NCBI GenBank assembly: GCA_963965975.1
Contig: OZ014423.1
Coordinates: forward strand, 2,914,001 to 2,978,000
Length of the DNA stretch: 64,000 nt
Source: Xestospongia bergquistia
Lineage: Eukaryota; Porifera; Demospongiae; Haplosclerida; Petrosiidae
Direction: 5' to 3'
Under the pieces are notes generated by a model. That model saw only the letters and a list, made by a program, of their open reading frames with translations, was not told the origin of the DNA and did no database searches. This document shows positions 1 to 64,000 of the stretch, piece after piece (position 1 is the first letter of the stretch; each line of letters opens with the position of its first letter). A program made the position numbers and the translations under genes.

Positions 1-1083
1 ATAATGAAAATATGACATTGAATAAACCAGACAGTAATGGACAAGAGATACTTGAATATACTCTAAATACAAGTGAGTATATCACTCATAGGAACATAAT
101 GCTTAGGACTTTATATCAATACTAAATAAAAGCTCCTCTGTATCATTAATGAATATAATCCTTTTTATGTCATTACTGGATATAAGCTATTATATATCAT
201 TTCTGAATGTAACCCCTATATATTAACTGAATATAAGCTCCATCTAACCATCTTGATATTGTTGACTAATGTGTATTATAAATAATATTATTATGATCAT
301 TTTATTCTGATCAATGTCTTGTGCCAACTATAAAAAATTAGTAATTCTCCATTGTTTGTGGACCTTCAATCAGCTACATACTTGAATAATGATGCAATGA
401 TGTGGCCTACACAATAACTTCGACAACATGTAATTCTATAGATAAAGGGAACAGAATAACTTTTATGATTTATACCAAAGAATCACCTAGTACTTAACCA
501 ACTTGTAGGTTAACAACAATGGCATTAATGATGACACAATCTCTCTCTTACTCTTTCTCATTCCCTCTCTAGTCACTAGACAGACTTATTAATTAAGGTG
601 AATTTTGTGAAATATTCTAAGGTACAGCTGTAGAATTCCTAGGTCCAGGAGTAGCCCCTCCTGTGGATATTTAAACACTAAGGAATGGCAATACAGCTGA
701 AGTACTTCCTGTCAGAAATAGCTCTTATCAGGTAATCATATTTTGTTTACATAATATCTGTTAATTTCTTTCTATTACAGTAAGGCATTATAGATATGTC
801 TTGATGACGATCCTATTTATATCATTATGTAATTAATGCCAGGGAGTGACTTACTGAAATTCCAAAGAGAAGCTAAATAAGACCAAGAGTTTTATATGAT
901 AAATAAAGTCACTTGATCTGACTGTACTCTTTTAAAACTCATCTATTAATCCATTAATTTTTTATCTGCTCATTTGTTTATCTATCTATTCATTTTCATC
1001 TTAATGTCCTTTTGACTATCAATCCAGTCATCCACCATTTATCCATATAACTATTTATGCATTTATTTCTTTCTTTATAGGGT
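1..1083. other. AT-rich non-coding stretch
   Basis: No reading frame, repeat unit or RNA gene could be recognised here. The sequence is AT-rich with short homopolymers and lies upstream of the kinase relic. Confidence 0.5.
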
Positions 1084-1490
1084 CCTGTATTTTTGACTTT
1101 AGTAGAATTTGTTCAGATAGCATTAGATGTTGCTCAAGGTTGTTGTTACTTGGAATAGCAACACTTTATTCACATAGTTCTTATTACATGTAATTCTCTT
1201 ATGTCAAGTAAAGAAGTAGAGTTTGTTATAAAGTTTACTGATTTTGGTCTTCTAAAGAAGTATACTCAAGAGTACTACTACCAGGTTAGATAGAGAGAAT
1301 ACATGTGTGTTTTATATCTTTGCTTTGTTTAAGTAAAATGATAGAGGAAGTTACTGGTATAATGGATGGCACCCCAGAGGTTCTTCATTGGAAGTTTACA
1401 AATGTGTCAGATATTTGGTAAGTTAAGGTTGAAATGGTTACTATAAAGCTATCATTATTGTAAAGGTCTTATGGAGTACTTATGTGGGGA
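1084..1490 (+). pseudogene. receptor tyrosine kinase domain relic
   Basis: Three pieces of a tyrosine kinase domain occur in order. The first (about 1093-1285) reads through the helix before the catalytic loop (ALDVAQGCCYLE), then a degraded catalytic loop, then TDFGL in place of the activation DFG. The second (about 1360-1420) carries the WMAPE activation-segment end and FTNVSDIW. The third (1466-1489) reads SYGVLMWG after an intron-like gap. A stop codon interrupts the first piece just after CCYLE, the HRD triad is lost (HIV instead), and a one-base shift separates WMAP from the rest. The order and wording fit the insulin-receptor/ROS/ALK class of kinases, which is known for this family; the gene is dead here. 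No upstream receptor portion is visible. Confidence 0.6.
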
Positions 1491-1499
1491 TTATCACAA

Positions 1500-1660
1500 A
1501 TGGACAGATAGATGTATCAATGGATAATGGACTAATGGAAGAATGTTTAAATATGAGAGATGAATTGATAGACAAATAATTCAAGGACCAATGGATGGAT
1601 GAATGGATCAATAGATGAATGGATTGATAAATCCATTGACCATTAGATAATACTAGTATG
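1500..1660 (+). repeat. degenerate ATGGAT/GATAGAT simple repeat
   Basis: Imperfect short repeats built on atgga and gatagat run through this stretch, such as atggatgaatggatcaatag. No coding potential is seen. Confidence 0.5.
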
Positions 1661-1896
1661 TATCACTAGATATTGAATGAATTATTAAAGTGATTATATT
1701 AATAGTTTGTCTGACTTAGTACAAATATTATAATTGTTCATTTTCTTTATTTCTAGAAAGAAAAAAATACACACATTACACAAAATTTACACAAATAGTA
1801 AAGTCATTTTTAGAACATGTAAACAATAAAGAGATGGTTATTATTATAATGATAATAATTATGATTTAAGAAATAGTACAAATAGTAGATATTGTA

Positions 1897-1958
1897 TGTA
1901 GTATCACCTTGGACTTTGCACTTTGGACTTAAATTATAATATTAATAAGTTTTGATTA

Positions 1959-2004
<46 letters not shown>

Positions 2005-2069
2005 TTATATATGTATTGGTACATTTTGTTTTAAAAAACAGTTGTTGTTTTTGAGTTGCGAACTTTACA
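1897..2069 (+). repeat. 5' LTR of G1
   Basis: Starts tgtagtatc and ends aactttaca. It shares the blocks ctttggactt, gttttgattagt, ggtacattttgttt and gttgttgtt with the 3' LTR. It is longer than its partner because a TA microsatellite has expanded inside it. The next bases, tggtgttagg, could start a primer binding site. Confidence 0.7.
1961..1996. repeat. (AT)18 microsatellite
   Basis: Eighteen AT units in a row inside the G1 5' LTR, followed by imperfect gtatgtat. The 3' LTR has ordinary sequence at this place, so the expansion came after insertion. Confidence 0.9.
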
Positions 2070-2087
2070 TGGTGTTAGGAGTGGGAT

Positions 2088-2899
2088 ATGATGGCCCCAT
2101 ACCAAATCCCAGACCCAGAGCCATTTGACTTCTCCAACACAGATGGTTGGCCTAAATGGTCAGACGATTTTAAAGATTTCAACAATCATCTGAACTTAGT
2201 GGAAAGTCAGAAGAGAACCAAACTAGCACTTTGATATAATCAATGGGAGACACACAGATGATATTTACCAGTCAGTTAAGAAGTGGTGAAAAAAAAGTTT
2301 GACGACAACTTCATGAAAAAGAAAAACGTAATCTATGAGAAAGCCAAATTCAACATGAGACGACAAGAAGGTGAGCCAGTGGATGCATTCATAACTGCAT
2401 TGTTTAACTTAGCATTGAAATGTGATTACGGAAAATTGAATGATGAAATGATTAGATACAGAATTGTGGTGGAGATAAGGAACCAATCACTGTCTGAGAA
2501 GATGGAACTTGACAAGACTCTGACACTGAAGAAGGCAGCCAGAATGGCTAGAGAAGCAGCAACCACAGCTATGAGATGGAGACAAGAAAGAAGTTGAGGT
2601 AATAAGAAGAACTCCCAGCAGAGACAGTACAAGTGCTTATCAAAGAGATCAAAAAGAATATCTACAAGAAATAGATCTGCCCATGGGTTACTTAACAGCA
2701 GTAAACTAGCCCAACAGCCATAACAAAGACAAACAATTTGTACAAGGTGTGGAAAGAACCATCCCACTGGAAGAGAATCCTGCCCAGGTAGACTATCCAA
2801 ATGCTTTAAATGTGGTAAGACAGGACACTTTCACTGTTTGTGTAGGAGTACTGTTAATAATGTTTAAACTAGGACAAGAAGTGACTCAGAGAACTCTAA
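2088..2899 (+). pseudogene. gypsy gag with zinc knuckle, broken
   Basis: The frame opens at ATGATGGCCCC with a PDPEPFDF start typical of a gypsy gag group common in marine invertebrates. A stop follows near 2233 and a frameshift near 2280. The central gag block is open from 2283 to 2597 (KKKFDDNF to ARMAREA). A zinc knuckle in another frame follows (about 2728-2850), with two Cys pairs in CTRCGK and CFKCGKTGHF. Gag would package the element RNA. The N-terminal, central and knuckle parts lie in different frames, so no full gag can be made. Confidence 0.7.
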
Positions 2900-2915
2900 T
2901 AGTGACAGTGACTGG

Positions 2916-3270
2916 ATGTTTTTGGGAGTTGATAGTGGAATAAACATAACCAATCAGTGGATGACTAAACTGAAACTGAATCTACAAATCATTAAATTCA
3001 AAATAGATACAGGAGCTGATGTTACCGTGATCCCATCAACTACATATGACCTATACTATGATGGAACGCTCCACCATACTAAGGCGCATGCACGGAATGA
3101 GTTGAAGGTTCATGGATGGTTTGAAGCAAACTTTGAGAAAGGAAAAGATGAAGTGAAAGAAACTGTATATGTCGTAGGTTTGCAAACACCCTTGGCTGGA
3201 ATACCTATTATTGGGAAACTGAACTTAACGAATCATTATGTACAAAGAAATGCTTGGCATTGTTTGAACC
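2916..3270 (+). pseudogene. gypsy aspartic protease fragment
   Basis: The retroviral-type aspartic protease signature DTGADVTVIP is at about 3005-3035, followed by a region ending in PIIGKLNL where the second conserved strand (hydrophobic-hydrophobic-G) sits. The protease would cut the Gag-Pol polyprotein. Right after this, at about 3240-3260, the sequence jumps to RNase H, so the whole reverse transcriptase is deleted. Confidence 0.7.
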
Positions 3271-3796
3271 AAACAGACAAACAATAGTGTCTGCTAATGC
3301 CTCTGCATATGGACTAGACACTGTGTTATGTCAGAAACAACCAGATGGAGGTTTGAGACAGATTGCATACGTATCAAGAGCTATGACTGAGTGTGAACAG
3401 AGATACGCCCAAATAGAAAAAGAGGCACTAGCACTGACTTGGGCCTGTAAAAGACTCAATCAGTAGCTTCTGGTGTCTAAGTTTTTACTAGAATCAGATC
3501 ACAAACTGTTAGTTCCTTTGATGTCAACTAAAAACTTGGAAGAGTTACCTATAAGAATACAAACATTTCGTCTCCGGATGATGAGATACCAATATGACAT
3601 TAAACACATCTCTGGAAAAGAAATGAAAACTGCTGATTTCCTATCAAGATCACCATTACCAAATACTGGAATTTCTGAATTACAAGAAGAGATAGAAGGA
3701 TATATCAATCTTATATTGAGCCATCTGCCAGCAACAGATAAAAGATTAACCGAGATAAAGGAACATCAAGAAAAAGACCCAACACTACAGAAATGA
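3254..3796 (+). pseudogene. gypsy RNase H fragment
   Basis: Gypsy RNase H motifs appear in order: NASAYGLDTVL (usually D in the first position; N here), YVSRAMT, RYAQIEKEALAL, then after a stop near 3466 SDHKLLVPL, and finally HISGKEMKTADFLSR. The change of the first aspartate and the in-frame stop make it inactive. It continues without a normal spacer towards integrase. Confidence 0.7.
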
Positions 3797-3889
3797 AAAA
3801 AGGAAATTCAGCAAGGGAGGAGAAAGAAGAAGTGTATGAGATTTGGAGATTTATCAATTCATAATGGACTGATGATGAGAAGTAACAGA

Positions 3890-4440
3890 ATAGTGATAGA
3901 CATAGAATCCCCCAGATAGCAGTCTCTAATAATGGACCACGATATTCATCATCTGAGTTTGCCCAATTTGCAAGGGAATACAAATTTAACCATATTACCA
4001 GTAGCCCACATTTTCCACAAGCAAATGGAGAATCTGAAAGAGCTGTTCAAACTGTGAAAGGACTACTTAAACAATCTAATGATCTGTATTTAGCCTTACT
4101 TGCTTATTGTTCTACTACCCTAAAATTAGGCTATAGTCCAGCTGTGTTATTAATGGGAAGAGCATTGAGAACCAACATACCCATCCCACTAGAACAGCTT
4201 CAACCTAAATTGCCAAACAGTAAAGATCTCAGGAAGAAAAATAAAGAGATGAAAATTAAACAGAAAGAAAATTATGATAACAGACATAAGACATCTGAAC
4301 AATCTATTTTAGAACCTGGAGATTGAGTATGGATATCTGATCAAGGAGTTTCTGGAGAAGTGGAAAATGAATAAGGACCAACATTATACCAAGTTCAAAT
4401 GTCAACAGAAGTTGTCAGAAGAAATAGACACGACCTAAAC
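3890..4440 (+). pseudogene. gypsy integrase C-terminal half
   Basis: The piece starts in the catalytic core with SNNGPRYSSSEF (the second catalytic aspartate of SDNGPQF is N here) and goes on through HFPQANGESERAVQ, which holds the catalytic glutamate. A C-terminal tail follows with two stops (near 4325 and 4370). The first catalytic aspartate and the zinc-binding domain are missing. It is joined to the RNase H part by a deletion near 3800-3890. Confidence 0.65.
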
Positions 4441-4605
4441 ATACTTCCAAGTCAAGATGAGCACTTGAGTGGAGACCATAAACAACCCATTACTCAGTTT
4501 AGTACTTTCGGTGATACATCTCAACTAAGGAGAAGTTCGAGACAGTCAAAACCACCTGACCAATATGGAGTCTGGTTGAACAGTGTCCACCAGAACGGGG
4601 GGAGA

Positions 4606-4734
4606 TGTAGTATCCCATTGACTTTTCACTTTGGACTTGAATTAAAATATATTCATGAGTTTTGATTAGTGTACAAATATTGGTACATTTTGTTTTAAAA
4701 ACAGTTGTTGTTATTGAGTTGCAGACTTTAGACA
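4606..4734 (+). repeat. 3' LTR of G1
   Basis: Begins tgtagtatccc and ends gactttagaca. The purine tract gggggga lies just before it. It lacks the TA expansion of the 5' copy and differs by several substitutions, which points to an old insertion. Confidence 0.7.
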
Positions 4735-5272
4735 GCATTCTTACATAATTTGTTAGGACAAGGTTCCTAAGTATTATCATAAAGTTACCACTGTCTCTTG
4801 GGATCTAAACCCTTTGTGATAATAATTATCTAGGTGGTAGAATGTCTTGAGACGAGTCCATGGTGTGATTAGTGCATTAAATGTATGTATACTGTAGAAG
4901 TTTTTAATGCTACCTTTCTTATAGTAGATGAAAATTTGGAAAATACCATGTGTATTTCTGTTTGAGAATTGCAAAACAGCAGACTGAGGAATTATTTGTT
5001 TGTCCAACCAGAAGGAAAGATAGGGTGATGCAACTGTGTAGACCAACTGGAACTCTCCATAAAAATGTACTAAATTTATGAGTGTTACTGTTAATATGAT
5101 ATTATAGTGCTTCTTCAAGACCATGTGTCTCAAAGAAGTGTTGGACCATGCTGATCATCAATGAAGTAATTCATATGCATTGAAATACTCTCACAGTGCA
5201 CACCAAATTACCACACTTTTGTGGTGTTTTCAAAAAGATTGGCTTAGGCTGCCATGGGTCACTTGTAGTGTT
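4735..5272. other. non-coding stretch
   Basis: Nothing recognisable: no conserved motif, repeat or exon pattern was seen on either strand. Confidence 0.5.
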
Positions 5273-5470
5273 GTTTTAGTTAAATATAACTAAAACTAAA
5301 ACTTTTATAGTTTAGTCTATTTGACTTTTAGTTAACTAACTATAACTAACTAAATCTTTTTCATCTGACAATTAACTAACTAAAACTAACTAAAGGTTTT
5401 ATGAAACCAAGAAAAGTAACTAAACTAACTAAAATTAATGCATTAATGGCAAAACTAACTATAACTATTA
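5273..5470. repeat. TAACTAAA-type low-complexity repeat
   Basis: Irregular copies of taactaac, aactaaaac and ttagttaacta crowd this stretch on both strands. The unit is not kept in strict tandem register, so it resembles a decayed minisatellite or the subterminal part of a transposon rather than a clean satellite. Confidence 0.6.
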
Positions 5471-6612
5471 CAGTTATTTCCGAACTAAAACAACAGATAC
5501 CTGTACTCAATAAATAACTATCATACTTGCACAAAAGATAAACGACTAGTAAGTGATATGCTAACTTGTCATAAGTTAACTGATAATAAAAGATAGCACA
5601 ATTCATTACAAGCACATGTATACCTTTCACTTTGGCGTCACAATAAGCTATCACAATGCACAATAAATCTGTGTGCTGGCCATACATCAGTAGGCAGTAA
5701 AAGACAGGAAGTCGAAACTTCTGTTATGTCTGCTATGTCAACTGCAAGACCAAAAGCAAGCCCAGTTTGGGAATAATTTTGACGATGATGAAACAACAAA
5801 TATAATGTTTGCAAAATTAAGACCTCAAAAAAGGTTGAATGTGAGAATGAGAATAAAATAAAAGGAAAAAATGCAACTAATTTAAAACAGTACCTGAGCA
5901 AATATCTTGCTAATATTTATAGGAATTAATTGGAGAAAAAAAAAAGTCTTAAGTACGCATAAATAGTATTTGGAGAAACATGTACTTACTAATAAAAGTA
6001 ACACTGAAGAAAGTGTAAAAGTGCTTGCAGTTTGAGTGTAGAGTGGGAATGTAACAATCTGAGAAAGAGATTATCTCTAAATGATATCTTTTTGAATCAC
6101 ACATGACAGAAATAGTTGAATGTGGTTTTCAAATAGACGTCAATTGAGAAGTATCTTCACAGTATTATATGGATTATAGGAAATGTTAGACAAGTAACTG
6201 GAGCAATTGCAAGAGGAGGGATTCGTTGAACCAGTTCATTTCTTGTTCTAGTGTGTCTTCTACTTTATCAAAGGCATCTGTATTATTTATCTATTGTTTT
6301 TCTTGAGCCAGTCTTCCCTGACGTGGCCTAGTCTTGTATGTTGTCTCCTTTGTGAATGTACCGTTTAGACAGAGGTGAATCATGAGATCACAAAAATGTC
6401 TTGATATAACTAACCTCTTTGCCACAGTGTATCCTTGTAATGACATAAACTTGATATATGGTTGACCTTCACACAACGGAAACAAACCTCACGCTCATGA
6501 TGAGGTACTTACTCTGTGTATGCTTTAACTTGTACTAACATCATTCGAGCTGTTCAAAAGACATACTTGACATTCAATTATGTTAGGTATTGTTGGTGTT
6601 TTCAACATCACA
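5471..6612. other. non-coding stretch
   Basis: AT-rich sequence without recognisable exons, repeats or RNA genes. Confidence 0.4.
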
Positions 6613-6719
6613 CGTAAAGTAAGAGTTTTCTCTGCCAATAATTTCTTTTGAACTGGTACACTTACCAGACCACAAACAAATCTATCTTGGAGCACCTCAT
6701 TTTTTATGGTCCCATAAAC
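6613..6719 (-). pseudogene. gypsy gag scrap
   Basis: Read on the minus strand this gives a gag block, EVLQDRFVCGL followed by QKKLLAEKTLTL. This is the conserved core of the gag family also seen at 46905-47607 and 53362-54687 (DRFVCGLSNEAIQRRLL). The piece is about 35 codons and nothing of the element survives around it. Confidence 0.5.
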
Positions 6720-7778
6720 CCTTCCACCTATTCTCCTATCTTCTGGTCTTGACCAAAAAATTAAATCTTGGAAGATATAGACTTGATGGTGCCTTTAGTA
6801 TTTGTACCAAGGAAGCATTGTGTTTTCTCAAGGTTTATCCAGGAGTTGCATATCGCAAAGTAGAGCATAGCTTTTGGTCCCAATAATGCTAAGAAATATA
6901 GGAACCCTTTTATCCTCAGCAATGTCATTCAGCTGAAGGAACAGTCTTCATTCTTTCTCCAAATATACTAATGGCACCCCATATAGGAATTGTTAAAAAA
7001 GTGGATACATTCATATGGTTGACAATATAGCTGTTAAATCTTGCACCAACTGTAAACATAGGCCTCATTGAATATGTGCACATGAATAACAGTTGAGTGC
7101 ATGTTTTGACTAGGACTAACACAACTTTTATCCAGTAATACAATATAGTAGCTATCAGATTGTACGTGCTTGGTATCCATCCCTGTATATGGTGCAATGA
7201 CTACCTTATCCAACATAGATACATTTAGCATGGTAGTGCATGTTTCGGTAATAGGAAGCAATAATTACGATTTCTGTCTTAATGCTAAATGGTGAATGAA
7301 ACTTGTCTAGTAAGTCACCTCTAGTTGCATTTTCCTGAGCTTTTTTTATTACAGCAACAAAAATTTAAGCAAGTACAGTGCACTGGAGCATGAACACCTA
7401 ATTTTTTATAATATAAATGAAATTTGAGAGGATATGGGACAGTACACATGTTTGTCGTGGTGCTTACTTCTACCACAAAATCTTCAAGAACTGAAGAGTT
7501 CGTTCACAATCCTCAAAAGCTCAATCTGGAACTTCAACGCATGGAATGTTTATCACTCTAATGAAGGACTATTGAACGAGAGCATCCAAATTATTTTCTA
7601 TCCAGTTCAGACGAAGGTAAATTGTTGTAGGTTTTAGAGTTATAAAGTAAACCATTATCAATCAAATATTACAAATGAAGATTTATTATGATTCATTTAT
7701 CATCGTGGTTATTCAAACATTAATTTTATTTTATATGACAGCACTTGAATATCTTGTTGCAATGTTTTAACAACAATA
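6720..7778. other. non-coding stretch
   Basis: No supported gene. Short open frames here have no recognisable motif and no splice pattern. Confidence 0.4.
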
Positions 7779-8682
7779 AAACCTTTTGCAAAAACTATTC
7801 ACACAACATGATGACATGTGGAAGGAGTGGAAGGAAATGCAGGAGAAGCAAACAGAACTGAGCCATTGACTGGCTTTAATGGAAGATAAAATTGAATTAA
7901 CTGTAAGACTTATCATCAAGTGATAAATCATTGTCTCTAATTTTGTATGTAGAAGAAAATTACTACAATACACGGACCAGTTAGAAGAAGGCTTTAACTC
8001 AGATGAAAGTTTACAATTAGCTGTAAAAATTGCTTACTATTTACACTGTATGTATAGCTTGAAATCTGCTCACAATAAGAATACAAAGGGAAAAGTAATC
8101 GGCAAAATACATTTAGCATATAAGTACTGTGAGGAAGATGTCACAGGTATATAAGGTTTTGTATTACATAAAATGGCGCAATTTTTTAGTTGGTGTTAGA
8201 AGTAGGTATGAAAGCTTAAGAAGAGAGTATTTAGATGAGGAGAAAGAGAACTTTGAAGAAATACATCCTTCTAAAGGCAAAATTAAAAAAATATAGGCAA
8301 TAAAAAGATGTGTATGTAAGTAACATAATAAGTGTTTTTTATCCAAGCACAGAAATTTCATAATAGAGCTTTTGTGGTTTTACTAAATGAAATGAATCAC
8401 TTGAAGCTAATTTCTGTTGATTTTATGCCTGAAAAAATTATGATAGTGATGATTCAAATGCATTAGTCATTCATGAACTGACATGGTGTTCAAACAGTAA
8501 GTAACCATCATAATTCTCATTGTTTAAACCATTGTAGAACTAATGGATTTTTATATGCTAGACAAAGATACGAAATGAAAGTTTGGAATGATGGCATATA
8601 CATGGCACAAAAAGTAGAAAGGCAGGAACACCATCCAACAGCCTACCACCGTTCAACACTCCCTAGTGGACAATATCAGTAA
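7779..8682 (+). pseudogene. uncharacterised multi-exon gene relic
   Basis: Several exon-like blocks share one strand and compatible splice phases. Block 1 ends at about 7902 (WKEWKEMQEKQTE, then a stop, then LALMEDKIELT). Block 2 (about 7952-8146) reads a smooth helix-rich stretch ending EDVTG at a gt donor. Block 3 starts after ttttttag near 8190 and ends in a stop at about 8296. Further blocks carry DSDDSNALVIHELTWCSN and a final PTAYHRSTLPSGQYQ ending at 8682. One in-frame stop and at least one frameshift argue for decay. The acidic DSDD.ALV.H block is a type I associate with C-termini of transposon-encoded proteins, but no family can be named with confidence. Confidence 0.35.
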
Positions 8683-9138
8683 ATAATTTGGTACTTGGAT
8701 AGAATTTTACTGTTTGTAGTCTTTGAAGAGCTAATATCTAGTGTAACCAATTCTTCAGTTATTGGAATATTGATATTTAATAATCTTTATATACTTGTTA
8801 GATAGTGCTAAGTTGTGTTGTACTCGAATTAAATTACCCTGCTTTGATAGTTGATACATAAAAAGGTGATTTTGATTTGTATCAAATGATAAGTTATGTA
8901 AAATGTTTATTAACATTTTACCTTGCTTTAGAAAGTTTTATAAACTAGAGGAAATCATTTTTGAGTTAGCAAAAAGTTAAATGTGTAGCATTTGATTAAA
9001 TTTTACTTATTATTTTCTTAGATACTGTTGAACAAGTTACTGTAATTGGACATAATTAATTTTTGATAAAATTTTATTAATAAATTAAATTTAATTAATT
9101 GCAAAATATTAACCTAGAGCACAAAGAGTAGCCATGGA
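8683..9138. other. non-coding stretch
   Basis: AT-rich, with no recognisable feature. Confidence 0.4.
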
Positions 9139-9892
9139 GTGTACTTGTGTGCACCAGTGTGGGAACTGAGCTTTCTCATAATAAAAACATGCTCAGTGCA
9201 TATTTATCCCTTTCCTGGAAGTTTCCATGAAATGTCCAAGCTAGTTTCCAATTCTGAGAACTCTTCAGAACACCTTTGTGAACAAGATAGTTTCCAAGGT
9301 GTGTACTGTCCCTGTTCTAGCTATGCTGGACAAGATAGTTCTATTAATAAATGTACAGTAGCTGATAATGACAGAAAAAGGCAAAGCACAGGAGCATGAA
9401 GCCCAACACACAAAAAGAAAATTGTGTAATTAATGTGTGTGTGTCATTTTTTCAAACAAGGCATTTTGATATTTTTAGACATGCCATAAGTAACTGACAC
9501 TATTACACTATTCATGTTTATATTACAGTCATACTGTAATTTATATTGACTCTGCTGATTGTCATTAAGGCAACCTCACTTATATTTTAGACATAGATAA
9601 ACATTTTTCTAATAATACTGATAACTGCAATACTGATGTTGCCTGTACCAATGCTATGGCAGTTTTATATGTACACGTGATATATAGTAAATGGGGACAA
9701 ATTTGTGTATGTTTGTAGTTTAAAATAATTGTACTATAATCATTTTTTGAATGTTTTAACTTATAATTAACTACCCAGACTAATGATCATTTATTAATAT
9801 TGCTATCATCAATCATATCTATTTTTTAGATAGAAATGAATGTTCTTCTAATACTGATAACTGTGACACTGAAAAGCACTAAAGTGCAAAAC
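9139..9892 (+). pseudogene. EGF-like repeat exons, plus strand
   Basis: Three EGF-like pieces lie in order. The first, within 9139-9399, has the C-terminal half of an EGF module (CEQDSFQGVYCPCSSYAG then a last Cys in NKC). The second, after an ag at 9590, reads TDNCNTDVACTNA. The third, from 9829, begins NECSSNTDNCDT, the calcium-binding EGF start, and runs into a stop. EGF modules normally occur in secreted or cell-surface proteins and bind calcium or partners. Each copy lacks some of the six cysteines, so this is a decaying gene. A related cluster lies on the other strand at 15258-15800. Confidence 0.5.
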
Positions 9893-10161
9893 TCTCAATG
9901 CAGTTTCTGTTATTATATTACTTTGTTGCCAATTGGCATGCCACCATTGCATAACAAGTTACTATAATAAATAGTTAGAATGAAATAAGCAACTGAATTG
10001 TATGAACACTTTTTTATTTTATGCAGGTAGTAGATGATGTTAAGACTATAGGTGTGGCAAGTGCCAGCTTAACCCTAATAGGCATGTCAGTGAAAGATAT
10101 ATTCAACTGGTTTAAGAGAGTTTCTTTGTAAATTGTATATTTGTAGACTTACAGTAGTTTT
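9893..10161. other. non-coding with one exon-like block
   Basis: A frame from about 10027 to 10131 reads VVDDVKTIGVASASLTLIG and onwards to a stop after an ag. It is short and matches nothing I recognise. The last five bases, gtttt (10157-10161), are the left target duplication of the copia element. Confidence 0.35.
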
Positions 10162-10483
10162 TGTTTGCAGGTGCGTTTGTAAATCCGTCACCAAGATATT
10201 TCAATAGACTCACAGGAAATCAATTATTTTTTAAGGATCAAAATATAGAATACACAAATCAGATAAGGTCCTACTTAAATACACAACTGAAAAGAGCAGA
10301 GCCTCAAGTCATAAGGACAAAGACCCAAACAAAATCATAACAAAAAACACAATAAACAGAGAGATGGCTAAGGGAAGGACAAGAAGGAAGAGCTAGGATG
10401 AGGCACATTAATTAAACCTATCAACACATATACAGTAGTCAACACATGACACACAACTGCCTAATTACACTCATATACCAACA
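10162..10483 (-). repeat. 3' LTR of copia element
   Basis: In element orientation it begins TGTTGGTATATGAG and ends CA. The purine-rich aagtgggag just inside it (10484-10492 on the plus strand as ctcccactt) is the polypurine tract. Confidence 0.85.
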
Positions 10484-10490
10484 CTCCCAC

Positions 10491-10820
10491 TTAATTTGGC
10501 AGTTTGTTTTCCATTAGTCCCATACTCAATCGTAGAGTTTCAAACCTTCCTTTATTCAGTGGCTTGGTCAGTATTTCAGCAATCATGTCACTTGTTGGAC
10601 AGTATCTCAGCTCAATTATTCTCTTTTGTAAAGACTCACGAACATAGTGGTAACGAATATCAATGTGCTTTGTCCTTGCATGTATAATGGGATTTTTTGC
10701 GATGGCAATGGCCCCTTGATTATCTTCCATCAGCACTGTTGGTGTAGTAGTGCTCACGTTCAAGTCTGACAATAACCTTCTCAACCAAGTTGCTTCTTGA
10801 ATAGCTGCACTAAGTGCCAC
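10491..10820 (-). pseudogene. copia RNase H, C-terminal end of Pol
   Basis: Reads the copia-type RNase H: EATWLRRLLSDL, then MEDNQGAIAIAKNP, then ARTKHIDIRYHYVRE, ending about 7 bases from the LTR, as is usual for this group. The conserved D of EDNQGA and the H of KHIDI are kept. A stop just upstream (near 10850) separates it from reverse transcriptase. The normal role is to degrade the RNA strand during reverse transcription. Confidence 0.8.
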
Positions 10821-10930
10821 ATATTCAGCTTCAGACGTTGAAAGTGCAACAACTCCTTACTTCTTGCTCAACCAGTCAATTGATCCTCCGGCCATTATGA
10901 ACAAATTTCCAGTAGTAGAATGACGATCAT

Positions 10931-12150
10931 CTAAGCCCAATCTGCATCCAAGCATCCAATCAGCTGTCCATCATTTGTTTTTCCATATTTTAGTGCTAGA
11001 TTAACTATACCTTTGAGATACCTCAGAACCCTTTTTACAGCTGTCAGGTGTGCCTCTGTTGGTTTGGAGTTGAATTTCGACACCACTCCTACTGCATGAG
11101 CAATGTCAGGGCAAGTTGCTGTGGCAGCATATAACAAACATCCAACCATTGATTGATACTTGTTTGGATCAACTGCTTTGCTAACACAATCATCCTTTTT
11201 CAGCTCATTATTGACATCAGCTGGAGTTGAAACAACTTTAAAGTCAGCAAATCCATACTTCTCAAGCATCTTTAAAATGTACTGTTTCTGGTGTACCCAG
11301 ATGCACTTCTGATCTTTGTCTTGCTCAATACTAATTCCAAGACAGTAATGAAGAGGTCCCATGTCTTTCATCTTGAATTGTGTTGCTAGGGTTTCTTTTA
11401 TTCTCATCGTTTCCTCTGGAGTTTTGGTGATTACAATGAGATCTTCCACATAGACTGCAACGATAGTAATTGTGTCAGCTATTTGAATGTAGACACAAAG
11501 GTCAGCAGTACTCTGTTTGAATCCAATGGACTCCATGTACTGCCTAAATGCTGTGTTGCAGCAGCATCGTGGTGATTGCTTGAGACCATACAGTGATTTT
11601 TTCAGCTTGCATACCAGGTGCCTTTTTCAGGTTAGACATAACCTTCTGGTTGCTCCATGTATATCTCCTCTTCTAGACTCCCATTGAGAAATGCTGTCAC
11701 CACATCCATTTGATGAATCAACATATCGTTTTCAACTACAAAAGCTAGTAGTGCCCTGATTGATGAGAATCGCACCACAGGTGAGAAAGTTTCCTCATAG
11801 TCAATCCCATACTTCTGAGCATAACCCTTAGCAACCAAACAACCTTTGGACCATTCCACTTTACCATCACTTCCATGTTTGACCTTGAATACCCATCTGC
11901 ATCCAATAGGTTTGCGACCACTAGGTAGTTCTACCAGGTCCCATGTTTCATTTTCCATGAGTGGCTTGTACTCCTCATCAGCAGCTTCTTTCCATTCTTT
12001 GGTACAATCACCAGTAAGAGCTTCTTCTATGCTTCTAGGTTCATTGATTTGACACACATGATAGCCAACATGATGAACTTCATCATCCACTGATGCCACA
12101 TCTGTACAAACACTTTCAGGTGACCAATATTTGGTTTCCTTCCATACCAT
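10931..12150 (-). pseudogene. copia reverse transcriptase
   Basis: The N-terminal part (11632-12150) contains WKEAADEEYKPL, CRWVFKVKHGSDG, AKGYAQKYGIDYEETFSPV and QMDVVTAFLNGSLEEEIYM, all standard for copia polymerase. A frame break near 11540-11630 follows after PEGYV. The second part (10931-11536) holds the catalytic motif as VYVEDLIVI, where the family has YVDD; one of the two metal-binding aspartates is a glutamate here. GPLHYCLGI and VGCLLYAATATCPDIAHAV follow. The enzyme would copy element RNA into DNA; this copy is inactive. Confidence 0.85.
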
Positions 12151-12911
12151 TGCTCATGTGGTGTTGTATTGTTCTTAACAGCTGTTGTTGGTGTTCTATT
12201 TTGAATATATGCCGCTGTGGCAACTGCTTCTGCCCAATACTTGTTGGATAGTCCAGAATGAGCTATCATAGAGCGAGCTGATTCCATTAGTGTTCTGTTC
12301 ATACGTTCAGCTACTCCATTTTGTTCTGGTGTGTGAGGTACAGTCAGCTCATGACATATCCCCTTTGACTTTAGATAAGTCTTGTATTCTCCCGACAAAT
12401 ACTCTCCACCATTGTCTGTTCGTATGGCTCCAATTCTTTGGTGACAATCATTTGTAGTGAGTGCCTCGAACTGTTTGAATTTTTCGAACACTTCTGACTT
12501 GTATTTAATGAAGTAAACAGCACAGCAATGTGAATAATCATCAATAAAGGTTACAAAATGTCGTTGTCCACGAATTGATTCTGTGGGCATTGGTCCACAA
12601 ACATCACTATGTACCAATTGAAGCTTTCGGGTCGAACGTATTTCTTTCACTGGCTTAAACTGGGCTCAATGCATTTTTCCTTCCACACATCCTTCACAAA
12701 ATGAAAACTTCGATGCTTTTGAGAATCTCATTCCAGTTGCCAATTTCTTCTGAACAATTTCTTGGAGTCGTTGTCCATTCACATGCCCTAGCCTTTGATG
12801 CCACAGATCCATCTCATTTGTTTCTTTTGATGCTGTTGCAACTGAGGCTTGTTCTTGAGAGATGGCAGGTTCACAGTCCAAGTGATACATCTTTCCTGTT
12901 AATGAACCCAT
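12027..12911 (-). pseudogene. copia integrase
   Basis: The zinc-binding pre-integrase domain (12666-12911) shows WHQRLGH and CEGCVEGKMH. The core (12027-12650) keeps all three catalytic acids: HSDVCGPM, RTDNGGEY and PEQNGVAERMNRTL. A stop codon near 12660 splits the two domains, and a deletion near 12110 removes the C-terminal end and fuses it out of frame to reverse transcriptase. Confidence 0.85.
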
Positions 12912-12941
12912 ACCAGATAGCTTTCCTTTCCTGTCTCTGAT

Positions 12942-14074
12942 TCAACATCTGAATTGACCAAATTTTACAATGTTTCCCCTTGCAGCTGCTGCTCTCACAG
13001 AAAACAAATTGCAGGTCAGCTTGGGAACGTACAGTACTTCATGAATGATAGACTCCTTTGGCTTACTCATTTTGAATAGCATGTTAACCCTAACTTTTCC
13101 AATGCCAACAGCATTGACCACACGACCATCGCCCAAACCGACCTTCTCTGGCTTCTCGAATTCACGGTAATCTAACAACAGTTCTTTATCCTGTGTCATA
13201 TGACTTGAAACTCCAGAGTCCACAAGCCATTTGTCCTTTTGAGAGGAGTCCTCTGAGCCAAGTGACACTGCAAACGCTTCTGGACTGGCTGAATCCACGT
13301 CCGAGTGTTTTTCTTCTGCAGGTTTGGCTCTATGCATAGGTCTTGGTCGTTCTTGTTCTTTCTTTCTTGGGCAGTTATGACGAAAGTGACCTTCTTCACC
13401 ACAATCAAAACACTTAAGCCAACTTGCTTGCTTTGTTCTCTTCTGATGAGCTCCCACTAGCGCTGAGGCCATGCCACGATTGACACTAGACATCGTACTA
13501 GTTCTACTTGAGTGTCCATTTATCTTCTGTTCCTCACGAATTAGGGCTTGTTGGACAAATTTTAATCTCACATCATCAATGCAAGCCTCCAGAGCAGGGT
13601 AGAATAGCTCTGAGATAGACTTCTCAGCAATGTAACCACCTGGTCCTCCTCTGAAATAGGAGCTCCAATTGCTGCTAACCTATCAGTGATTTCCTTCATG
13701 TGTTTCAAGTGTGCTTCCATTGATGATCCTTCTTTAATTTCAGTTTGAAAGTATTGCTTCTTCAGGAAGAGTTTGTTAGCTAGAGTATCTCGCTCAAAAT
13801 GGTTGCGTAGAGAATCCCAGGCTTCCTTTGGTTGTTCACATGAAGTTACTAAGTATAGCTGTGGAGTACTAATGACTATAATGATTGTAGAAAATGTTTT
13901 CTGTGATCTCCTTCGAAATTCCACCTGTGCCTGAGCGTTTGCATCTTCTGCAAGTACCTCTGTACCATCTATGAATCCCCAGAGTCCTTTTGCCAGCAAC
14001 ATGTGACTCATCTGGAACTTCCACGTAATCCAGTTTGAACTGTCCAGTTTGTCAATTGACCACTTTTCATCCAC
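12942..14074 (-). pseudogene. copia gag and protease
   Basis: Gag starts at the ATG 14072-14074 (MDEKWSIDKLDSSNWITWKFQM), a standard copia gag opening, and runs to 13568, where a frameshift occurs. The second part (12942-13571) carries a CCHC zinc knuckle, CFDCGEEGHFRHNC, and the protease active site DSGVSSHMT (DSGASSH in most copia elements). The protease cuts the polyprotein; gag forms the particle. A further stop at 12942 separates this from integrase. Confidence 0.85.
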
Positions 14075-14193
14075 AGTTCCAGCCTTTCTTCACAACTACA
14101 GTGAATCCAGAAAGGTTTGTTTCATGACAACACAGTTCTTCCTGCACTTCTGGCAGAGATAAGTTTCTCCTTTTTTTGACAGATTTACTTCGA

Positions 14194-14209
14194 GTCTGGG
14201 CTCATAACC
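14194..14209 (-). promoter_or_regulatory. primer binding site for initiator tRNA-Met anticodon arm
   Basis: Directly downstream of the 5' LTR, in element orientation, lies ggttatgagcccagac. It is complementary to the anticodon stem-loop region of initiator tRNA-Met (ctgggctcataacc on the other strand contains the CAU anticodon). Copia-type elements are known to prime from the internal half of this tRNA rather than its 3' end. Confidence 0.7.
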
Positions 14210-14531
14210 TGTTCGCAGGCGCATTTGTAAATCCGTCACCGAGATATCTCAATAGACTCACAGGAAATCAATTATTTTTTAAGGATCAAAATATAGAATA
14301 CACAAATCAGATAAGGTCCTACTTAAATACACAACTGAAAAGAGCAGAGCCTCAAATCATAAGGACAAAAAACCAAGCAAAATCACAACAAAAAACACAA
14401 TAAACAAAGAGATGGCTAAGGGAAGAACAACAAGGAAGAGCTATGATGAGACACATTAATTAAACCTATCCACACATATACAGTAGTCAACACATGACAC
14501 ACAACTGCCTAATTACACTCATATACCAACA
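14210..14531 (-). repeat. 5' LTR of copia element
   Basis: Same length as its partner (322 bp), starting TGTTGGTATATG and ending in CA in element orientation. It is followed by the target duplication gtttt. Confidence 0.85.
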
Positions 14532-15257
14532 GTTTTTGTAACACTTGAAAGTCGCATCAGAGCATTAGTTTCTTCTTGATTATATTTAATTACTGGTACA
14601 AATGTTGGCAATGAAGGCTGTCAAATCTTCCATAACTTCAAAATGAGCAAACATGCTCACCATAAACCTGTAGGTAATTGTATTTTGTGAAATGGAGATC
14701 AATGATATATATTGACAGTGTATTGTCACTGTCGTAACCTATCTGAGGTATCACAACTGCAAGAAGATAACCAACAATGAACTACAGACTATGAACAAAA
14801 CAACAAAAATAAAAACAACTCCAAAAACAAACAAAACAGCTATTTAAGTATCCACTATGTTTTATGGTTCACACCATAAAATACACATTAATAAGGTCCC
14901 AAGTCAATCATAGTCACTGTCTTGGTTTACTTGGTGAAGATCATTCATGAATCATACATGCATGAACCAATACGGATGTCTTGTGCTGTTTTTTGTAGGT
15001 ACACTCCTTTTTGAGTTTAACACTGTTAAGTTTTATTGGCATTGTTATTTTTTCATCTCTTTTCATTTTTCAAAAATGTTTTTATTATTAATTTTCTTTA
15101 AACATAAATCCATGCAAAATTCCCTACATAAGTAGTAATATTTAAAACAAAGAAGCCAATTACTTACTGGTAGCTAAAAACTGAATCCTAAGAGTACATT
15201 CATAGACATCTTACAAAAATTAATTATAATTGGTACTAATAGTACATCAATAATCTT
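14532..15257. other. non-coding stretch
   Basis: Begins with the right target duplication of the copia element. No supported gene or repeat. Confidence 0.4.
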
Positions 15258-15800
15258 ACCATCACCAGGATGGTTGTCAGAGTTAATAATATAACTGGTA
15301 TTACATCATCAGTAGAAACTGCTAATTGTATCATGACAAGAAAGCTCACATCCTCCATTATTACCAGTACATTTATTGATTTACTCAATAAGAAAATAAT
15401 CCAAAAATCGTTGATGTGAGTTTAATTACCTGTAGAGTTATGAACATTAAATTCCATGTATACCCAGTGTCACAAGTACAACAGTAACTTCCCACAGTGT
15501 TATATGAGTCTTACACTCATTAATGTCTACCAGTTAATTCATTATTATATTTTATTAATTATAACCATATTAGTATAGAATATTCCAATGATACAGTATA
15601 TCCAGTATAAGAAAAACAGTATAAAGTTTCTAACAGTGTTAGCACATACTTGTTCACAGCCATCTTTATCAGTGTTACACTCATTGATATCTTTGATGAC
15701 TAATAATATTAGTCTCTTTAACAAAATTAATTATTGTGCAGTTCATTGCATTGTTTTTTAAATTAAAACCAACATCACATTGACACTGATAGCTTCCTGA
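15258..15800 (-). pseudogene. EGF-like repeat exons, minus strand
   Basis: Read on the minus strand, four EGF-like pieces occur. About 15734-15800 reads GSYQCQCDVGFNLKNN with a final Cys. About 15641-15695 reads DINECNTDKDGCEQVCANTV, a calcium-binding EGF start. About 15454-15532 begins DINECKT and, one frame over, gives VGSYCCTCDTGYTW. About 15258-15370 reads TGNNGGCELSCHDTISSFY followed by two stops. Such modules belong to fibrillin- or notch-like extracellular proteins. Frameshifts and stops show the gene is broken. Confidence 0.55.
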
Positions 15801-17059
15801 AAATTACCCTTTTCTTCTTAGGTAGTGCAGGCAATGTTGTTTCTTCATAGATGATATTTACAACAGTTTGGAATCCTACCTTCACTAGTTCATTCTTTAA
15901 AATGGACTTTACTCATTTTTTTCACTCTCATTCCCACACCATAGTAATTTAAATCTGGGATCTAGTATGGGTGCGTGCCATAAAGTAGTCATCTTTCCTT
16001 TACTGGCTAGTTCACTGAGATAAAGACTTGTCACAAAAAAAATTCATTTGAGTTTGTAGTCATGTGGGTTAGGGTTTCTTCTTGAAATTGTAAGTTATTG
16101 CTTTCAATTTGGGCTATGTGGTTTACCAGTTAACTGAGCCAAACATGGTATATCAAGTGTTGCTCTGTTGTTGATTGTTATTGGCTCACCTGGTTTATTT
16201 ACTAATATTCCACCATATGGCTTAGATCAGGTATATATGATAAATCAAACACACATTCTAGGGCTTTTATTCACTGGGCTGTCTGGGGAATCTATGTTGG
16301 CTACTCCACTCATTATATTGCATTTGCTAATAAATGAATTTATGAGCCAAACTTCTTAATGGTAACATCAATAGTGATCTTTTTTGTATCTTCTTTGGAC
16401 TGTGTTTACATTATAAATTTGATCACAAATTTGAATTTAGTAAGACACTTGTCAAAAATCCATGGTTTAGTCAGCACTTAATAATGTCTGCATGGCAACA
16501 TAAGTATCCAGAGAACAGGAGTGCTCTGATCACATTGGGAGAACAAAATGCCACATTGTATTAATCTTGGCAAGTGCAAATATGGTGGACGGCTGACCAC
16601 AAAGATAATTAACAGTTATTTTTAGACTTCAACTATAAAGAAAAACCGCAAAACCCCTTAAAATGGTAAGACAATGCAGTAGTTGATTCAAGCAAATTTT
16701 GTCCTGCAGCACACCCTTAACGAGCAATGATTGAACAACGCAACTGAAGGGTTAACTGTACTAAGTTATAGCTAATATACACAAACAAGGGGTCATTATT
16801 AATCAATTATTGCTATTATTAATATCACATAGGTGAACTATCCGAAGTACTTGAAGATAATCCCATTCCTGACACTGAAATATCTGATACAGGTACTTTA
16901 TTTCTGTATAATTGATTGTGTATTGATACATTATGTCAACTATACACTAGAAATTTACTATACAAACAATGTAAGTGATACCAAAGGTCCTATTAGTCTT
17001 ACATTACAAGCAAATGCTCATGTGAAAGGTGGCCATATTAATTTTCATCTGTGTAAAGA
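15801..17059. other. mostly non-coding, possible piggyBac terminus
   Basis: At about 16705-16755 the bases cccttaacg and gaagggttaa face each other, which resembles the CCC..GGG ends of piggyBac elements next to a TTAA target. An exon-like block between ag and gt at about 16833-16891 reads ELSEVLEDNPIPDTEISDT. Neither is strong enough to call an element. Confidence 0.3.
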
Positions 17060-17707
17060 GTAAATAGTTGATCAAATTTGGGGTAAGCCAGTGAAGGAGC
17101 AGTACTTACGGTAATTTTAGGGCTTTGAAATCCTCTTGGGATTCTGATGTACAAACTGACTTAGCAGACTTCCTTGTAAGCTTATGCAAGGATTCTGCAA
17201 TGCTTGCATAGCCTATAACAAATTTGTGATATTAATTTGCCAATTCTAAAAATTGATGAAGCTGAGTAATTGACTGTGGTACTGGATATTTCATGACCAC
17301 CTTAATTTCAGAATTATAAGGCTTAATCCTCTCACTATACATAATGTGTCCTAAATACTGAACCTCCAACTTACCAAGACAACACTTGGCAAGCTTCAGC
17401 TTGAGTCTTGAAATACTGCCTCTAGTCTCTGCAAGTGCTCCTGAAAGGATGAACTAAAAATAATAATATTATCAAGATAATTAAGGCACTGTTGTAGGGT
17501 GAGGCCTAGTAGCATACATTCCATAAGTCTTTGGACTATAGCTGGGGTGTTCGTTAAGCCAAATGGCCTTCTGGAGTGCTAAAGGCAGTTTTGTCCTTGT
17601 CTGTCTTCTTTACCTTTACCAGCTAGTAGCCCAAAGCAAAGTCAAGAGTGGAAAAGTACTTGGCACCAGATAAACTATCTAGGGTATCATCAGTCCTAAG
17701 TAACTAG
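17060..17707 (-). pseudogene. gypsy reverse transcriptase, C-terminal part (G2)
   Basis: Minus-strand translation gives DDTLDSLSGAKYFSTLDFA, TDKDKTAFSTPEGH, then LDNIIIFSSSFQEHL. The catalytic box, YLDD in active enzymes, is YLDN here. LKLAKCCLGKLEVQYLGH and a thumb region follow. At least three stops and frameshifts are present. It ends at 17707, next to the hAT inverted repeat. Confidence 0.75.
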
Positions 17708-17849
17708 CAGTGGCGTAGCTAGAAGTCAAATGTTGGGTAGGCTCAGTGTATTTAACAATAATGATTATGATTATTTAGATAAAATGTTATTTCAATGCCA
17801 AATACTTTTATATGGCTACTGATACAAGAGAAATACAAAAATGATTGAT

Positions 17850-18830
17850 CATGATATGATTATTCTTCTGTTGCCATCTTTGTAATAAATCAGTTTATAA
17901 TATGAATGTAATCAAGCATTTCAGAAATGTCCTTTTCAATGGAAAGAATGGCAATGTAGTCTATCTTCTGTCATTGTTGACCTGAGGTAGGTTTTTATAC
18001 TCTTCAAAGTGAAAAATGATCTTTTACAAGAAACAGTAGTGACAACTATGATAAGCACTATACCACTTTCAACATGAACATACCTTACAACTATAGACAG
18101 TTTTGTTTCATCAGCTAAAACTGAATAGTAGCAAGCTTATTTAACAGATGGACAGATTCATTGTTAAACAATTTCCCTCATTATACATAAAAGAGTATTT
18201 TGAAATTGGGGTGACGTGTACGTGGCATTATGAGGCCCAGTACACATCATGACCTAATTATTCAGGCCTTTCCTGAATAATTGGGTCATACCTGGGAACC
18301 ACTGTTAGAATTTCAACGAAGTTTCCTCTGTTAGCTGTTTTACTGGATACATTGTGCCCATGCATAGCTATTTTCTGATGACAGCTTAACAATAAAATAT
18401 CAATTAGTCAATACATATATAATGGCGATTTTTTTAGATAAGTTCAGCACAAGAACTATGCAGTTGTTTTGTATTGACTTTCCTTATAAGAATTTTCACT
18501 GATTGGTGCCAAATTAGCATGCTTTGTTTGTGGGATACAGTATTGTTGTGCTTGTCCAAAGCATCTGTTGTACTAGTAACATGCTTCCAATTACAAAATC
18601 CAATTGATGTATAGGTAGGTTGAGGTCTACCCAGACAAATAGCAGCTGAAAAAAACTACCTACATGCAAAACAGAAAAGCTGCATCCTTTTCAATAGAAT
18701 ATTCCAACTTGCCATAATGCCTGTACCACTCGAGATTAAAGATGTTTTCTTGCTTCCCATGACTGTTGTTGGAAATAATATATTTGTTGGGAAAGAGTCA
18801 GATGTTAGTGCGATATGATATCAATGCTAT
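17850..18830 (-). pseudogene. hAT transposase: TTF zinc finger and dimerisation ends
   Basis: The first part (about 18830-18420, minus) reads a TTF-type zinc finger: LEWYRHYGKLEYSIEKDAAF, then GFCNWKHVTSTTDALDKH, then SHKQSMLIWHQS. The last part (about 18100-17850) reads the hAT dimerisation region: CKRSFFTLKSIKTYLRST then MTEDRLHCHSFH. The catalytic middle between them is missing. Several stops are present. The N-terminal start of this gene, MASKGFSITSVPNLN, lies at about 26490-26540, on the far side of CMC1. Confidence 0.75.
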
Positions 18831-19008
18831 GGAACTTGAAGTAGACTAGTGGGTGGAGGTAACCATAGTCGATGATATCACAGGGGTTTGTGAGAACCCT
18901 GCATTATCATCACTCGATTCAAGTTCATTCCCACTACCAGTACTTGTGATGGTACTACACATACTCGTGCTTACAGATTAAGTTTGATCATCACAACATT
19001 TGGCTGTA

Positions 19009-19160
19009 CACTGCAAAAACAGGTGTGGCACCTACCCACTAATTATAGTGGAAATCAATTGTCCCAAATACCACACTTCATTGAGTGGGTCCTATAGCCT
19101 CTGGTGGGATTATCCACTGAACAAGGTGGTATATTACCAGTAATAACAATGTGTTAATTG
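19009..19160. repeat. left terminal and subterminal repeats of CMC1
   Basis: After CACTGCAAAAA come short inverted motifs, including ccactaattatagtgg, aaggtggtatattacc and repeated ggtgg/ccacc. Such subterminal motifs bind the transposase or its partner protein in known CACTA elements. Confidence 0.6.
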
Positions 19161-19233
19161 GTTAAGAATGTTGTTAATCAAAAATACAATCAAGTTAATG
19201 AAATATCACAGTATATTTGTAAACAATCCACTG

Positions 19234-21424
19234 TTACTGATCAATGGTGACCTTTGTCAGAGCTGACAAAAGTGATGCAACCTTTGGATCAACTTTTGGT
19301 GGCACAATATCCAGAACAATGATCTCTAATGCCATAAGAGCCTTTCGTATACCTTTTGGATATTCTATGTTGAAGACATAAAACGCTGCCAGTAGGCCCA
19401 AAGGAGCCTCATTTACGGGTATACTGCATATAATTTGGCGTTCTACAACCAGAACTGCAGTTGAGTTTCGGATGAGCATAGTTGGGGTAGGGAGACTGAC
19501 TTGTCTGACAATACCATTAATATCAACAGATTCCTGTTGAAAAAAAACATAATAATTTTTATTTAAAAATTAAACTATACACTAATATAGTTATTTATTA
19601 CACATTAAAAAAAAACAATTATATTGTGTACTTGACTCACTGGGACGAATACAACAGCTTTCTCTACATCAGTTCTTTGCTTTCCGTCCCGAATTGTTAA
19701 AAGCAACAAGGGTAATGCATACTCGTATACTGTATCTGTAATGAGAAGAAAAAACAAACTGTTATTTATTCATCCATTACATAGTGATTTAACAATTTTC
19801 ATGTTTGTATCAATTCAATACAATGAAATGACATACTTGGAGAATTATTCTTTTGATTCAACTCCATTACTAGATCTCTAACATCTTTGCTATTGCATGA
19901 TTCTTTACAGAATGAGATAATCTTGGGAACCCACGAAGTCCATGCATTTCTTGCCAAAATAAGAATGTTAGGCTTTGAAATAATTTAACCTAGTTCTGAA
20001 ATTAACTAGGAAAGGATAGTTATGGATAAAAAATGTGTCAAAACTGAATTACATGTCTATACCTGACTGTAATGCTGGAAAGAGGGAAATGTGTCCAGCA
20101 GATCTCTTAATAATGGAGCTTTACGGACTACTTCATGCCGCCGTCGCTTAAAGGTAACTTCCATTAGTTCAGCCACAATGGATTCATTGGGTTTGCTCTT
20201 TTTATATTCAGCAGCCATAACTTTGATGTGATGTTGATATGACACATCGTCTTCACCATCGTCATCATCAAAAGTTAGGCAATTTTCTTTGTTTGCACTA
20301 GAAACTTTGACACGCTTCATGTTGCGAGGTGTTCTCCGAAAGTCCTTAAAACGACTTTTGAGGCCAGAAAGTATATGGCCCTAGCAATTAAGTTGAATGT
20401 AGATAAACAAAAATCAAAAACTTACAAATGGTGAACCATAAGATGCTCGTAGAAACACCCATCTTTCAATTGCCTGTATGGACACCCGCTCCAGTTCCTT
20501 TGAGGTTGGATACATTTTAAAAGCAAATACTGCTCTGGCAACAGCTGTTATGAATTTATCAAGCACTCTTGGAGGCATCATCTGATTTCTAATTGCTAGA
20601 CTAATCTCTGGAGTGAAATTGTCAGGAAAAGGAAAAGGATCAGGCAAAGATTTTGTCAATTTGTCGTTTTCTAATACGAATGGAGAATTGCTGGATTCAA
20701 GCTTCAATTTCTTCGAAGGAGGGGAGCTAATTGACATTCCAGAGACATTAGTTTCTGTCACGGTTAAAACTGGTTCTTCCTGCAACAAACCCCAAAACAA
20801 AGTATTATTCTACATTAAGTATAACTTCACTTACTTCTGTCAAGCATGGAAATAACACACAACATTCATCAGAGTTTCTTTCATTATCAGTATAGTCCTG
20901 ACACAAAAGAGGATTACATTTCTAATTTTAATATTACATTGCTTAGTGGCTTACTAGTGGTAAATCTGTTTGGGAAGATAATGACTCATCCTTCTTACTA
21001 CCATTTGTTTCTAAATCCTAAGTAGAAGAATGGTAGTGAAACACAATAGAGAGTACACAAACAGTTTCTACTGTAGTATTGTTGCTAGTACAATTTATAT
21101 ATTATAGGTTACATGCATAAAATTAAACAAGTTTTTTCATACCTCTTGAAGAGTTATAATGGCTCTGTGCTTTTGAATTAATTTTGCCTGAGGACCAAGA
21201 GTAGGAACAAGTTGCTTAAGTTGGCACTCATTTAGGAGAAGAAACACATCACCATCAATCTCATTTTCTAATGCAATGATATTTATAATAATGATATTAC
21301 TATTATAATAATTATTATTGTTATATTAACTCTAACCAATGAATGCATCCACGACACTTTCTTTAAAACCTTCCTTCTTAAGCCATCTAATAACAAAGCT
21401 TTCATCCTTTCCAGAGAAATCCAT
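19234..21424 (-). CDS. SAMD3-like protein, nine intact exons, inside CMC1
   Basis: Nine exons (21424-21337, 21267-21143, 21017-20955, 20897-20835, 20779-20426, 20380-20063, 19972-19837, 19735-19641, 19533-19234) join with GT-AG introns and unbroken phase into 513 codons. The N-terminus is a sterile alpha motif: FVIRWLKKEGFKESVVDAF, then ENEIDGDVFLLLNECQLK. An acidic and Ser-rich linker follows. The middle has MYPTSKELERVSIQAIERW and SGLKSRFKDFRRTPRN, and the C-terminus has FYVFNIEYPKGI. This layout is that of SAMD3-like proteins, abundant but poorly understood in animals. The start is the ATG before MDFSGKDES. It is transcribed away from the transposase across 280 bp. No damage is seen. It may be a host gene captured by the transposon or a standard second gene of this element family. 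Confidence 0.8.
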
Positions 21425-21704
21425 TATTTTCGGAAGCTTCGAGAGTTCAAGTACTATTCTTCTTTAACTTCAATTTTCACACGTCGAAAGTGACGTTCGG
21501 TTTTACGCATGTGCAAATGTCATAGAGATGCATGTGGTGTTGCTAAAATCCAGACATATACTATAAAATTTAATACTAAAATACAGCTGAAGACCTGAAG
21601 TGCGAAATTAAGAACAATACAGATAGAGGCGTCAGAGACAACATTATCTAATCGTTCCCAGGAATCAATAAACTGTGTGTGGCTACAGCTGCATGATTGT
21701 CATT
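21425..21704. promoter_or_regulatory. shared divergent promoter region of CMC1
   Basis: A 280-bp gap separates the start codons of the minus-strand SAMD3-like gene and the plus-strand transposase. It contains cacacgtcgaaagtgacgttcgg and acgcatgtgc-type blocks (about 21478-21515), which are GC-richer than the surroundings. A shared promoter is inferred from position only. Confidence 0.4.
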
Positions 21705-24700
21705 ATGTCTGACTTGGTTCACTGCTTTCTTTGTCAGTCCTTCAGAGGTTCCACTTTTGCAGATGTTGTTTGACACATTGGAACTGTACATGCTTTTGAA
21801 CCAGGTTTTAGTGTTGCATGCGGTATTCTTGGATGTCCTCGACGTTCTACATAACCATATACCAATTTTGCTTCATAAAAGAAACACCTTTATCGACATC
21901 ATCCTGAACTCTTGACAAGATATAATACAATAGGTAGTAGTAGTGTAGTTGTCCAAAGTTGTCATCCATGTTCTGTTGAAAATGGCACAGATTCTATCAC
22001 TGAAAATCAGAGTGATTTCTCATTTACTGTCTCTCATAGAGAAGACTTAAAGCGATCAGCAGCATTATTTATCTTAAAAACAGCTGAGGTTCATAAACTG
22101 ACTCTTACTTCTGTCAATGGGATACTTGAAGATGTCCAGCAACTTGTTGAAAGAACTGTACTGGATATTAGACGGCAAGTGGAATGCGCTCTCCAGAATT
22201 CTCAAATAGATGCGAATTCGATTCCAGCCCTTACTCACATTTTTGATGAAGAATACTTGCTTAATCCGTTCAGTGGCATCCAATCAGAGTATTTACAAAT
22301 GAAATATTTCAGAGACACATTCGGCCTAATTGTAAGCAGTAATTTTTACTTTTTATTAACTACTTTTTATTAAAAATATCTATATTACTATAGGAACCAG
22401 AAGAACGGGTATTGGGATGGTGTTTGGATCCAAAATCATCAGGGTTTAGCAGAATAAACCACATGTTCTATGACATACCGTTAAGATCCTCACTTGAGAA
22501 GCTTTTAAGAAATGATTGTGTTATGGAACAGGTATTACTTTATGCTTCACATGTGATATATCAATTCTTTTGTAGATCTACAACCCTCATAATTTATCAA
22601 ATGGCATGTTTGGAGACTATTGTGATGGCTCACAGTTTAAAGCACATCCACTTTTTTCAACTGATCCATTTGCCTTACAGATTCATCTCTATTATGATGA
22701 TATGGAGGTCTGTAACCCCCTCGGATCTAATACTAAGACACATAAATTAGGTTTGTGCAGTTTTTAACAAAATCATGTACTTGACAAAGTAATAATGTTT
22801 TGTAGGATTATTTTACTTTACCTTGGATAACATCAAACCAGATCTACGCTCAGCTCTCAAAACAATTCAACTATTGTGTGTGGTTCAGACAGTCTACATA
22901 ACGAAGTATGGTATTAATGAAATCCTCAGACCTGTGATGGATGTTATTCAAGAGCTTGAAAGTGTGACTTATCATGACATGACATAGTAATTTTTAGTAA
23001 TATTACTGATAATTGCCACTATAATAATATGTAATTTATGTAATTGATTTTGTAAATCATGTTTAGGAAGAGGGTATAACGTTTTTTGTTGATGGAGTTG
23101 AGAAGGTATTTCATGGTTCAATATCTGTTGTGTCAGGTGACAATCTGGCTAGCCAAGAGTTGGGAGGTTTTAAGTCTCTCAATGGAGCACTTAGAAAATG
23201 TCGTCATTGTATGGCTACTAGTGAAACAATGCAGACAAAGGTAATTGTTGTTTCATGATGATTTATTATAGGGAATTGCTTCATTCCTTTATTTTACCTG
23301 TATTTCTACTATTCCAGTTTAATGCCAGTAATTTTCAAATGAGGTCTAGACAGACCCATGACACATACTGTGCAAGGCTTAATGGTCCAATGAGTGAACA
23401 CATTGCAACAACTTATGGTATCTCAAAAACATCAGCACTTAATTTAAGTCGATATTTTCATGTAGCAGATGGTCTACCACCAGATTGCATGCATGACATA
23501 TTAGAAGGTGTATTACCATATGCGGTGAAGATGTTGCTACTGAGATTTGTTACTGAGCATCACTATTTTCATCTTGATGATTTGAATCATCGTATTGTCT
23601 CCTTTACATTTGGTCCTGTAGAGTCTAGTAGACCAAGCAGTATCTCTTCTGCAAGTCTCTGTTCTAATGACAAAACACTGAAGCAATCAGGTAAATTAAA
23701 CCAGCATAAATTAAATTTCTCATTTTAATAATCAAATTTATTTAGCATGTGAAATGTGGTGTCTGAGTCGTTACTTGCCATTGCTCATTGGTGATTTAGT
23801 CCCTGAAGATGATGATGATTGGCTAAACTTTCTTCGCTTGTTGGACATTGTTGACTATATTTTTGCTCCTGTGTGCTCAGAGGAAATTGTAGCTTATCTA
23901 GAACATCTCATTGAAACCTTTCTTTTAGAATTTAAGGCTAGTTACCCAGACAGCAGCATTACACCTAAGATGCACTACTTAGTTCACTATCCCCAACTCA
24001 TTCTGAGGTAATTAATCAGAAAGTTGTTTACAGTATTTAGTTTTTGATTTTATCTGCAAATAGATATGGTCCAGCAAGCCATTTTTGGTGCATGAGATAT
24101 GAAGCCCAAAACAATTATTTCAAACAAATAGCACATGTTGTAGGCAACTTCAAGAATATAGCCAAAACAGTTGCTATCCGCCATCAGCGTCTATCATGTT
24201 ACTATCTCTTAGATGATAACCTGTTTTTGGGCAATGATATTATCACTGGCAAGGGTAAGTATTTCAATGTGATAGTTTATATGGCTTATACTATTTCAAC
24301 GTTATTAGAGACTCTGTGTCAGATATCATCTCTGCCTCATTCAGACAAAATAAACATTCCTGGCACAACAGAAGTGTTCATGTATGTATACACAATTGGT
24401 AGTTTAAAGCAAAAACAATGACATGTATTTTTTTATTAGGTGTTCATGGGTGAAAAAATATCAAACTGTCTACAGACAAGGAAGCATTGTTATCCGAGAA
24501 GTTCATGATGACATGCCAATTTTCAGCAAAGTGGAATGCATTTTTTGTACAGTCAATAAAGAATTTTATTTGATAGTGAAGGACCTCCTATTCCCCGAAT
24601 ATTATTCCCACTTTCACTGTTACGTTTTTAATCAAACTAACCAAAATGATTGTTCATCTATACAGCTTATAAACATTAATCAGCTCAAAGATCACCACAC

Positions 24701-24782
24701 ATATCAATTACACCAAACTTTTGATCAACAATTGTCTGACTTATATTTCATTTGTTTGAAATACAATTTAATTAATGACTAA
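21705..24782 (+). pseudogene. CMC1 transposase, ten exons, three stops in exon 1
   Basis: Ten exons (21705-22331, 22394-22531, 22576-22750, 22806-22963, 23067-23240, 23318-23690, 23746-24007, 24064-24254, 24309-24381, 24440-24782) join in phase to 838 codons. Exon 1 starts MSDLVHCFLCQSFRGS, a C2H2-like zinc finger (later C..C..H..H), but has stops at 21771, 21852 and 21876. The core holds LYYDDMEVCNPLGS, GDNLASQELGGF with the CRHCMAT Cys pair, and ADGLPPDCMHDILEGVLPY. These are typical of CACTA-related DDE transposases of animals. Nine of ten exons are clean, so the stops are recent, or a downstream start is used. The enzyme would cut at the CACTG ends. Confidence 0.75.
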
Positions 24783-24998
24783 TTGTGTGTTCCATATATA
24801 TTGAAGGTGACGTTTTGTATCTTCTGTTGATAATTTTTTCTGAAGAACTTATTGTGATTATAAACATGGTCCATTTAACTTCAACAATACTGCTTACCAT
24901 GACCATATAGGTGTTTATAAGAAGATTTAAGTGGTGGGTAGACTTAGGACTTATCATCACTTCCATTTAATTATAACAGCCATGTGATTGATTCAAAT

Positions 24999-25836
24999 AT
25001 GGAGCAGATTGTACCATCCTGGACAGAGAAAGATAAAAAGGTAAACATCTTATTGAGCATATGTATTTATATTTCTGTGATTAGGAGAGTGTTATGTTTA
25101 CAAGACACATGTACTTTATTAGGCATGGAGAGTACATAAAGACGTCTGACGATATAACACAAATATTAACAGAATTAGGACAGACACAAGCACAGAAAAC
25201 TGGACAGATACTGACACAACAGTTAAGGAGACCTATATTTATTCACTCTTCGGACTTGACTAGAGCAAAACAGACAACCGAAATTTTAATGACGAACATG
25301 ACGGAACATGACCCAGTACTAACTTACAATGACATATTCCAAGAAGTTGGCTTTAAAAGCTGCCCACCATACATCACAACTGACTTTCATCATTTTACTG
25401 TAAGTTTATTCATTTATTTTGTCAATTAATTATGTAATATTTTGTTATTACTGTCAGAATGAGGCATATTACAAGAGAGCAGTAGATGCATTAAATAGTA
25501 TACTTTCTTTTAATAAAGAGTATATATGGTATGAAAAAGAAGCTACATGTATATATGTTTGTCATAAAAATATAATTCAGTTTCTTGTTGCAAGGTAAGA
25601 CGCTCTAATGTAGTGCTCAATAATTATTATAATTGATAAAAGTAATAACTTGTATACAACATAACCTTATGATCCATTATTATTGTTATTTATACTTGCC
25701 TAAACCTTTCTTTGCATCATGATTTTGTATTTTCCTTTGTATCAGGATTCTTAATGTCCCACTCATTGATATGAGGAAAGAACCATATCATCATTGTGGT
25801 GTTACATATTTTAAAGAAACAGGGAATAAAGTATAA
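24999..25836 (+). CDS. PGAM5-like histidine phosphatase, four intact exons, inside CMC1
   Basis: Exons 24999-25040, 25085-25399, 25458-25594 and 25746-25836 join in phase to 194 codons. The start is the ATG of MEQIVPSW. The phosphatase signature FIRHGEY gives the catalytic histidine (about residue 22), followed by FIHSSDLTRAKQTTEI, the phosphate-binding arginine region seen in PGAM5. The second histidine is in VCHKNIIQF (family: CH.NVIR). The C-terminal HHCGVTYF matches the PGAM5 end. PGAM5 removes phosphate from Ser/Thr or His on proteins; the human protein has an N-terminal membrane anchor that is absent here. The gene starts 217 bases after the transposase stop and lies well inside the transposon ends. 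It could be captured cargo; I see no damage. Confidence 0.8.
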
Positions 25837-26329
25837 AAAGTATATTACAACAAAACATATTATTAAGAAACTCATATTTAGTTCTTCAAGTTATTTTATA
25901 ATTATAGTACAATTATTGCATATATTCATATATTATAATTAATTTGACAATCATTATGATATTTCATTGATAAAAATTATTCAAAATTGTTATATTGCCT
26001 TACAATTTTCTGACATGATGACCAATTAGATATAAACAAACAATAGTGATATTTATCAATGGTAATGGCACTCGTGAACTAGCTGTGAAAGTATAACGTT
26101 TAACTTCTTTGATTGTTATATACTACTGATTATTATCCTCTCAAACAGAATTCTTCATTTACCTACAACTTTCAAGCTTTAGATATCAAACCTCATCAAC
26201 ACTACTGTGAGAGCTGAAAGTCTAAATTATGTATTATCCTATCTATAATTATGTTAACACTTAGCTTACCAATCCACACAGTTTATCAGTGGTTAGAAAA
26301 TGAACACACAAAAAGGTAAACTGCAGTCA
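25837..26329. other. non-coding part of CMC1
   Basis: No gene recognised between the PGAM5-like stop and the right subterminal repeats. Confidence 0.5.
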
Positions 26330-26485
26330 TGTCACGCCTCCATTGGTAATTACCACCTAATAGTGACTATCTATCACTTATGTAGTGCATTTGTTAGCAC
26401 AATCATTACCACCATAGTGGAAAATGAAATTGGTGTGAGTATTTCACCTTTGTGGTGGTGTTAGCCCACCTAAATTTTTGCAGTG
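26330..26485. repeat. right terminal and subterminal repeats of CMC1
   Basis: Carries ttaccacctaatag, attaccaccatagtgg and tttgtggtggtg before the inward CACTGCAAAAA end. The taccacc and atagtggaaa motifs are shared with the left end in inverted orientation. Confidence 0.6.
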
Positions 26486-26692
26486 TATATTCAGGTTTGG
26501 AACAGAAGTAATTGAAAAGCCTTTAGAAGCCATCTCAGTAAATGTCAGCTGCACTGACATGCATCATGCATGCGGAATGCAGGTTACACCCCTGAATAAA
26601 CTAATCATTGAATTCTAATGATATTCACATTTTCAATCTTGAAGAATGACGGGTGGCCACGGCCACCTAGACCCCCCCTAGCTACACCACTG
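26486..26692 (-). pseudogene. 5' end of the split hAT gene
   Basis: Read on the minus strand from the CAGTGGTGTAGC end, a G-rich run is followed after about 150 bases by an ATG opening MASKGFSITSVPNLN, which stops at the CMC1 boundary. The frame resumes at 19008 on the other side of CMC1. Confidence 0.65.
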
Positions 26693-28290
26693 ACTATCAT
26701 TTACTGTAACTGAATTAACCTTCCTAAAATCAATTCAAAATCTCCAAGATTGGTCTTTTTTCTCACCAAAACAACAATGTGAGACCAAGTGCTTTTGCTG
26801 GGTTGAATAATATTGTCTTTCAAATTTTTCTCAACCTCATTATTAACTTACACGCCTCAATGCTACAGAAAGACAGCACATAGGCTGTTTTATGGGTAGT
26901 GAAGTGATTTGATATTATGCCTGATTATAGAGATTTTTCTCCAGACATCCTGATTTTTCCATAGATAAATATTGGATTGAACACAATAATTCCTCTTATT
27001 TTAATGCATCCTCTTGAGAGAGGTTATCTGTAGGAACATTTAAAGCAAGAAATTGTTACATACTCTGGGGACTTTCCTCCAAATTTATGGTAGCTTTATC
27101 AGCAACAAGGTAAAAAAAGCAAACAACAAACCCTGTTCAATAGTCAATAATGGCATGATACTTCATAAGAAAATCTAATCCTAAAAGGCATTCCACTGGT
27201 AATTCCGTGATAACAACAAATTTATGCATTGTAGAGAACCCAACCTTAAAACTTACTAAACATCCACTGGTGCCACTATGTCAATGGGCAATCCATTTGT
27301 CCCAAATGCTTTGGTTTGCTGACTGATGATTAACAATGGGAACCTTGCCATCCATGACAGTTGAAATTGTAGCTCTGGTGTCAATAAGAAATGTTGTCGG
27401 AAATACTCCCACTTGTCCACATACACGTCACACTGTGTGAATAGTTTGATGATGATTGGGAGGGAAAGTCATTGAGTGTCCAGCCATTCCTCCCTCGCTC
27501 TGGCTCTTGGCCTGGCTGCTGCTCATTTAATGGATATCAATATTGATAATGACCCAAATCATTACATCTGTGAAATGAACATTGCTGACATCTCTACACT
27601 CCCATTGTATATGGTTAACTATAGTTTTGTTCTCAAGGGCAACAAAATGCTTTGTCAGCTGTTTTGCTGCTTGCTATAGCTATACCAGGGCCTCTTTGTT
27701 GCTAGCATTTCCAGGTTTGGCAAGATCTACCATTGTGCACACTTCCCACTAGTCCTCTAAGGTTGTTCCTCCAAACTGGGGTGCATACTGAACTTCTGTT
27801 TCTACCTTGGCAGCCTCCTCCATGGTACCAAGTCTTCCCTTCAGCAATACCTACTCTGCTATAGATGTTACCAGGTCCGTTAAAAATCGTTGAAGGAAGA
27901 ATATGCTTCTCTGAGTAACTTTCATAGCTCATTGGCCTAATCAACCACTTTGGTTTCCACTGTTTTCTATCGGTGAAACATTTGGCAGCAGACAAGGGGT
28001 CTTGGATCACATCGGCCTCTTCTGCCAGTGCTTTCCTTAAATTGTCTACACTTGCCTTAGATTCCTCTGGGAGCTCTACGTATGTATCTAACAATTTGCC
28101 ATGAAGTAAGGTCAGAATAATAGTGAGTTGTTTCCCTTCGTCCCATTCCTTTGGCCTTGCCACTAACTCCACTCTTGTCTATGTATGCTTGAGGTCTTCT
28201 TTCATAGTCTGGCAATGATATCTCCGCCTGTCCTGCCACAGTTATCTCACTCCTGACACCAGTATAACAAGTATAATGATGGACTGACAC
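26693..28290 (-). pseudogene. gypsy gag, protease and RT N-terminus (G2)
   Basis: Gag lies at about 28290-27702 and includes ARPKEWDEGKQLTIILTLL and LPEESKASVDNLRKAL, open for about 90 codons. Protease lies at about 27424-27138: FLIDTRATISTV, where the active-site DTGA is DTRA, then ECLLGLDFLMKY. The reverse transcriptase start lies at about 26850-26693: NIIQPSKSTWSHIVVLVRKK and the palm start ending VTVNDS. Many stops are present and the catalytic glycine of the protease is lost. Confidence 0.65.
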
Positions 28291-30299
28291 AACAACCAAT
28301 ATCTTTGAGACTAACATACAACGTTGTACAATGATTGTCATAATAATGAGTAATAGTGATGATACACCTACTAATGAATATACATACATTACAGCCTTAA
28401 TTTCAAAGTAAACAAAAGGATAAATTGTTTATCTCAAAGATGTCAAAGGTATATACCTTAAGGTACCATCCATACTTTATTGATAATAAACAAGAAGTCT
28501 GCCATATTTTCTGAATGTAAATATATATTAAATAATATTATATATTTAAAAAATCATCCTATAATTGTTTAAGAAGATACTGACTTTTAAGGTAGTATAA
28601 TTAGCTGTAATGTCAGGTAAAGAATATATCTATAGATTGCTACAATTATGTGCAGTGAAGCAAGCTATACAGTGAGGAGCTTTGAGCATGTAGTGGTAGG
28701 GTTAATAACATTCATTGGTTGCTGTGTGACTTGGCAGTTTTAGGATGTACTTTAATTTTGGTAATGACTATGTATAAAAATTGAATGAAATCAACAGAGT
28801 AGACATTCAAATATTATGCCCGGAGGTAATTATTATTATTTATTATACAATATGTTGTGGTGGATGTGTTCTCCAAGCAATCTGTTGTCACTTTTTTATT
28901 TACTATGTAATTAAATGATTCTTGTAATACTAGTGCAATTTATATATAGATAACAGTTGAGCATTTTAATAGTAGATGTTAAAGGTGCAATTATTATGAG
29001 TCCACTCCTTGTACCACACCTTAAATTTATCTGCTTCCTCCAACTGTGCTTCTGTTAATAAAAGAGAACAACTTTGAAGGAATCAACTGTCAGATCTGAA
29101 AGAAGGTCTACATTACTATCACATCAAAGGGATTGTGTAATTCCAGCCTTTGGAGACTAACCAATCTTGAACATGTTCTGCAGCCCAAATATCTTTATAA
29201 ATATGGTAAACTTGAATCTTCCCGTATCTCTCATTTGTACCTTTAGTCACATATATGTCACATGTTTATTACCACGTTATACCCTGCAAATATTTTTACC
29301 TCATTTTTTATATTAGGTACTTGGTGGTCATCCATTCAATAGTGCACTCTTGAATATTACAAACCATACAGTAACAATGAGTAACAGTGACTCAATTAAT
29401 CAAGTTAATCTGATCTGCAAGGACAAATAGCCCTCTGCTATATAAAGAATTTTACTAAGTTAACTCTTGAGTCATGTGTCTCATAGGTATTGTCAAATTT
29501 AATTGGCTTGAGGCATAATGTCACATTTGTGATATGAGAACCAAGAATGTTGAGCAAAAGCACCAGACTGCTTTTCACTTGAATATTGTGCCAGATAATA
29601 GTACACTCAAATTGAATATTATTTGTTACCTGCTACCACCTCAATACATTCAAATACTAAAACTATCTTTTTAAGAAATTTTTGAAAAATTGTTTTGTCA
29701 ATCCTTCCTTAAGTTTCAGAATTAAACAGATATAGTGTAAAAGGTAAGATTTTTTATGTTAAAGGATCAAACATCTTGAGTTTAACTGTAGTCAATTTTC
29801 GTTTTGATAACTTTATTAAAAACAAGGGAATTCATTTCAATACCACTTGAAAGATTTAATTTTTTCTGCACAAAACATAACTTTTTCTAATGCTAATTAA
29901 TATTTATAAAGTTGATATTTTGAAACCTTAATTTGAACATACTGTCTCTGCTTTTGTGAAGTTTTAAAACTAAAGAAACCTCCATAATTTTCACACTTTG
30001 CAACAGTAAACATGATTTTCGTTAGTGCTGCTGAAATAATCACTATAGTCAATTCAACTTGATTTTCATTACCATAAGTCCTTTTCTAATTCTTTCCTTT
30101 ACTCAGTATGTATGTACAAGTACACAAAGAGAATTAAAAGCAATTAAAATTAAAATTATGTATGTATAATACCTATCATTTATAGCTACTAAATTTATAG
30201 AAGGACAATCAGTAAACAGTTGTATTGTACATGTCAGTGATTTGAAGCAATGCTACTGTTTATTTAAATCTTTTTTTTTTCAATTTATTTCTTTATTTT
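28291..30299. other. 2-kb non-coding stretch
   Basis: AT-rich sequence without recognisable genes, tandem repeats or transposon ends. Confidence 0.4.
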
Positions 30300-30361
30300 A
30301 GATGTCAACAAGAATTTACTAGACAAAGCAATGAAGGAGGGTTATGCTACCACTAGGTGGA
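30300..30361 (+). pseudogene. possible host exon fragment at the DIRS edge
   Basis: After tttattttag the plus strand reads VNKNLLDKAMKEGYATTRWT and then meets the DIRS end. The wording (LL.KAL.EG.A.T.RTK) resembles the stretch just before a P-loop in NLR/ROCO-type GTPases, where it continues into a GxxGxGK motif. Here the DIRS sequence follows instead. The family guess is weak. Confidence 0.25.
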
Positions 30362-31205
30362 CTAAGTTCTATAATAAAATTTCTGAAAAACTGACCCAAA
30401 GGACCAGTCTGCTCCATTAAGGATGTCATTGGTTGTTATCCCCATGTTTGCAGCTGAGGTTGATGATGCCCCTCTCACTGAGTGGGCATTAAATATAGAT
30501 GTGTCCACACCTGCAGCTTCTAAGAGAGCCTTGCGACGGAGCATGAGGGCACTGGTTTATGAGGCTTAACAGTAGCAATAAGGAGTCATGTTTCCCCATT
30601 TCTGAGTAGCAATGTTCGTTTTTCATAATCCTTTAGAGTCCTGACAGGACAGAGATGCATGTCACTTGGGAATGAAGGGAAGAAGGCCCCAGGTATCTGT
30701 TTTGCAAGAGCACTGTGTAGGAACAATGCCCCATCTGGCTTGTACTGTGTTTCTGCACAATGTCTAAATGAGATAAGTCGGCTGACCTTGAAGGACAAGT
30801 GAGGGCAAGTAACATGGCTGTCTTCCAAGTCAGCTGTTTTAGTGATAGATCACAATTGTTGCCTATGGAGATAAGATAGTCCAAAACTATTTGTACATTC
30901 CATGTGTGACTGTATCTTAGAAGTAGAGGTCTGTCATTGAATATCCCCTTCAGTAATCAAGTAACCATTTGATGTTGTCCAACACTATAACCATCCACTC
31001 TCTCATGTACTGATGAGATGGCTGAACGATGGGCATTAATGGAGTTATACTTATAGCCCTCACTATGAAGGTGGGCAAGAAAATTTACCACGTTAATCAC
31101 AGGGCCCGAAAAGGGATTTGAACCCCCTCTATCACACCAGCTATGCCACCTCCCAAAGAGTGAGTCGTAACACTTGTTGGTTTTTGACCTCCATGATTTG
31201 AGCAT
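30362..31205 (-). pseudogene. DIRS tyrosine recombinase
   Basis: The N-terminal DNA-binding part (31205-30957) reads DSLFGRWHSWCDRGGSNPF and VNFLAHLHSEGYKYNSINAH. The catalytic part is broken into frames: TCPSRSADLSHLD with the first arginine, a central strand region, AHSVRGASS with the HxxR pair, and FQKFYYR with the nucleophilic tyrosine. Frameshifts near 30950, 30830 and 30570 break it. The enzyme would integrate the circular DNA copy by strand exchange. Confidence 0.75.
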
Positions 31206-31598
31206 GAGAATGGTAGCCTCTTGCGAAAGGTTCTGGCCTCTGTATCCCTGAGATGTGCCATACGGCCAATTGAGGCATCAACATCTCTTCCTCGTGATAT
31301 GTGCCCCTGAGAATCTTCCAAGATCAACGGGGGTGGCTTATTAGCATCTTCAGAACAACTGGGTACCAGGGTTGAGGCTTCCACACTGGGGCTATTAGCA
31401 CCAGTTGTACTCGTTGGGACTGGGCTTGAGATAGAACCCGACCTATTAGACACCAAGGGGGGGTTGGCATACCCCTTCCCAAGGGACCACCAATCCTGTA
31501 GAAATGCATCTGTTGCCATGGTATAGGGATTTGGCCGCCAACTGAATTAGACTTGGAGGTCCACTTCCAATTCGTCTGAATATGGCAGGGTTCAACTG

Positions 31599-32096
31599 CT
31601 AGTCTGTAAGGTCTATCATTGTTTTGATCCTGGGAGGTGTTGGGCTATGATGTGTATGTTCCTTTCCAGACACCACATCCACAGATTCCTTGCCAGGATT
31701 ATAAGCTCCCTTGAAACAGTTCCAACAAAGTTGTTGATGTAGGCAACCGCTGTTGTGTTGTCTATTATGAGGAGAACTGAATATGCCTGTCCTGTTCTCG
31801 GCAAATGTTTGAATGGCAAGAGTTGCTGCCTTGAGTTTCAAGCAGTTGATATGGCTCCTTCTCTCCCGATTGGACCAGGGACCTCCTGTCTTTTGGTATG
31901 GTTGTCCCACCATCTTATTTCGTTCTGGCACTCCTGGTCCAGTGTTAACTGAGCTTTGTAGTCTTAGAGACCCTTGTTCAACGCGACAGACAACTTCATT
32001 TGCAAGTGTCAGTAGAACAAAGTAGTCGGGGGGAATTACCCGAGAAGTGGTATTCATTTTCCCAATTAACTGTGCTAATGATCTGGCTGAAACCAC
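31599..32096 (-). pseudogene. DIRS RNase H region
   Basis: Begins with ARSLAQLIGKMNTTSRV, the connection that follows the DIRS polymerase. The one-frame-over fragment (31819-31616) reads VLLIIDNTTAVAYINNFVG, the RNase H D.TTAV motif of this group, and a later block reads ERNIHIIAQHLPG. Two frames are involved, so it is broken. Confidence 0.65.
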
Positions 32097-32107
32097 TTCC
32101 TCCTTTC

Positions 32108-32720
32108 CTAACCTACAGACTCCGCCCTGATTTTCTTTAGCTTATCTGATGGAAGCTTTATCTCCATCGCCACAGTGTCCAATGTGAATCCTAGAAATTC
32201 CATTATCTGGGATGGCTCCAGAGTGGACTTCTGCTTTAGTAGGAAACCAAGATTGTCGAGCAGGTAGCACATCTCGGCTGCCTGTTTGATCAATAGCTCC
32301 TTGGATTCTGCTAATACTAGAATATCATCTATATGTATGGTATCAATCATATCCCCATCTCCCTGTAGCAACACTGGCATGTTTGAGAGTCTTGGTAAAG
32401 ACCCATGGAGCCGACGAGAGACCAGACGGGAGGCAGTTGAACTGATAATCTAGTCCCTGAAACCTAAACCTGAGGTACTGTTTGTGGGTGTTGTGGATTG
32501 GTACTGTGAAGAAGGCATCCTTGAGGTCTACTTTAACCATCCAATCATTCAGTCTCACAATCTCTTTTAAAGTGTGGATCCCTTCCATCTTGAAGTGTTG
32601 TGTCCGAACAAACTGGGTTAAGGCCTTTAGATTGATGACTGGCATCCGACCTCCATCCTTTTTTGGGACGAGAAAAATAAGTTGGCGTAAAACTATCTGT
32701 TGATTTGTTACCGCAGACAC
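32108..32720 (-). pseudogene. DIRS reverse transcriptase
   Basis: Two overlapping frames cover the domain: FLVPKKDGGRMPVINLKAL, VKVDLKDAFFTVPI, LPSGLSSAPWVFTKTLK, and the catalytic box HIDDILVLA in the second frame. FLGFTLDT and ELPSDK-like residues follow. The DD pair is intact, but a frameshift at about 32350-32380 separates it from the N-terminal half. Confidence 0.8.
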
Positions 32721-33032
32721 TGCTCCTTTCAGTATGAGTTCTCTTACCTCCTCGAGGAAAAGGTGGTTCTGTTCTGGAGTATAATGTGGTGTGTGTAGAA
32801 TGCAATGTTGGTCTGGTTCTTTTAGGAAGTCTATGTAATACCAATGTATTGTGTTGAGGACCCCACTGATCCTTTGTAATGACTTCCCAATTTTCTAGGA
32901 AACGCTGTAGCCACCCGGCTAATTTGTGAGTCATAACTATAGAGACCACACTCATGCATACTAATTGATTTATTAACATACTTTTTTGAATTTCTTCCAA
33001 ATTGTAAAATGGATGTATCTGTGTATTGTATA

Positions 33033-34137
33033 TTAGCTCTTGTTTTGGAATCTGGTTTGCTGGTTGCCCTGTAGTCTGTTGGCATTGAATTGCTGACGGT
33101 CTCTGCTGCTCCTTGGAAATAGCTTGAGGCTCCACTTCGTCTGTGTTTCTGATAATATCCTCCCCTCGATTTCTGGGGGGGGAGGCAGATTGAAAAACTG
33201 CTTAGAGGGTCCCAATGGCACAGCTGACCTCATGGCCCTGACTTGATCAATATGCTCCTTGGACATTCTTGCAAACTCTGGGCCAAATAAGGCTGTAGCT
33301 GCTGATTTAAAATTTCCATCCTCCTGACATAGAGAAAGTAGAGTTTTATTCAGGCTTAGGGTAACTTTTTCATGCCTCAGGCATGAAATTCTAGCATTAG
33401 TATTCCCAATTAACTCCACAGCTGGGCTAATTGTGTCAATAGTGTCCTGGAATGAGAGACGATGGTATCTATTGTTAAGGTCCAAGATAGACACTAAAGT
33501 TGCTAAAGCATCCAGGACAAATGTCTGGATCTTTGCCAGGTCCTTGTCTGCAGATTTGACCTGGTGTGGGATCTCTGACTTTATATATGCATGCAGTTGA
33601 AGTGTTCTGGTAGCTGCTACATTGGGTAGAGGGTAGCGACCCCGTGCTTTCCTCCGCACACTGTTGGGCACACTCTGTGCACATTTTTCTTCCAAAAAGA
33701 GTTTAATCTTCTCCGAGACTTCTAAAAGCTCAGAGTCTTGTATCTCTTCCTCATCAGAATTGGCGGAATGGGGTCTTGACTATAATCAGGAATCTCGTTG
33801 GGATCTTCGTCCATCCTATCTGCCCATGACCAAACATGTGCAGTATCCCTACCCCAAGGGCTTCTGCTCCTGTAGTCAGTGCGAGCTCTGCTCCAAGAGT
33901 GTCTTTCCCTCTTCAGCTTTCGCTTAGCCTGTCTGCTCTGAAACCTAGCAGGGTTTGGAAATGAGTCATCACTCGAGTCACTGCTCATGGTATCCACATT
34001 GCTGTGAGGTGAAGTTTCTTTATCAGGGTTAGGTTTCTTCAAGTTCTCTACTTCCTCTTTTAGAACATCAAACTTCTCAGACAGAGACTTCATGAATGAA
34101 AGAATGTCTGAACTAGACTTATCCTGAGTAGACATAG
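33033..34137 (-). pseudogene. DIRS gag-like ORF1
   Basis: Starts at the ATG at 34135-34137 (MSTQDKSSSDIL) with a coiled-coil start (LSEKFDVLKEEVENLKK), an acidic/Ser-rich stretch and an Arg-rich stretch, to a frame break near 33700. The second part reads VRRKARGRYPLPNVAATR and a long helical region with LFGPEFARMSKEHIDQVRAM. DIRS ORF1 is gag-like and not otherwise characterised. The motif RRK..R..Y.(L/V)PNV also appears in the gag fragment at 44614-45111. Confidence 0.6.
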
Positions 34138-34490
34138 TAAGCTGCTTAAGAAAGATCTTCTTGAACACCTAGTGAACACGCTGTCAGCTACACACCCAAA
34201 CGTATAACCATGAATCATGAATGACATCATATATGAATCAATGCAGACACGTAATAATGATTCCCACATTTTGGGCAACAGACTGCTTCGTAAATTTTTC
34301 AACATTTGACGTCAGATCTGTGCACATACCTGATACGGTAATTATAACAAGATTCATTGCCATCCATAATTTTACTGTGGTTGCAAAAATTGACAACTGA
34401 AAATATTAATAATTGTTTTTTACACAAAAATTATTATTGCAACAATGTAATGAGTAAACATAATAGGAAGAAATAAAATTATGAATAAAA

Positions 34491-37400
34491 CTATTTGTTA
34501 CTTATACAATAAATATTATAATAAAACAAAGTATTGGACATATCATGTTCAAATGAAGAAGTATCTGATGTGAATTTACAGGAGTCAGAACAAGCATGGA
34601 CAACAGATACTGGTGTATGTATATAGGAAGTTGGAAAAATGTACAATATACCAGACAGTAACAGAACAGGACAGTCAAATTCATTGAGCAGTGGTGTTCC
34701 ATGAATCGTTGTCTGAGAGTGTAGTTCTCTAACTATACATATATCTGTTCCAGTACTAACAATTTTTCCACACGCTATCAGTATCCCAATATTAACCTAG
34801 GAGAGATATAAATTTACAGTAAAACGTTGTAATTAAACCTACTTGAGGTGATGTGATCTTTACAAAGTCACCTACGTTTACAATCATCCTTGTCTGAGAA
34901 ATGATCGCCTTGTGAGGAAGAATGTGGGATTCAAATGATATGTTCTCAGGAAAATATTGTATTGCACAAGATGAGTCTCGCATCAGTACTTTAAGTGTTG
35001 TGAGGGTAGTGGTATAGCACATTAAAGTTTCAATATGAAGCAGGCTACAAGAAACTGTTCCGTGAGGCAGCTAAATTAAAATGCATTAACTAATTTATTC
35101 AATTTAGTAAATACCTTTTGTAAGCATCCAGGTTGATAAATTCTCTTCTCTTTCATGGCATCCTTTGCTGGTACACAGTTTAAGTATGACTGAACTTGTG
35201 GAGACATGTAAAGATCTTGAAGTCCTTTTCCACATCTTGTAAACAATAGAATCAATTAAGTAGATATAGAATTATTCATTACTGTTTGCCATCAAAGTAT
35301 CCTCCAGAACAAATATACCGAAGGTGTTGAAGGATAGCAAAGTTATGCGCAAAATCCTTGCTTGGAGAGTGGTGGTTGCCATAGATATTCTGGGCTCTAA
35401 CCATTGAGTTAAAGGCCTCATATCTACAAGAGAACGTGTGAATTGTAAATTGTAAGATTAATGAGAAACCTTTTGGTATTATAACACTGGGTTGGACCAA
35501 ATTCAATTATACTCTCCACTAGATGTAGAACAAGGTGTGTCTTCAATCTTTTAGAATAAAGTGGCATATATTCAGCTGTTGATGATACAAATTGACAACA
35601 CAACTCCCTATATTGATCAGCATCATCAAGTCGAAAGTCAACACAGTATGCTAACTGAAAGACCTTTATTGTAGAAATGCAAAATGAAATATATGCACAT
35701 GTAAATATGGTAGACTTACTTTAGCCAGTTCAAACCAACATTTTCTTTCAGATTCTGACAAGTACGGTCTTATAATAAAAAGAGCCATTTGCATCCATGC
35801 TTTAAAACCACGACCTACAAAAGACTTATAATAATAACATATATTACCAGTAATACGAGTGGTAAAACCACAGTATGGAAACGACTTAATCCTAGCAAGA
35901 ATTTCCTTCTTCTCCTGACGAGATCTCTTATCCATAAATTCACGTAACATATATTTGCAACAACCCAAGAGAATTGTGTGTAGAGCTTCCACTGGTGTTG
36001 ATCTGTGGATAGTGTCACATGTGTAATAATACCAAATGTAATTAATTACTTAATTGTAATTAATTACATTTAATTAATTACATTTACATGTAATTAATTA
36101 AGAAATCCATTGAGAGGTTAAACATAGGATTATCATCTTCTCTTATACCATAATTTTTTCGTAAAGACTTTCTTGATGCCTCTGTTGTCTGTTCAGATAT
36201 GTGTGCAATCTGGCTTATAGTCAGTTGCTTCGAGAGAGGCTGCCCAAGCACAGTTGCATCAGATGTCTAGTAGCAAGAAATTATACATCAACAAAATGTG
36301 TATACTAACCATACAAAGTCGGCAAAGTTTCACAGCAGTACTACCTTGATGGTTAAGAAGTTCTGAAGCTCTGACATTGTCACAGAGTAAACATATGACA
36401 GGAGCAATTACAAGAACATCAGTCTCTAAAATGAATCATACACGCAAACACCTTTTTCTAGCAAACAAAGGTCATTAACAATGGGACCACTGATTTCTTT
36501 GGCAGATATGCGATTTGAACAGGCAACGAAGTGTATGTTGGTAAATGCTTGAGCTTCATGTTTTGGAAGGTTAGCCAGAGATAGACACCACAAATCAAAT
36601 TTGTTCCACTTTTTTGATCTGTTTCCACTTGAGTTGTATCATCAGAGTACAAAAACAATGGAACTATAACAATCTGTCTACCAGCAGCAAAGGATTTAAG
36701 ATGATGTGGTTCAGTGTAGCACAAGTATTCCTAAAAGGAACAACTATTTAAGGTATAAGTAAGTACATTTTGACTGTAGGTACTGTGATTATCACCTAAT
36801 TTGAAAATTATGTCTGAATGTGCTGTTAAAGTCAATGCAACTTACTTGACCATCAACTGGAGTAAGTGTTTGTGTGGGAATATCAAGCTTCAGTAACTGT
36901 GATGGAGGTGATGTTATTCTAATGAGATCACAATTTCTTATCTCATGTCTGCCACAGATTACAAACACTGAGGAATCGGGATATAAAGTAGAAACCTCAG
37001 GATGCAGTGTCCACATTTGATTAAATGGCAGAATTAACTCAACAATGACAAAGGTGCACTCTTCTTCTTCGTTAGATAAATATTGAAGAGACATGTCCAT
37101 TTAATTCAAAACTTACTTTCTTGAAGAACTTTACAGCTTTACCGTAAGTCAATCCCAAAGTACTATGATTAAATATTATAAAATCATTTTGAAATACATG
37201 ACCAATTTCAGTAGCAATCATTGGGGACTGAAAATCAGTATGCCATCTTTCAGCATGGTAGATTTCACTGTTAAATGTAAGAAATAGCAAATTGTTCTTT
37301 CTTCATTGTATGCTCACGTGACGTATGTTTTAGCAGCAACAGGAAGACGAATAAGTTGTCTAGAAAGCATGGGATTGGAGAAAACCCTTTGTACAAATGA

Positions 37401-37621
37401 GGATGGTAGATTTACATGAAATGAGATGCCACTTGGTGAATAGCTCTATTTAAGGAATTTTTTTTATGTTAGTATCTTCATGATGTCTTTAATATGACGA
37501 TCATACTCGGATTTGTACATAAACTTCAGTTCACATATCTCACAGTAAAAAACGAAAGGAATAAATATAACAGTTAACAGGGACTTTTCATCGTACCTGC
37601 ATCAGTACTAGCACAAGCCAT
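34491..37621 (-). pseudogene. CMC2 transposase, multi-exon, probably one frameshift
   Basis: It starts with a short exon, MACASTDA (37621 down). A Cys-x-x-Cys/His finger-like block, FYCEICELKFMYKSEYDRH, is near 37540. Later exons carry YHAERWHTDFQSPMIATEIG, VPLFLYSDDTT, LLCDNVRASELLNHQG with CRLCM, VEALHTILLGCCKYML, ITGNICYYYKSFVGRGFKA and FNSMVRAQNIYGNHH. The C-terminal exon ends at a stop at 34491. These blocks are those of a CACTA-related DDE transposase group different from CMC1. A one-base shift near 36630, right after the SDDTT block, separates two matching frames, so this copy is probably inactive. Exon borders were checked only in part. Confidence 0.65.
36035..36102. repeat. TAATTAATTACATT repeat in a transposase intron
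   Basis: Palindrome-rich copies of taattaattac and attaattaag lie back to back between two coding blocks of the CMC2 transposase. It can fold into several hairpins. Confidence 0.7.
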
Positions 37622-37754
37622 CTTTTCAAGCGAAGGTGGGAGCTTGATAAATGAGAATGCTCAAAATTCAAAACGTTGTCAAAAAGAGCATGCGCAGAGA
37701 AGAATTGAACTGCGTGCGTGTTGCATGGAATCGTTGCAATTGAGAAACTGAAGC
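37622..37754. promoter_or_regulatory. shared divergent promoter region of CMC2
   Basis: Only 133 bases separate the transposase ATG (minus) from the ATG of the partner gene (plus). It includes gagcatgcgcagagaag and ctgcgtgcgtgttgcatgg (about 37686-37730), GC-richer than the neighbourhood. A bidirectional promoter is inferred. Confidence 0.45.
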
Positions 37755-38982
37755 ATGTCTCGAATTGAACTCAGTGATCAAGCCAGACGGCATGCACTCT
37801 TCCCTTTACTTGACTTCATCGTGAAATCTTCACATGCTCAGCAGAAGCAAATGGATAGCTTTAGGATAGCTTTAGTATCAGACTCCTAAAAGTTGAAACA
37901 GACTGCTCGCAAATCAGTGAAATGCAAAAAGAACTGCAAAAAATGATTAAAAACTTACACATATTCTATACAATGAGTTCTAATCAATATTTTTACTATA
38001 TATATGGAGGGTCCTTTAAGGCATGGTATAGCAGATCTATACTGTAATTCCCTTCTAAGAAATCCCAGTGAAGAGAGCATTACTGTAGGAACATAATACT
38101 AAAATCTAATGTTTTATTGCACTAATATTATATCACAGAGAATGGTGAGGTCAGTTCTAAGGGAGGAAGTACAAAAGAAACACATTTTAAATGGAGCTCT
38201 NNNNNNNNNNNNNNNNNNNNNNNNNNNNNNNNNNNNNNNNNNNNNNNNNNNNNNNNNNNNNNNNNNNNNNNNNNNNNNNNNNNNNNNNNNNNNNNNNNNN
38301 NNNNNNNNNNNNNNNNNNNNNNNNNNNNNNNNNNNNNNNNNNNNNNNNNNNNNNNNNNNNNNNNNNNNNNNNNNNNNNNNNNNNNNNNNNNNNNNNNNNN
38401 CAAGTATGTAAAGGATCTAGTATCAGATTTTAGGAGTGAGGAAAGGCGAAGAGTGAGTTACGTGTGCATGATTTGACTTGTAATCAATACTGTTATGTAT
38501 TTATATAGGTACTTTTTTTAATTGGTAAATATCTGAACCAAGGCACAAAGGAGCTAGCCAAATTGATATTGACGGGATATTTAAAGGCCTCAGAGGACTC
38601 ATACTCGAATTATTACAGAAATGTAGTGCTTCTGGTAGGCCATTAAGTCAAATGCAAGCTCATAATCTTTCATTTGTCTTTGCAGAGAAAATACATACGA
38701 GAAACACCATCAGCCAGAAAACTCAATGTCAATGGCATGTTCAATTATTTTCAAAAGTGGGCAGTGGAAAATTATGGACCTTCTGGTTCACCTTCCAGTG
38801 AAGAATGGAGAGAAATATTGGAGGAGGATGAGTCTCAAGACTACCGGCATAAGGAAGTGATACGTTCTGCAGAGTCACTAGAAGTATTAGCAGTAGCAGC
38901 TAACGAAGAAATGGGACATGTTGACCAGGAGCACCAAAGTGATGTTGAGAGTGATGACTCTGACATCTACAATTATGTCTAA
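37755..38982 (+). pseudogene. CMC2 partner gene: coiled coil with acidic tail
   Basis: Starts at the ATG of MSRIELSDQARRHALFPLLD. An 11-base tandem duplication (ggatagcttta at 37853-37863 and 37864-37874) shifts the frame into a stop; without one copy the frame runs on into VETDCSQISEMQKELQKM, a coiled coil. Later exons read RMVRSVLREEVQKKHILNG (up to the gap at 38201), KYVKDLVSDFRSEERR, LIGKYLNQGTKELAKLILTG and a last exon ending 38982 with an acidic tail, DVESDDSDIYNYV. The gap hides coding sequence. No known domain is recognised; a DNA-binding accessory factor is only a guess from its place beside the transposase. Confidence 0.5.
38201..38400. other. 200-base assembly gap
   Basis: All bases are n. 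The length of exactly 200 suggests a placeholder. Coding sequence of the CMC2 partner gene is lost here. Confidence 0.98.
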
Positions 38983-39145
38983 ATTAGGTGTGTCATCACT
39001 TATTAACACATTTAAACTACATTTGTCATATTTGACTTGATGATTCATTTACTCTTAACCCGAACAAATAACATCATATTTAGCTACAATGTTTAGTAAT
39101 ACAAAGAAAGTAAGCTACATTGTAATTATAACTACTCTGGAAAAT

Positions 39146-40236
39146 CTATTTTCCATATGGAGTAGTCTTCATCCTTATGTTTGGGCCATAGTGATCTATG
39201 TTTGCAACTTGCAAGTGCATCACCTGGTATACTAAGGTTACTTGGAGAATTGTACCACTATAATACATATATAAGATAGCAACTATATACAGCAGATGAA
39301 ACAATTGACTGTTATTTACCTTCTCACATTCTAAGCAAGGTCTCTTAGGTAGCTTTTGCCTAGTGATCTTGTCTCTAAATCTAGCAATTACTGGATACTC
39401 TGGCATATTCAGGTCTTTCAGTAACTCTATTGTGACTAATGAATAATGACTATTACAGAGAACCAGGTTACTTTTATCTGGTGGATTAAACCAATCTTTT
39501 CTCCTATACATATACAGTATTATATTAATGTAAAATGCGTACACTAGCTAGCATACATTTTCTTAGCAGGTGGCTCTTCAATGGACACATGAACACTATC
39601 TTTATCATTGTTGTCACAAGTACTGTCAAAACACAAAAGTCACTGTGCAGTACAGTACATAATCTACATACACTTTGTTGACATCATTTTCTTTATTGTC
39701 CTCACTGTATAAATACACATGATGCAAGTAAAATAGAAATTCATGTTTGAACCTTGAACTACTTGAGCTAGAACCAGCACCCACTGCTTCCAGTTTAGTT
39801 AATTTTCTGAAATATTATCACTACATAATAAATGCTATATTTGACTTTTTAGCTTACTGTTTCAAGTTTTTCAGATTTAGTCTTAGAATTGTGTTTTCTC
39901 TGCCTCTTTCACAAAATTGTTTCTTCAGAGAGTTGACAACACGTATATATCTGTTGAAAAAGGGACAATTACAAGAGTTATACTATTTAAGTTACTGTTG
40001 CTCTTGACGTTTCAATTCAGCCTTCAAAAATGTCTCTGATTCTTCAAGTTCATATACTCTACTTTCTAACACTATGAATTATATGATATATAAAGGCAAC
40101 AGGCAATAACTATACACTTATACTTGCACATTTCTTTCTAATGTCTCCAGACCTCTTGAATCAATGACAGATCTGATCTCATACCTGATGCATATGCAAA
40201 CCCAGTACAGTCTGAATCATTGCAAGTCTGTATCAT
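39146..40236 (-). CDS. uncharacterised small coiled-coil gene inside CMC2
   Basis: Short exons with GT-AG ends follow one another on the minus strand. The first is 40236-40185 (MIQTCNDSDCTGFAYAS), the second 40144-40124 and the third about 40071-39996 (LESRVYELEESETFLKAELK, a coiled coil). Then come RVVNSLKKQFCERGRENTIL, a Ser run, HVSIEEPPAKKM, KDWFNPPDKSNLVLCNSHY and PKRPCLECEK with a Cys-x-x-Cys, ending MKTTPYGK at 39146. No stops were met in the joined exons I followed. No domain family is recognised. It lies between the partner gene and the right end of CMC2 and points inward. Confidence 0.5.
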
Positions 40237-40380
40237 ACTGGATACGAACAACTAAATCAATGTGTAAATCTGATATGTATCACATTGTCTACACCACGGA
40301 AATGATACGACAATGACATCATCTTGATACATACAAAATTTCATTCAGTACCGAGTCATACATGACCGTTTTAGGGTGTG

Positions 40381-40505
40381 TAAGAAAAAGGCCGAAGAGT
40401 GAGGACGGAAGAAAGGACACACCCTTGGGCGTGTCTTATGGAAATTAATATTGTTAAGCTGTAAATTAAGCTGTTTTTACTATGAGACTGAGCCTTCTGA
40501 AATAT
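40381..40505 (-). promoter_or_regulatory. 5' leader of the split DIRS element
   Basis: On the minus strand this holds a tcggccttttt block (about 40388-40400) and a 24-base block at about 40480-40505. Both also occur, in the same order, at 44403-44426 and 44581-44592 ahead of the second DIRS gag. A short hairpin, acacgcccaagggtgtgt, lies between. Confidence 0.55.
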
Positions 40506-40719
40506 AATGTAGCTCATAAATACGAAGAATATGTGAAGTCATTGACAGTAAGTTGATAAAAAGTATTGCAATATACATGTATAGTAGTGACACTCATACA
40601 TAGTTATTGTATGATTATTGTAAGTAGAATAAAATAATTCTTATTATTAGCACATTTATATTTTTTTAAAAATTGATATCTTGTGTATGAACACGATAAA
40701 GAATAATCTATAGCCAGTA

Positions 40720-41481
40720 GACAAAGTTTAACTGTTCATCAAGTTAATGAAACTATATTCCTGCAAGCATGTACATCTGTGCATCATGGGATAAAGATAA
40801 AATTTACATTATAACCAACTTTGTTGATGGAAAAAATCTTGATACTATTCTTTTTGCTTCAAAAAATGAGGTTTATTAATGTCATGTTATTTTCATGTTC
40901 ATAACTTTGATTATGTTAGTTATCTAAAGGTATACTCAGTGGTATAGCTATGAAAATATGTAGAGCCCTTGTGTACATGCATTTAAAAAGACCTCCTATA
41001 GTTCATCATGACATCAAATCTCAAAATATACTTGTGAGTTAAGTCTTGAATTAGTTATTGATTCATCCAATCTCATTAGGTAACGCCTGATTTTGTTGGT
41101 GTCTTTGTTTGTGACTTAGGAATAGCAAAGATGTGAACATCAATACAAACAATTGCAACTTCAATGGGAAGTGGTACTCCCAGTTAAATGGCACCAGAAA
41201 TGTATCATACCACATTTAGGGGGACACCAGTAGATACATATTCTTTTGGATGTTTATTGATTGAACTATTTTCACGACAGTGTGTTTGGAAAGGTCTTTC
41301 TTCAATGCAGATAATGCAAAAGGTATGTGGCTCACATATTGATCCTCCCTGTGGTCCATCAACTGACCATTTCTTTGGAAGTTATAAAGAAATATGTGAA
41401 CAGTGTGTTACTTTGGATCCTATGAAAAGACCAACTGCTGAAAGTGTTTTGGAATCACTTCAAACTGTGCATGAAATTTAA
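40720..41481 (+). pseudogene. TKL-type protein kinase pseudogene
   Basis: Exon pieces give the hinge (IYIITNFVDGKNLDTILF, about 40797-40870), then ALVYMHLKRPPIVHHDIKSQNIL with the catalytic loop HHDIKSQN (41030 area), then, after a short intron, VCDLGIAK in the DFG place. GSGTPS is followed by a stop where tyrosine stands before MAPEMY. The C-lobe is open from 41188 to 41481 (PVDTYSFGCLLIELF to the stop). A second stop follows GIAKM. It is a dead Ser/Thr-like kinase. Confidence 0.6.
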
Positions 41482-42180
41482 TGAATTTAAATTAGAACTT
41501 AAGAACATACATTTTGATTATTTTGAAATGCACATCATGTTTATTAACTCTTAAAGGAGAGATTGAATATGAGTAACAAGGTAATAGTAACAGAGTGCGG
41601 TATTGTCTATGTTGATGTCTGTTTGTGTCATTTGTATATTTTTTTGTCAGAAGTGCATTCGCTAAGTCTTCATATTCAGAAGGATAAAATGGAGGGCACT
41701 GTTGAGCATTACTTTCTATGCAGTATGCCAATAACTCTGGAGATACTGCCTTCAAAAAATCTAAATACATATACAACATACACAATCAATCATACATGCA
41801 AGATAGAGATTGAAGCTTCTTACTATTTTCATGGAGATAGAAAATGTCATCTGGTACTCCTGCTGGACATATTGCAGCTTTCTTTTTTCTTATTCGATGG
41901 GTATTCCAAGATTCTTTAAATTGTTGTAATTCAGTATTCACTCTATATCATAGTACTTCCAGTGTGGTTAACCACTCTGCACAGACAGAGGGTGCCGAGA
42001 GACAGCACGCGATAACAGTGTGAGTACATTAACAAAAGTTAACTTACATTGTTATCATTTTTTGTAAATGTACATGCAGTTTTGTAGGTTTTGTTGGCCC
42101 TTAATAAAAGTTAGTCAAATGAAACTATCAATCAAACTATGTCGTATACACACAGGAAGCAGTACAGAACAATAAATATC
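41482..42180. other. non-coding stretch
   Basis: No supported gene; open frames here carry no motif. Confidence 0.4.
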
Positions 42181-42193
42181 ACCAATGGGTAAG

Positions 42194-42770
42194 TCCACAA
42201 GACAATTCGCTACATTTTATCCTATGTCAAGTCAAAGTGTCCAGTTGAAAAATGGAAAATGAAAACTAAACGTACTCTTTGTCAAAAACATTATCGTGCC
42301 TTTTTTAAAGTAAGCATATTATGACATGTTGTTATTATGATTAATGAACTGATAGAAAGAAACAAACAAAAAGTATAGGAAAAGGAGGAAGGAAAAGAAG
42401 AGGGAAGGAACTTACATTAAAGGAGAAGAAGGTAGTGGGAAAAAAGACCTCCAAAATTTTCCAAAAAAAAAGAGATACATTTTTAAAATCACTCAAGCTA
42501 ATGGATGGCTTTTTCACTAAAGAAGAACTTTCAGCTGGTAATTGCACTGAAGCAGAAGGGAAGGAACTTCTTAGACAAGATGTTTTTGATGGTATTTGTT
42601 GTAAGTCACTCTCTTTAACAAAATATATCCATTAGTAATTTTTCTACAGTGCATATTCATTACAAGTACCCCATGTCGACAAGAGAAGTAGAGCTGAAGA
42701 GGTGGGGAACAATATTGCACAAAAACACAAACTGTAAATGCCAAAACATTAGAGCTATGGAAAAGAAAAT
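42194..42770 (+). pseudogene. BEN-domain-like exon pair
   Basis: The first block reads KSKCPVEKWKMKTKRTLCQK and ends at a gt donor. A Lys/Glu-rich stretch with one stop leads into LKLMDGFFTKEELSAGNCT (about 42495-42545), which resembles the BEN-domain centre (L.FT.EEL...N.TG). After an intron-like gap, KYPMSTREVELKRWGTILHK and KCQNIRAMEKK match the BEN C-terminal helix. BEN domains bind DNA in chromatin and transposon proteins. Stops and shifts suggest decay, and the match is by eye only. Confidence 0.4.
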
Positions 42771-42950
42771 TTGCAATTAAAAACTGATGATTGTTTTGTT
42801 AAGAGTTCTAGAATCAATAATGATAATTGTTTGTTTTATGGTTTGTTTATTAATTACCAAAAATGTTTGTTACAAATAATTCATAGTTAATGATACATCA
42901 GCTTTTAGTACGTTCCAATAGCAACAATATTCAAAAAACAACTTTGTAAA

Positions 42951-44280
42951 ATGGAGAAAAAGTTATGTGTAGAGGAAGTTTTGGAAATTATGGATGATAG
43001 CAATGATGATTTCTCTGATATTTCAGAAGTATTTGATGAAGGTAAGTTAACAATGATTCTTATAAACACATAAAAAATTCTAAAAAATTCTATAACAGTA
43101 GATAGTGATGAAGGAAGTGGTGATGATAGTATGTCAGTCCATGACCCCAACCTACATTTTATAATGGTTTTTCTTGCGCTGTAATTTACTATTGCTATTA
43201 CAGGTAGTGATGATGAACATAGTAGATCTCCAATTTTAGTTGGAGGTAAGCAGAAAACTAACTATATAAATACTGAAAATAATACTTACTAAATACTAAC
43301 TGAATAGGTAATTCTCATTATTACTGTATAGATTATGATCAGGGTCATGAGACTCGTAGAACAAGTTATGCAACATGTGGTAGGGGTCGTACAAGGGGAG
43401 GTAGAGTTGTATGCCGGCAGTGGAACACCAAGAACATTGACAACACCTGGACGCCCATCAATGACATATCAATGGACACACCACCAACACCACTACCGTT
43501 TCTCCAACAGCCAGGACCAAGAATGACATTGACAACCACTTCAACTCCACTTGACTTCTTCAGCCTCTTCTTTGATGACACAATTGTCCAAATGTTGGTT
43601 GATGGAACAAACACTTTTGCAGAGAGGACAATTGCCGAGAAGGATAGGGCTGGGAAGTTGACACCCAAGAGTTGATGGAGGAAATGGAGGAAAGTGACTG
43701 CTAACGAGATGAAGGGGGTCCTGGCTGTTAATATAAATATTGGCGTCCTCCACTGCTGGGACATGGAAGCATATTGGAAGATGTCGTGGGAAAGTTACAT
43801 TCCTTTCTTCCACGATGTCTTCCCAAGGAACCGATTTGAAGAAGTCTTTTGATGCTCCACCTTCCTGAACCAAAACTTTAACACGAAGACTTGACAAGGT
43901 TAGACCTCTCCTCAAATCGCTACTTGCCAGTTTCCAGAGAGTTTTCTATCCTGGGTGTGACGTTTCAGTGGATGAAAGTATGGTTGGGTTCAAGGTTGTG
44001 GTTTCATTTAAACAATACTGTCCACTGAAACCAACCAAATACGGCCTGAAGGCGTTTGTTCTCGCTGACAGTAGAACGGGATATATTCTAAATATTTTCC
44101 CCTATACTGGAAGCGAGATGCGAAAAAAGTATTTGTTGTATGTAAATCCTGATCTCCCTATGCTTGCCCAGGTTGTGATTGCCCTTATATAGGAGGCCTC
44201 AGAGGTTGGATGACTTCGTTCCTATTGAATCTACACCCAGTACTGGTCATAGTGTAGGGTTTGGGAGACTATGCTCCAAA
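42951..44280 (+). pseudogene. piggyBac-like transposase, N-terminal two thirds
   Basis: The ATG at 42951 opens MEKKLCVEEVLEIMDDS. Three small acidic exons follow (to 43041, about 43100-43127, 43202-43244), then a long exon from about 43332: STPLDFFSLFFDDTIVQML is the start of the DDE_Tnp_1_7 domain. After a stop at 43675 come NINIGVLHCWDMEAYWKMSW and, two frame breaks later, VSVDESMVGFK, which holds the first catalytic aspartate, then YGLKAFVLADSRTGY. It stops at 44192; the second and third catalytic aspartates are missing. piggyBac enzymes cut at TTAA. Confidence 0.75.
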
Positions 44281-44402
44281 AATGCTCTATTATGCTAAGC
44301 TGCAATTCACAGGAAGAAGCTCTGTTATGCTAAGCCTGTGATGGACTCATTGATGTGTTAGTTATTATTGTGTGTGATAAGTGTTTAGTATATTATTTGA
44401 GT

Positions 44403-45111
44403 TATATTTCAGAAGGCTCAGTCTCACATATCAATGGTGTTTGGCCTAGTTTCCTAACTTTATATTAGAGAATCCAAGTTAATTTGTAGTATAATTTTTA
44501 TTACGGTATTAGCCACGCCCTGTCACGTGTGAAAGGAGTGGCCAGACAAGAGTATAAGAACCCAAGGTGATCCTAACACCTCGGCCTTTTTTCTAACTCC
44601 ATCATGGAAGCGTTTGTGTAAGGACTCTCGAAGTCTATATCTTTGCGTTGTTGATAACTTCAATTTACTAATCAGTTTACCTTCTTTTGTGACTATGTCC
44701 TTAACTCCGACAACCTCAGACACTACTGGCGGACAGAGCGCCGACCAGAATAATATTCTTGCTGCCATCCAGAGGATGGAGCAACATTTCACATCCTCCC
44801 TGAACGCAGTCTCTGCTCACGTGGACGAACTCTCTGAGAGGGTCCACGGGGCTCCAACGCTTGAGGTAGAACCCTCCTCTAAGAGCGTTCCATGGGCTGA
44901 TCGGACTGATACAGTCACCGATCTTCCCCCCCTACCGAGATGGCCTGTTGACGAAGACGATGAGGAGACTGGCTGCGACACTCAAGAGCCATTCGAGGTG
45001 TCAGAGAGCACCTCGGCTCTCCTGAAAAAATCTTTCACCTCCACGCTCCCTCACGCGGAGAGGCGTAAATTGAGGAGAATGTTCCACGTCCCTAACGTGG
45101 AAGAAACTAGA
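44403..45111 (+). pseudogene. DIRS gag fragment with its 5' leader
   Basis: The leader (44403-44613) shares two blocks with the other DIRS leader and includes a tataag box at about 44552. The frame then reads SLTPTTSDTTGGQSADQNN, a coiled coil (ILAAIQRMEQHF, VDELSERVH), an acidic part, and LPHAERRKLRRMFHVPNVEE, the gag motif also seen at 33600-33690. At 45112 a foreign LTR begins and the frame is lost within a few codons. It is a truncated copy. Confidence 0.55.
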
Positions 45112-45451
45112 TGTAGAATAGCATTCAACCACTTTGTGGTCTTAACCATTCTGTAATTATCATTTATTTGGATTATTGTTAATGACTGTTACTGACACCT
45201 CTATTGTGTCATTGATTAGCAATTGTTGTTAAAGATGTTACTTGCACCTCTATTGTTCTTGTAATTTATGTTAAGTGTGTTGATATATATTTCTTAGCGC
45301 TAGTTTTCACTAGTGTTACTTTTTCATTTGCACTTGTTCTATGTCCTGTGTACTTGTAATAAAATAGTCTTTTTGTGATATTAAAATTACCCTGTCAACT
45401 TGGTGACTAGTGCTTGTGTAGCACCAGACCTCTTCTATTTAATCCTTCACA
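45112..45451 (+). repeat. 5' LTR inserted into the DIRS gag
   Basis: Begins tgtagaatag and ends ccttcaca (340 bp), with an AATAAA poly-A signal at about 45358. It is followed at once by tttggtggcagcggtggg, a typical primer-binding start of LTR elements. No partner LTR was found in the window. Confidence 0.6.
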
Positions 45452-46904
45452 TTTGGTGGCAGCGGTGGGATTTCAATCATTGAACAAACATTCAACTTTC
45501 CATGCTTATATTCAGGAGTTGTCAAGTGATGTAACAACCCCAAAAAGATGACTCATCCACAATATAATGTCACAATAACCAATAAAAACCAACATAGCAA
45601 CTGCTACCGGTGGTAGATCTCTGTCGAAACCGTATTATGTTTCTCTCTCAAACATGTACCCACTCAAAAATTTTTTTAAAAAAATCCTAAAAGTGAAAGT
45701 TCTTGAGTCATCCTTCACATTAATTGTTATAAATATTAATACAGTCACATCAACAAGTGCTTTGTAGCCTCTTTTAGCAGTGCTAAGAAGGCATAAAAGA
45801 AACATATTCACTAAAAGACAAATATAAGTCCTTGTTGAGGTAGTATCGTTCACCTCATGGAACCAATTCCTGACTTAAATATTGCTAAGTTGAATTTGAT
45901 CTAGCACACTGATTAATATCTTTCTATGCAAATTTGCAATGTATATCTGTTTTAAAAAGTTTCAGATAAATGATAGTAAGATGAAGTCATCAATCAAAAA
46001 TTGAAATGCATACAATTGTTCGATAAAGTAGTGATATGTACATGTTGTAATAGGAATGATCATTGCTTATATAATTAGGATATTCAATGTGTATGAGCAA
46101 ATTTGAAGTACTTCTTATAGAACTTGTGACACCTTTGTAATACAAAAGGAAGATGAATACTTCAAATTCTGGAATTTAATATTTCATAATAGGAAGTTTT
46201 GATTTTCTTGTTGTCAGCATGTCTGAGATACTAAAGTACTTAATCTCAGCATAGTAAGCAAAAAGTAATTAGTAATATTGATAAACGTATACAGACGAAA
46301 CATTGCAGTAGCTCTTTGTAATAGGTTAGCTGAAGGGGTGGTTAGAAGACACCTTATATGTGTAGAGGAAAGATTTCAGGAACAACATTACATTGAACGA
46401 GGGACAACATGATGATGATACCTTGTATGTAATGACTATACAAAAGCAGAAAGACATGATATCATATATTTACTGAACGATGCTATGAACTAATTAATTA
46501 TAAATTATAATATTATGGTTGTTTGAGGTTGACATCAACAACTCGTATATCATGTACAAATAAATAATAGTATTAAAGCAATATCAATACATATTTGCAA
46601 ATAAATAATAATCACCATATTGGTCTGCTTTGTCCACTCCACCAATGCTCTGGTTGTACCCATCTTTAATAACCCTCTAGAATAGTCACAAAAATAAGCT
46701 AAAGTGTTAATGTTTCCAATAAATGATTGATTCCTGTACTTGTAACAATCCCAGACATGAACCAACCCCTTCATTCTTGCAGGCATGCATTCAAATGGAA
46801 ATGACAGTAGTAGACAAATTGACCAATTATTACTTTTTTATTTTATTTTTAATTTTTTTTCTTTTCAATTTTTTTAGCATCATTGTTTCTCTATACTTAA
46901 TTTT
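45452..46904. other. non-coding stretch with poly-T tract
   Basis: Starts with the primer binding site tggtggcagcggtggg. No gene is seen. A T-rich run (about 46830-46900) lies before the gag fragment. Confidence 0.5.
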
Positions 46905-47607
46905 TTCGTACGTAGCTGAGCTGAAAAAGCTGGCTGAGTTCTGTAATTTTGGAGATACGCTCGAACCAATGCTCCGTGATCGTATTGTTTGCGAAATAAA
47001 CAACGAATGCTGGCAGCTTCGTCTACTCGGTGAGGAAGATCTCACATACAAGAGTGCCATGAAAATCCTTCTAGCACTACAATCAGCAGACAGCCAGGTG
47101 AAAGAACTTCAAGGTGCTACAAAGATATACCAAGTCCGCAAGCCTTGGCAATCGCAGAGACCCAAAAGACAAGACACACTTCCACAGATTTTACCGTGTT
47201 TTCATTGTGGCAGAAAGCATGAGCCCAAGGAGTGCCGATTTAAAGACTCAGAATGTCACTTTTGTCACAAGAAAGGACACATATCTAAAGTTTGTCATAA
47301 GAAGACAGGGAGTCAACAAGGTAAACGTACGGCGACTCCACATGGTACAAACACTGTTGCTGAACCAGATGAAGTGGAGTATCCCTTGCATGCTCTCACT
47401 ACAGGCAAAAACCACCCACTTACAGTGAAAGTGAAGATAAATAATGCCGACTTACAGATGGAAGTTGACACAGGAACCACTCTATCTATTATCAGTAAAA
47501 AGACATACGAGAGGCTATGGTCCACAAAAAAGCTGGCTTCATTGTTAGCTACATTAAAAACGTATACTGGTGAACAGATTAAGGTATTAGAAATGACTAT
47601 ATCCTGA
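46905..47607 (+). pseudogene. gypsy gag-protease fragment (G3)
   Basis: Open from the T-rich tract to a stop at 47607. It reads AELKKLAEFCNFGDTLEPML and DRIVCEINNECWQLRLL (gag core), two zinc knuckles (CFHCGRKHEPKEC and CHFCHKKGHISKVC) and a protease start, MEVDTGTTLSIIS. The N-terminal half of gag and everything after the protease are absent. Apart from truncation the frame is clean. It may or may not belong to the LTR at 45112. Confidence 0.7.
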
Positions 47608-47922
47608 TCATGTAGAGTGCTCTACAATAACACCTTCCATTGATGCATCTCCAATAAGACTGTCCACCATTTCCACATTTCTTTAGTGTGTACTTGTGCC
47701 TATGAACCAAAACCTGGCTCCATACTGGATTGCAACAAATTCAACCTTAAGGAACTAAACTACCAACATTATCATTTCCCTTTTTATGCTGCAAGTATAA
47801 GTGAACGTTTTGATTTAAGGTATTATAAGTGAAAACAGCGCCAACATATGATATCTGTATAACTGCTAACTGATCCAAAGTGACGTATCTATTTAATTGA
47901 TATTAGCTTATTTAATTATTAG

Positions 47923-50420
47923 AGCAATTGGTGATTGCATTCATGTTGATAGACCAAACAAGAGTAGACAAAAGAGAACTGGACAATTCACACAACAGAA
48001 ATTGGTTGACTCCTTTGCAATACCGCAATTTTCAGGTGACCAGATAATATTGCTGCATATTACATGAAAAGAATGATTAGGGAGTGCATTTTTAGAATAT
48101 TATTCTTTGTATAAATATATTTATTTATAGGCCTACTGGTTACCGACGGAAAAATCATCAAACCTCTTAGGGGGTGTGAATCTATAACCAGCAAAATATA
48201 TGTATCTAAAGCAAACAGTGGTAATATAGCAGCTGCTGGTGTCACAGCTAACCAAGGTGAATATGTGTAGGTTATGTAACATTTATATATGATTTAGAAA
48301 CAATTTATGCCGTCATCATGCTCTGTGAACAACGTACTGTGAAATTGGCAATTCTGATACAGTGTATATATAAAATTCATATTTGCCTCAACATATGTAC
48401 ATTATCTTCTAGCAAATTCTTGTGTTATCTTTCAAGCAGTCGCCATGCGCTTCGTTGTTGTAATATAACGAATATTCTAAATACAAGGAGTCAGCCTAAC
48501 TTGACTCACACAAGTCAGGGTCACTGCAAATATAGTATAATAGAATTTAGACTACAAATATTGCCATCTGTTGGGTTAAATGCACGCAGAAAACTTATTT
48601 TCTTAGTTACTTGTTGGGTTTAACAGTTACTTAGACTTTCACAAATTACTTTTTACATGCATTGCTTTCCCATGGAATTATTGCTATGCCTGATAAGTAT
48701 TCTCAGATTTATATGCTATGCGCATAAAATATCATTATGGGTATAGATTATTATAGTATAATATTATAACAATAAAACATCTGTTGCATTCTATAGTATA
48801 TATTATCAGTACACATTATACATGTTTATAGTAGGAAGAAAGAATGCCATAACGAAGCACGAGGTGTGTAAGATGAGACACCTCTCCCCCACTGCTGACT
48901 TAGCAGTCAAAAATTGGAATCTACTAAATGAGATGATATGAATAAAAGTAATGAGCACTAAGGTAAGTTTTTAAATCCATAAAGCTATTCATATTATATA
49001 TAATAAATAATATAACACGTAGAGATAGATACATTATAAGTAAAGACACAATATTTTGCATATATTACCTTCACTACATAGTTTTCTGGCAGTGGGACAA
49101 AAATTTAGCTAAGGAAAGACTCCGATCAGCAATTAATGAGATGAAAAGGAAACGAATAGTATGTTAAAATCAATAAATATTATGAATAACCTTGAAATAG
49201 AAGTTAACAATTATGTTCATTTCAGGCTACATAGGAGTTAAGAAAACAATTAAATGTATCAGAAGAGGTATATACTTTTTAAAATACTTTTTATATATGT
49301 ATTAAGAACTAACTACATGCAATCAATAAAAGTAGTAGTGTATTTATTTATACATAAGCATAACAGCACAATTTATTGTTTCTATTATGTTTCTCCATTA
49401 TGAAAAGAGTGATGGTGGTGATACAGAAATTCAAGTGAGTGTCTGTAAGCGTAATTTATACTTGATACATTAAAACTATACTAATGTAAGGTGTTTATTA
49501 CATTTATGCATACTTTTTGGATGCAGGCTTACAATTATTTTAGAATATGTGGTATGTATCTACACTTAATTTTGTTCTATTGTTATATGTGACAATTGAA
49601 AGTGACAAATGAAATTAGCACACATTAAACACAGATATACAAAGGTTTTAACAGTGTTTACTGTTAGTCTAGGATGTAAGTTCAAACTTTCTGTTTGGTC
49701 CAGCTACCTTGGTTTTATACCTTCTCACATCTCTTAATATTGAATTGTTTTGTTTTTGCTATTTATGATAGTAAGATGGATTTCTTTAAGCTTTAAGCAT
49801 TGTTATATTGATATGCATAGATAAGATAATTGCAATAACTCTTTGTATCTTCTCTAATCCAAAGTGTTAGACTTGTCCATAGTAATATTTTTTAATAGGA
49901 TGATGTACAAGAGTCAGAGAAAGGAAATGATAAAATAATATTCGTATTATTGCTAATTCTACTCTGCACTCAAATTAAATTTTTAACGTGACTCTATTCT
50001 TTCAAATAGGAAATAGAATTTGATGAAGATAGTAGTGAAGATGAATTTGAGTGAGATCATTTGTCCCTTTTTAATTTTCTAACTAGGAGGTTCATAGTTA
50101 TGTTCCAAAGGTAAGATAAACAAACTGATACATTTCAAAATTTGCTGCACGACAAAACCTTTATTTTCCTTCTTTACTTTGTTCAATAATAGACAGAAGA
50201 GGGCTCCTACTAATATTAAAACCACTGAAAAAAGGAAGGTAAGTTGTTTCCATATGTTTAGTGTGGACTATATGTTGATTGCTATGTAAAAAGAGTGATG
50301 AAGTGATCCAGAGGAAAAACCAAAACAAGTAAGTTATAGGTTTACTTTTGTCAAAAACTTCCATCAAAATACACAGGATGAAATTAATGTAAGTCCGTAC
50401 GAGCGACTCAGACTAAAAAA
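47923..50420 (+). CDS. uncharacterised multi-exon gene, acidic C-terminus
   Basis: Many short exons with GT-AG ends lie on the plus strand. 47923-48035 reads AIGDCIHVDRPNKSRQKRTG.. and FAIPQFS. 48131-48256 reads LLVTDGKIIKPLRGCESITS. An exon near 48841 reads KNAITKHEVCKMRHLSPTAD, and one near 49100 reads WDKNLAKERLRSAINEMKRK. Tiny exons follow (DDVQESEKGN), then EIEFDEDSSEDEFE with a stop at about 50054. Further blocks (KRAPTNIKTTEKRK, then SPYERLRLKNMKRK near 50385) may belong to a longer form. One exon (near 49240) has an in-frame stop, so decay is possible. I do not recognise the family; YERLRLKNMKRK resembles N-terminal tags of some nuclear animal proteins. Confidence 0.35.
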
Positions 50421-50954
50421 CATGAAAAGAAAATGCAATCTGGTAAATTCAATTGTTACTAAATGCTTATTTTTAGTTTTATTTAGAGTTAAGCTCACTT
50501 TTGAAATCTTAAATTCACAAAAAAGGCCAAAAAACTATATAGTAGATCTAATTATTTTTTTTACTCAGTATTCATTTTAATTTACTTATCTAGCTAATAA
50601 TAATAACTAAAAATAAAAACTTTTTCTACAAAAATTAAAACTATGTAAGGATGCTGCTATAAAAACTAAAGAAACGAGCATGATAGGGATGACAATTATA
50701 GGTTATCATCACTACATAGCAGCACAGTGAAACAATACCATTGGACTAATTAATATAGCAAACATAAGTTGGTGACAACATTGATTGTTGGATCTATTTG
50801 TAATTGAATGTGAAAAAGTGTGAGAAAATTGTTAATCCTGCTTATCAAGATCAGCATCTTGCAGTACTGCAATGAAACGTTACCAAATTTTGAAGTTTTG
50901 TCATATGCAAAATAAATGAAACTACCACTGGAGTAACTTTAACTGTTGAACTGT
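50421..50954. other. non-coding stretch
   Basis: AT-rich; nothing recognised. Confidence 0.4.
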
Positions 50955-51244
50955 GTCAGATCCTCCTGTTCGTCCTTCTTCTGAACCTCCCATTCGTCCT
51001 TCTTCTGATCCTCTTTCTCCTGTTCCTCCCTCGTAAGTCAATATTGCAGCCATAGTCCATTGCACGCATTTCTGCAACAAGTAATGCTTACAACGTGAGC
51101 AAACACAAATGGATGCATACATTATTATATTATTGTGTTCATTAAATTCCGCAGCAATGTATGGTGAGGGAATGCTCCAACATTGGCAGGAGAAGAAGGG
51201 AGGTAAAAAGAACTGGCAGGAGAAGAAGGGAGGTAAAAAGAACT
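50955..51244 (+). repeat. dispersed gene-fragment repeat, copy A
   Basis: Reads PPVRPSSEPPIRPSSDP in one frame from two 24-base units, then a block with caacaagtaatgcttacaac, then atgtatggtgagggaatg. The last 30 bases are duplicated in tandem (51185-51214 and 51215-51244). Other copies lie at 51438-51555, 57512-57878 and 61129-61455. Confidence 0.7.
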
Positions 51245-51437
51245 GTAAGTTCTGTAAGCAATTGCATTGAAAGTATATAAAAATTAATTAAAATGTTATT
51301 GATGTCCACTTACAGACATTATGATTGATCTACTTCAATGGATAGTTTCCATTGGGGATGGAATTGTTTGTTACTTTGTAACCTGATAATAAGCCAAACA
51401 AGAAAATAGATGCTTGAAAAATTGACTACATTAACAC

Positions 51438-51555
51438 TCCAACCATAGTCCATTGCATGCATTTCTGCAACGAGTAATGCCTACAATGTGAGCAAACACA
51501 CATGGACGCACAAACACGTAAATTATTAAGTTATTGTGTTCATTTAAAATCTGCA
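51438..51555 (+). repeat. dispersed gene-fragment repeat, copy D (partial)
   Basis: Contains only the middle block (catagtccattgcatgcatt to attgtgttcattt) of the repeat at 50955. Confidence 0.7.
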
Positions 51556-52127
51556 TACTTTGTACTGGTACTAGGCTATAGTACAGTGCACATTAATATA
51601 TGCTAGTGCCAATTATCATCAACAGTTCAATAAAACAAAACATGACTTTAAGAGTATCCCAAAACTAATGGAAGCCATTAAAGCTGGAACACCACAATCA
51701 TAAGAATGTGAACTTCTTACATCAGAAGACACAGCCAAGTCACTTGTTCTTGTTGGCTGGAAGAGAAAACTTCTTAATGTTTATTAGTATTACTGTAGTA
51801 AATATAAAAAAAAATATGACAGTGCATTAGTTGTATATACCAGTATGAAGTTTGCCATTTAGTTCAAGTTCCTTTTTAAAAGTTTTGCTGCTTATAGATT
51901 AGAATTTAGTCTTCTCTAGTATGCACATTTCAATGTTTTTAATTTCTTCAGTCAGTTAGAGTGCTGTGCGTTGTTATATACATGTAATGCGCTCAGTTGT
52001 GTGGAATATGTATACTATGCGTATAATATTGTCAGTTAGTTGACTGCAGCTAGAGTTAGGTTTTGGATACTTCCCAGACTAAAGGAGATATTAGAAGCAA
52101 CTCAATGGATTCTTGGTGAGTCCATAA
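51556..52127. other. non-coding stretch
   Basis: No supported gene or repeat. Confidence 0.4.
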
Positions 52128-52441
52128 CCCTTTCTGCGCCAATAATGCATTTATGCATCGTTAGCTGATTGTTCACCAGCGCTGACGATGCATTTATGTG
52201 TTTCGTGTATACAACATCTCATATGTTGATCGATTTACCCAGAAACTTCAGTATTTCACAGAACATGACCTTTTTTCCAATTTTACTTTAATAAACCACT
52301 CCCTTACCATAAAACACCTTAGTTAGCAGGTATGAAAACATTACACAATGACTGATAAATTAACCACAGAGGATGTTATTGTAAGGCTGTTTAGCGATGA
52401 CGAAGAGAGCAATTTTAGTGACATTTTTGATGAAGACTTAG
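52128..52441 (+). mobile_element. 5' end of a second piggyBac-like element
   Basis: Starts ataaCCCTTTCTGCGCC, fitting a piggyBac end (CCC..) at a mutated TTAA site. Inverted arms atgcatcgttagc and gctgacgatgcat lie at about 52153-52191. An exon at 52348-52441 reads MTDKLTTEDVIVRLFSDDEE and ends at a gt donor, like the acidic start of piggyBac transposases. The rest is cut off by the integrase fragment at 52487. Confidence 0.5.
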
Positions 52442-52486
52442 GTATTATAATATTTAATTATAATTTATTTCATTAAAAGCAAATAA

Positions 52487-53092
52487 ATTGTTGCTCCTAG
52501 ACAATTACATCCAGAAATTCTAGAGGGACTACACAGTGGAGCTGCCGCAGGTCACCTAGGTGAAGAAAAGACACTAAGTTGTTTGAAGCAAAGATTTTAC
52601 TGGCCTGGCCACTGGAACGATGTTAGACGATGGTGTCAAACCTGCTCAGTGTGTGCTGCTAGCAAAACTCCTCCTCCAAAACGGAAGGCAACACTAAAGC
52701 CCGTTAAAACAGGCTACCCAATGCAATTAGTAGCGGTGGATATACTAGAACCATTGCCAGAGAGTGATGCTGGGAACTCCTATCTGTTGGTCATAGGAGA
52801 TTATATCACCCATTGGATGGAGGCATTCCCTATTCCAAACCAAGAAGCTATTACAGTAGCTCGAGCACTGGTGGACAAATTCTTCTGCCGTTTTGGTCTT
52901 CCAGAGCAACTTCATTCCGATCAAGGTAGACAATTTGAATCAGAACTGCTACAACAAATATGTAATATCCTTCGAATAAACAAATCAAGGACAACACATT
53001 ATCACCCTCAATCAGATGGAGTTGTTGAGAGATTCAACAAAACACTAATTACTATGCTTTCAACCTGTGCCACAGAACACTGCAGATGAGTG
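52487..53092 (+). pseudogene. gypsy integrase fragment (G4), catalytic core intact
   Basis: A clean frame reads the zinc-binding part (HPEILEGLHSGAAAGHLGEE with two His, CQTCSVC with two Cys), the first catalytic aspartate in VAVDILEPLP, the second in HSDQGRQFESE and the glutamate in QSDGVVERFNKTL. It ends abruptly at about 53085, where the dispersed repeat starts. No other part of this element is near, and it is a different lineage from G5. Confidence 0.8.
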
Positions 53093-53100
53093 AGGTTCGC

Positions 53101-53326
53101 TGTGATATCCTCTCAACTCCTTTCAACTCTTTAACACTTAGGTTTTGTTTGTAATTATATTAGTTAGTATCTCTACTGTAAATTGGTGCTAATTGTGTTA
53201 ATAGTTTTGTCACTTAGTTCTTTTGTTTATTGTTATTGATTTTGTATAAATAGGATTTAGTTTTTACTTGTACCAAAGTTTCCATTCTATCCATTAAAAT
53301 TATTTCAATTTAACTTAAATACCACA
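53101..53326 (+). repeat. 5' LTR of G5
   Basis: Begins tgtgatatcc and ends aataccaca; a TATA-like tataaatagg is at about 53246-53255 and an attaaaatt poly-A-like signal is near 53292. Confidence 0.9.
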
Positions 53327-53345
53327 ATTGGCGACGAGAGTGGTG
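53327..53345 (+). promoter_or_regulatory. primer binding site of G5
   Basis: attggcgacgagagtggtg directly follows the LTR end. The tggcgac start is typical of primer binding sites in this gypsy group; the exact tRNA was not determined. Confidence 0.7.
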
Positions 53346-53361
53346 GATTTTCGCTATTATC

Positions 53362-54687
53362 ATGGCAACTTCACAGTTCGGAACTCTCAAAGAATTTAAC
53401 TCAAATGAGGGATCAATCACCTCATATCTGGAACATGTTGACCTTTACTTTACTGCAAACTCTGTTCCAGGGGACAAGCAAGTTCCCATTCTTCTGACCT
53501 GTATTGGTACGTCTATGTATACCCTTCTCAGTGATCTTCTTGCTCCATCTCTGCCCTGTACCAAGTCACTGGCCGAGATCTCAGATGTTCTGCGGAAGCA
53601 TTTTGAGCCAAAGAGAGCCATCATAGCTGAACGGTATCACTTTCACAAACGTAATCAAGCTGTGGGGGAATCTATTGCTGATTATGACGCTGCTCTACGC
53701 AAGCTAGCGACTAACTGTAAATTCGGGGACTACCTAGAGGATGCTCTTCGTGACCGATTCGTATGTGGGCTGAGTAACGAAGCGATACAGCGACGGTTAC
53801 TTTCCGAGCCTGACCTAACTCTCACCAAAGCGATGGAACTAGCGCAAGGTATGGAAGCCGCTGAACGTAACTCCAAATGCCTTAAAGGTACCGAGTTCGC
53901 CGTTAGAAAACTTCGTGGCAAACCTCCGCCTCGACCTAAGACGCAACAACCGTGTTACCGATGTGGGAAGTCAAATCACTCACCTATGGATTGTAAATTC
54001 AAGGACGTTGAATGTCATTCATGTGGAAAGAAAGGCCATATTGCCCCAGTTTGCCGAACTAAACATCAGAAACGGACCAACGCAGCCACTGGACGAATTA
54101 AGAAACCTTTCACAGCCAATGTTGTGAATGAGGACAGCATCGATGCTACCGACTCCGATAGTGATGAACACTATTTATTTAAGCTGCGTGAATCATCCTC
54201 CCATCCAATGGAAGTAACCGTGACCGTCGAAGACAAACCACTTGTTATGGAGGTAGATACCGGCGCCGCCGTATCTATCATCTCAGAAGCAACTCGAACG
54301 AAATTATTTCCACATCTGAAATTACATAAGTCCAAGGTTGTCCTGAAGACATACACGGACGAACCTATACAAGTTAAGGGACAACTTAATGTCCACGTTA
54401 GCTACAAAGGACAGACTTCACCTCTAAAATTGGTGGTGGTTAATGGGGCTGGTCCAAACCTCATTGGAAGGAACTGGCTGAAGTACATCCGACTGGACTG
54501 GCACAGAATTGCCACGGTACAGCCTGGGTCCCAAGGAGTGCAAGCCCTGTTGCAACAGCACTCAAACCTCTTTAAAGATGAGCTAGGAACTGTCAATTCA
54601 TACAAGGCAACTTTTCACATCAAACCCGAAGCCACACCGAAATTTTCAAACCTCGTCCTGTCCCATTTGCAATTAAAGGTGCTGTAG
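53362..54687 (+). CDS. gypsy Gag-protease (G5)
   Basis: 441 codons from the first ATG after the primer site (MATSQFGTLKEF). Gag core includes YHFHKRNQAVGESIADYDAAL and DRFVCGLSNEAIQRRLL. Two zinc knuckles follow: CYRCGKSNHSPMDC and CHSCGKKGHIAPVC. The protease active site is MEVDTGAAVSIIS, with LIGRNWLKYI as the partner strand. The frame shifts in the linker to reverse transcriptase near 54645, in a short A run (ttttcaaacc), and meets a stop at 54687. The shift may be a real mutation or a sequence error. Confidence 0.88.
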   Translation: MATSQFGTLKEFNSNEGSITSYLEHVDLYFTANSVPGDKQVPILLTCIGTSMYTLLSDLLAPSLPCTKSLAEISDVLRKHFEPKRAIIAERYHFHKRNQAVGESIADYDAALRKLATNCKFGDYLEDALRDRFVCGLSNEAIQRRLLSEPDLTLTKAMELAQGMEAAERNSKCLKGTEFAVRKLRGKPPPRPKTQQPCYRCGKSNHSPMDCKFKDVECHSCGKKGHIAPVCRTKHQKRTNAATGRIKKPFTANVVNEDSIDATDSDSDEHYLFKLRESSSHPMEVTVTVEDKPLVMEVDTGAAVSIISEATRTKLFPHLKLHKSKVVLKTYTDEPIQVKGQLNVHVSYKGQTSPLKLVVVNGAGPNLIGRNWLKYIRLDWHRIATVQPGSQGVQALLQQHSNLFKDELGTVNSYKATFHIKPEATPKFSNLVLSHLQLKVL

Positions 54688-54699
54688 GAAAGGAACTGG

Positions 54700-55794
54700 A
54701 TCGACTGGAACAACAAGGAATAATCAGGAAGGTCGACCACAGTGACTGGGCTGCACCTATTGTTGTAGTGCCTAAGAAAGATGGAAGGTTCCGCCTGTGT
54801 GGTGACTACAAGGTCACAATAAACCAAGCTCTCACAGTAGACCAGTACCCACTTCCCAAGCCTGAAGATTTGTTTGCTACATTAGCAAATGGAAAATATT
54901 TTACCAAGTTAGATCTTTCACAAGCCTACTTACAGCTAGCACTGGCGGAAGATTCTATGAAGTATGTCACAATAAACACACACCAAGGTCTATACCAATT
55001 CACTAGATTGCCATTTGGAATTGCATCAGCACCCCCTATTTTTCAGAGGCTCATGGATAAGATCCTACACGGACTGCCAGGAGTCATTTGTTATATTGAT
55101 GACATATTAATAACAGGAAAAGATGATGAAGAAACATCTTCGACATTTAGCAGCTGTGCTAAACAGATTAGAAGAGCACAATTTCAGACTTAAGAAGGAC
55201 AAATGTCACTTCCTTATACCCTCTGTCGAGTATTTTGGACATCAAATTGATCAAGAGGGAATTCATGCAGTACCTAGCAAAGTGGAAGCCATCACCAACG
55301 CTCCACCACCTACTAACATCCAAGAACTTCGGTCATTTCTTGGCTTACTCAATTACTACGGAAAATTTATTCGAAATCTCTCAAGTATTTTACACCCACT
55401 CAATGGTCTGCTTCGTGCAAATCAAAAGTGGAAATGGACTGACGAATGCACAAAAGCATTTAAAGAAGCCAAAAGACAATTAGTTTCTGCCAATGTATTG
55501 ACCCATTACAACCCCACTCTACCCATCAATCTTGCAGCTGACGCCTCTGCCTATGGAATAGGAGCTGTAATTTCTCATGTCCTGCCAGATGGATCAGAAA
55601 AACACATTTCCTTTGCCTCACGCACACTAACTAGTGAAGAGAAAAACTATTCACAGCTTCAAAAAGAAGCTCTCTCTTTGATTTTTGGAGTTCGTAAATT
55701 CCACCAATATCTTTACGGAAGAAAATTTACCCTCATAACCGACCACAAACCCTCACTGCAATTTTTGGCTCAAAGAAAGGAATTCCTTCTTTAG
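54700..55794 (+). pseudogene. gypsy reverse transcriptase and RNase H (G5), two frame breaks
   Basis: Reverse transcriptase begins in frame at about 54650 with ELDRLEQQGIIRKVDHSDWA, then VVPKKDGRFRLCGDYK, KLDLSQAYLQL, LPFGIASAPPIFQRLMD and the catalytic CYIDDILITG, all intact. At about 55127 one extra A (gaagaaacat) shifts the frame; it resumes as HLRHLAAVLNRLEEHNFRLK. RNase H follows: AADASAYGIGAVISHVLPDG, YSQLQKEALSLIFGVRKFH and ITDHKPSLQFL. A second break, a lost base in an A/G run at about 55776, ends in a stop at 55794. Confidence 0.88.
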
Positions 55795-55796
55795 CT

Positions 55797-57289
55797 GCTG
55801 CTCGTTTACAGCGATGGGGACTTCTTTTGTCAGGTTATGATTACAATATTTGTTTTAAACCTACAGAAAACCACAGCAATGCTGATGGACTGTCAAGACT
55901 TCCACTACATGACCAAGAAGCAGTCGGTGAAATGAAAACAGTTACTATCTTCAATCTTTCTCAAATCCGAGCCTTACCAGTCACCTGTAATCAAGTTCAG
56001 GTTGCCACTAGGCGTGATCCCATTCTTAGCAAGATTGTTGATTATGTGAGGAGGGGATGGCCAAAGCAAGTACCAGATAACATTCGACCATATCAATCAA
56101 AACAAGAAGAAATTACTATTGAAAGTGGATGCCTACTATGGGGTATTCGTGTCATTATTCCAAAAAGACTACAAGATCAAATTCTACAGACACTTCACCA
56201 GAACCACCCAGGAGTCACTAGAATGAAACCTATAGCTAGAAGCTACATGTGGTGGTTGGGAATTGACAAGGATATTGAGAATTTAGCAAAGTCATGTCTT
56301 CCTTGCCTTGAAAACAAATCACAACCAGCTGCTGCACCTTTACACCCGTGTATCTGGCCTACCACACCATGGAAAAGAATTCACATCGATTTTGCAGGTC
56401 CTTTCCTGGACAAAATGTTCCTGGTAGTGGTGGATGCACACTCAAAATGGCCAGAAGTAATTCAAATGCCTTCAACAACCTCTTTCAAAACTATTGAAGC
56501 ACTCAGGAATCTCTTTGCAAAGTACGGTCTCCCAGAACAATTAGTATCAGACAATGGACCACAGTTCACCTCTGAAGAATTTGCCGAGTTTATGAAAGTT
56601 AATGGAATTAAGCACATTCGTAGTGCTCCATATCACCCCTCTACAAACGGGTTGGCGGAAAGGTTTGTTCAAACTTTCAAGAGAGCCATGAAGACTAGTG
56701 CTCAAGATAAACCAAATCTCAGTACTCGATTATCACAGTTCTTACTTGGATATCGATCAACACCGCATGCTACCACTAATGTTTCTCCTGGAGAATTATT
56801 TCTACAACGGAAGCTTCGTACGTGTTTTGATCTATTGAAACCTAACATTGAATCTGTTGTAAATACAAAACAGAGCAACCAGAAAACTCATCATGATAAG
56901 CATGTCAAGCAGCGACACTTTTCAAAAGGTCAACTTGTGATGGTCAAGGACTTTATTCTCAAGAAATGGATACCTGGAAAAATAGTGAACACTACTGGAC
57001 CACTGTCTTATTCAATTCAGATTGAAAATGGAAGGATAATTCGCCGTCATGTTGATCACATCAAATCTCGTTCGTTGATTACTGTCAAATCTCCTTCAGA
57101 ACTTTATACCAATGATACTATGGAGTTTGATTTGTTTCCAACACCAAGTACTGATCATTTTGAACCTACACCTACACCAGTCATTCAACAAGAACCTGTT
57201 CGAGAACGTCGCTACCCATTAAGGTCAAGTCGACATCCTCCTTCACGATATCAACCAGGACTGTCGCACTTAACAGGGGAGGAAATGTG
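55797..57289 (+). CDS. gypsy integrase (G5)
   Basis: Open for about 490 codons in the third frame. The end of RNase H (NHSNADGLSRLP) leads to the zinc-binding domain (HQNHPGVTRMK, CLPCLENK). The core has HIDFAGPFLDK, SDNGPQFTSEEF and HPSTNGLAERFVQTFK, with all three acids in place. A C-terminal domain follows (KGQLVMVKDFILKKWIPGKI). It stops at the start of the 3' LTR. Confidence 0.9.
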
Positions 57290-57511
57290 ATATCCTCTCA
57301 ACTCCTTTCAACTCTTTAACACTTAGGTTTTGTTTGTAATTATATTAGTTAGTATCTCTACTGTAAATTGGTGCTAATTGTGTTAATAGTTTTGTCACTT
57401 AGTTCTTTTGTTTATTGTTATTGATTTTGTATAAATAGGATTTAGTTTTTACTTGTACCAGAGTTTCCATTCTATCCATTAAAATTATTTCAATTTAACT
57501 TAAATACCACA
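57286..57511 (+). repeat. 3' LTR of G5
   Basis: Same as the 5' LTR except for a g in place of an a in the block ttgtaccagagtttcc. Confidence 0.9.
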
Positions 57512-57878
57512 TCCGCGAGGATGAGAATCTTTTAGATGACGTGAGTGAGATTTGATTAAAATGTCACACAATTATTGTGATCTTTCTGGCAATTTAGAAA
57601 CCTTTGATGGATCTTGTCGTCTCAGATCCTTCTGTTTGTCCTTCTTCTGATCCTCCCATTCGTCCTTCTCCTGTTCCTCCCCCCATAAGTCAATATTGCA
57701 ACCATAGTCCATTACATGCATTTCTGCAACAAGTAATGCTTACAACGTGAGCAAACACAAATGGATGCACAAACATGTACATTATTATATTATTGTGTTC
57801 GTTTAATTCTGCAGCGATGTATGGTGAGGGAATGCCCCAACATTGGCAGGAGAAGGAGGGGGGTAAAAAGAACTGATG
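57512..57878 (+). repeat. dispersed gene-fragment repeat, copy B, split by G5
   Basis: An exon-like start (ATGAGTG.. at 53085-53100, continuing CGAGGATGAGAATC at 57515) was cut by G5. A gt donor and an intron follow. The next exon reads KPLMDLVVSDPSVCPSSDPP and SPLHAFLQQVMLTT, then the atgtatggtgagggaatg block. Together these suggest a small gene of unknown function copied several times. Confidence 0.6.
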
Positions 57879-58149
57879 TAAAGTGGAAATTTTCCCTGTG
57901 CTCTGTCTATTTGATCAAAGTGGAATGAGCTTAATGGGATCATTAAAAGAAAAGTCCATGAGATGGAAGTGAGAGGAAACTGGGTTTAAGCTAGCCATTC
58001 GTCAAATCGTCATTTGACTCCTTTTTGTGCTAATTTGTCCTTTATATATCAAAGCAATTCAACCTTTTGACGAATAAAATTATTACGTTAACACGTGGTC
58101 TTGCGCATGCGCATATAGGTTGACAACACATGGTATTATAATTGAAAAG

Positions 58150-60152
58150 ATGGCGACTGGCAAAAAGACCTTACTTGAGTTCTTCACAAAAAATTCAACT
58201 TCTGAAGAATTAGATTGTACTGATTCTTCCCATTCTGACACAGATGAGGAAGAAGCAGTCGAATCCACCAAGAAAAAAGTACAAGCGGTCATTTTGCTCG
58301 TCGTGGAAGGAGAAATTTATGTGGTTTGAATGCGATGGACAGGCAATGTACTGTACTTACTGTAAAGTCGCCAAAAAGAGTAATAGTTACACATCAGGAT
58401 GTTGTAACTGTAAATCACCGACGTTCAGAAGCACGCTTCAGGAAGAGATCATCGATCTGCCGCGGAAGCATACACCATGAAGGTTTCTGGGGCGACTGTA
58501 ACTGCTGGTTTTCAGAGAATAAACACAGAGAGAGAAGAAGCTGTCATTGCCGCCCTAAAGAATGTATATTGGCTAGCTAAAGAAGACATAGCTTCAATGA
58601 AATATAACTCATTAAACTCACTTGTTAAACTACAGGGCTGTGATCAGATTGAGAACTTGTATGTAAGTGAAAATGCCAAATACACCAGCCCTGATGTTGT
58701 GAAGGAAATGCAAGGAGTCATCTCTAAGTGTATCTAGCAGGATATATATGATGAGCTACATAAGAGCCAGTATTTTGGATTATTAATAGATGAATCCACT
58801 GATGTTAGCACCACTAAAGCACTGATGGTTTACGCTCAGTTCGTTGTTGACGGGAAAAGAAAGACCAGGTTTTTGGGGTATATTAAGCTAGCCCAATGTG
58901 ATGCAGTGTCCATTGAAGAATCACTTGGTGGTGTAACAGAGAACTTTGATTTAAACCACACTAACTGTCTTGGTTTTGGGTCTGATGGGGCCAGTGTAAT
59001 AACAGGGTGTGACAATCTAGCTTCTTCACAAGCTGCCGAAAAAGTGCCAGCAATTGCACAGTACCAGAAGAGTCTTTCAGCAACTTATACTTATTTTAGT
59101 CATTCCAGTGTACATACTGAAGGTCTGACTGAGGTACAGAGAATTTTAGAAGAACCAGAAATTAAAATGAAACGCCTGTATCAAGTCAGATGGCTTAGTT
59201 TTGATGTGACTGTTGATGCTGTTCTGAGATCTATTCCAGCTTTAGTGACCTTCTTTTAACATGAAGCACAGCAAGGTGATCCTACGGCAATTGGTATACA
59301 TAGCTGTATCTGTTCCTACAAATTTCTCACCCTTACTCACTTTGTAAAGGATATTCTCTCTATACTAACTAAACTATCTCTAACATTTCAGTTAACAGAC
59401 ATTGATGTGTCTGTTATACAACCAAAGGTCATTGCAGCAGTTGATGCTTTAGATAACATGAAGATAGAAGATGGTTCCTTCCTCAAAGAGTTCAAAACAG
59501 CATATGACAATGGTGATTACGTCCTTTATAACATCTCTGATAGTACTTCACAAAGGACATCATTTAATACAGCAAGGAGGCAGTTCATTGATGCACTTAA
59601 AATTAATCTATCTAACAGATTTATAGACACTGGTTTGCTAAGTGCATTTAAGATAGTTTACCCTAAGCACTACCCACCCTCAGTTTCTACTGCAGCTCAG
59701 AACAAGTTTGGAGAGCAGGAATTAGAAGTCATCATTGAACATTATTGTCCCTCTTCCTCTGAATCCAGCTCCTTGCCTCCTCCACTTGATTCTTCTCAAC
59801 TAAGAAGTGAATATCAATTATTTCGACCATTCATAATTCGCAATTTTCAGAATTTTCAGTTTGATCAATTTGCCACAACATTTCTACAACTCACTCTGAT
59901 ATGTTTCCTGAGATGGCCAAGTTAATTCAAATAATTTTAGTCATTCCTGTTACCTTTGTACCCTGTGAAAGAGGTTTTAGTGCTTCAAATAGAATTAAGA
60001 AAAGGTTACGTAATCAGTTACATATAGATACAGTTGATACTCTACTTAGAATCTCACTGGAAAGAAAAGTTATTGAACATTTTGATTTTTCTCGAGCTTT
60101 GCCAATGTATAAATCAACAAGACAACACAGAATTTTCCAATGTAACTCATAA
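58150..60152 (+). pseudogene. hAT transposase (KIAA1586/ZNF862-like group), decayed
   Basis: Starts at the ATG of MATGKKTLLEFFTKNS. One frame over, FCSSWKEKFMWFECDGQAMY and CTYCKVAKKSN form the zinc-binding start. Then come AVIAALKNVYWLAKEDIASM, IYDELHKSQYFGLLIDESTD (the first catalytic acid region), YQVRWLSFDVTVDAV and, at the end, CERGFSASNRIKKRLRNQ, the hAT dimerisation signature, to the stop at 60152. At least five frame or stop breaks. No inverted ends were identified. hAT enzymes of this group have given rise to host genes in vertebrates, but this copy is not one. Confidence 0.75.
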
Positions 60153-60299
60153 CATTCACATTTTAACATATTGCATGCATTTTTACATTTTGAAAAAAAT
60201 TTTTGACTCTTAATATTATTCATAGCAGTCAAATTGAACACTGAGAGGAAATGCTTATTTATATAATTGTAGAATTTAATACTTCTTAACAAATGCTAT

Positions 60300-60875
60300 A
60301 GTGGAAAGGAAGTGAGGGATTCAGTGTACGCCAAGGCACAACAAAAGAGGACAGCTTAACAAATTGTATAAATCGTCCTCAAAGAGAGCACTGCATGTTT
60401 TTCGATCACCTTGCTCACATCTTGCAAGGTGTGAACCAGTGCATCCATTCCGGCAGCTGTGGGGCTAAATATCACAAGCAAATATGGAGATGAGGCACAA
60501 GCCAACGTGGAGATGAGTGGTCTCATTCACGCTGCCAGGATCGTTTTGCTCAAACTCAGCAAGCAGTGTGAAACCCAGTGCACGCTCCACACTGTTCTCC
60601 TTTTGGAGGAACTGCTGGCGAGGGTAAGTCTTTTGTACATGTTGACTAACTGGTGCATTTTACAACCTAGCAATTCTGTTATTTTTCAAATGTTGGCTCG
60701 CCACCTCAATAACCAAAGAAAGGAAGAAATGCTGGACATTCTCAATCGTTGTGGCTGTCAAAGGTGCCAATGTGTTTGGTCTGAGAGGTCATCATTACTT
60801 ACTAAAGATAAATTTGAGATTAACAGTGACCTCGCCTGTACTGCCAGACAATGTGCATTGAAAGTTGTTACCTAA
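60300..60875 (+). CDS. uncharacterised gene fragment, Cys-rich end
   Basis: A first block (about 60302-60430) reads FSVRQGTTKEDSLTNCINRP and HCMFFDHLAHIL. A second (60500-60624) reads VEMSGLIHAARIVLLKLSKQ up to a gt donor in LLAR. A third ends at 60875 with LDILNRCGCQRCQCVWSERS. The blocks are open and on one strand but match nothing known to me. Confidence 0.3.
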
Positions 60876-60922
60876 ATATGCAATATTAAAGGAAACTATA
60901 TTCAACATTAGGTAATTTTACT
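60874..60922. repeat. direct repeat flanking copy C, left
   Basis: About 49 bases (aaatatgcaatattaaagg onwards) recur almost unchanged at 61472-61520. The pair brackets the dispersed repeat copy C. Confidence 0.75.
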
Positions 60923-61128
60923 TACGTATTTTTTATTTACATATAATTTTATTGATATGATTTTTGCTTTATCACACTGCTGCTCTAGTGATAGGTATAT
61001 ATATATAATATAGGTTGCAATAAGTGTCACCTAGAGGCTGCCAGGCTCTGTTGCTGACTTTTTGATTGAGCAGCTGAAAATCGTAAGTTTCTACAAGTGT
61101 TTGCATCACTGTTTGTTTTTTACTGCAG

Positions 61129-61455
61129 ATGAGTGATGTCCGCGAGGATGAGAATCGTTTAGACTATGTCAGTGAGATTTGATTAAAATATCACACAATT
61201 ATTGTGATCTTCCTGGCAATTTAGAACCCTTTGATGGATGTTGTCTCAGAAAATTCTGATCCTCTCATTCGTCCGTCTGCTGATCCTGCCATTATTCCTT
61301 CTCATACTCCTTCTCCTGTTCCACCACCCATAAGTCAATACTACAGCTATAGTCCATTGAATGTATTTCTGCAAAAAGTAATGCCTACAACATGAGCAAA
61401 CACAAATGGATGCACAAACATGTACATTATTATATTATTGTGTTTGTTTAATTCT
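61129..61455 (+). repeat. dispersed gene-fragment repeat, copy C (empty site of G5)
   Basis: Reads atgagtgatgtccgcgagg without interruption at 61131-61149, where copy B has G5. The middle and Pro-rich blocks follow, with more changes than in copy B. Confidence 0.7.
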
Positions 61456-61471
61456 GTATCAGCACAGACCA

Positions 61472-61520
61472 AAATATACAATATTAAAGGAAACTATATT
61501 CAACATTAGGCAATTTTACT
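61472..61520. repeat. direct repeat flanking copy C, right
   Basis: Partner of 60874-60922 in the same orientation. Confidence 0.75.
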
Positions 61521-61545
61521 ACTGTAAATCCCTTTATGTATGTAG

Positions 61546-63098
61546 TCCTTTAATTTTCGCGAGTTTCACGATTTCTTCCTAGTCGCTAAAATTAATGAAT
61601 CGTTAAAAATTTAATTAATCACGTGATTTCCACGTGTTACTAAACTGCAGCGCACGTTGCACGACTTTACGCGTGCAGAACGACAATGTCTCTCTACCGC
61701 TGGTTCTCGAGTGCTTCTAGCAAGCGGTATCTACCGGATCCATCCAAGGAAGAGACGAAAGAGAAAGAGCATGAGGTAGCTAAAGCAAATACCAACGTTG
61801 TGGAAACCATTGAGTCTCAAGATAGACGCAAACAACCACGAGGTACTTACACGTTCTACTCACCTGAACTTCGCGCCAAAATCGGAAAGTTTGCAGCGGA
61901 ATCAGGCAACAAGGCAGCTATAGAAAGGTTTTCTAGGGAAGTGGGAAAGCCTCTGAGCGAGAGTACTGTGTGGGGTTTTAAAAAACGCTACTACGAAGCC
62001 TTAAGACAGAACCGTACAGGCGAGCCAGTCACAAGACTTGAGCCCACCTCCGTGGACGACCACTCAAGCTGGGAAATTTTGATTCAAGTGTTCAAGATTA
62101 TATCAGAAAGTTGCGCTTAGCCGGTGGAATTGTCAATAGAGCTACTGTTATAGCTGCTGCTAGGGGAATTGTTGAGCACAATAATCCTTCTCTGTTGTGC
62201 GATCACATGGGGGAACAATCCAATTAGGAAAGAAATGGGCAGACTCTCTTATGACCAGGATGAATTATGTTAAGTGAAAGGTAATAAAGGCTGCTCGTAA
62301 GGTTCCCATGAACTTCTCTGAGATAAAACTGGCATGTCTCAAGCGTATTGTTGATTGCGTTAAAGATCACAATATACTAGTGAGTGGACAGAGGAAGGGT
62401 CAAAGCAAGTTAATGTTAACGGGAAGGAAGATAAGAGAGAGATGACTGTTCTTTTGTCATGCCCAATGTCTGGGTTTCTTCTCCCTCCACACTTGATCTA
62501 CTGTGGAAAAGCAAACAAATGCCATCCTGACATTATTTTTCCTCCTGGATGAGACATTTATCACTCAGAGACCCATTGGAGCAGAGAAGATACTATGCTA
62601 CACTTCATAGACATTGTTCTTGTCCCTTATGTCCAGTCCACCAGAGAAAGATTGGACTTAGAGAAGGATCTTTTGCTCTTGCTCTTTTTGACGCATACTT
62701 AATTACTGGAAAGAAATCACATCAAATGCCTCTTTATACCAGCTAATTGCACTGGAGAACTCCAGCTACTAGACCTTACGGTTAACCAGGTGTTCAAACA
62801 GGAACTAAAGGGTTGCTTCATTAGTTGGTATGCAGATCTAGTCAAAAACCAGTTGGGTGATGGAGTAGAGCTAGAAAATATCAAACCGGATCTTCGCATA
62901 TCAGTTCTTAAGCCACTACATGCCAGATGGCTCATTGAAGCTGTTTCACATATTTCCAGTGACGTCATCATAGAAGGATTTGTAAAGGCTAGCATCATTG
63001 ATTCTATCACTGACTGAACTCTAATAATCATGCATCCTAAACTGTTTTCAGCTGTTCTGTATACTAATGCTCATTTTCAAATCGCTAAAATAAAAGGA
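61546..63098 (+). mobile_element. pogo-like DNA transposon relic
   Basis: tcctttaattttcgcgagtt at 61546-61565 matches the complement of 63079-63098 at 17 of 20 positions by eye, so these are likely inverted terminal repeats or their inner parts. Between them is a decayed transposase. The outermost bases and target site were not fixed. Confidence 0.6.
61686..63017 (+). pseudogene. pogo-like transposase, decayed
   Basis: Opens with ATG at 61686 (MSLYRWFSSASSKRYLPDPS). A helix-turn-helix region follows: TYTFYSPELRAKIGKFAAES and PLSESTVWGFKKRYYEAL. The frame breaks near 62110. Pieces of the core survive, including FSEIKLACLKRIVDCVKDHN, and the C-terminal part (62790-63017) reads FKQELKGCFISWYADLVKNQ and VLKPLHARWLIEAVSHISS. 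That end, preceded by PANCTGELQLLDLTVNQV, is typical of pogo/Tigger DDE enzymes in marine animals. The catalytic acids are mostly lost. Confidence 0.65.
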
Positions 63099-63174
63099 TG
63101 TTTTTGTAATGTATGCAACTTATTAACTAACACTTATTATGAATATCATTATGTATTTTAGTATATAAGAAGAC

Positions 63175-64000
63175 ATGTTTTGTTTGTTAGTCAGTCAAGT
63201 CTCTGGCCTGGTCGAGAAGAGTGAAGAGAACCAGGTGAGTACTTTGATTTATTCTATGGGAGACAATGCTGATGACATTTTCCAAGCTTATAAGCTGTCA
63301 GTCGAGGACATGAAAAAATACGACACGGTAAAAGGAAAGTTTGACAATTATTTCATAAAGAAAAAAAATATCATATATGAACGAGCAAAATTCAAGTGTA
63401 GACGACAGGAGGAAAGTGAGCCTGTGGATGTATTTATCACAGTACTATACAACTTAGCGGAGAAATGCGAGTACAAGTCCCTACACGACGAGATGATTCG
63501 GGACAGAATTGTAGTCGGCATCGCAGACCAGGTATTATCTGAAAGAATGCAAGTAGATGAGAACCTTACCTTGGAAAAAGCAGCAAAAATGGCCAGACAG
63601 AGTGAGGCAGTTAAGAAGCAACAACCTGAGATCAGAGGAACCACAACAAAGGAAGACCTAGATGCTATCAAAACTGGGAAGCACAAGGCTCTCAAGCAGA
63701 CCCGACCCACACCACAAAGCCACGCCAGCAATCCATCCAGACGACCACCAACGCACCCCAAAAGAGAAACAGCTTGTACAAGATGTGGCAAAGCTCCTCC
63801 TCATGGGAGAGACACATGCCCTGCAAAGGACTCCAAATGCTACAGATGTGGGAAAACAGGACATTTTAAAAATAAATGCAGGAGCTCAGTAAATGATATA
63901 CGAGCTAAGGAAGATAAAGAACAATTCCTTGGTGTAATTGGACAGAATAGCTCAACCAGAGAAGGACCATGGATGATTGAGTTAAAGATGAACAAACAAC
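63175..64000 (+). CDS. gypsy Gag, open to the window edge (G6)
   Basis: A single frame runs without a stop from 63175 to the end of the window. It contains EKSEENQVSTLIYSMGD, KGKFDNYFIKKKNIIYERAK, RDRIVVGIADQVLSERM and two zinc knuckles (CTRCGKAPPHGRDTC, CYRCGKTGHFKNKC). A protease should follow beyond the edge. The usual N-terminal 40 or so residues (PDPEPF start, seen in G1) are missing and a stop lies just upstream, so the 5' end is probably truncated or starts at a later ATG (63256). It is the same lineage as G1. Confidence 0.8.
   Translation, partial: MFCLLVSQVSGLVEKSEENQVSTLIYSMGDNADDIFQAYKLSVEDMKKYDTVKGKFDNYFIKKKNIIYERAKFKCRRQEESEPVDVFITVLYNLAEKCEYKSLHDEMIRDRIVVGIADQVLSERMQVDENLTLEKAAKMARQSEAVKKQQPEIRGTTTKEDLDAIKTGKHKALKQTRPTPQSHASNPSRRPPTHPKRETACTRCGKAPPHGRDTCPAKDSKCYRCGKTGHFKNKCRSSVNDIRAKEDKEQFLGVIGQNSSTREGPWMIELKMNKQ

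Follow-up and report, generated by a model that had tools for sequence, protein, structure and literature searches.

The window, a stretch of 64,000 nucleotides of Xestospongia bergquistia DNA, carries two transposons, CMC1 and CMC2, each with a transposase gene, a divergently oriented partner gene and a third gene near one end (Table 1).

Table 1. Features of the CMC1 and CMC2 elements, with positions counted from the first letter of the window.
Feature	Position	Strand	Description
CMC1 element	19009-26485	.	Ends CACTGCAAAAA...TTTTTGCAGTG; TA at 19007-19008 and 26486-26487
CMC1 partner gene	19234-21424	-	SAM domain at the N-terminus, C-terminal region uncharacterised; some 7-8 exons, of which a small one is uncertain
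CMC1 transposase gene	21705-24782	+	EnSpm/Plavaka-type; first exon zinc-finger-like
PGAM5-like histidine phosphatase gene	24999-25836	+	Exons 24999-25040, 25085-25399, 25458-25594, 25746-25836; open from ATG to stop
CMC2 element	34191-40380	.	Ends CACACCC...GGGTGTG; TA at 34189-34190 and 40381-40382
CMC2 transposase gene	34494-37621	-	Plavaka/EnSpm-type; C2H2-like finger at the N-terminus; window copy incomplete in its N-terminal part
CMC2 partner gene	37755-38982	+	Without known domain; N run 38201-38400 inside
CtIP/Sae2-like gene	39132-40236	-	243 codons, open from ATG to stop; 7 exons: 40185-40236, 39996-40071, 39858-39950, 39672-39806, 39557-39622, 39320-39503, 39132-39257
Sae2-like C-terminal domain	39135-39400	-	CxxC, SCKHR, WKIDFP

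Both elements have CAC...GTG ends with TA on either side, which agrees with an earlier description made from the letters of this DNA (the sequence-only reading), and both fit EnSpm/CACTA-Plavaka elements, which end in CA(C)...(G)TG and duplicate 2-5 bp of target, the left ends of two other CMC1 copies (L026 and L028) being degenerate and without TA. In its context CMC1 reads TA-CACTGCAAAAAC...TTTTTGCAGTG-TA. Its right end, GCAGTG followed by TA, was found in six of six copies (window, C3, L035, L024, L025 and L034), which represent four different flanks because C3 and L035 share theirs, as do L024 and L025; in L025 the alignment had slipped, and the true end is some 20 bases beyond it. The ends of CMC2 were fixed by copies L009 and L010, which align with it from TA to TA and have differing flanks. 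A first pattern search for element ends was too loose, its reversed control matching more often. The subterminal motifs mentioned in the sequence-only reading were not recovered, since neither element has, in its terminal 230 bp, a 6-8-mer that stands clearly above dinucleotide shuffles (the CMC1 right end was taken 2 bp too far out in this test), and subterminal repeats were dropped as a candidate feature.

The two transposases had been described as unrelated-looking. This was rejected by hhalign, which aligned them with a probability of 97.5 and an E-value of 6e-12; BLASTP also matched them over 457 columns (E 1.2e-7). The alignments show them to be distant homologues of common descent within the EnSpm/Plavaka (CMC) superfamily. 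The superfamily signature consists of D, D and E residues, the last two of which enclose C(2)C and H(3-4)H; the putatively equivalent blocks in our alignments are CDN/GDN, CRLC/CRHC, LHTILLG/MHDILEG and RYE/RFE. Neither window transposase model matched Pfam directly. The CMC2 transposase matched sponge and fungal proteins, one sponge homologue matching Pfam Plavaka (E 1e-6), and the CMC1 transposase was placed in EnSpm/CACTA-Plavaka through its hhalign alignment to CMC2. Judged by their sequences, CMC1 and CMC2 represent two families within this one cut-and-paste superfamily, with TA target duplications. The transposase genes of both window elements are damaged: the first exon in CMC1 has three in-frame stops (21771, 21852 and 21876), and in the N-terminal part of the CMC2 gene the alignment with other copies has gaps of 434 and 186 columns, which we infer to be a loss in the window copy.

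The divergent arrangement was confirmed, the ATG-to-ATG distance being 280 bp for CMC1 and 133 bp for CMC2, and the partner proteins are different, as had been proposed, with no similarity between them (E 1.0). The CMC1 partner matches Pfam SAM_2 (E 2e-5), and its residues 85-460 had no protein match at 0.001 among 7998 scored candidates. A 'SAMD3-like' identity was dropped, these residues having no match and the papers on SAMD3 and transposons looking unrelated by listing. The N run inside the CMC2 partner gene is 200 bases long, and L009 bridges it from side to side without extra bases.

For the survey we scanned 28 stretches, 13 of which hold a CMC2-type transposase and eight a CMC1-type transposase, and N-terminal exons were counted as kept where the match started by residue 71 of the N-terminal query. 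All six CMC2-type transposases with N-terminal exons had a divergent partner (weak in L015, E 0.031), and none of the seven truncated ones did. A divergent SAM partner was present in five of the eight CMC1-type stretches, a count that is biased because all of them except the window and L021 were picked by partner or third-gene matches. In each family the divergent partner recurs, down to a protein identity of about 30%. End-to-end copies of CMC2 (window, L009 and L010) had all three genes and TA duplications in 3/3 cases, and not one of the four end-to-end elements, the window CMC1 included, carried the transposase alone. Because the CMC2-type transposases with N-terminal exons all had a partner, it does not hold that complete elements mostly carry the transposase alone. 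The plan shared by CMC1 and CMC2 is the divergent transposase-partner pair only. As for the conserved multi-gene type with exchangeable accessory genes that had been suggested, the divergent core was retained and the third genes do differ, this difference being seen in two families only.

A third gene was found near one end of both elements, as expected, but its place differs: in CMC1 it lies on the side of the transposase gene and in CMC2 on that of the partner gene. Both third genes are host-type genes, a PGAM5-like one in CMC1 and a CtIP/Sae2-like one in CMC2, and lie inside the element in several copies. We rejected the reading that they are host genes merely situated between transposon ends, because the alignment reaches the element ends in several copies whose flanks differ.

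The protein encoded by the CMC1 third gene matched Pfam His_Phos_1 (E 3.3e-13) and PGAM5 structures (best E 5.8e-10), with RHG/RHS, TRA and CH, which include the catalytic residues, in register; by domain and catalytic residues the protein is of PGAM5 type. PGAM5-type phosphatases have a mitochondrial transmembrane N-terminus; here the gene model begins about 18 residues ahead of the phosphatase domain, and upstream exons are possible. Its frame had no internal stop in any of the four copies examined. Values of dN/dS for six PGAM-like pairs were 0.45-0.66, not clearly below 1 (uncorrected p of 0.039 in one pair and 0.10-0.46 in the remainder). A single-frame PGAM-like match at C5:2900798 in the same genome is probably a host gene.

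In the window copy of CMC2 the frame of the third gene is open and its splice sites are canonical, whereas the copies in L009 (two stops and a lost splice acceptor) and L010 (a frameshift and altered acceptors) are broken. The product of the window gene aligned with the C-terminus of the host CtIP with 24 of 77 residues identical (BLASTP E 5e-11), the score of 120 comparing with a mean of 26 and a maximum of 60 in 20,000 shuffles, and the phase-0 intron after CLECEK falls exactly at the split point of the host CtIP gene (after CPDCIK). This C-terminal homology argues for membership in the CtIP/Sae2 family. Pfam SAE2 matched the host CtIP sequence (E 4.2e-7) and did not match the transposon protein (E up to 10 in one run and up to 1 in others). 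When the genome was searched with this profile nothing was found at E 1, the host gene included, probably because the intron splits the domain. The only relative of the CtIP-like protein matched in protein collections was a 147-aa fragment (P0001, E 0.1). At its N-terminus, residues 18-80 form a heptad-like stretch, recognised by eye, with weak Pfam matches below the cut-off. The dN/dS values of three CtIP-like pairs were about 0.55-0.69, not clearly below 1 (Fisher p 0.34-0.63). Two distant CMC2-type elements, C12 and C1, had no CtIP-like gene at E 0.05 in the approximately 4 kb read past the partner; a coiled-coil-like frame of C12 (L037:3420-4187) was discarded as a third gene, being only weakly like the CtIP-like N-terminus (E 3.6).

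CACTA elements with two proteins are already known, as are EnSpm elements that carry accessory genes. As far as the available parts of the sources describe them, maize Spm/En and plant CACTA elements share with CMC1 and CMC2 the CAC ends, a transposase belonging to the same superfamily and an additional, non-homologous protein, which in Spm/En (TnpA) is needed for transposition, as the partner presumably is in CMC elements. Spm/En differs in that a single alternatively spliced unit gives rise to both TnpA and TnpD and the duplications are of 3 bp, whereas in CMC1 and CMC2 the two genes are separate and divergent, the duplications are of 2 bp (TA) and a host-type third gene is present. According to the accessible text on fungal Plavaka/ESTA elements (Kojima 2025, PMC12730594), these have a Plavaka-type transposase, TA or other 2-bp duplications and, in some, an extra host-derived gene (TET/JBP); unlike CMC elements they are fungal, Plavaka ends are TGT..ACA or CATCA..TGATG, and the accessory gene encodes a DNA-methylation dioxygenase rather than a protein like a repair cofactor or phosphatase. 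The animal CACTA element SmTRC1 and its relatives likewise have 2-bp duplications and other proteins besides the transposase; however, they are of the Transposase_21 type, the extra proteins arise by alternative splicing, and the part available of the source describes no CtIP-like or PGAM-like gene (PMC1636069). Algal giant EnSpm elements, in the available portion of PMC12477816, also have accessory genes, but are larger, and the accessory genes are mostly of unknown function. With CtIP/Sae2/Ctp1, the cofactor of MRE11-RAD50-NBS1, the CMC2 protein shares C-terminal CxxC, [RK]HR and W..FP and a coiled-coil-like N-terminus; it differs in being transposon-borne and short, with an acidic KDEDYS stretch in place of the CDK-type site. 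No transposon-borne CtIP was found in the literature, as judged by titles and the beginnings of abstracts among the matches listed (including part of PMC3894167).

Our preferred reading, which we hold by a slight inclination, is that CMC1 and CMC2 combine the divergent pair with host-type third genes, the partner being TnpA-like, the CtIP-like protein acting in excision-break repair and the PGAM5-like protein aiding transposition. Spm transposition needs both TnpA and TnpD, and TnpA recognises subterminal repeats, according to the accessible parts of two sources (PMC1636069, PMC2613891). By analogy, the partner would bind the ends and bring them together and might also control the promoter region common to both divergent genes, the role being filled by non-homologous proteins in CMC1 and CMC2. 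For CtIP, the part available of one report describes tetramerisation by the N-terminus, DNA binding by the C-terminal RHR motif and bridging of DNA (PMC6344080). The CtIP-like protein, with its coiled-coil-like N-terminus and a C-terminus of the putative DNA-binding, MRN-activating type, may work with the host MRE11 complex at excision breaks; its effect there would be to open or clean the broken ends and to steer repair to resection and copying from the sister, by which the donor copy would be restored. As the weakest step, the PGAM5-like phosphatase might alter the phosphorylation state of a protein, of the host or of the element, in a way that favours transposition.

An extension of this, which we regard as doubtful, is that its own CtIP frees the excision-break repair of CMC2 from the host cell cycle, the acidic stretch standing in for an activating phosphosite, so that resection and donor copying would yield a copy gained per jump. 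If this is true, CMC2 would be the first DNA transposon known to carry an MRE11-complex cofactor, as far as the literature searched shows. The KDEDYS stretch lies at the position matching human CDK site T847. A canonical TP is likewise missing from the host CtIP gene at the equivalent position, which weakens the phosphomimic idea.

The pair itself may have been inherited by both elements, with partners that are homologues diverged past detection. The homology of the transposases and the same place and orientation of both partners speak for such an origin, which we consider possible without favouring it; against it stand the E-value between the partners, their lengths (463 vs about 200 aa, in incomplete models) and the SAM domain, seen in one only.

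Gene capture without function by transposons is well known. Non-autonomous families with non-transposase genes only are mentioned in the available part of PMC12477816. Like the cargo of Pack-CACTA or Pack-MULE elements, the third genes may be host genes that were acquired accidentally and have no role in transposition, and we give this a modest chance. The same genome holds two host CtIP loci besides the probable host PGAM-like gene, third-gene dN/dS is not clearly below 1, and the CtIP-like gene has retained an intron where the host gene has one and was therefore taken up as genomic DNA. However, this gene is no fragment, being complete with start, stop, coiled-coil-like N-terminus and C-terminal residues; family residues are kept despite its distance from the host gene, and the PGAM-like frames are uninterrupted. 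Human CtIP has 897 aa. With both end regions and a short middle in a total of 243 aa, the CtIP-like protein could therefore poison mixed tetramers; it would then join host CtIP tetramers and dampen resection in favour of end joining, the host cell avoiding arrest or death. We think this very unlikely, since a pure decoy would not need the C-terminal CxxC, KHR and W..FP that are kept.

Cut-and-paste transposons leave the repair of the break to the host, and the repair path decides whether a copy is gained. A transposon with its own CtIP-like gene would make element control of the choice of donor-site repair directly testable. The divergence of this small protein, which keeps CxxC and KHR and has no canonical CDK-type site, would show which parts of CtIP are sufficient for function, and the gene may help the transposon to control the processing of its own breaks.

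The 146-Mb genome (21 contigs) was searched for copies of CMC1 and CMC2, the two EnSpm/CACTA-Plavaka (CMC) type transposons of the window, each of which carries a transposase gene, a divergent partner gene and a host-type third gene. The CAC ends and TA duplications that the sequence-only reading had described for both elements were confirmed by the boundaries read and by other copies, and the gaps between divergent start codons, 280 bp in CMC1 and 133 bp in CMC2, equalled its figures exactly. The ends of CMC2 were fixed by loci L009 (contig C3) and L010 (contig C2), since both align with it from TA to TA between unrelated flanks. In both, the three genes (transposase, partner, third gene) follow one another in the order and relative orientation of the window copy. 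The right end of CMC1 was followed by TA in all six copies read, with four different flanks among them; left ends in two further copies were degenerate, and several other copies had internal deletions (e.g., L024 and L025, where the right end survives together with part of the partner). Because both window transposase genes are damaged and, of three full-length CMC2 genes of the CtIP-like type, two are broken, the window and related copies are not fresh. When subterminal repeats were looked for in CMC1 and CMC2, none stood out.

Features of the window, with the matches or observations that define them
Feature	Position	Strand	Observation
CMC1 element	19009-26485		CAC...GTG ends, TA duplications
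CMC2 element	34191-40380		CAC...GTG ends, TA duplications
N run	38201-38400		200 bases, inside CMC2 partner gene
Copia-like retrotransposon pieces	10931-13568	-	RVT_2 E 3e-16, Pol_BBD E 7e-24
Frame run between CMC1 and CMC2	31097-34168	-	Old retroelement by eye; three frames without Pfam match at 0.01
Second gag-protease piece	46723-47604	+	
Gypsy-like gag-protease and integrase frames	53362-57287	+	rve E 1e-15

L009 runs straight through the region matching the N run, with no extra sequence, and therefore the run is probably a scaffold join; the assembly might in theory have brought together the two parts of the partner gene, though L009 is continuous there. Elsewhere in the same genome (G000), on C1 at 17.68, 17.70 and 17.72 Mb, a shortened CMC2 right end occurs in three copies about 19 kb apart (L017-L019); these include the CtIP-like gene's N-terminal exons as well as a small inverted piece.

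The transposase-partner pair was scanned for in 28 stretches: CMC1 and CMC2 of the window, plus 26 loci that had been fetched or joined. A CMC2-type transposase was present in 13; all six that keep the N-terminal exons had a divergent partner (L015 at an E of 0.031 only), and none of the seven truncated loci did. At loci on C1 and C12 the transposase is about 50% identical to that of CMC2, and partner identity is about 46% and 29%, respectively, so this pairing is old. A CMC1-type transposase was found in eight stretches, five with a divergent SAM partner, a proportion biased by the choice of all but the window and L021 through partner or third-gene matches; the SAM partners of L030 and L031 share about 30% identity with that of CMC1. 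The CMC1 partner contains a SAM domain (E 2e-5) and showed no similarity to the CMC2 partner (E 1.0). The divergent pair is thus conserved, and to this extent the single gene plan proposed earlier holds. The third gene departs from it, lying beyond the transposase in CMC1 and beyond the partner in CMC2; we infer that the two elements share a two-gene core to which each acquired its third gene separately.

The transposases had been called unrelated-looking, which was not upheld: they are related, as seen both in pairwise BLASTP (E 1.2e-7, 457 columns) and when an alignment of 14 CMC2-type homologues was compared with CMC1 (probability 97.5, E 6e-12), with the blocks CDN/GDN, CRxC, LHTILLG/MHDILEG and RxE in register. 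Shared ends and TA duplications are then what one superfamily would give. Neither window transposase model alone matched Pfam; the CMC2-type homologue Em0003g509a, probably from Ephydatia, matched Plavaka (E 1e-6). Among named relatives of the CMC2 transposase, proteins of the demosponge Amphimedon queenslandica score highest, at 54 and 59% identity, followed by those of Ephydatia muelleri and Halichondria panicea, which makes a sponge the probable host. One locus (L021, C7:3892000-3901900) holds a CMC1-type and a CMC2-type transposase, oppositely oriented and separated by about 3 kb.

In CMC2 the third gene resembles CtIP; its window copy has seven exons, with 243 open codons and canonical splice sites. 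Host CtIP was located with a human query (E 0.027), and its C-terminus matches Pfam SAE2 (E 4.2e-7). The transposon protein matches host CtIP in BLASTP (E 5e-11) with a local alignment score of 120, the highest of 20,000 shuffles reaching 60, and both have CxxC, a C.H pair and W.I.FPE. Run on the transposon protein, the SAE2 model did not recognise it, which counts against family membership. An intron after CxxC falls at the same place and in phase 0 in both genes (host CPDCIK|WF, transposon CLECEK|WY), which is difficult to account for unless the transposon gene descends from a CtIP gene that was acquired in genomic form. No CtIP-like gene was found in the distant CMC2-type elements on C1 and C12. 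Host CtIP loci number two on one contig (C10:6441k and C10:5669k), the latter matching the first by 60-90% depending on the exon piece.

The third gene of CMC1 matches His_Phos_1 (E 3.3e-13), and PGAM5 accounts for three of the four matches in PDB (best E 5.8e-10), identifying it by similarity as a PGAM5-like histidine phosphatase. It adjoins the right end in four copies, all of which are free of internal stops in the frame that runs from exon 2 onwards. Purifying selection was not significant in any of three CtIP-like pairs (dN/dS about 0.55-0.69); six PGAM-like pairs gave 0.45-0.66, one at an uncorrected p of 0.039.

The transposon CtIP-like protein has an acidic KDEDYS stretch at the place of T847. 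Phosphorylation of T847 is reported to activate CtIP in S/G2, and T847E to be active in G1 as well (PMC6503098). The stretch weakly suggests independence of the cell cycle, weakly because host CtIP likewise has no TP there. CtIP is described as forming tetramers, binding DNA through its C-terminal RHR motif and bridging DNA (PMC6344080); the transposon-borne protein may act with the host MRE11 complex at excision breaks. Maize Spm is reported to require both TnpD and TnpA, the latter recognising subterminal repeats, and related elements with non-homologous TnpA-like proteins are described (PMC1636069, PMC2613891). By analogy, each partner would take the part of TnpA.

In the literature searched, which took in a minority of subscription journals, no DNA transposon was described as carrying a CtIP-like gene, nor was one with a PGAM5-like gene found in a search not aimed at PGAM5 alone. 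Accessory genes are reported in algal EnSpm elements (PMC12477816) and, as TET/JBP genes, in some fungal EnSpm, Plavaka and ESTA elements (PMC12730594). CMC1 and CMC2 resemble these in having accessory genes aboard but differ from the fungal ones in that theirs are PGAM5-like and CtIP-like, and they are best filed as two-gene EnSpm/Plavaka elements with an unusual host-type third gene.
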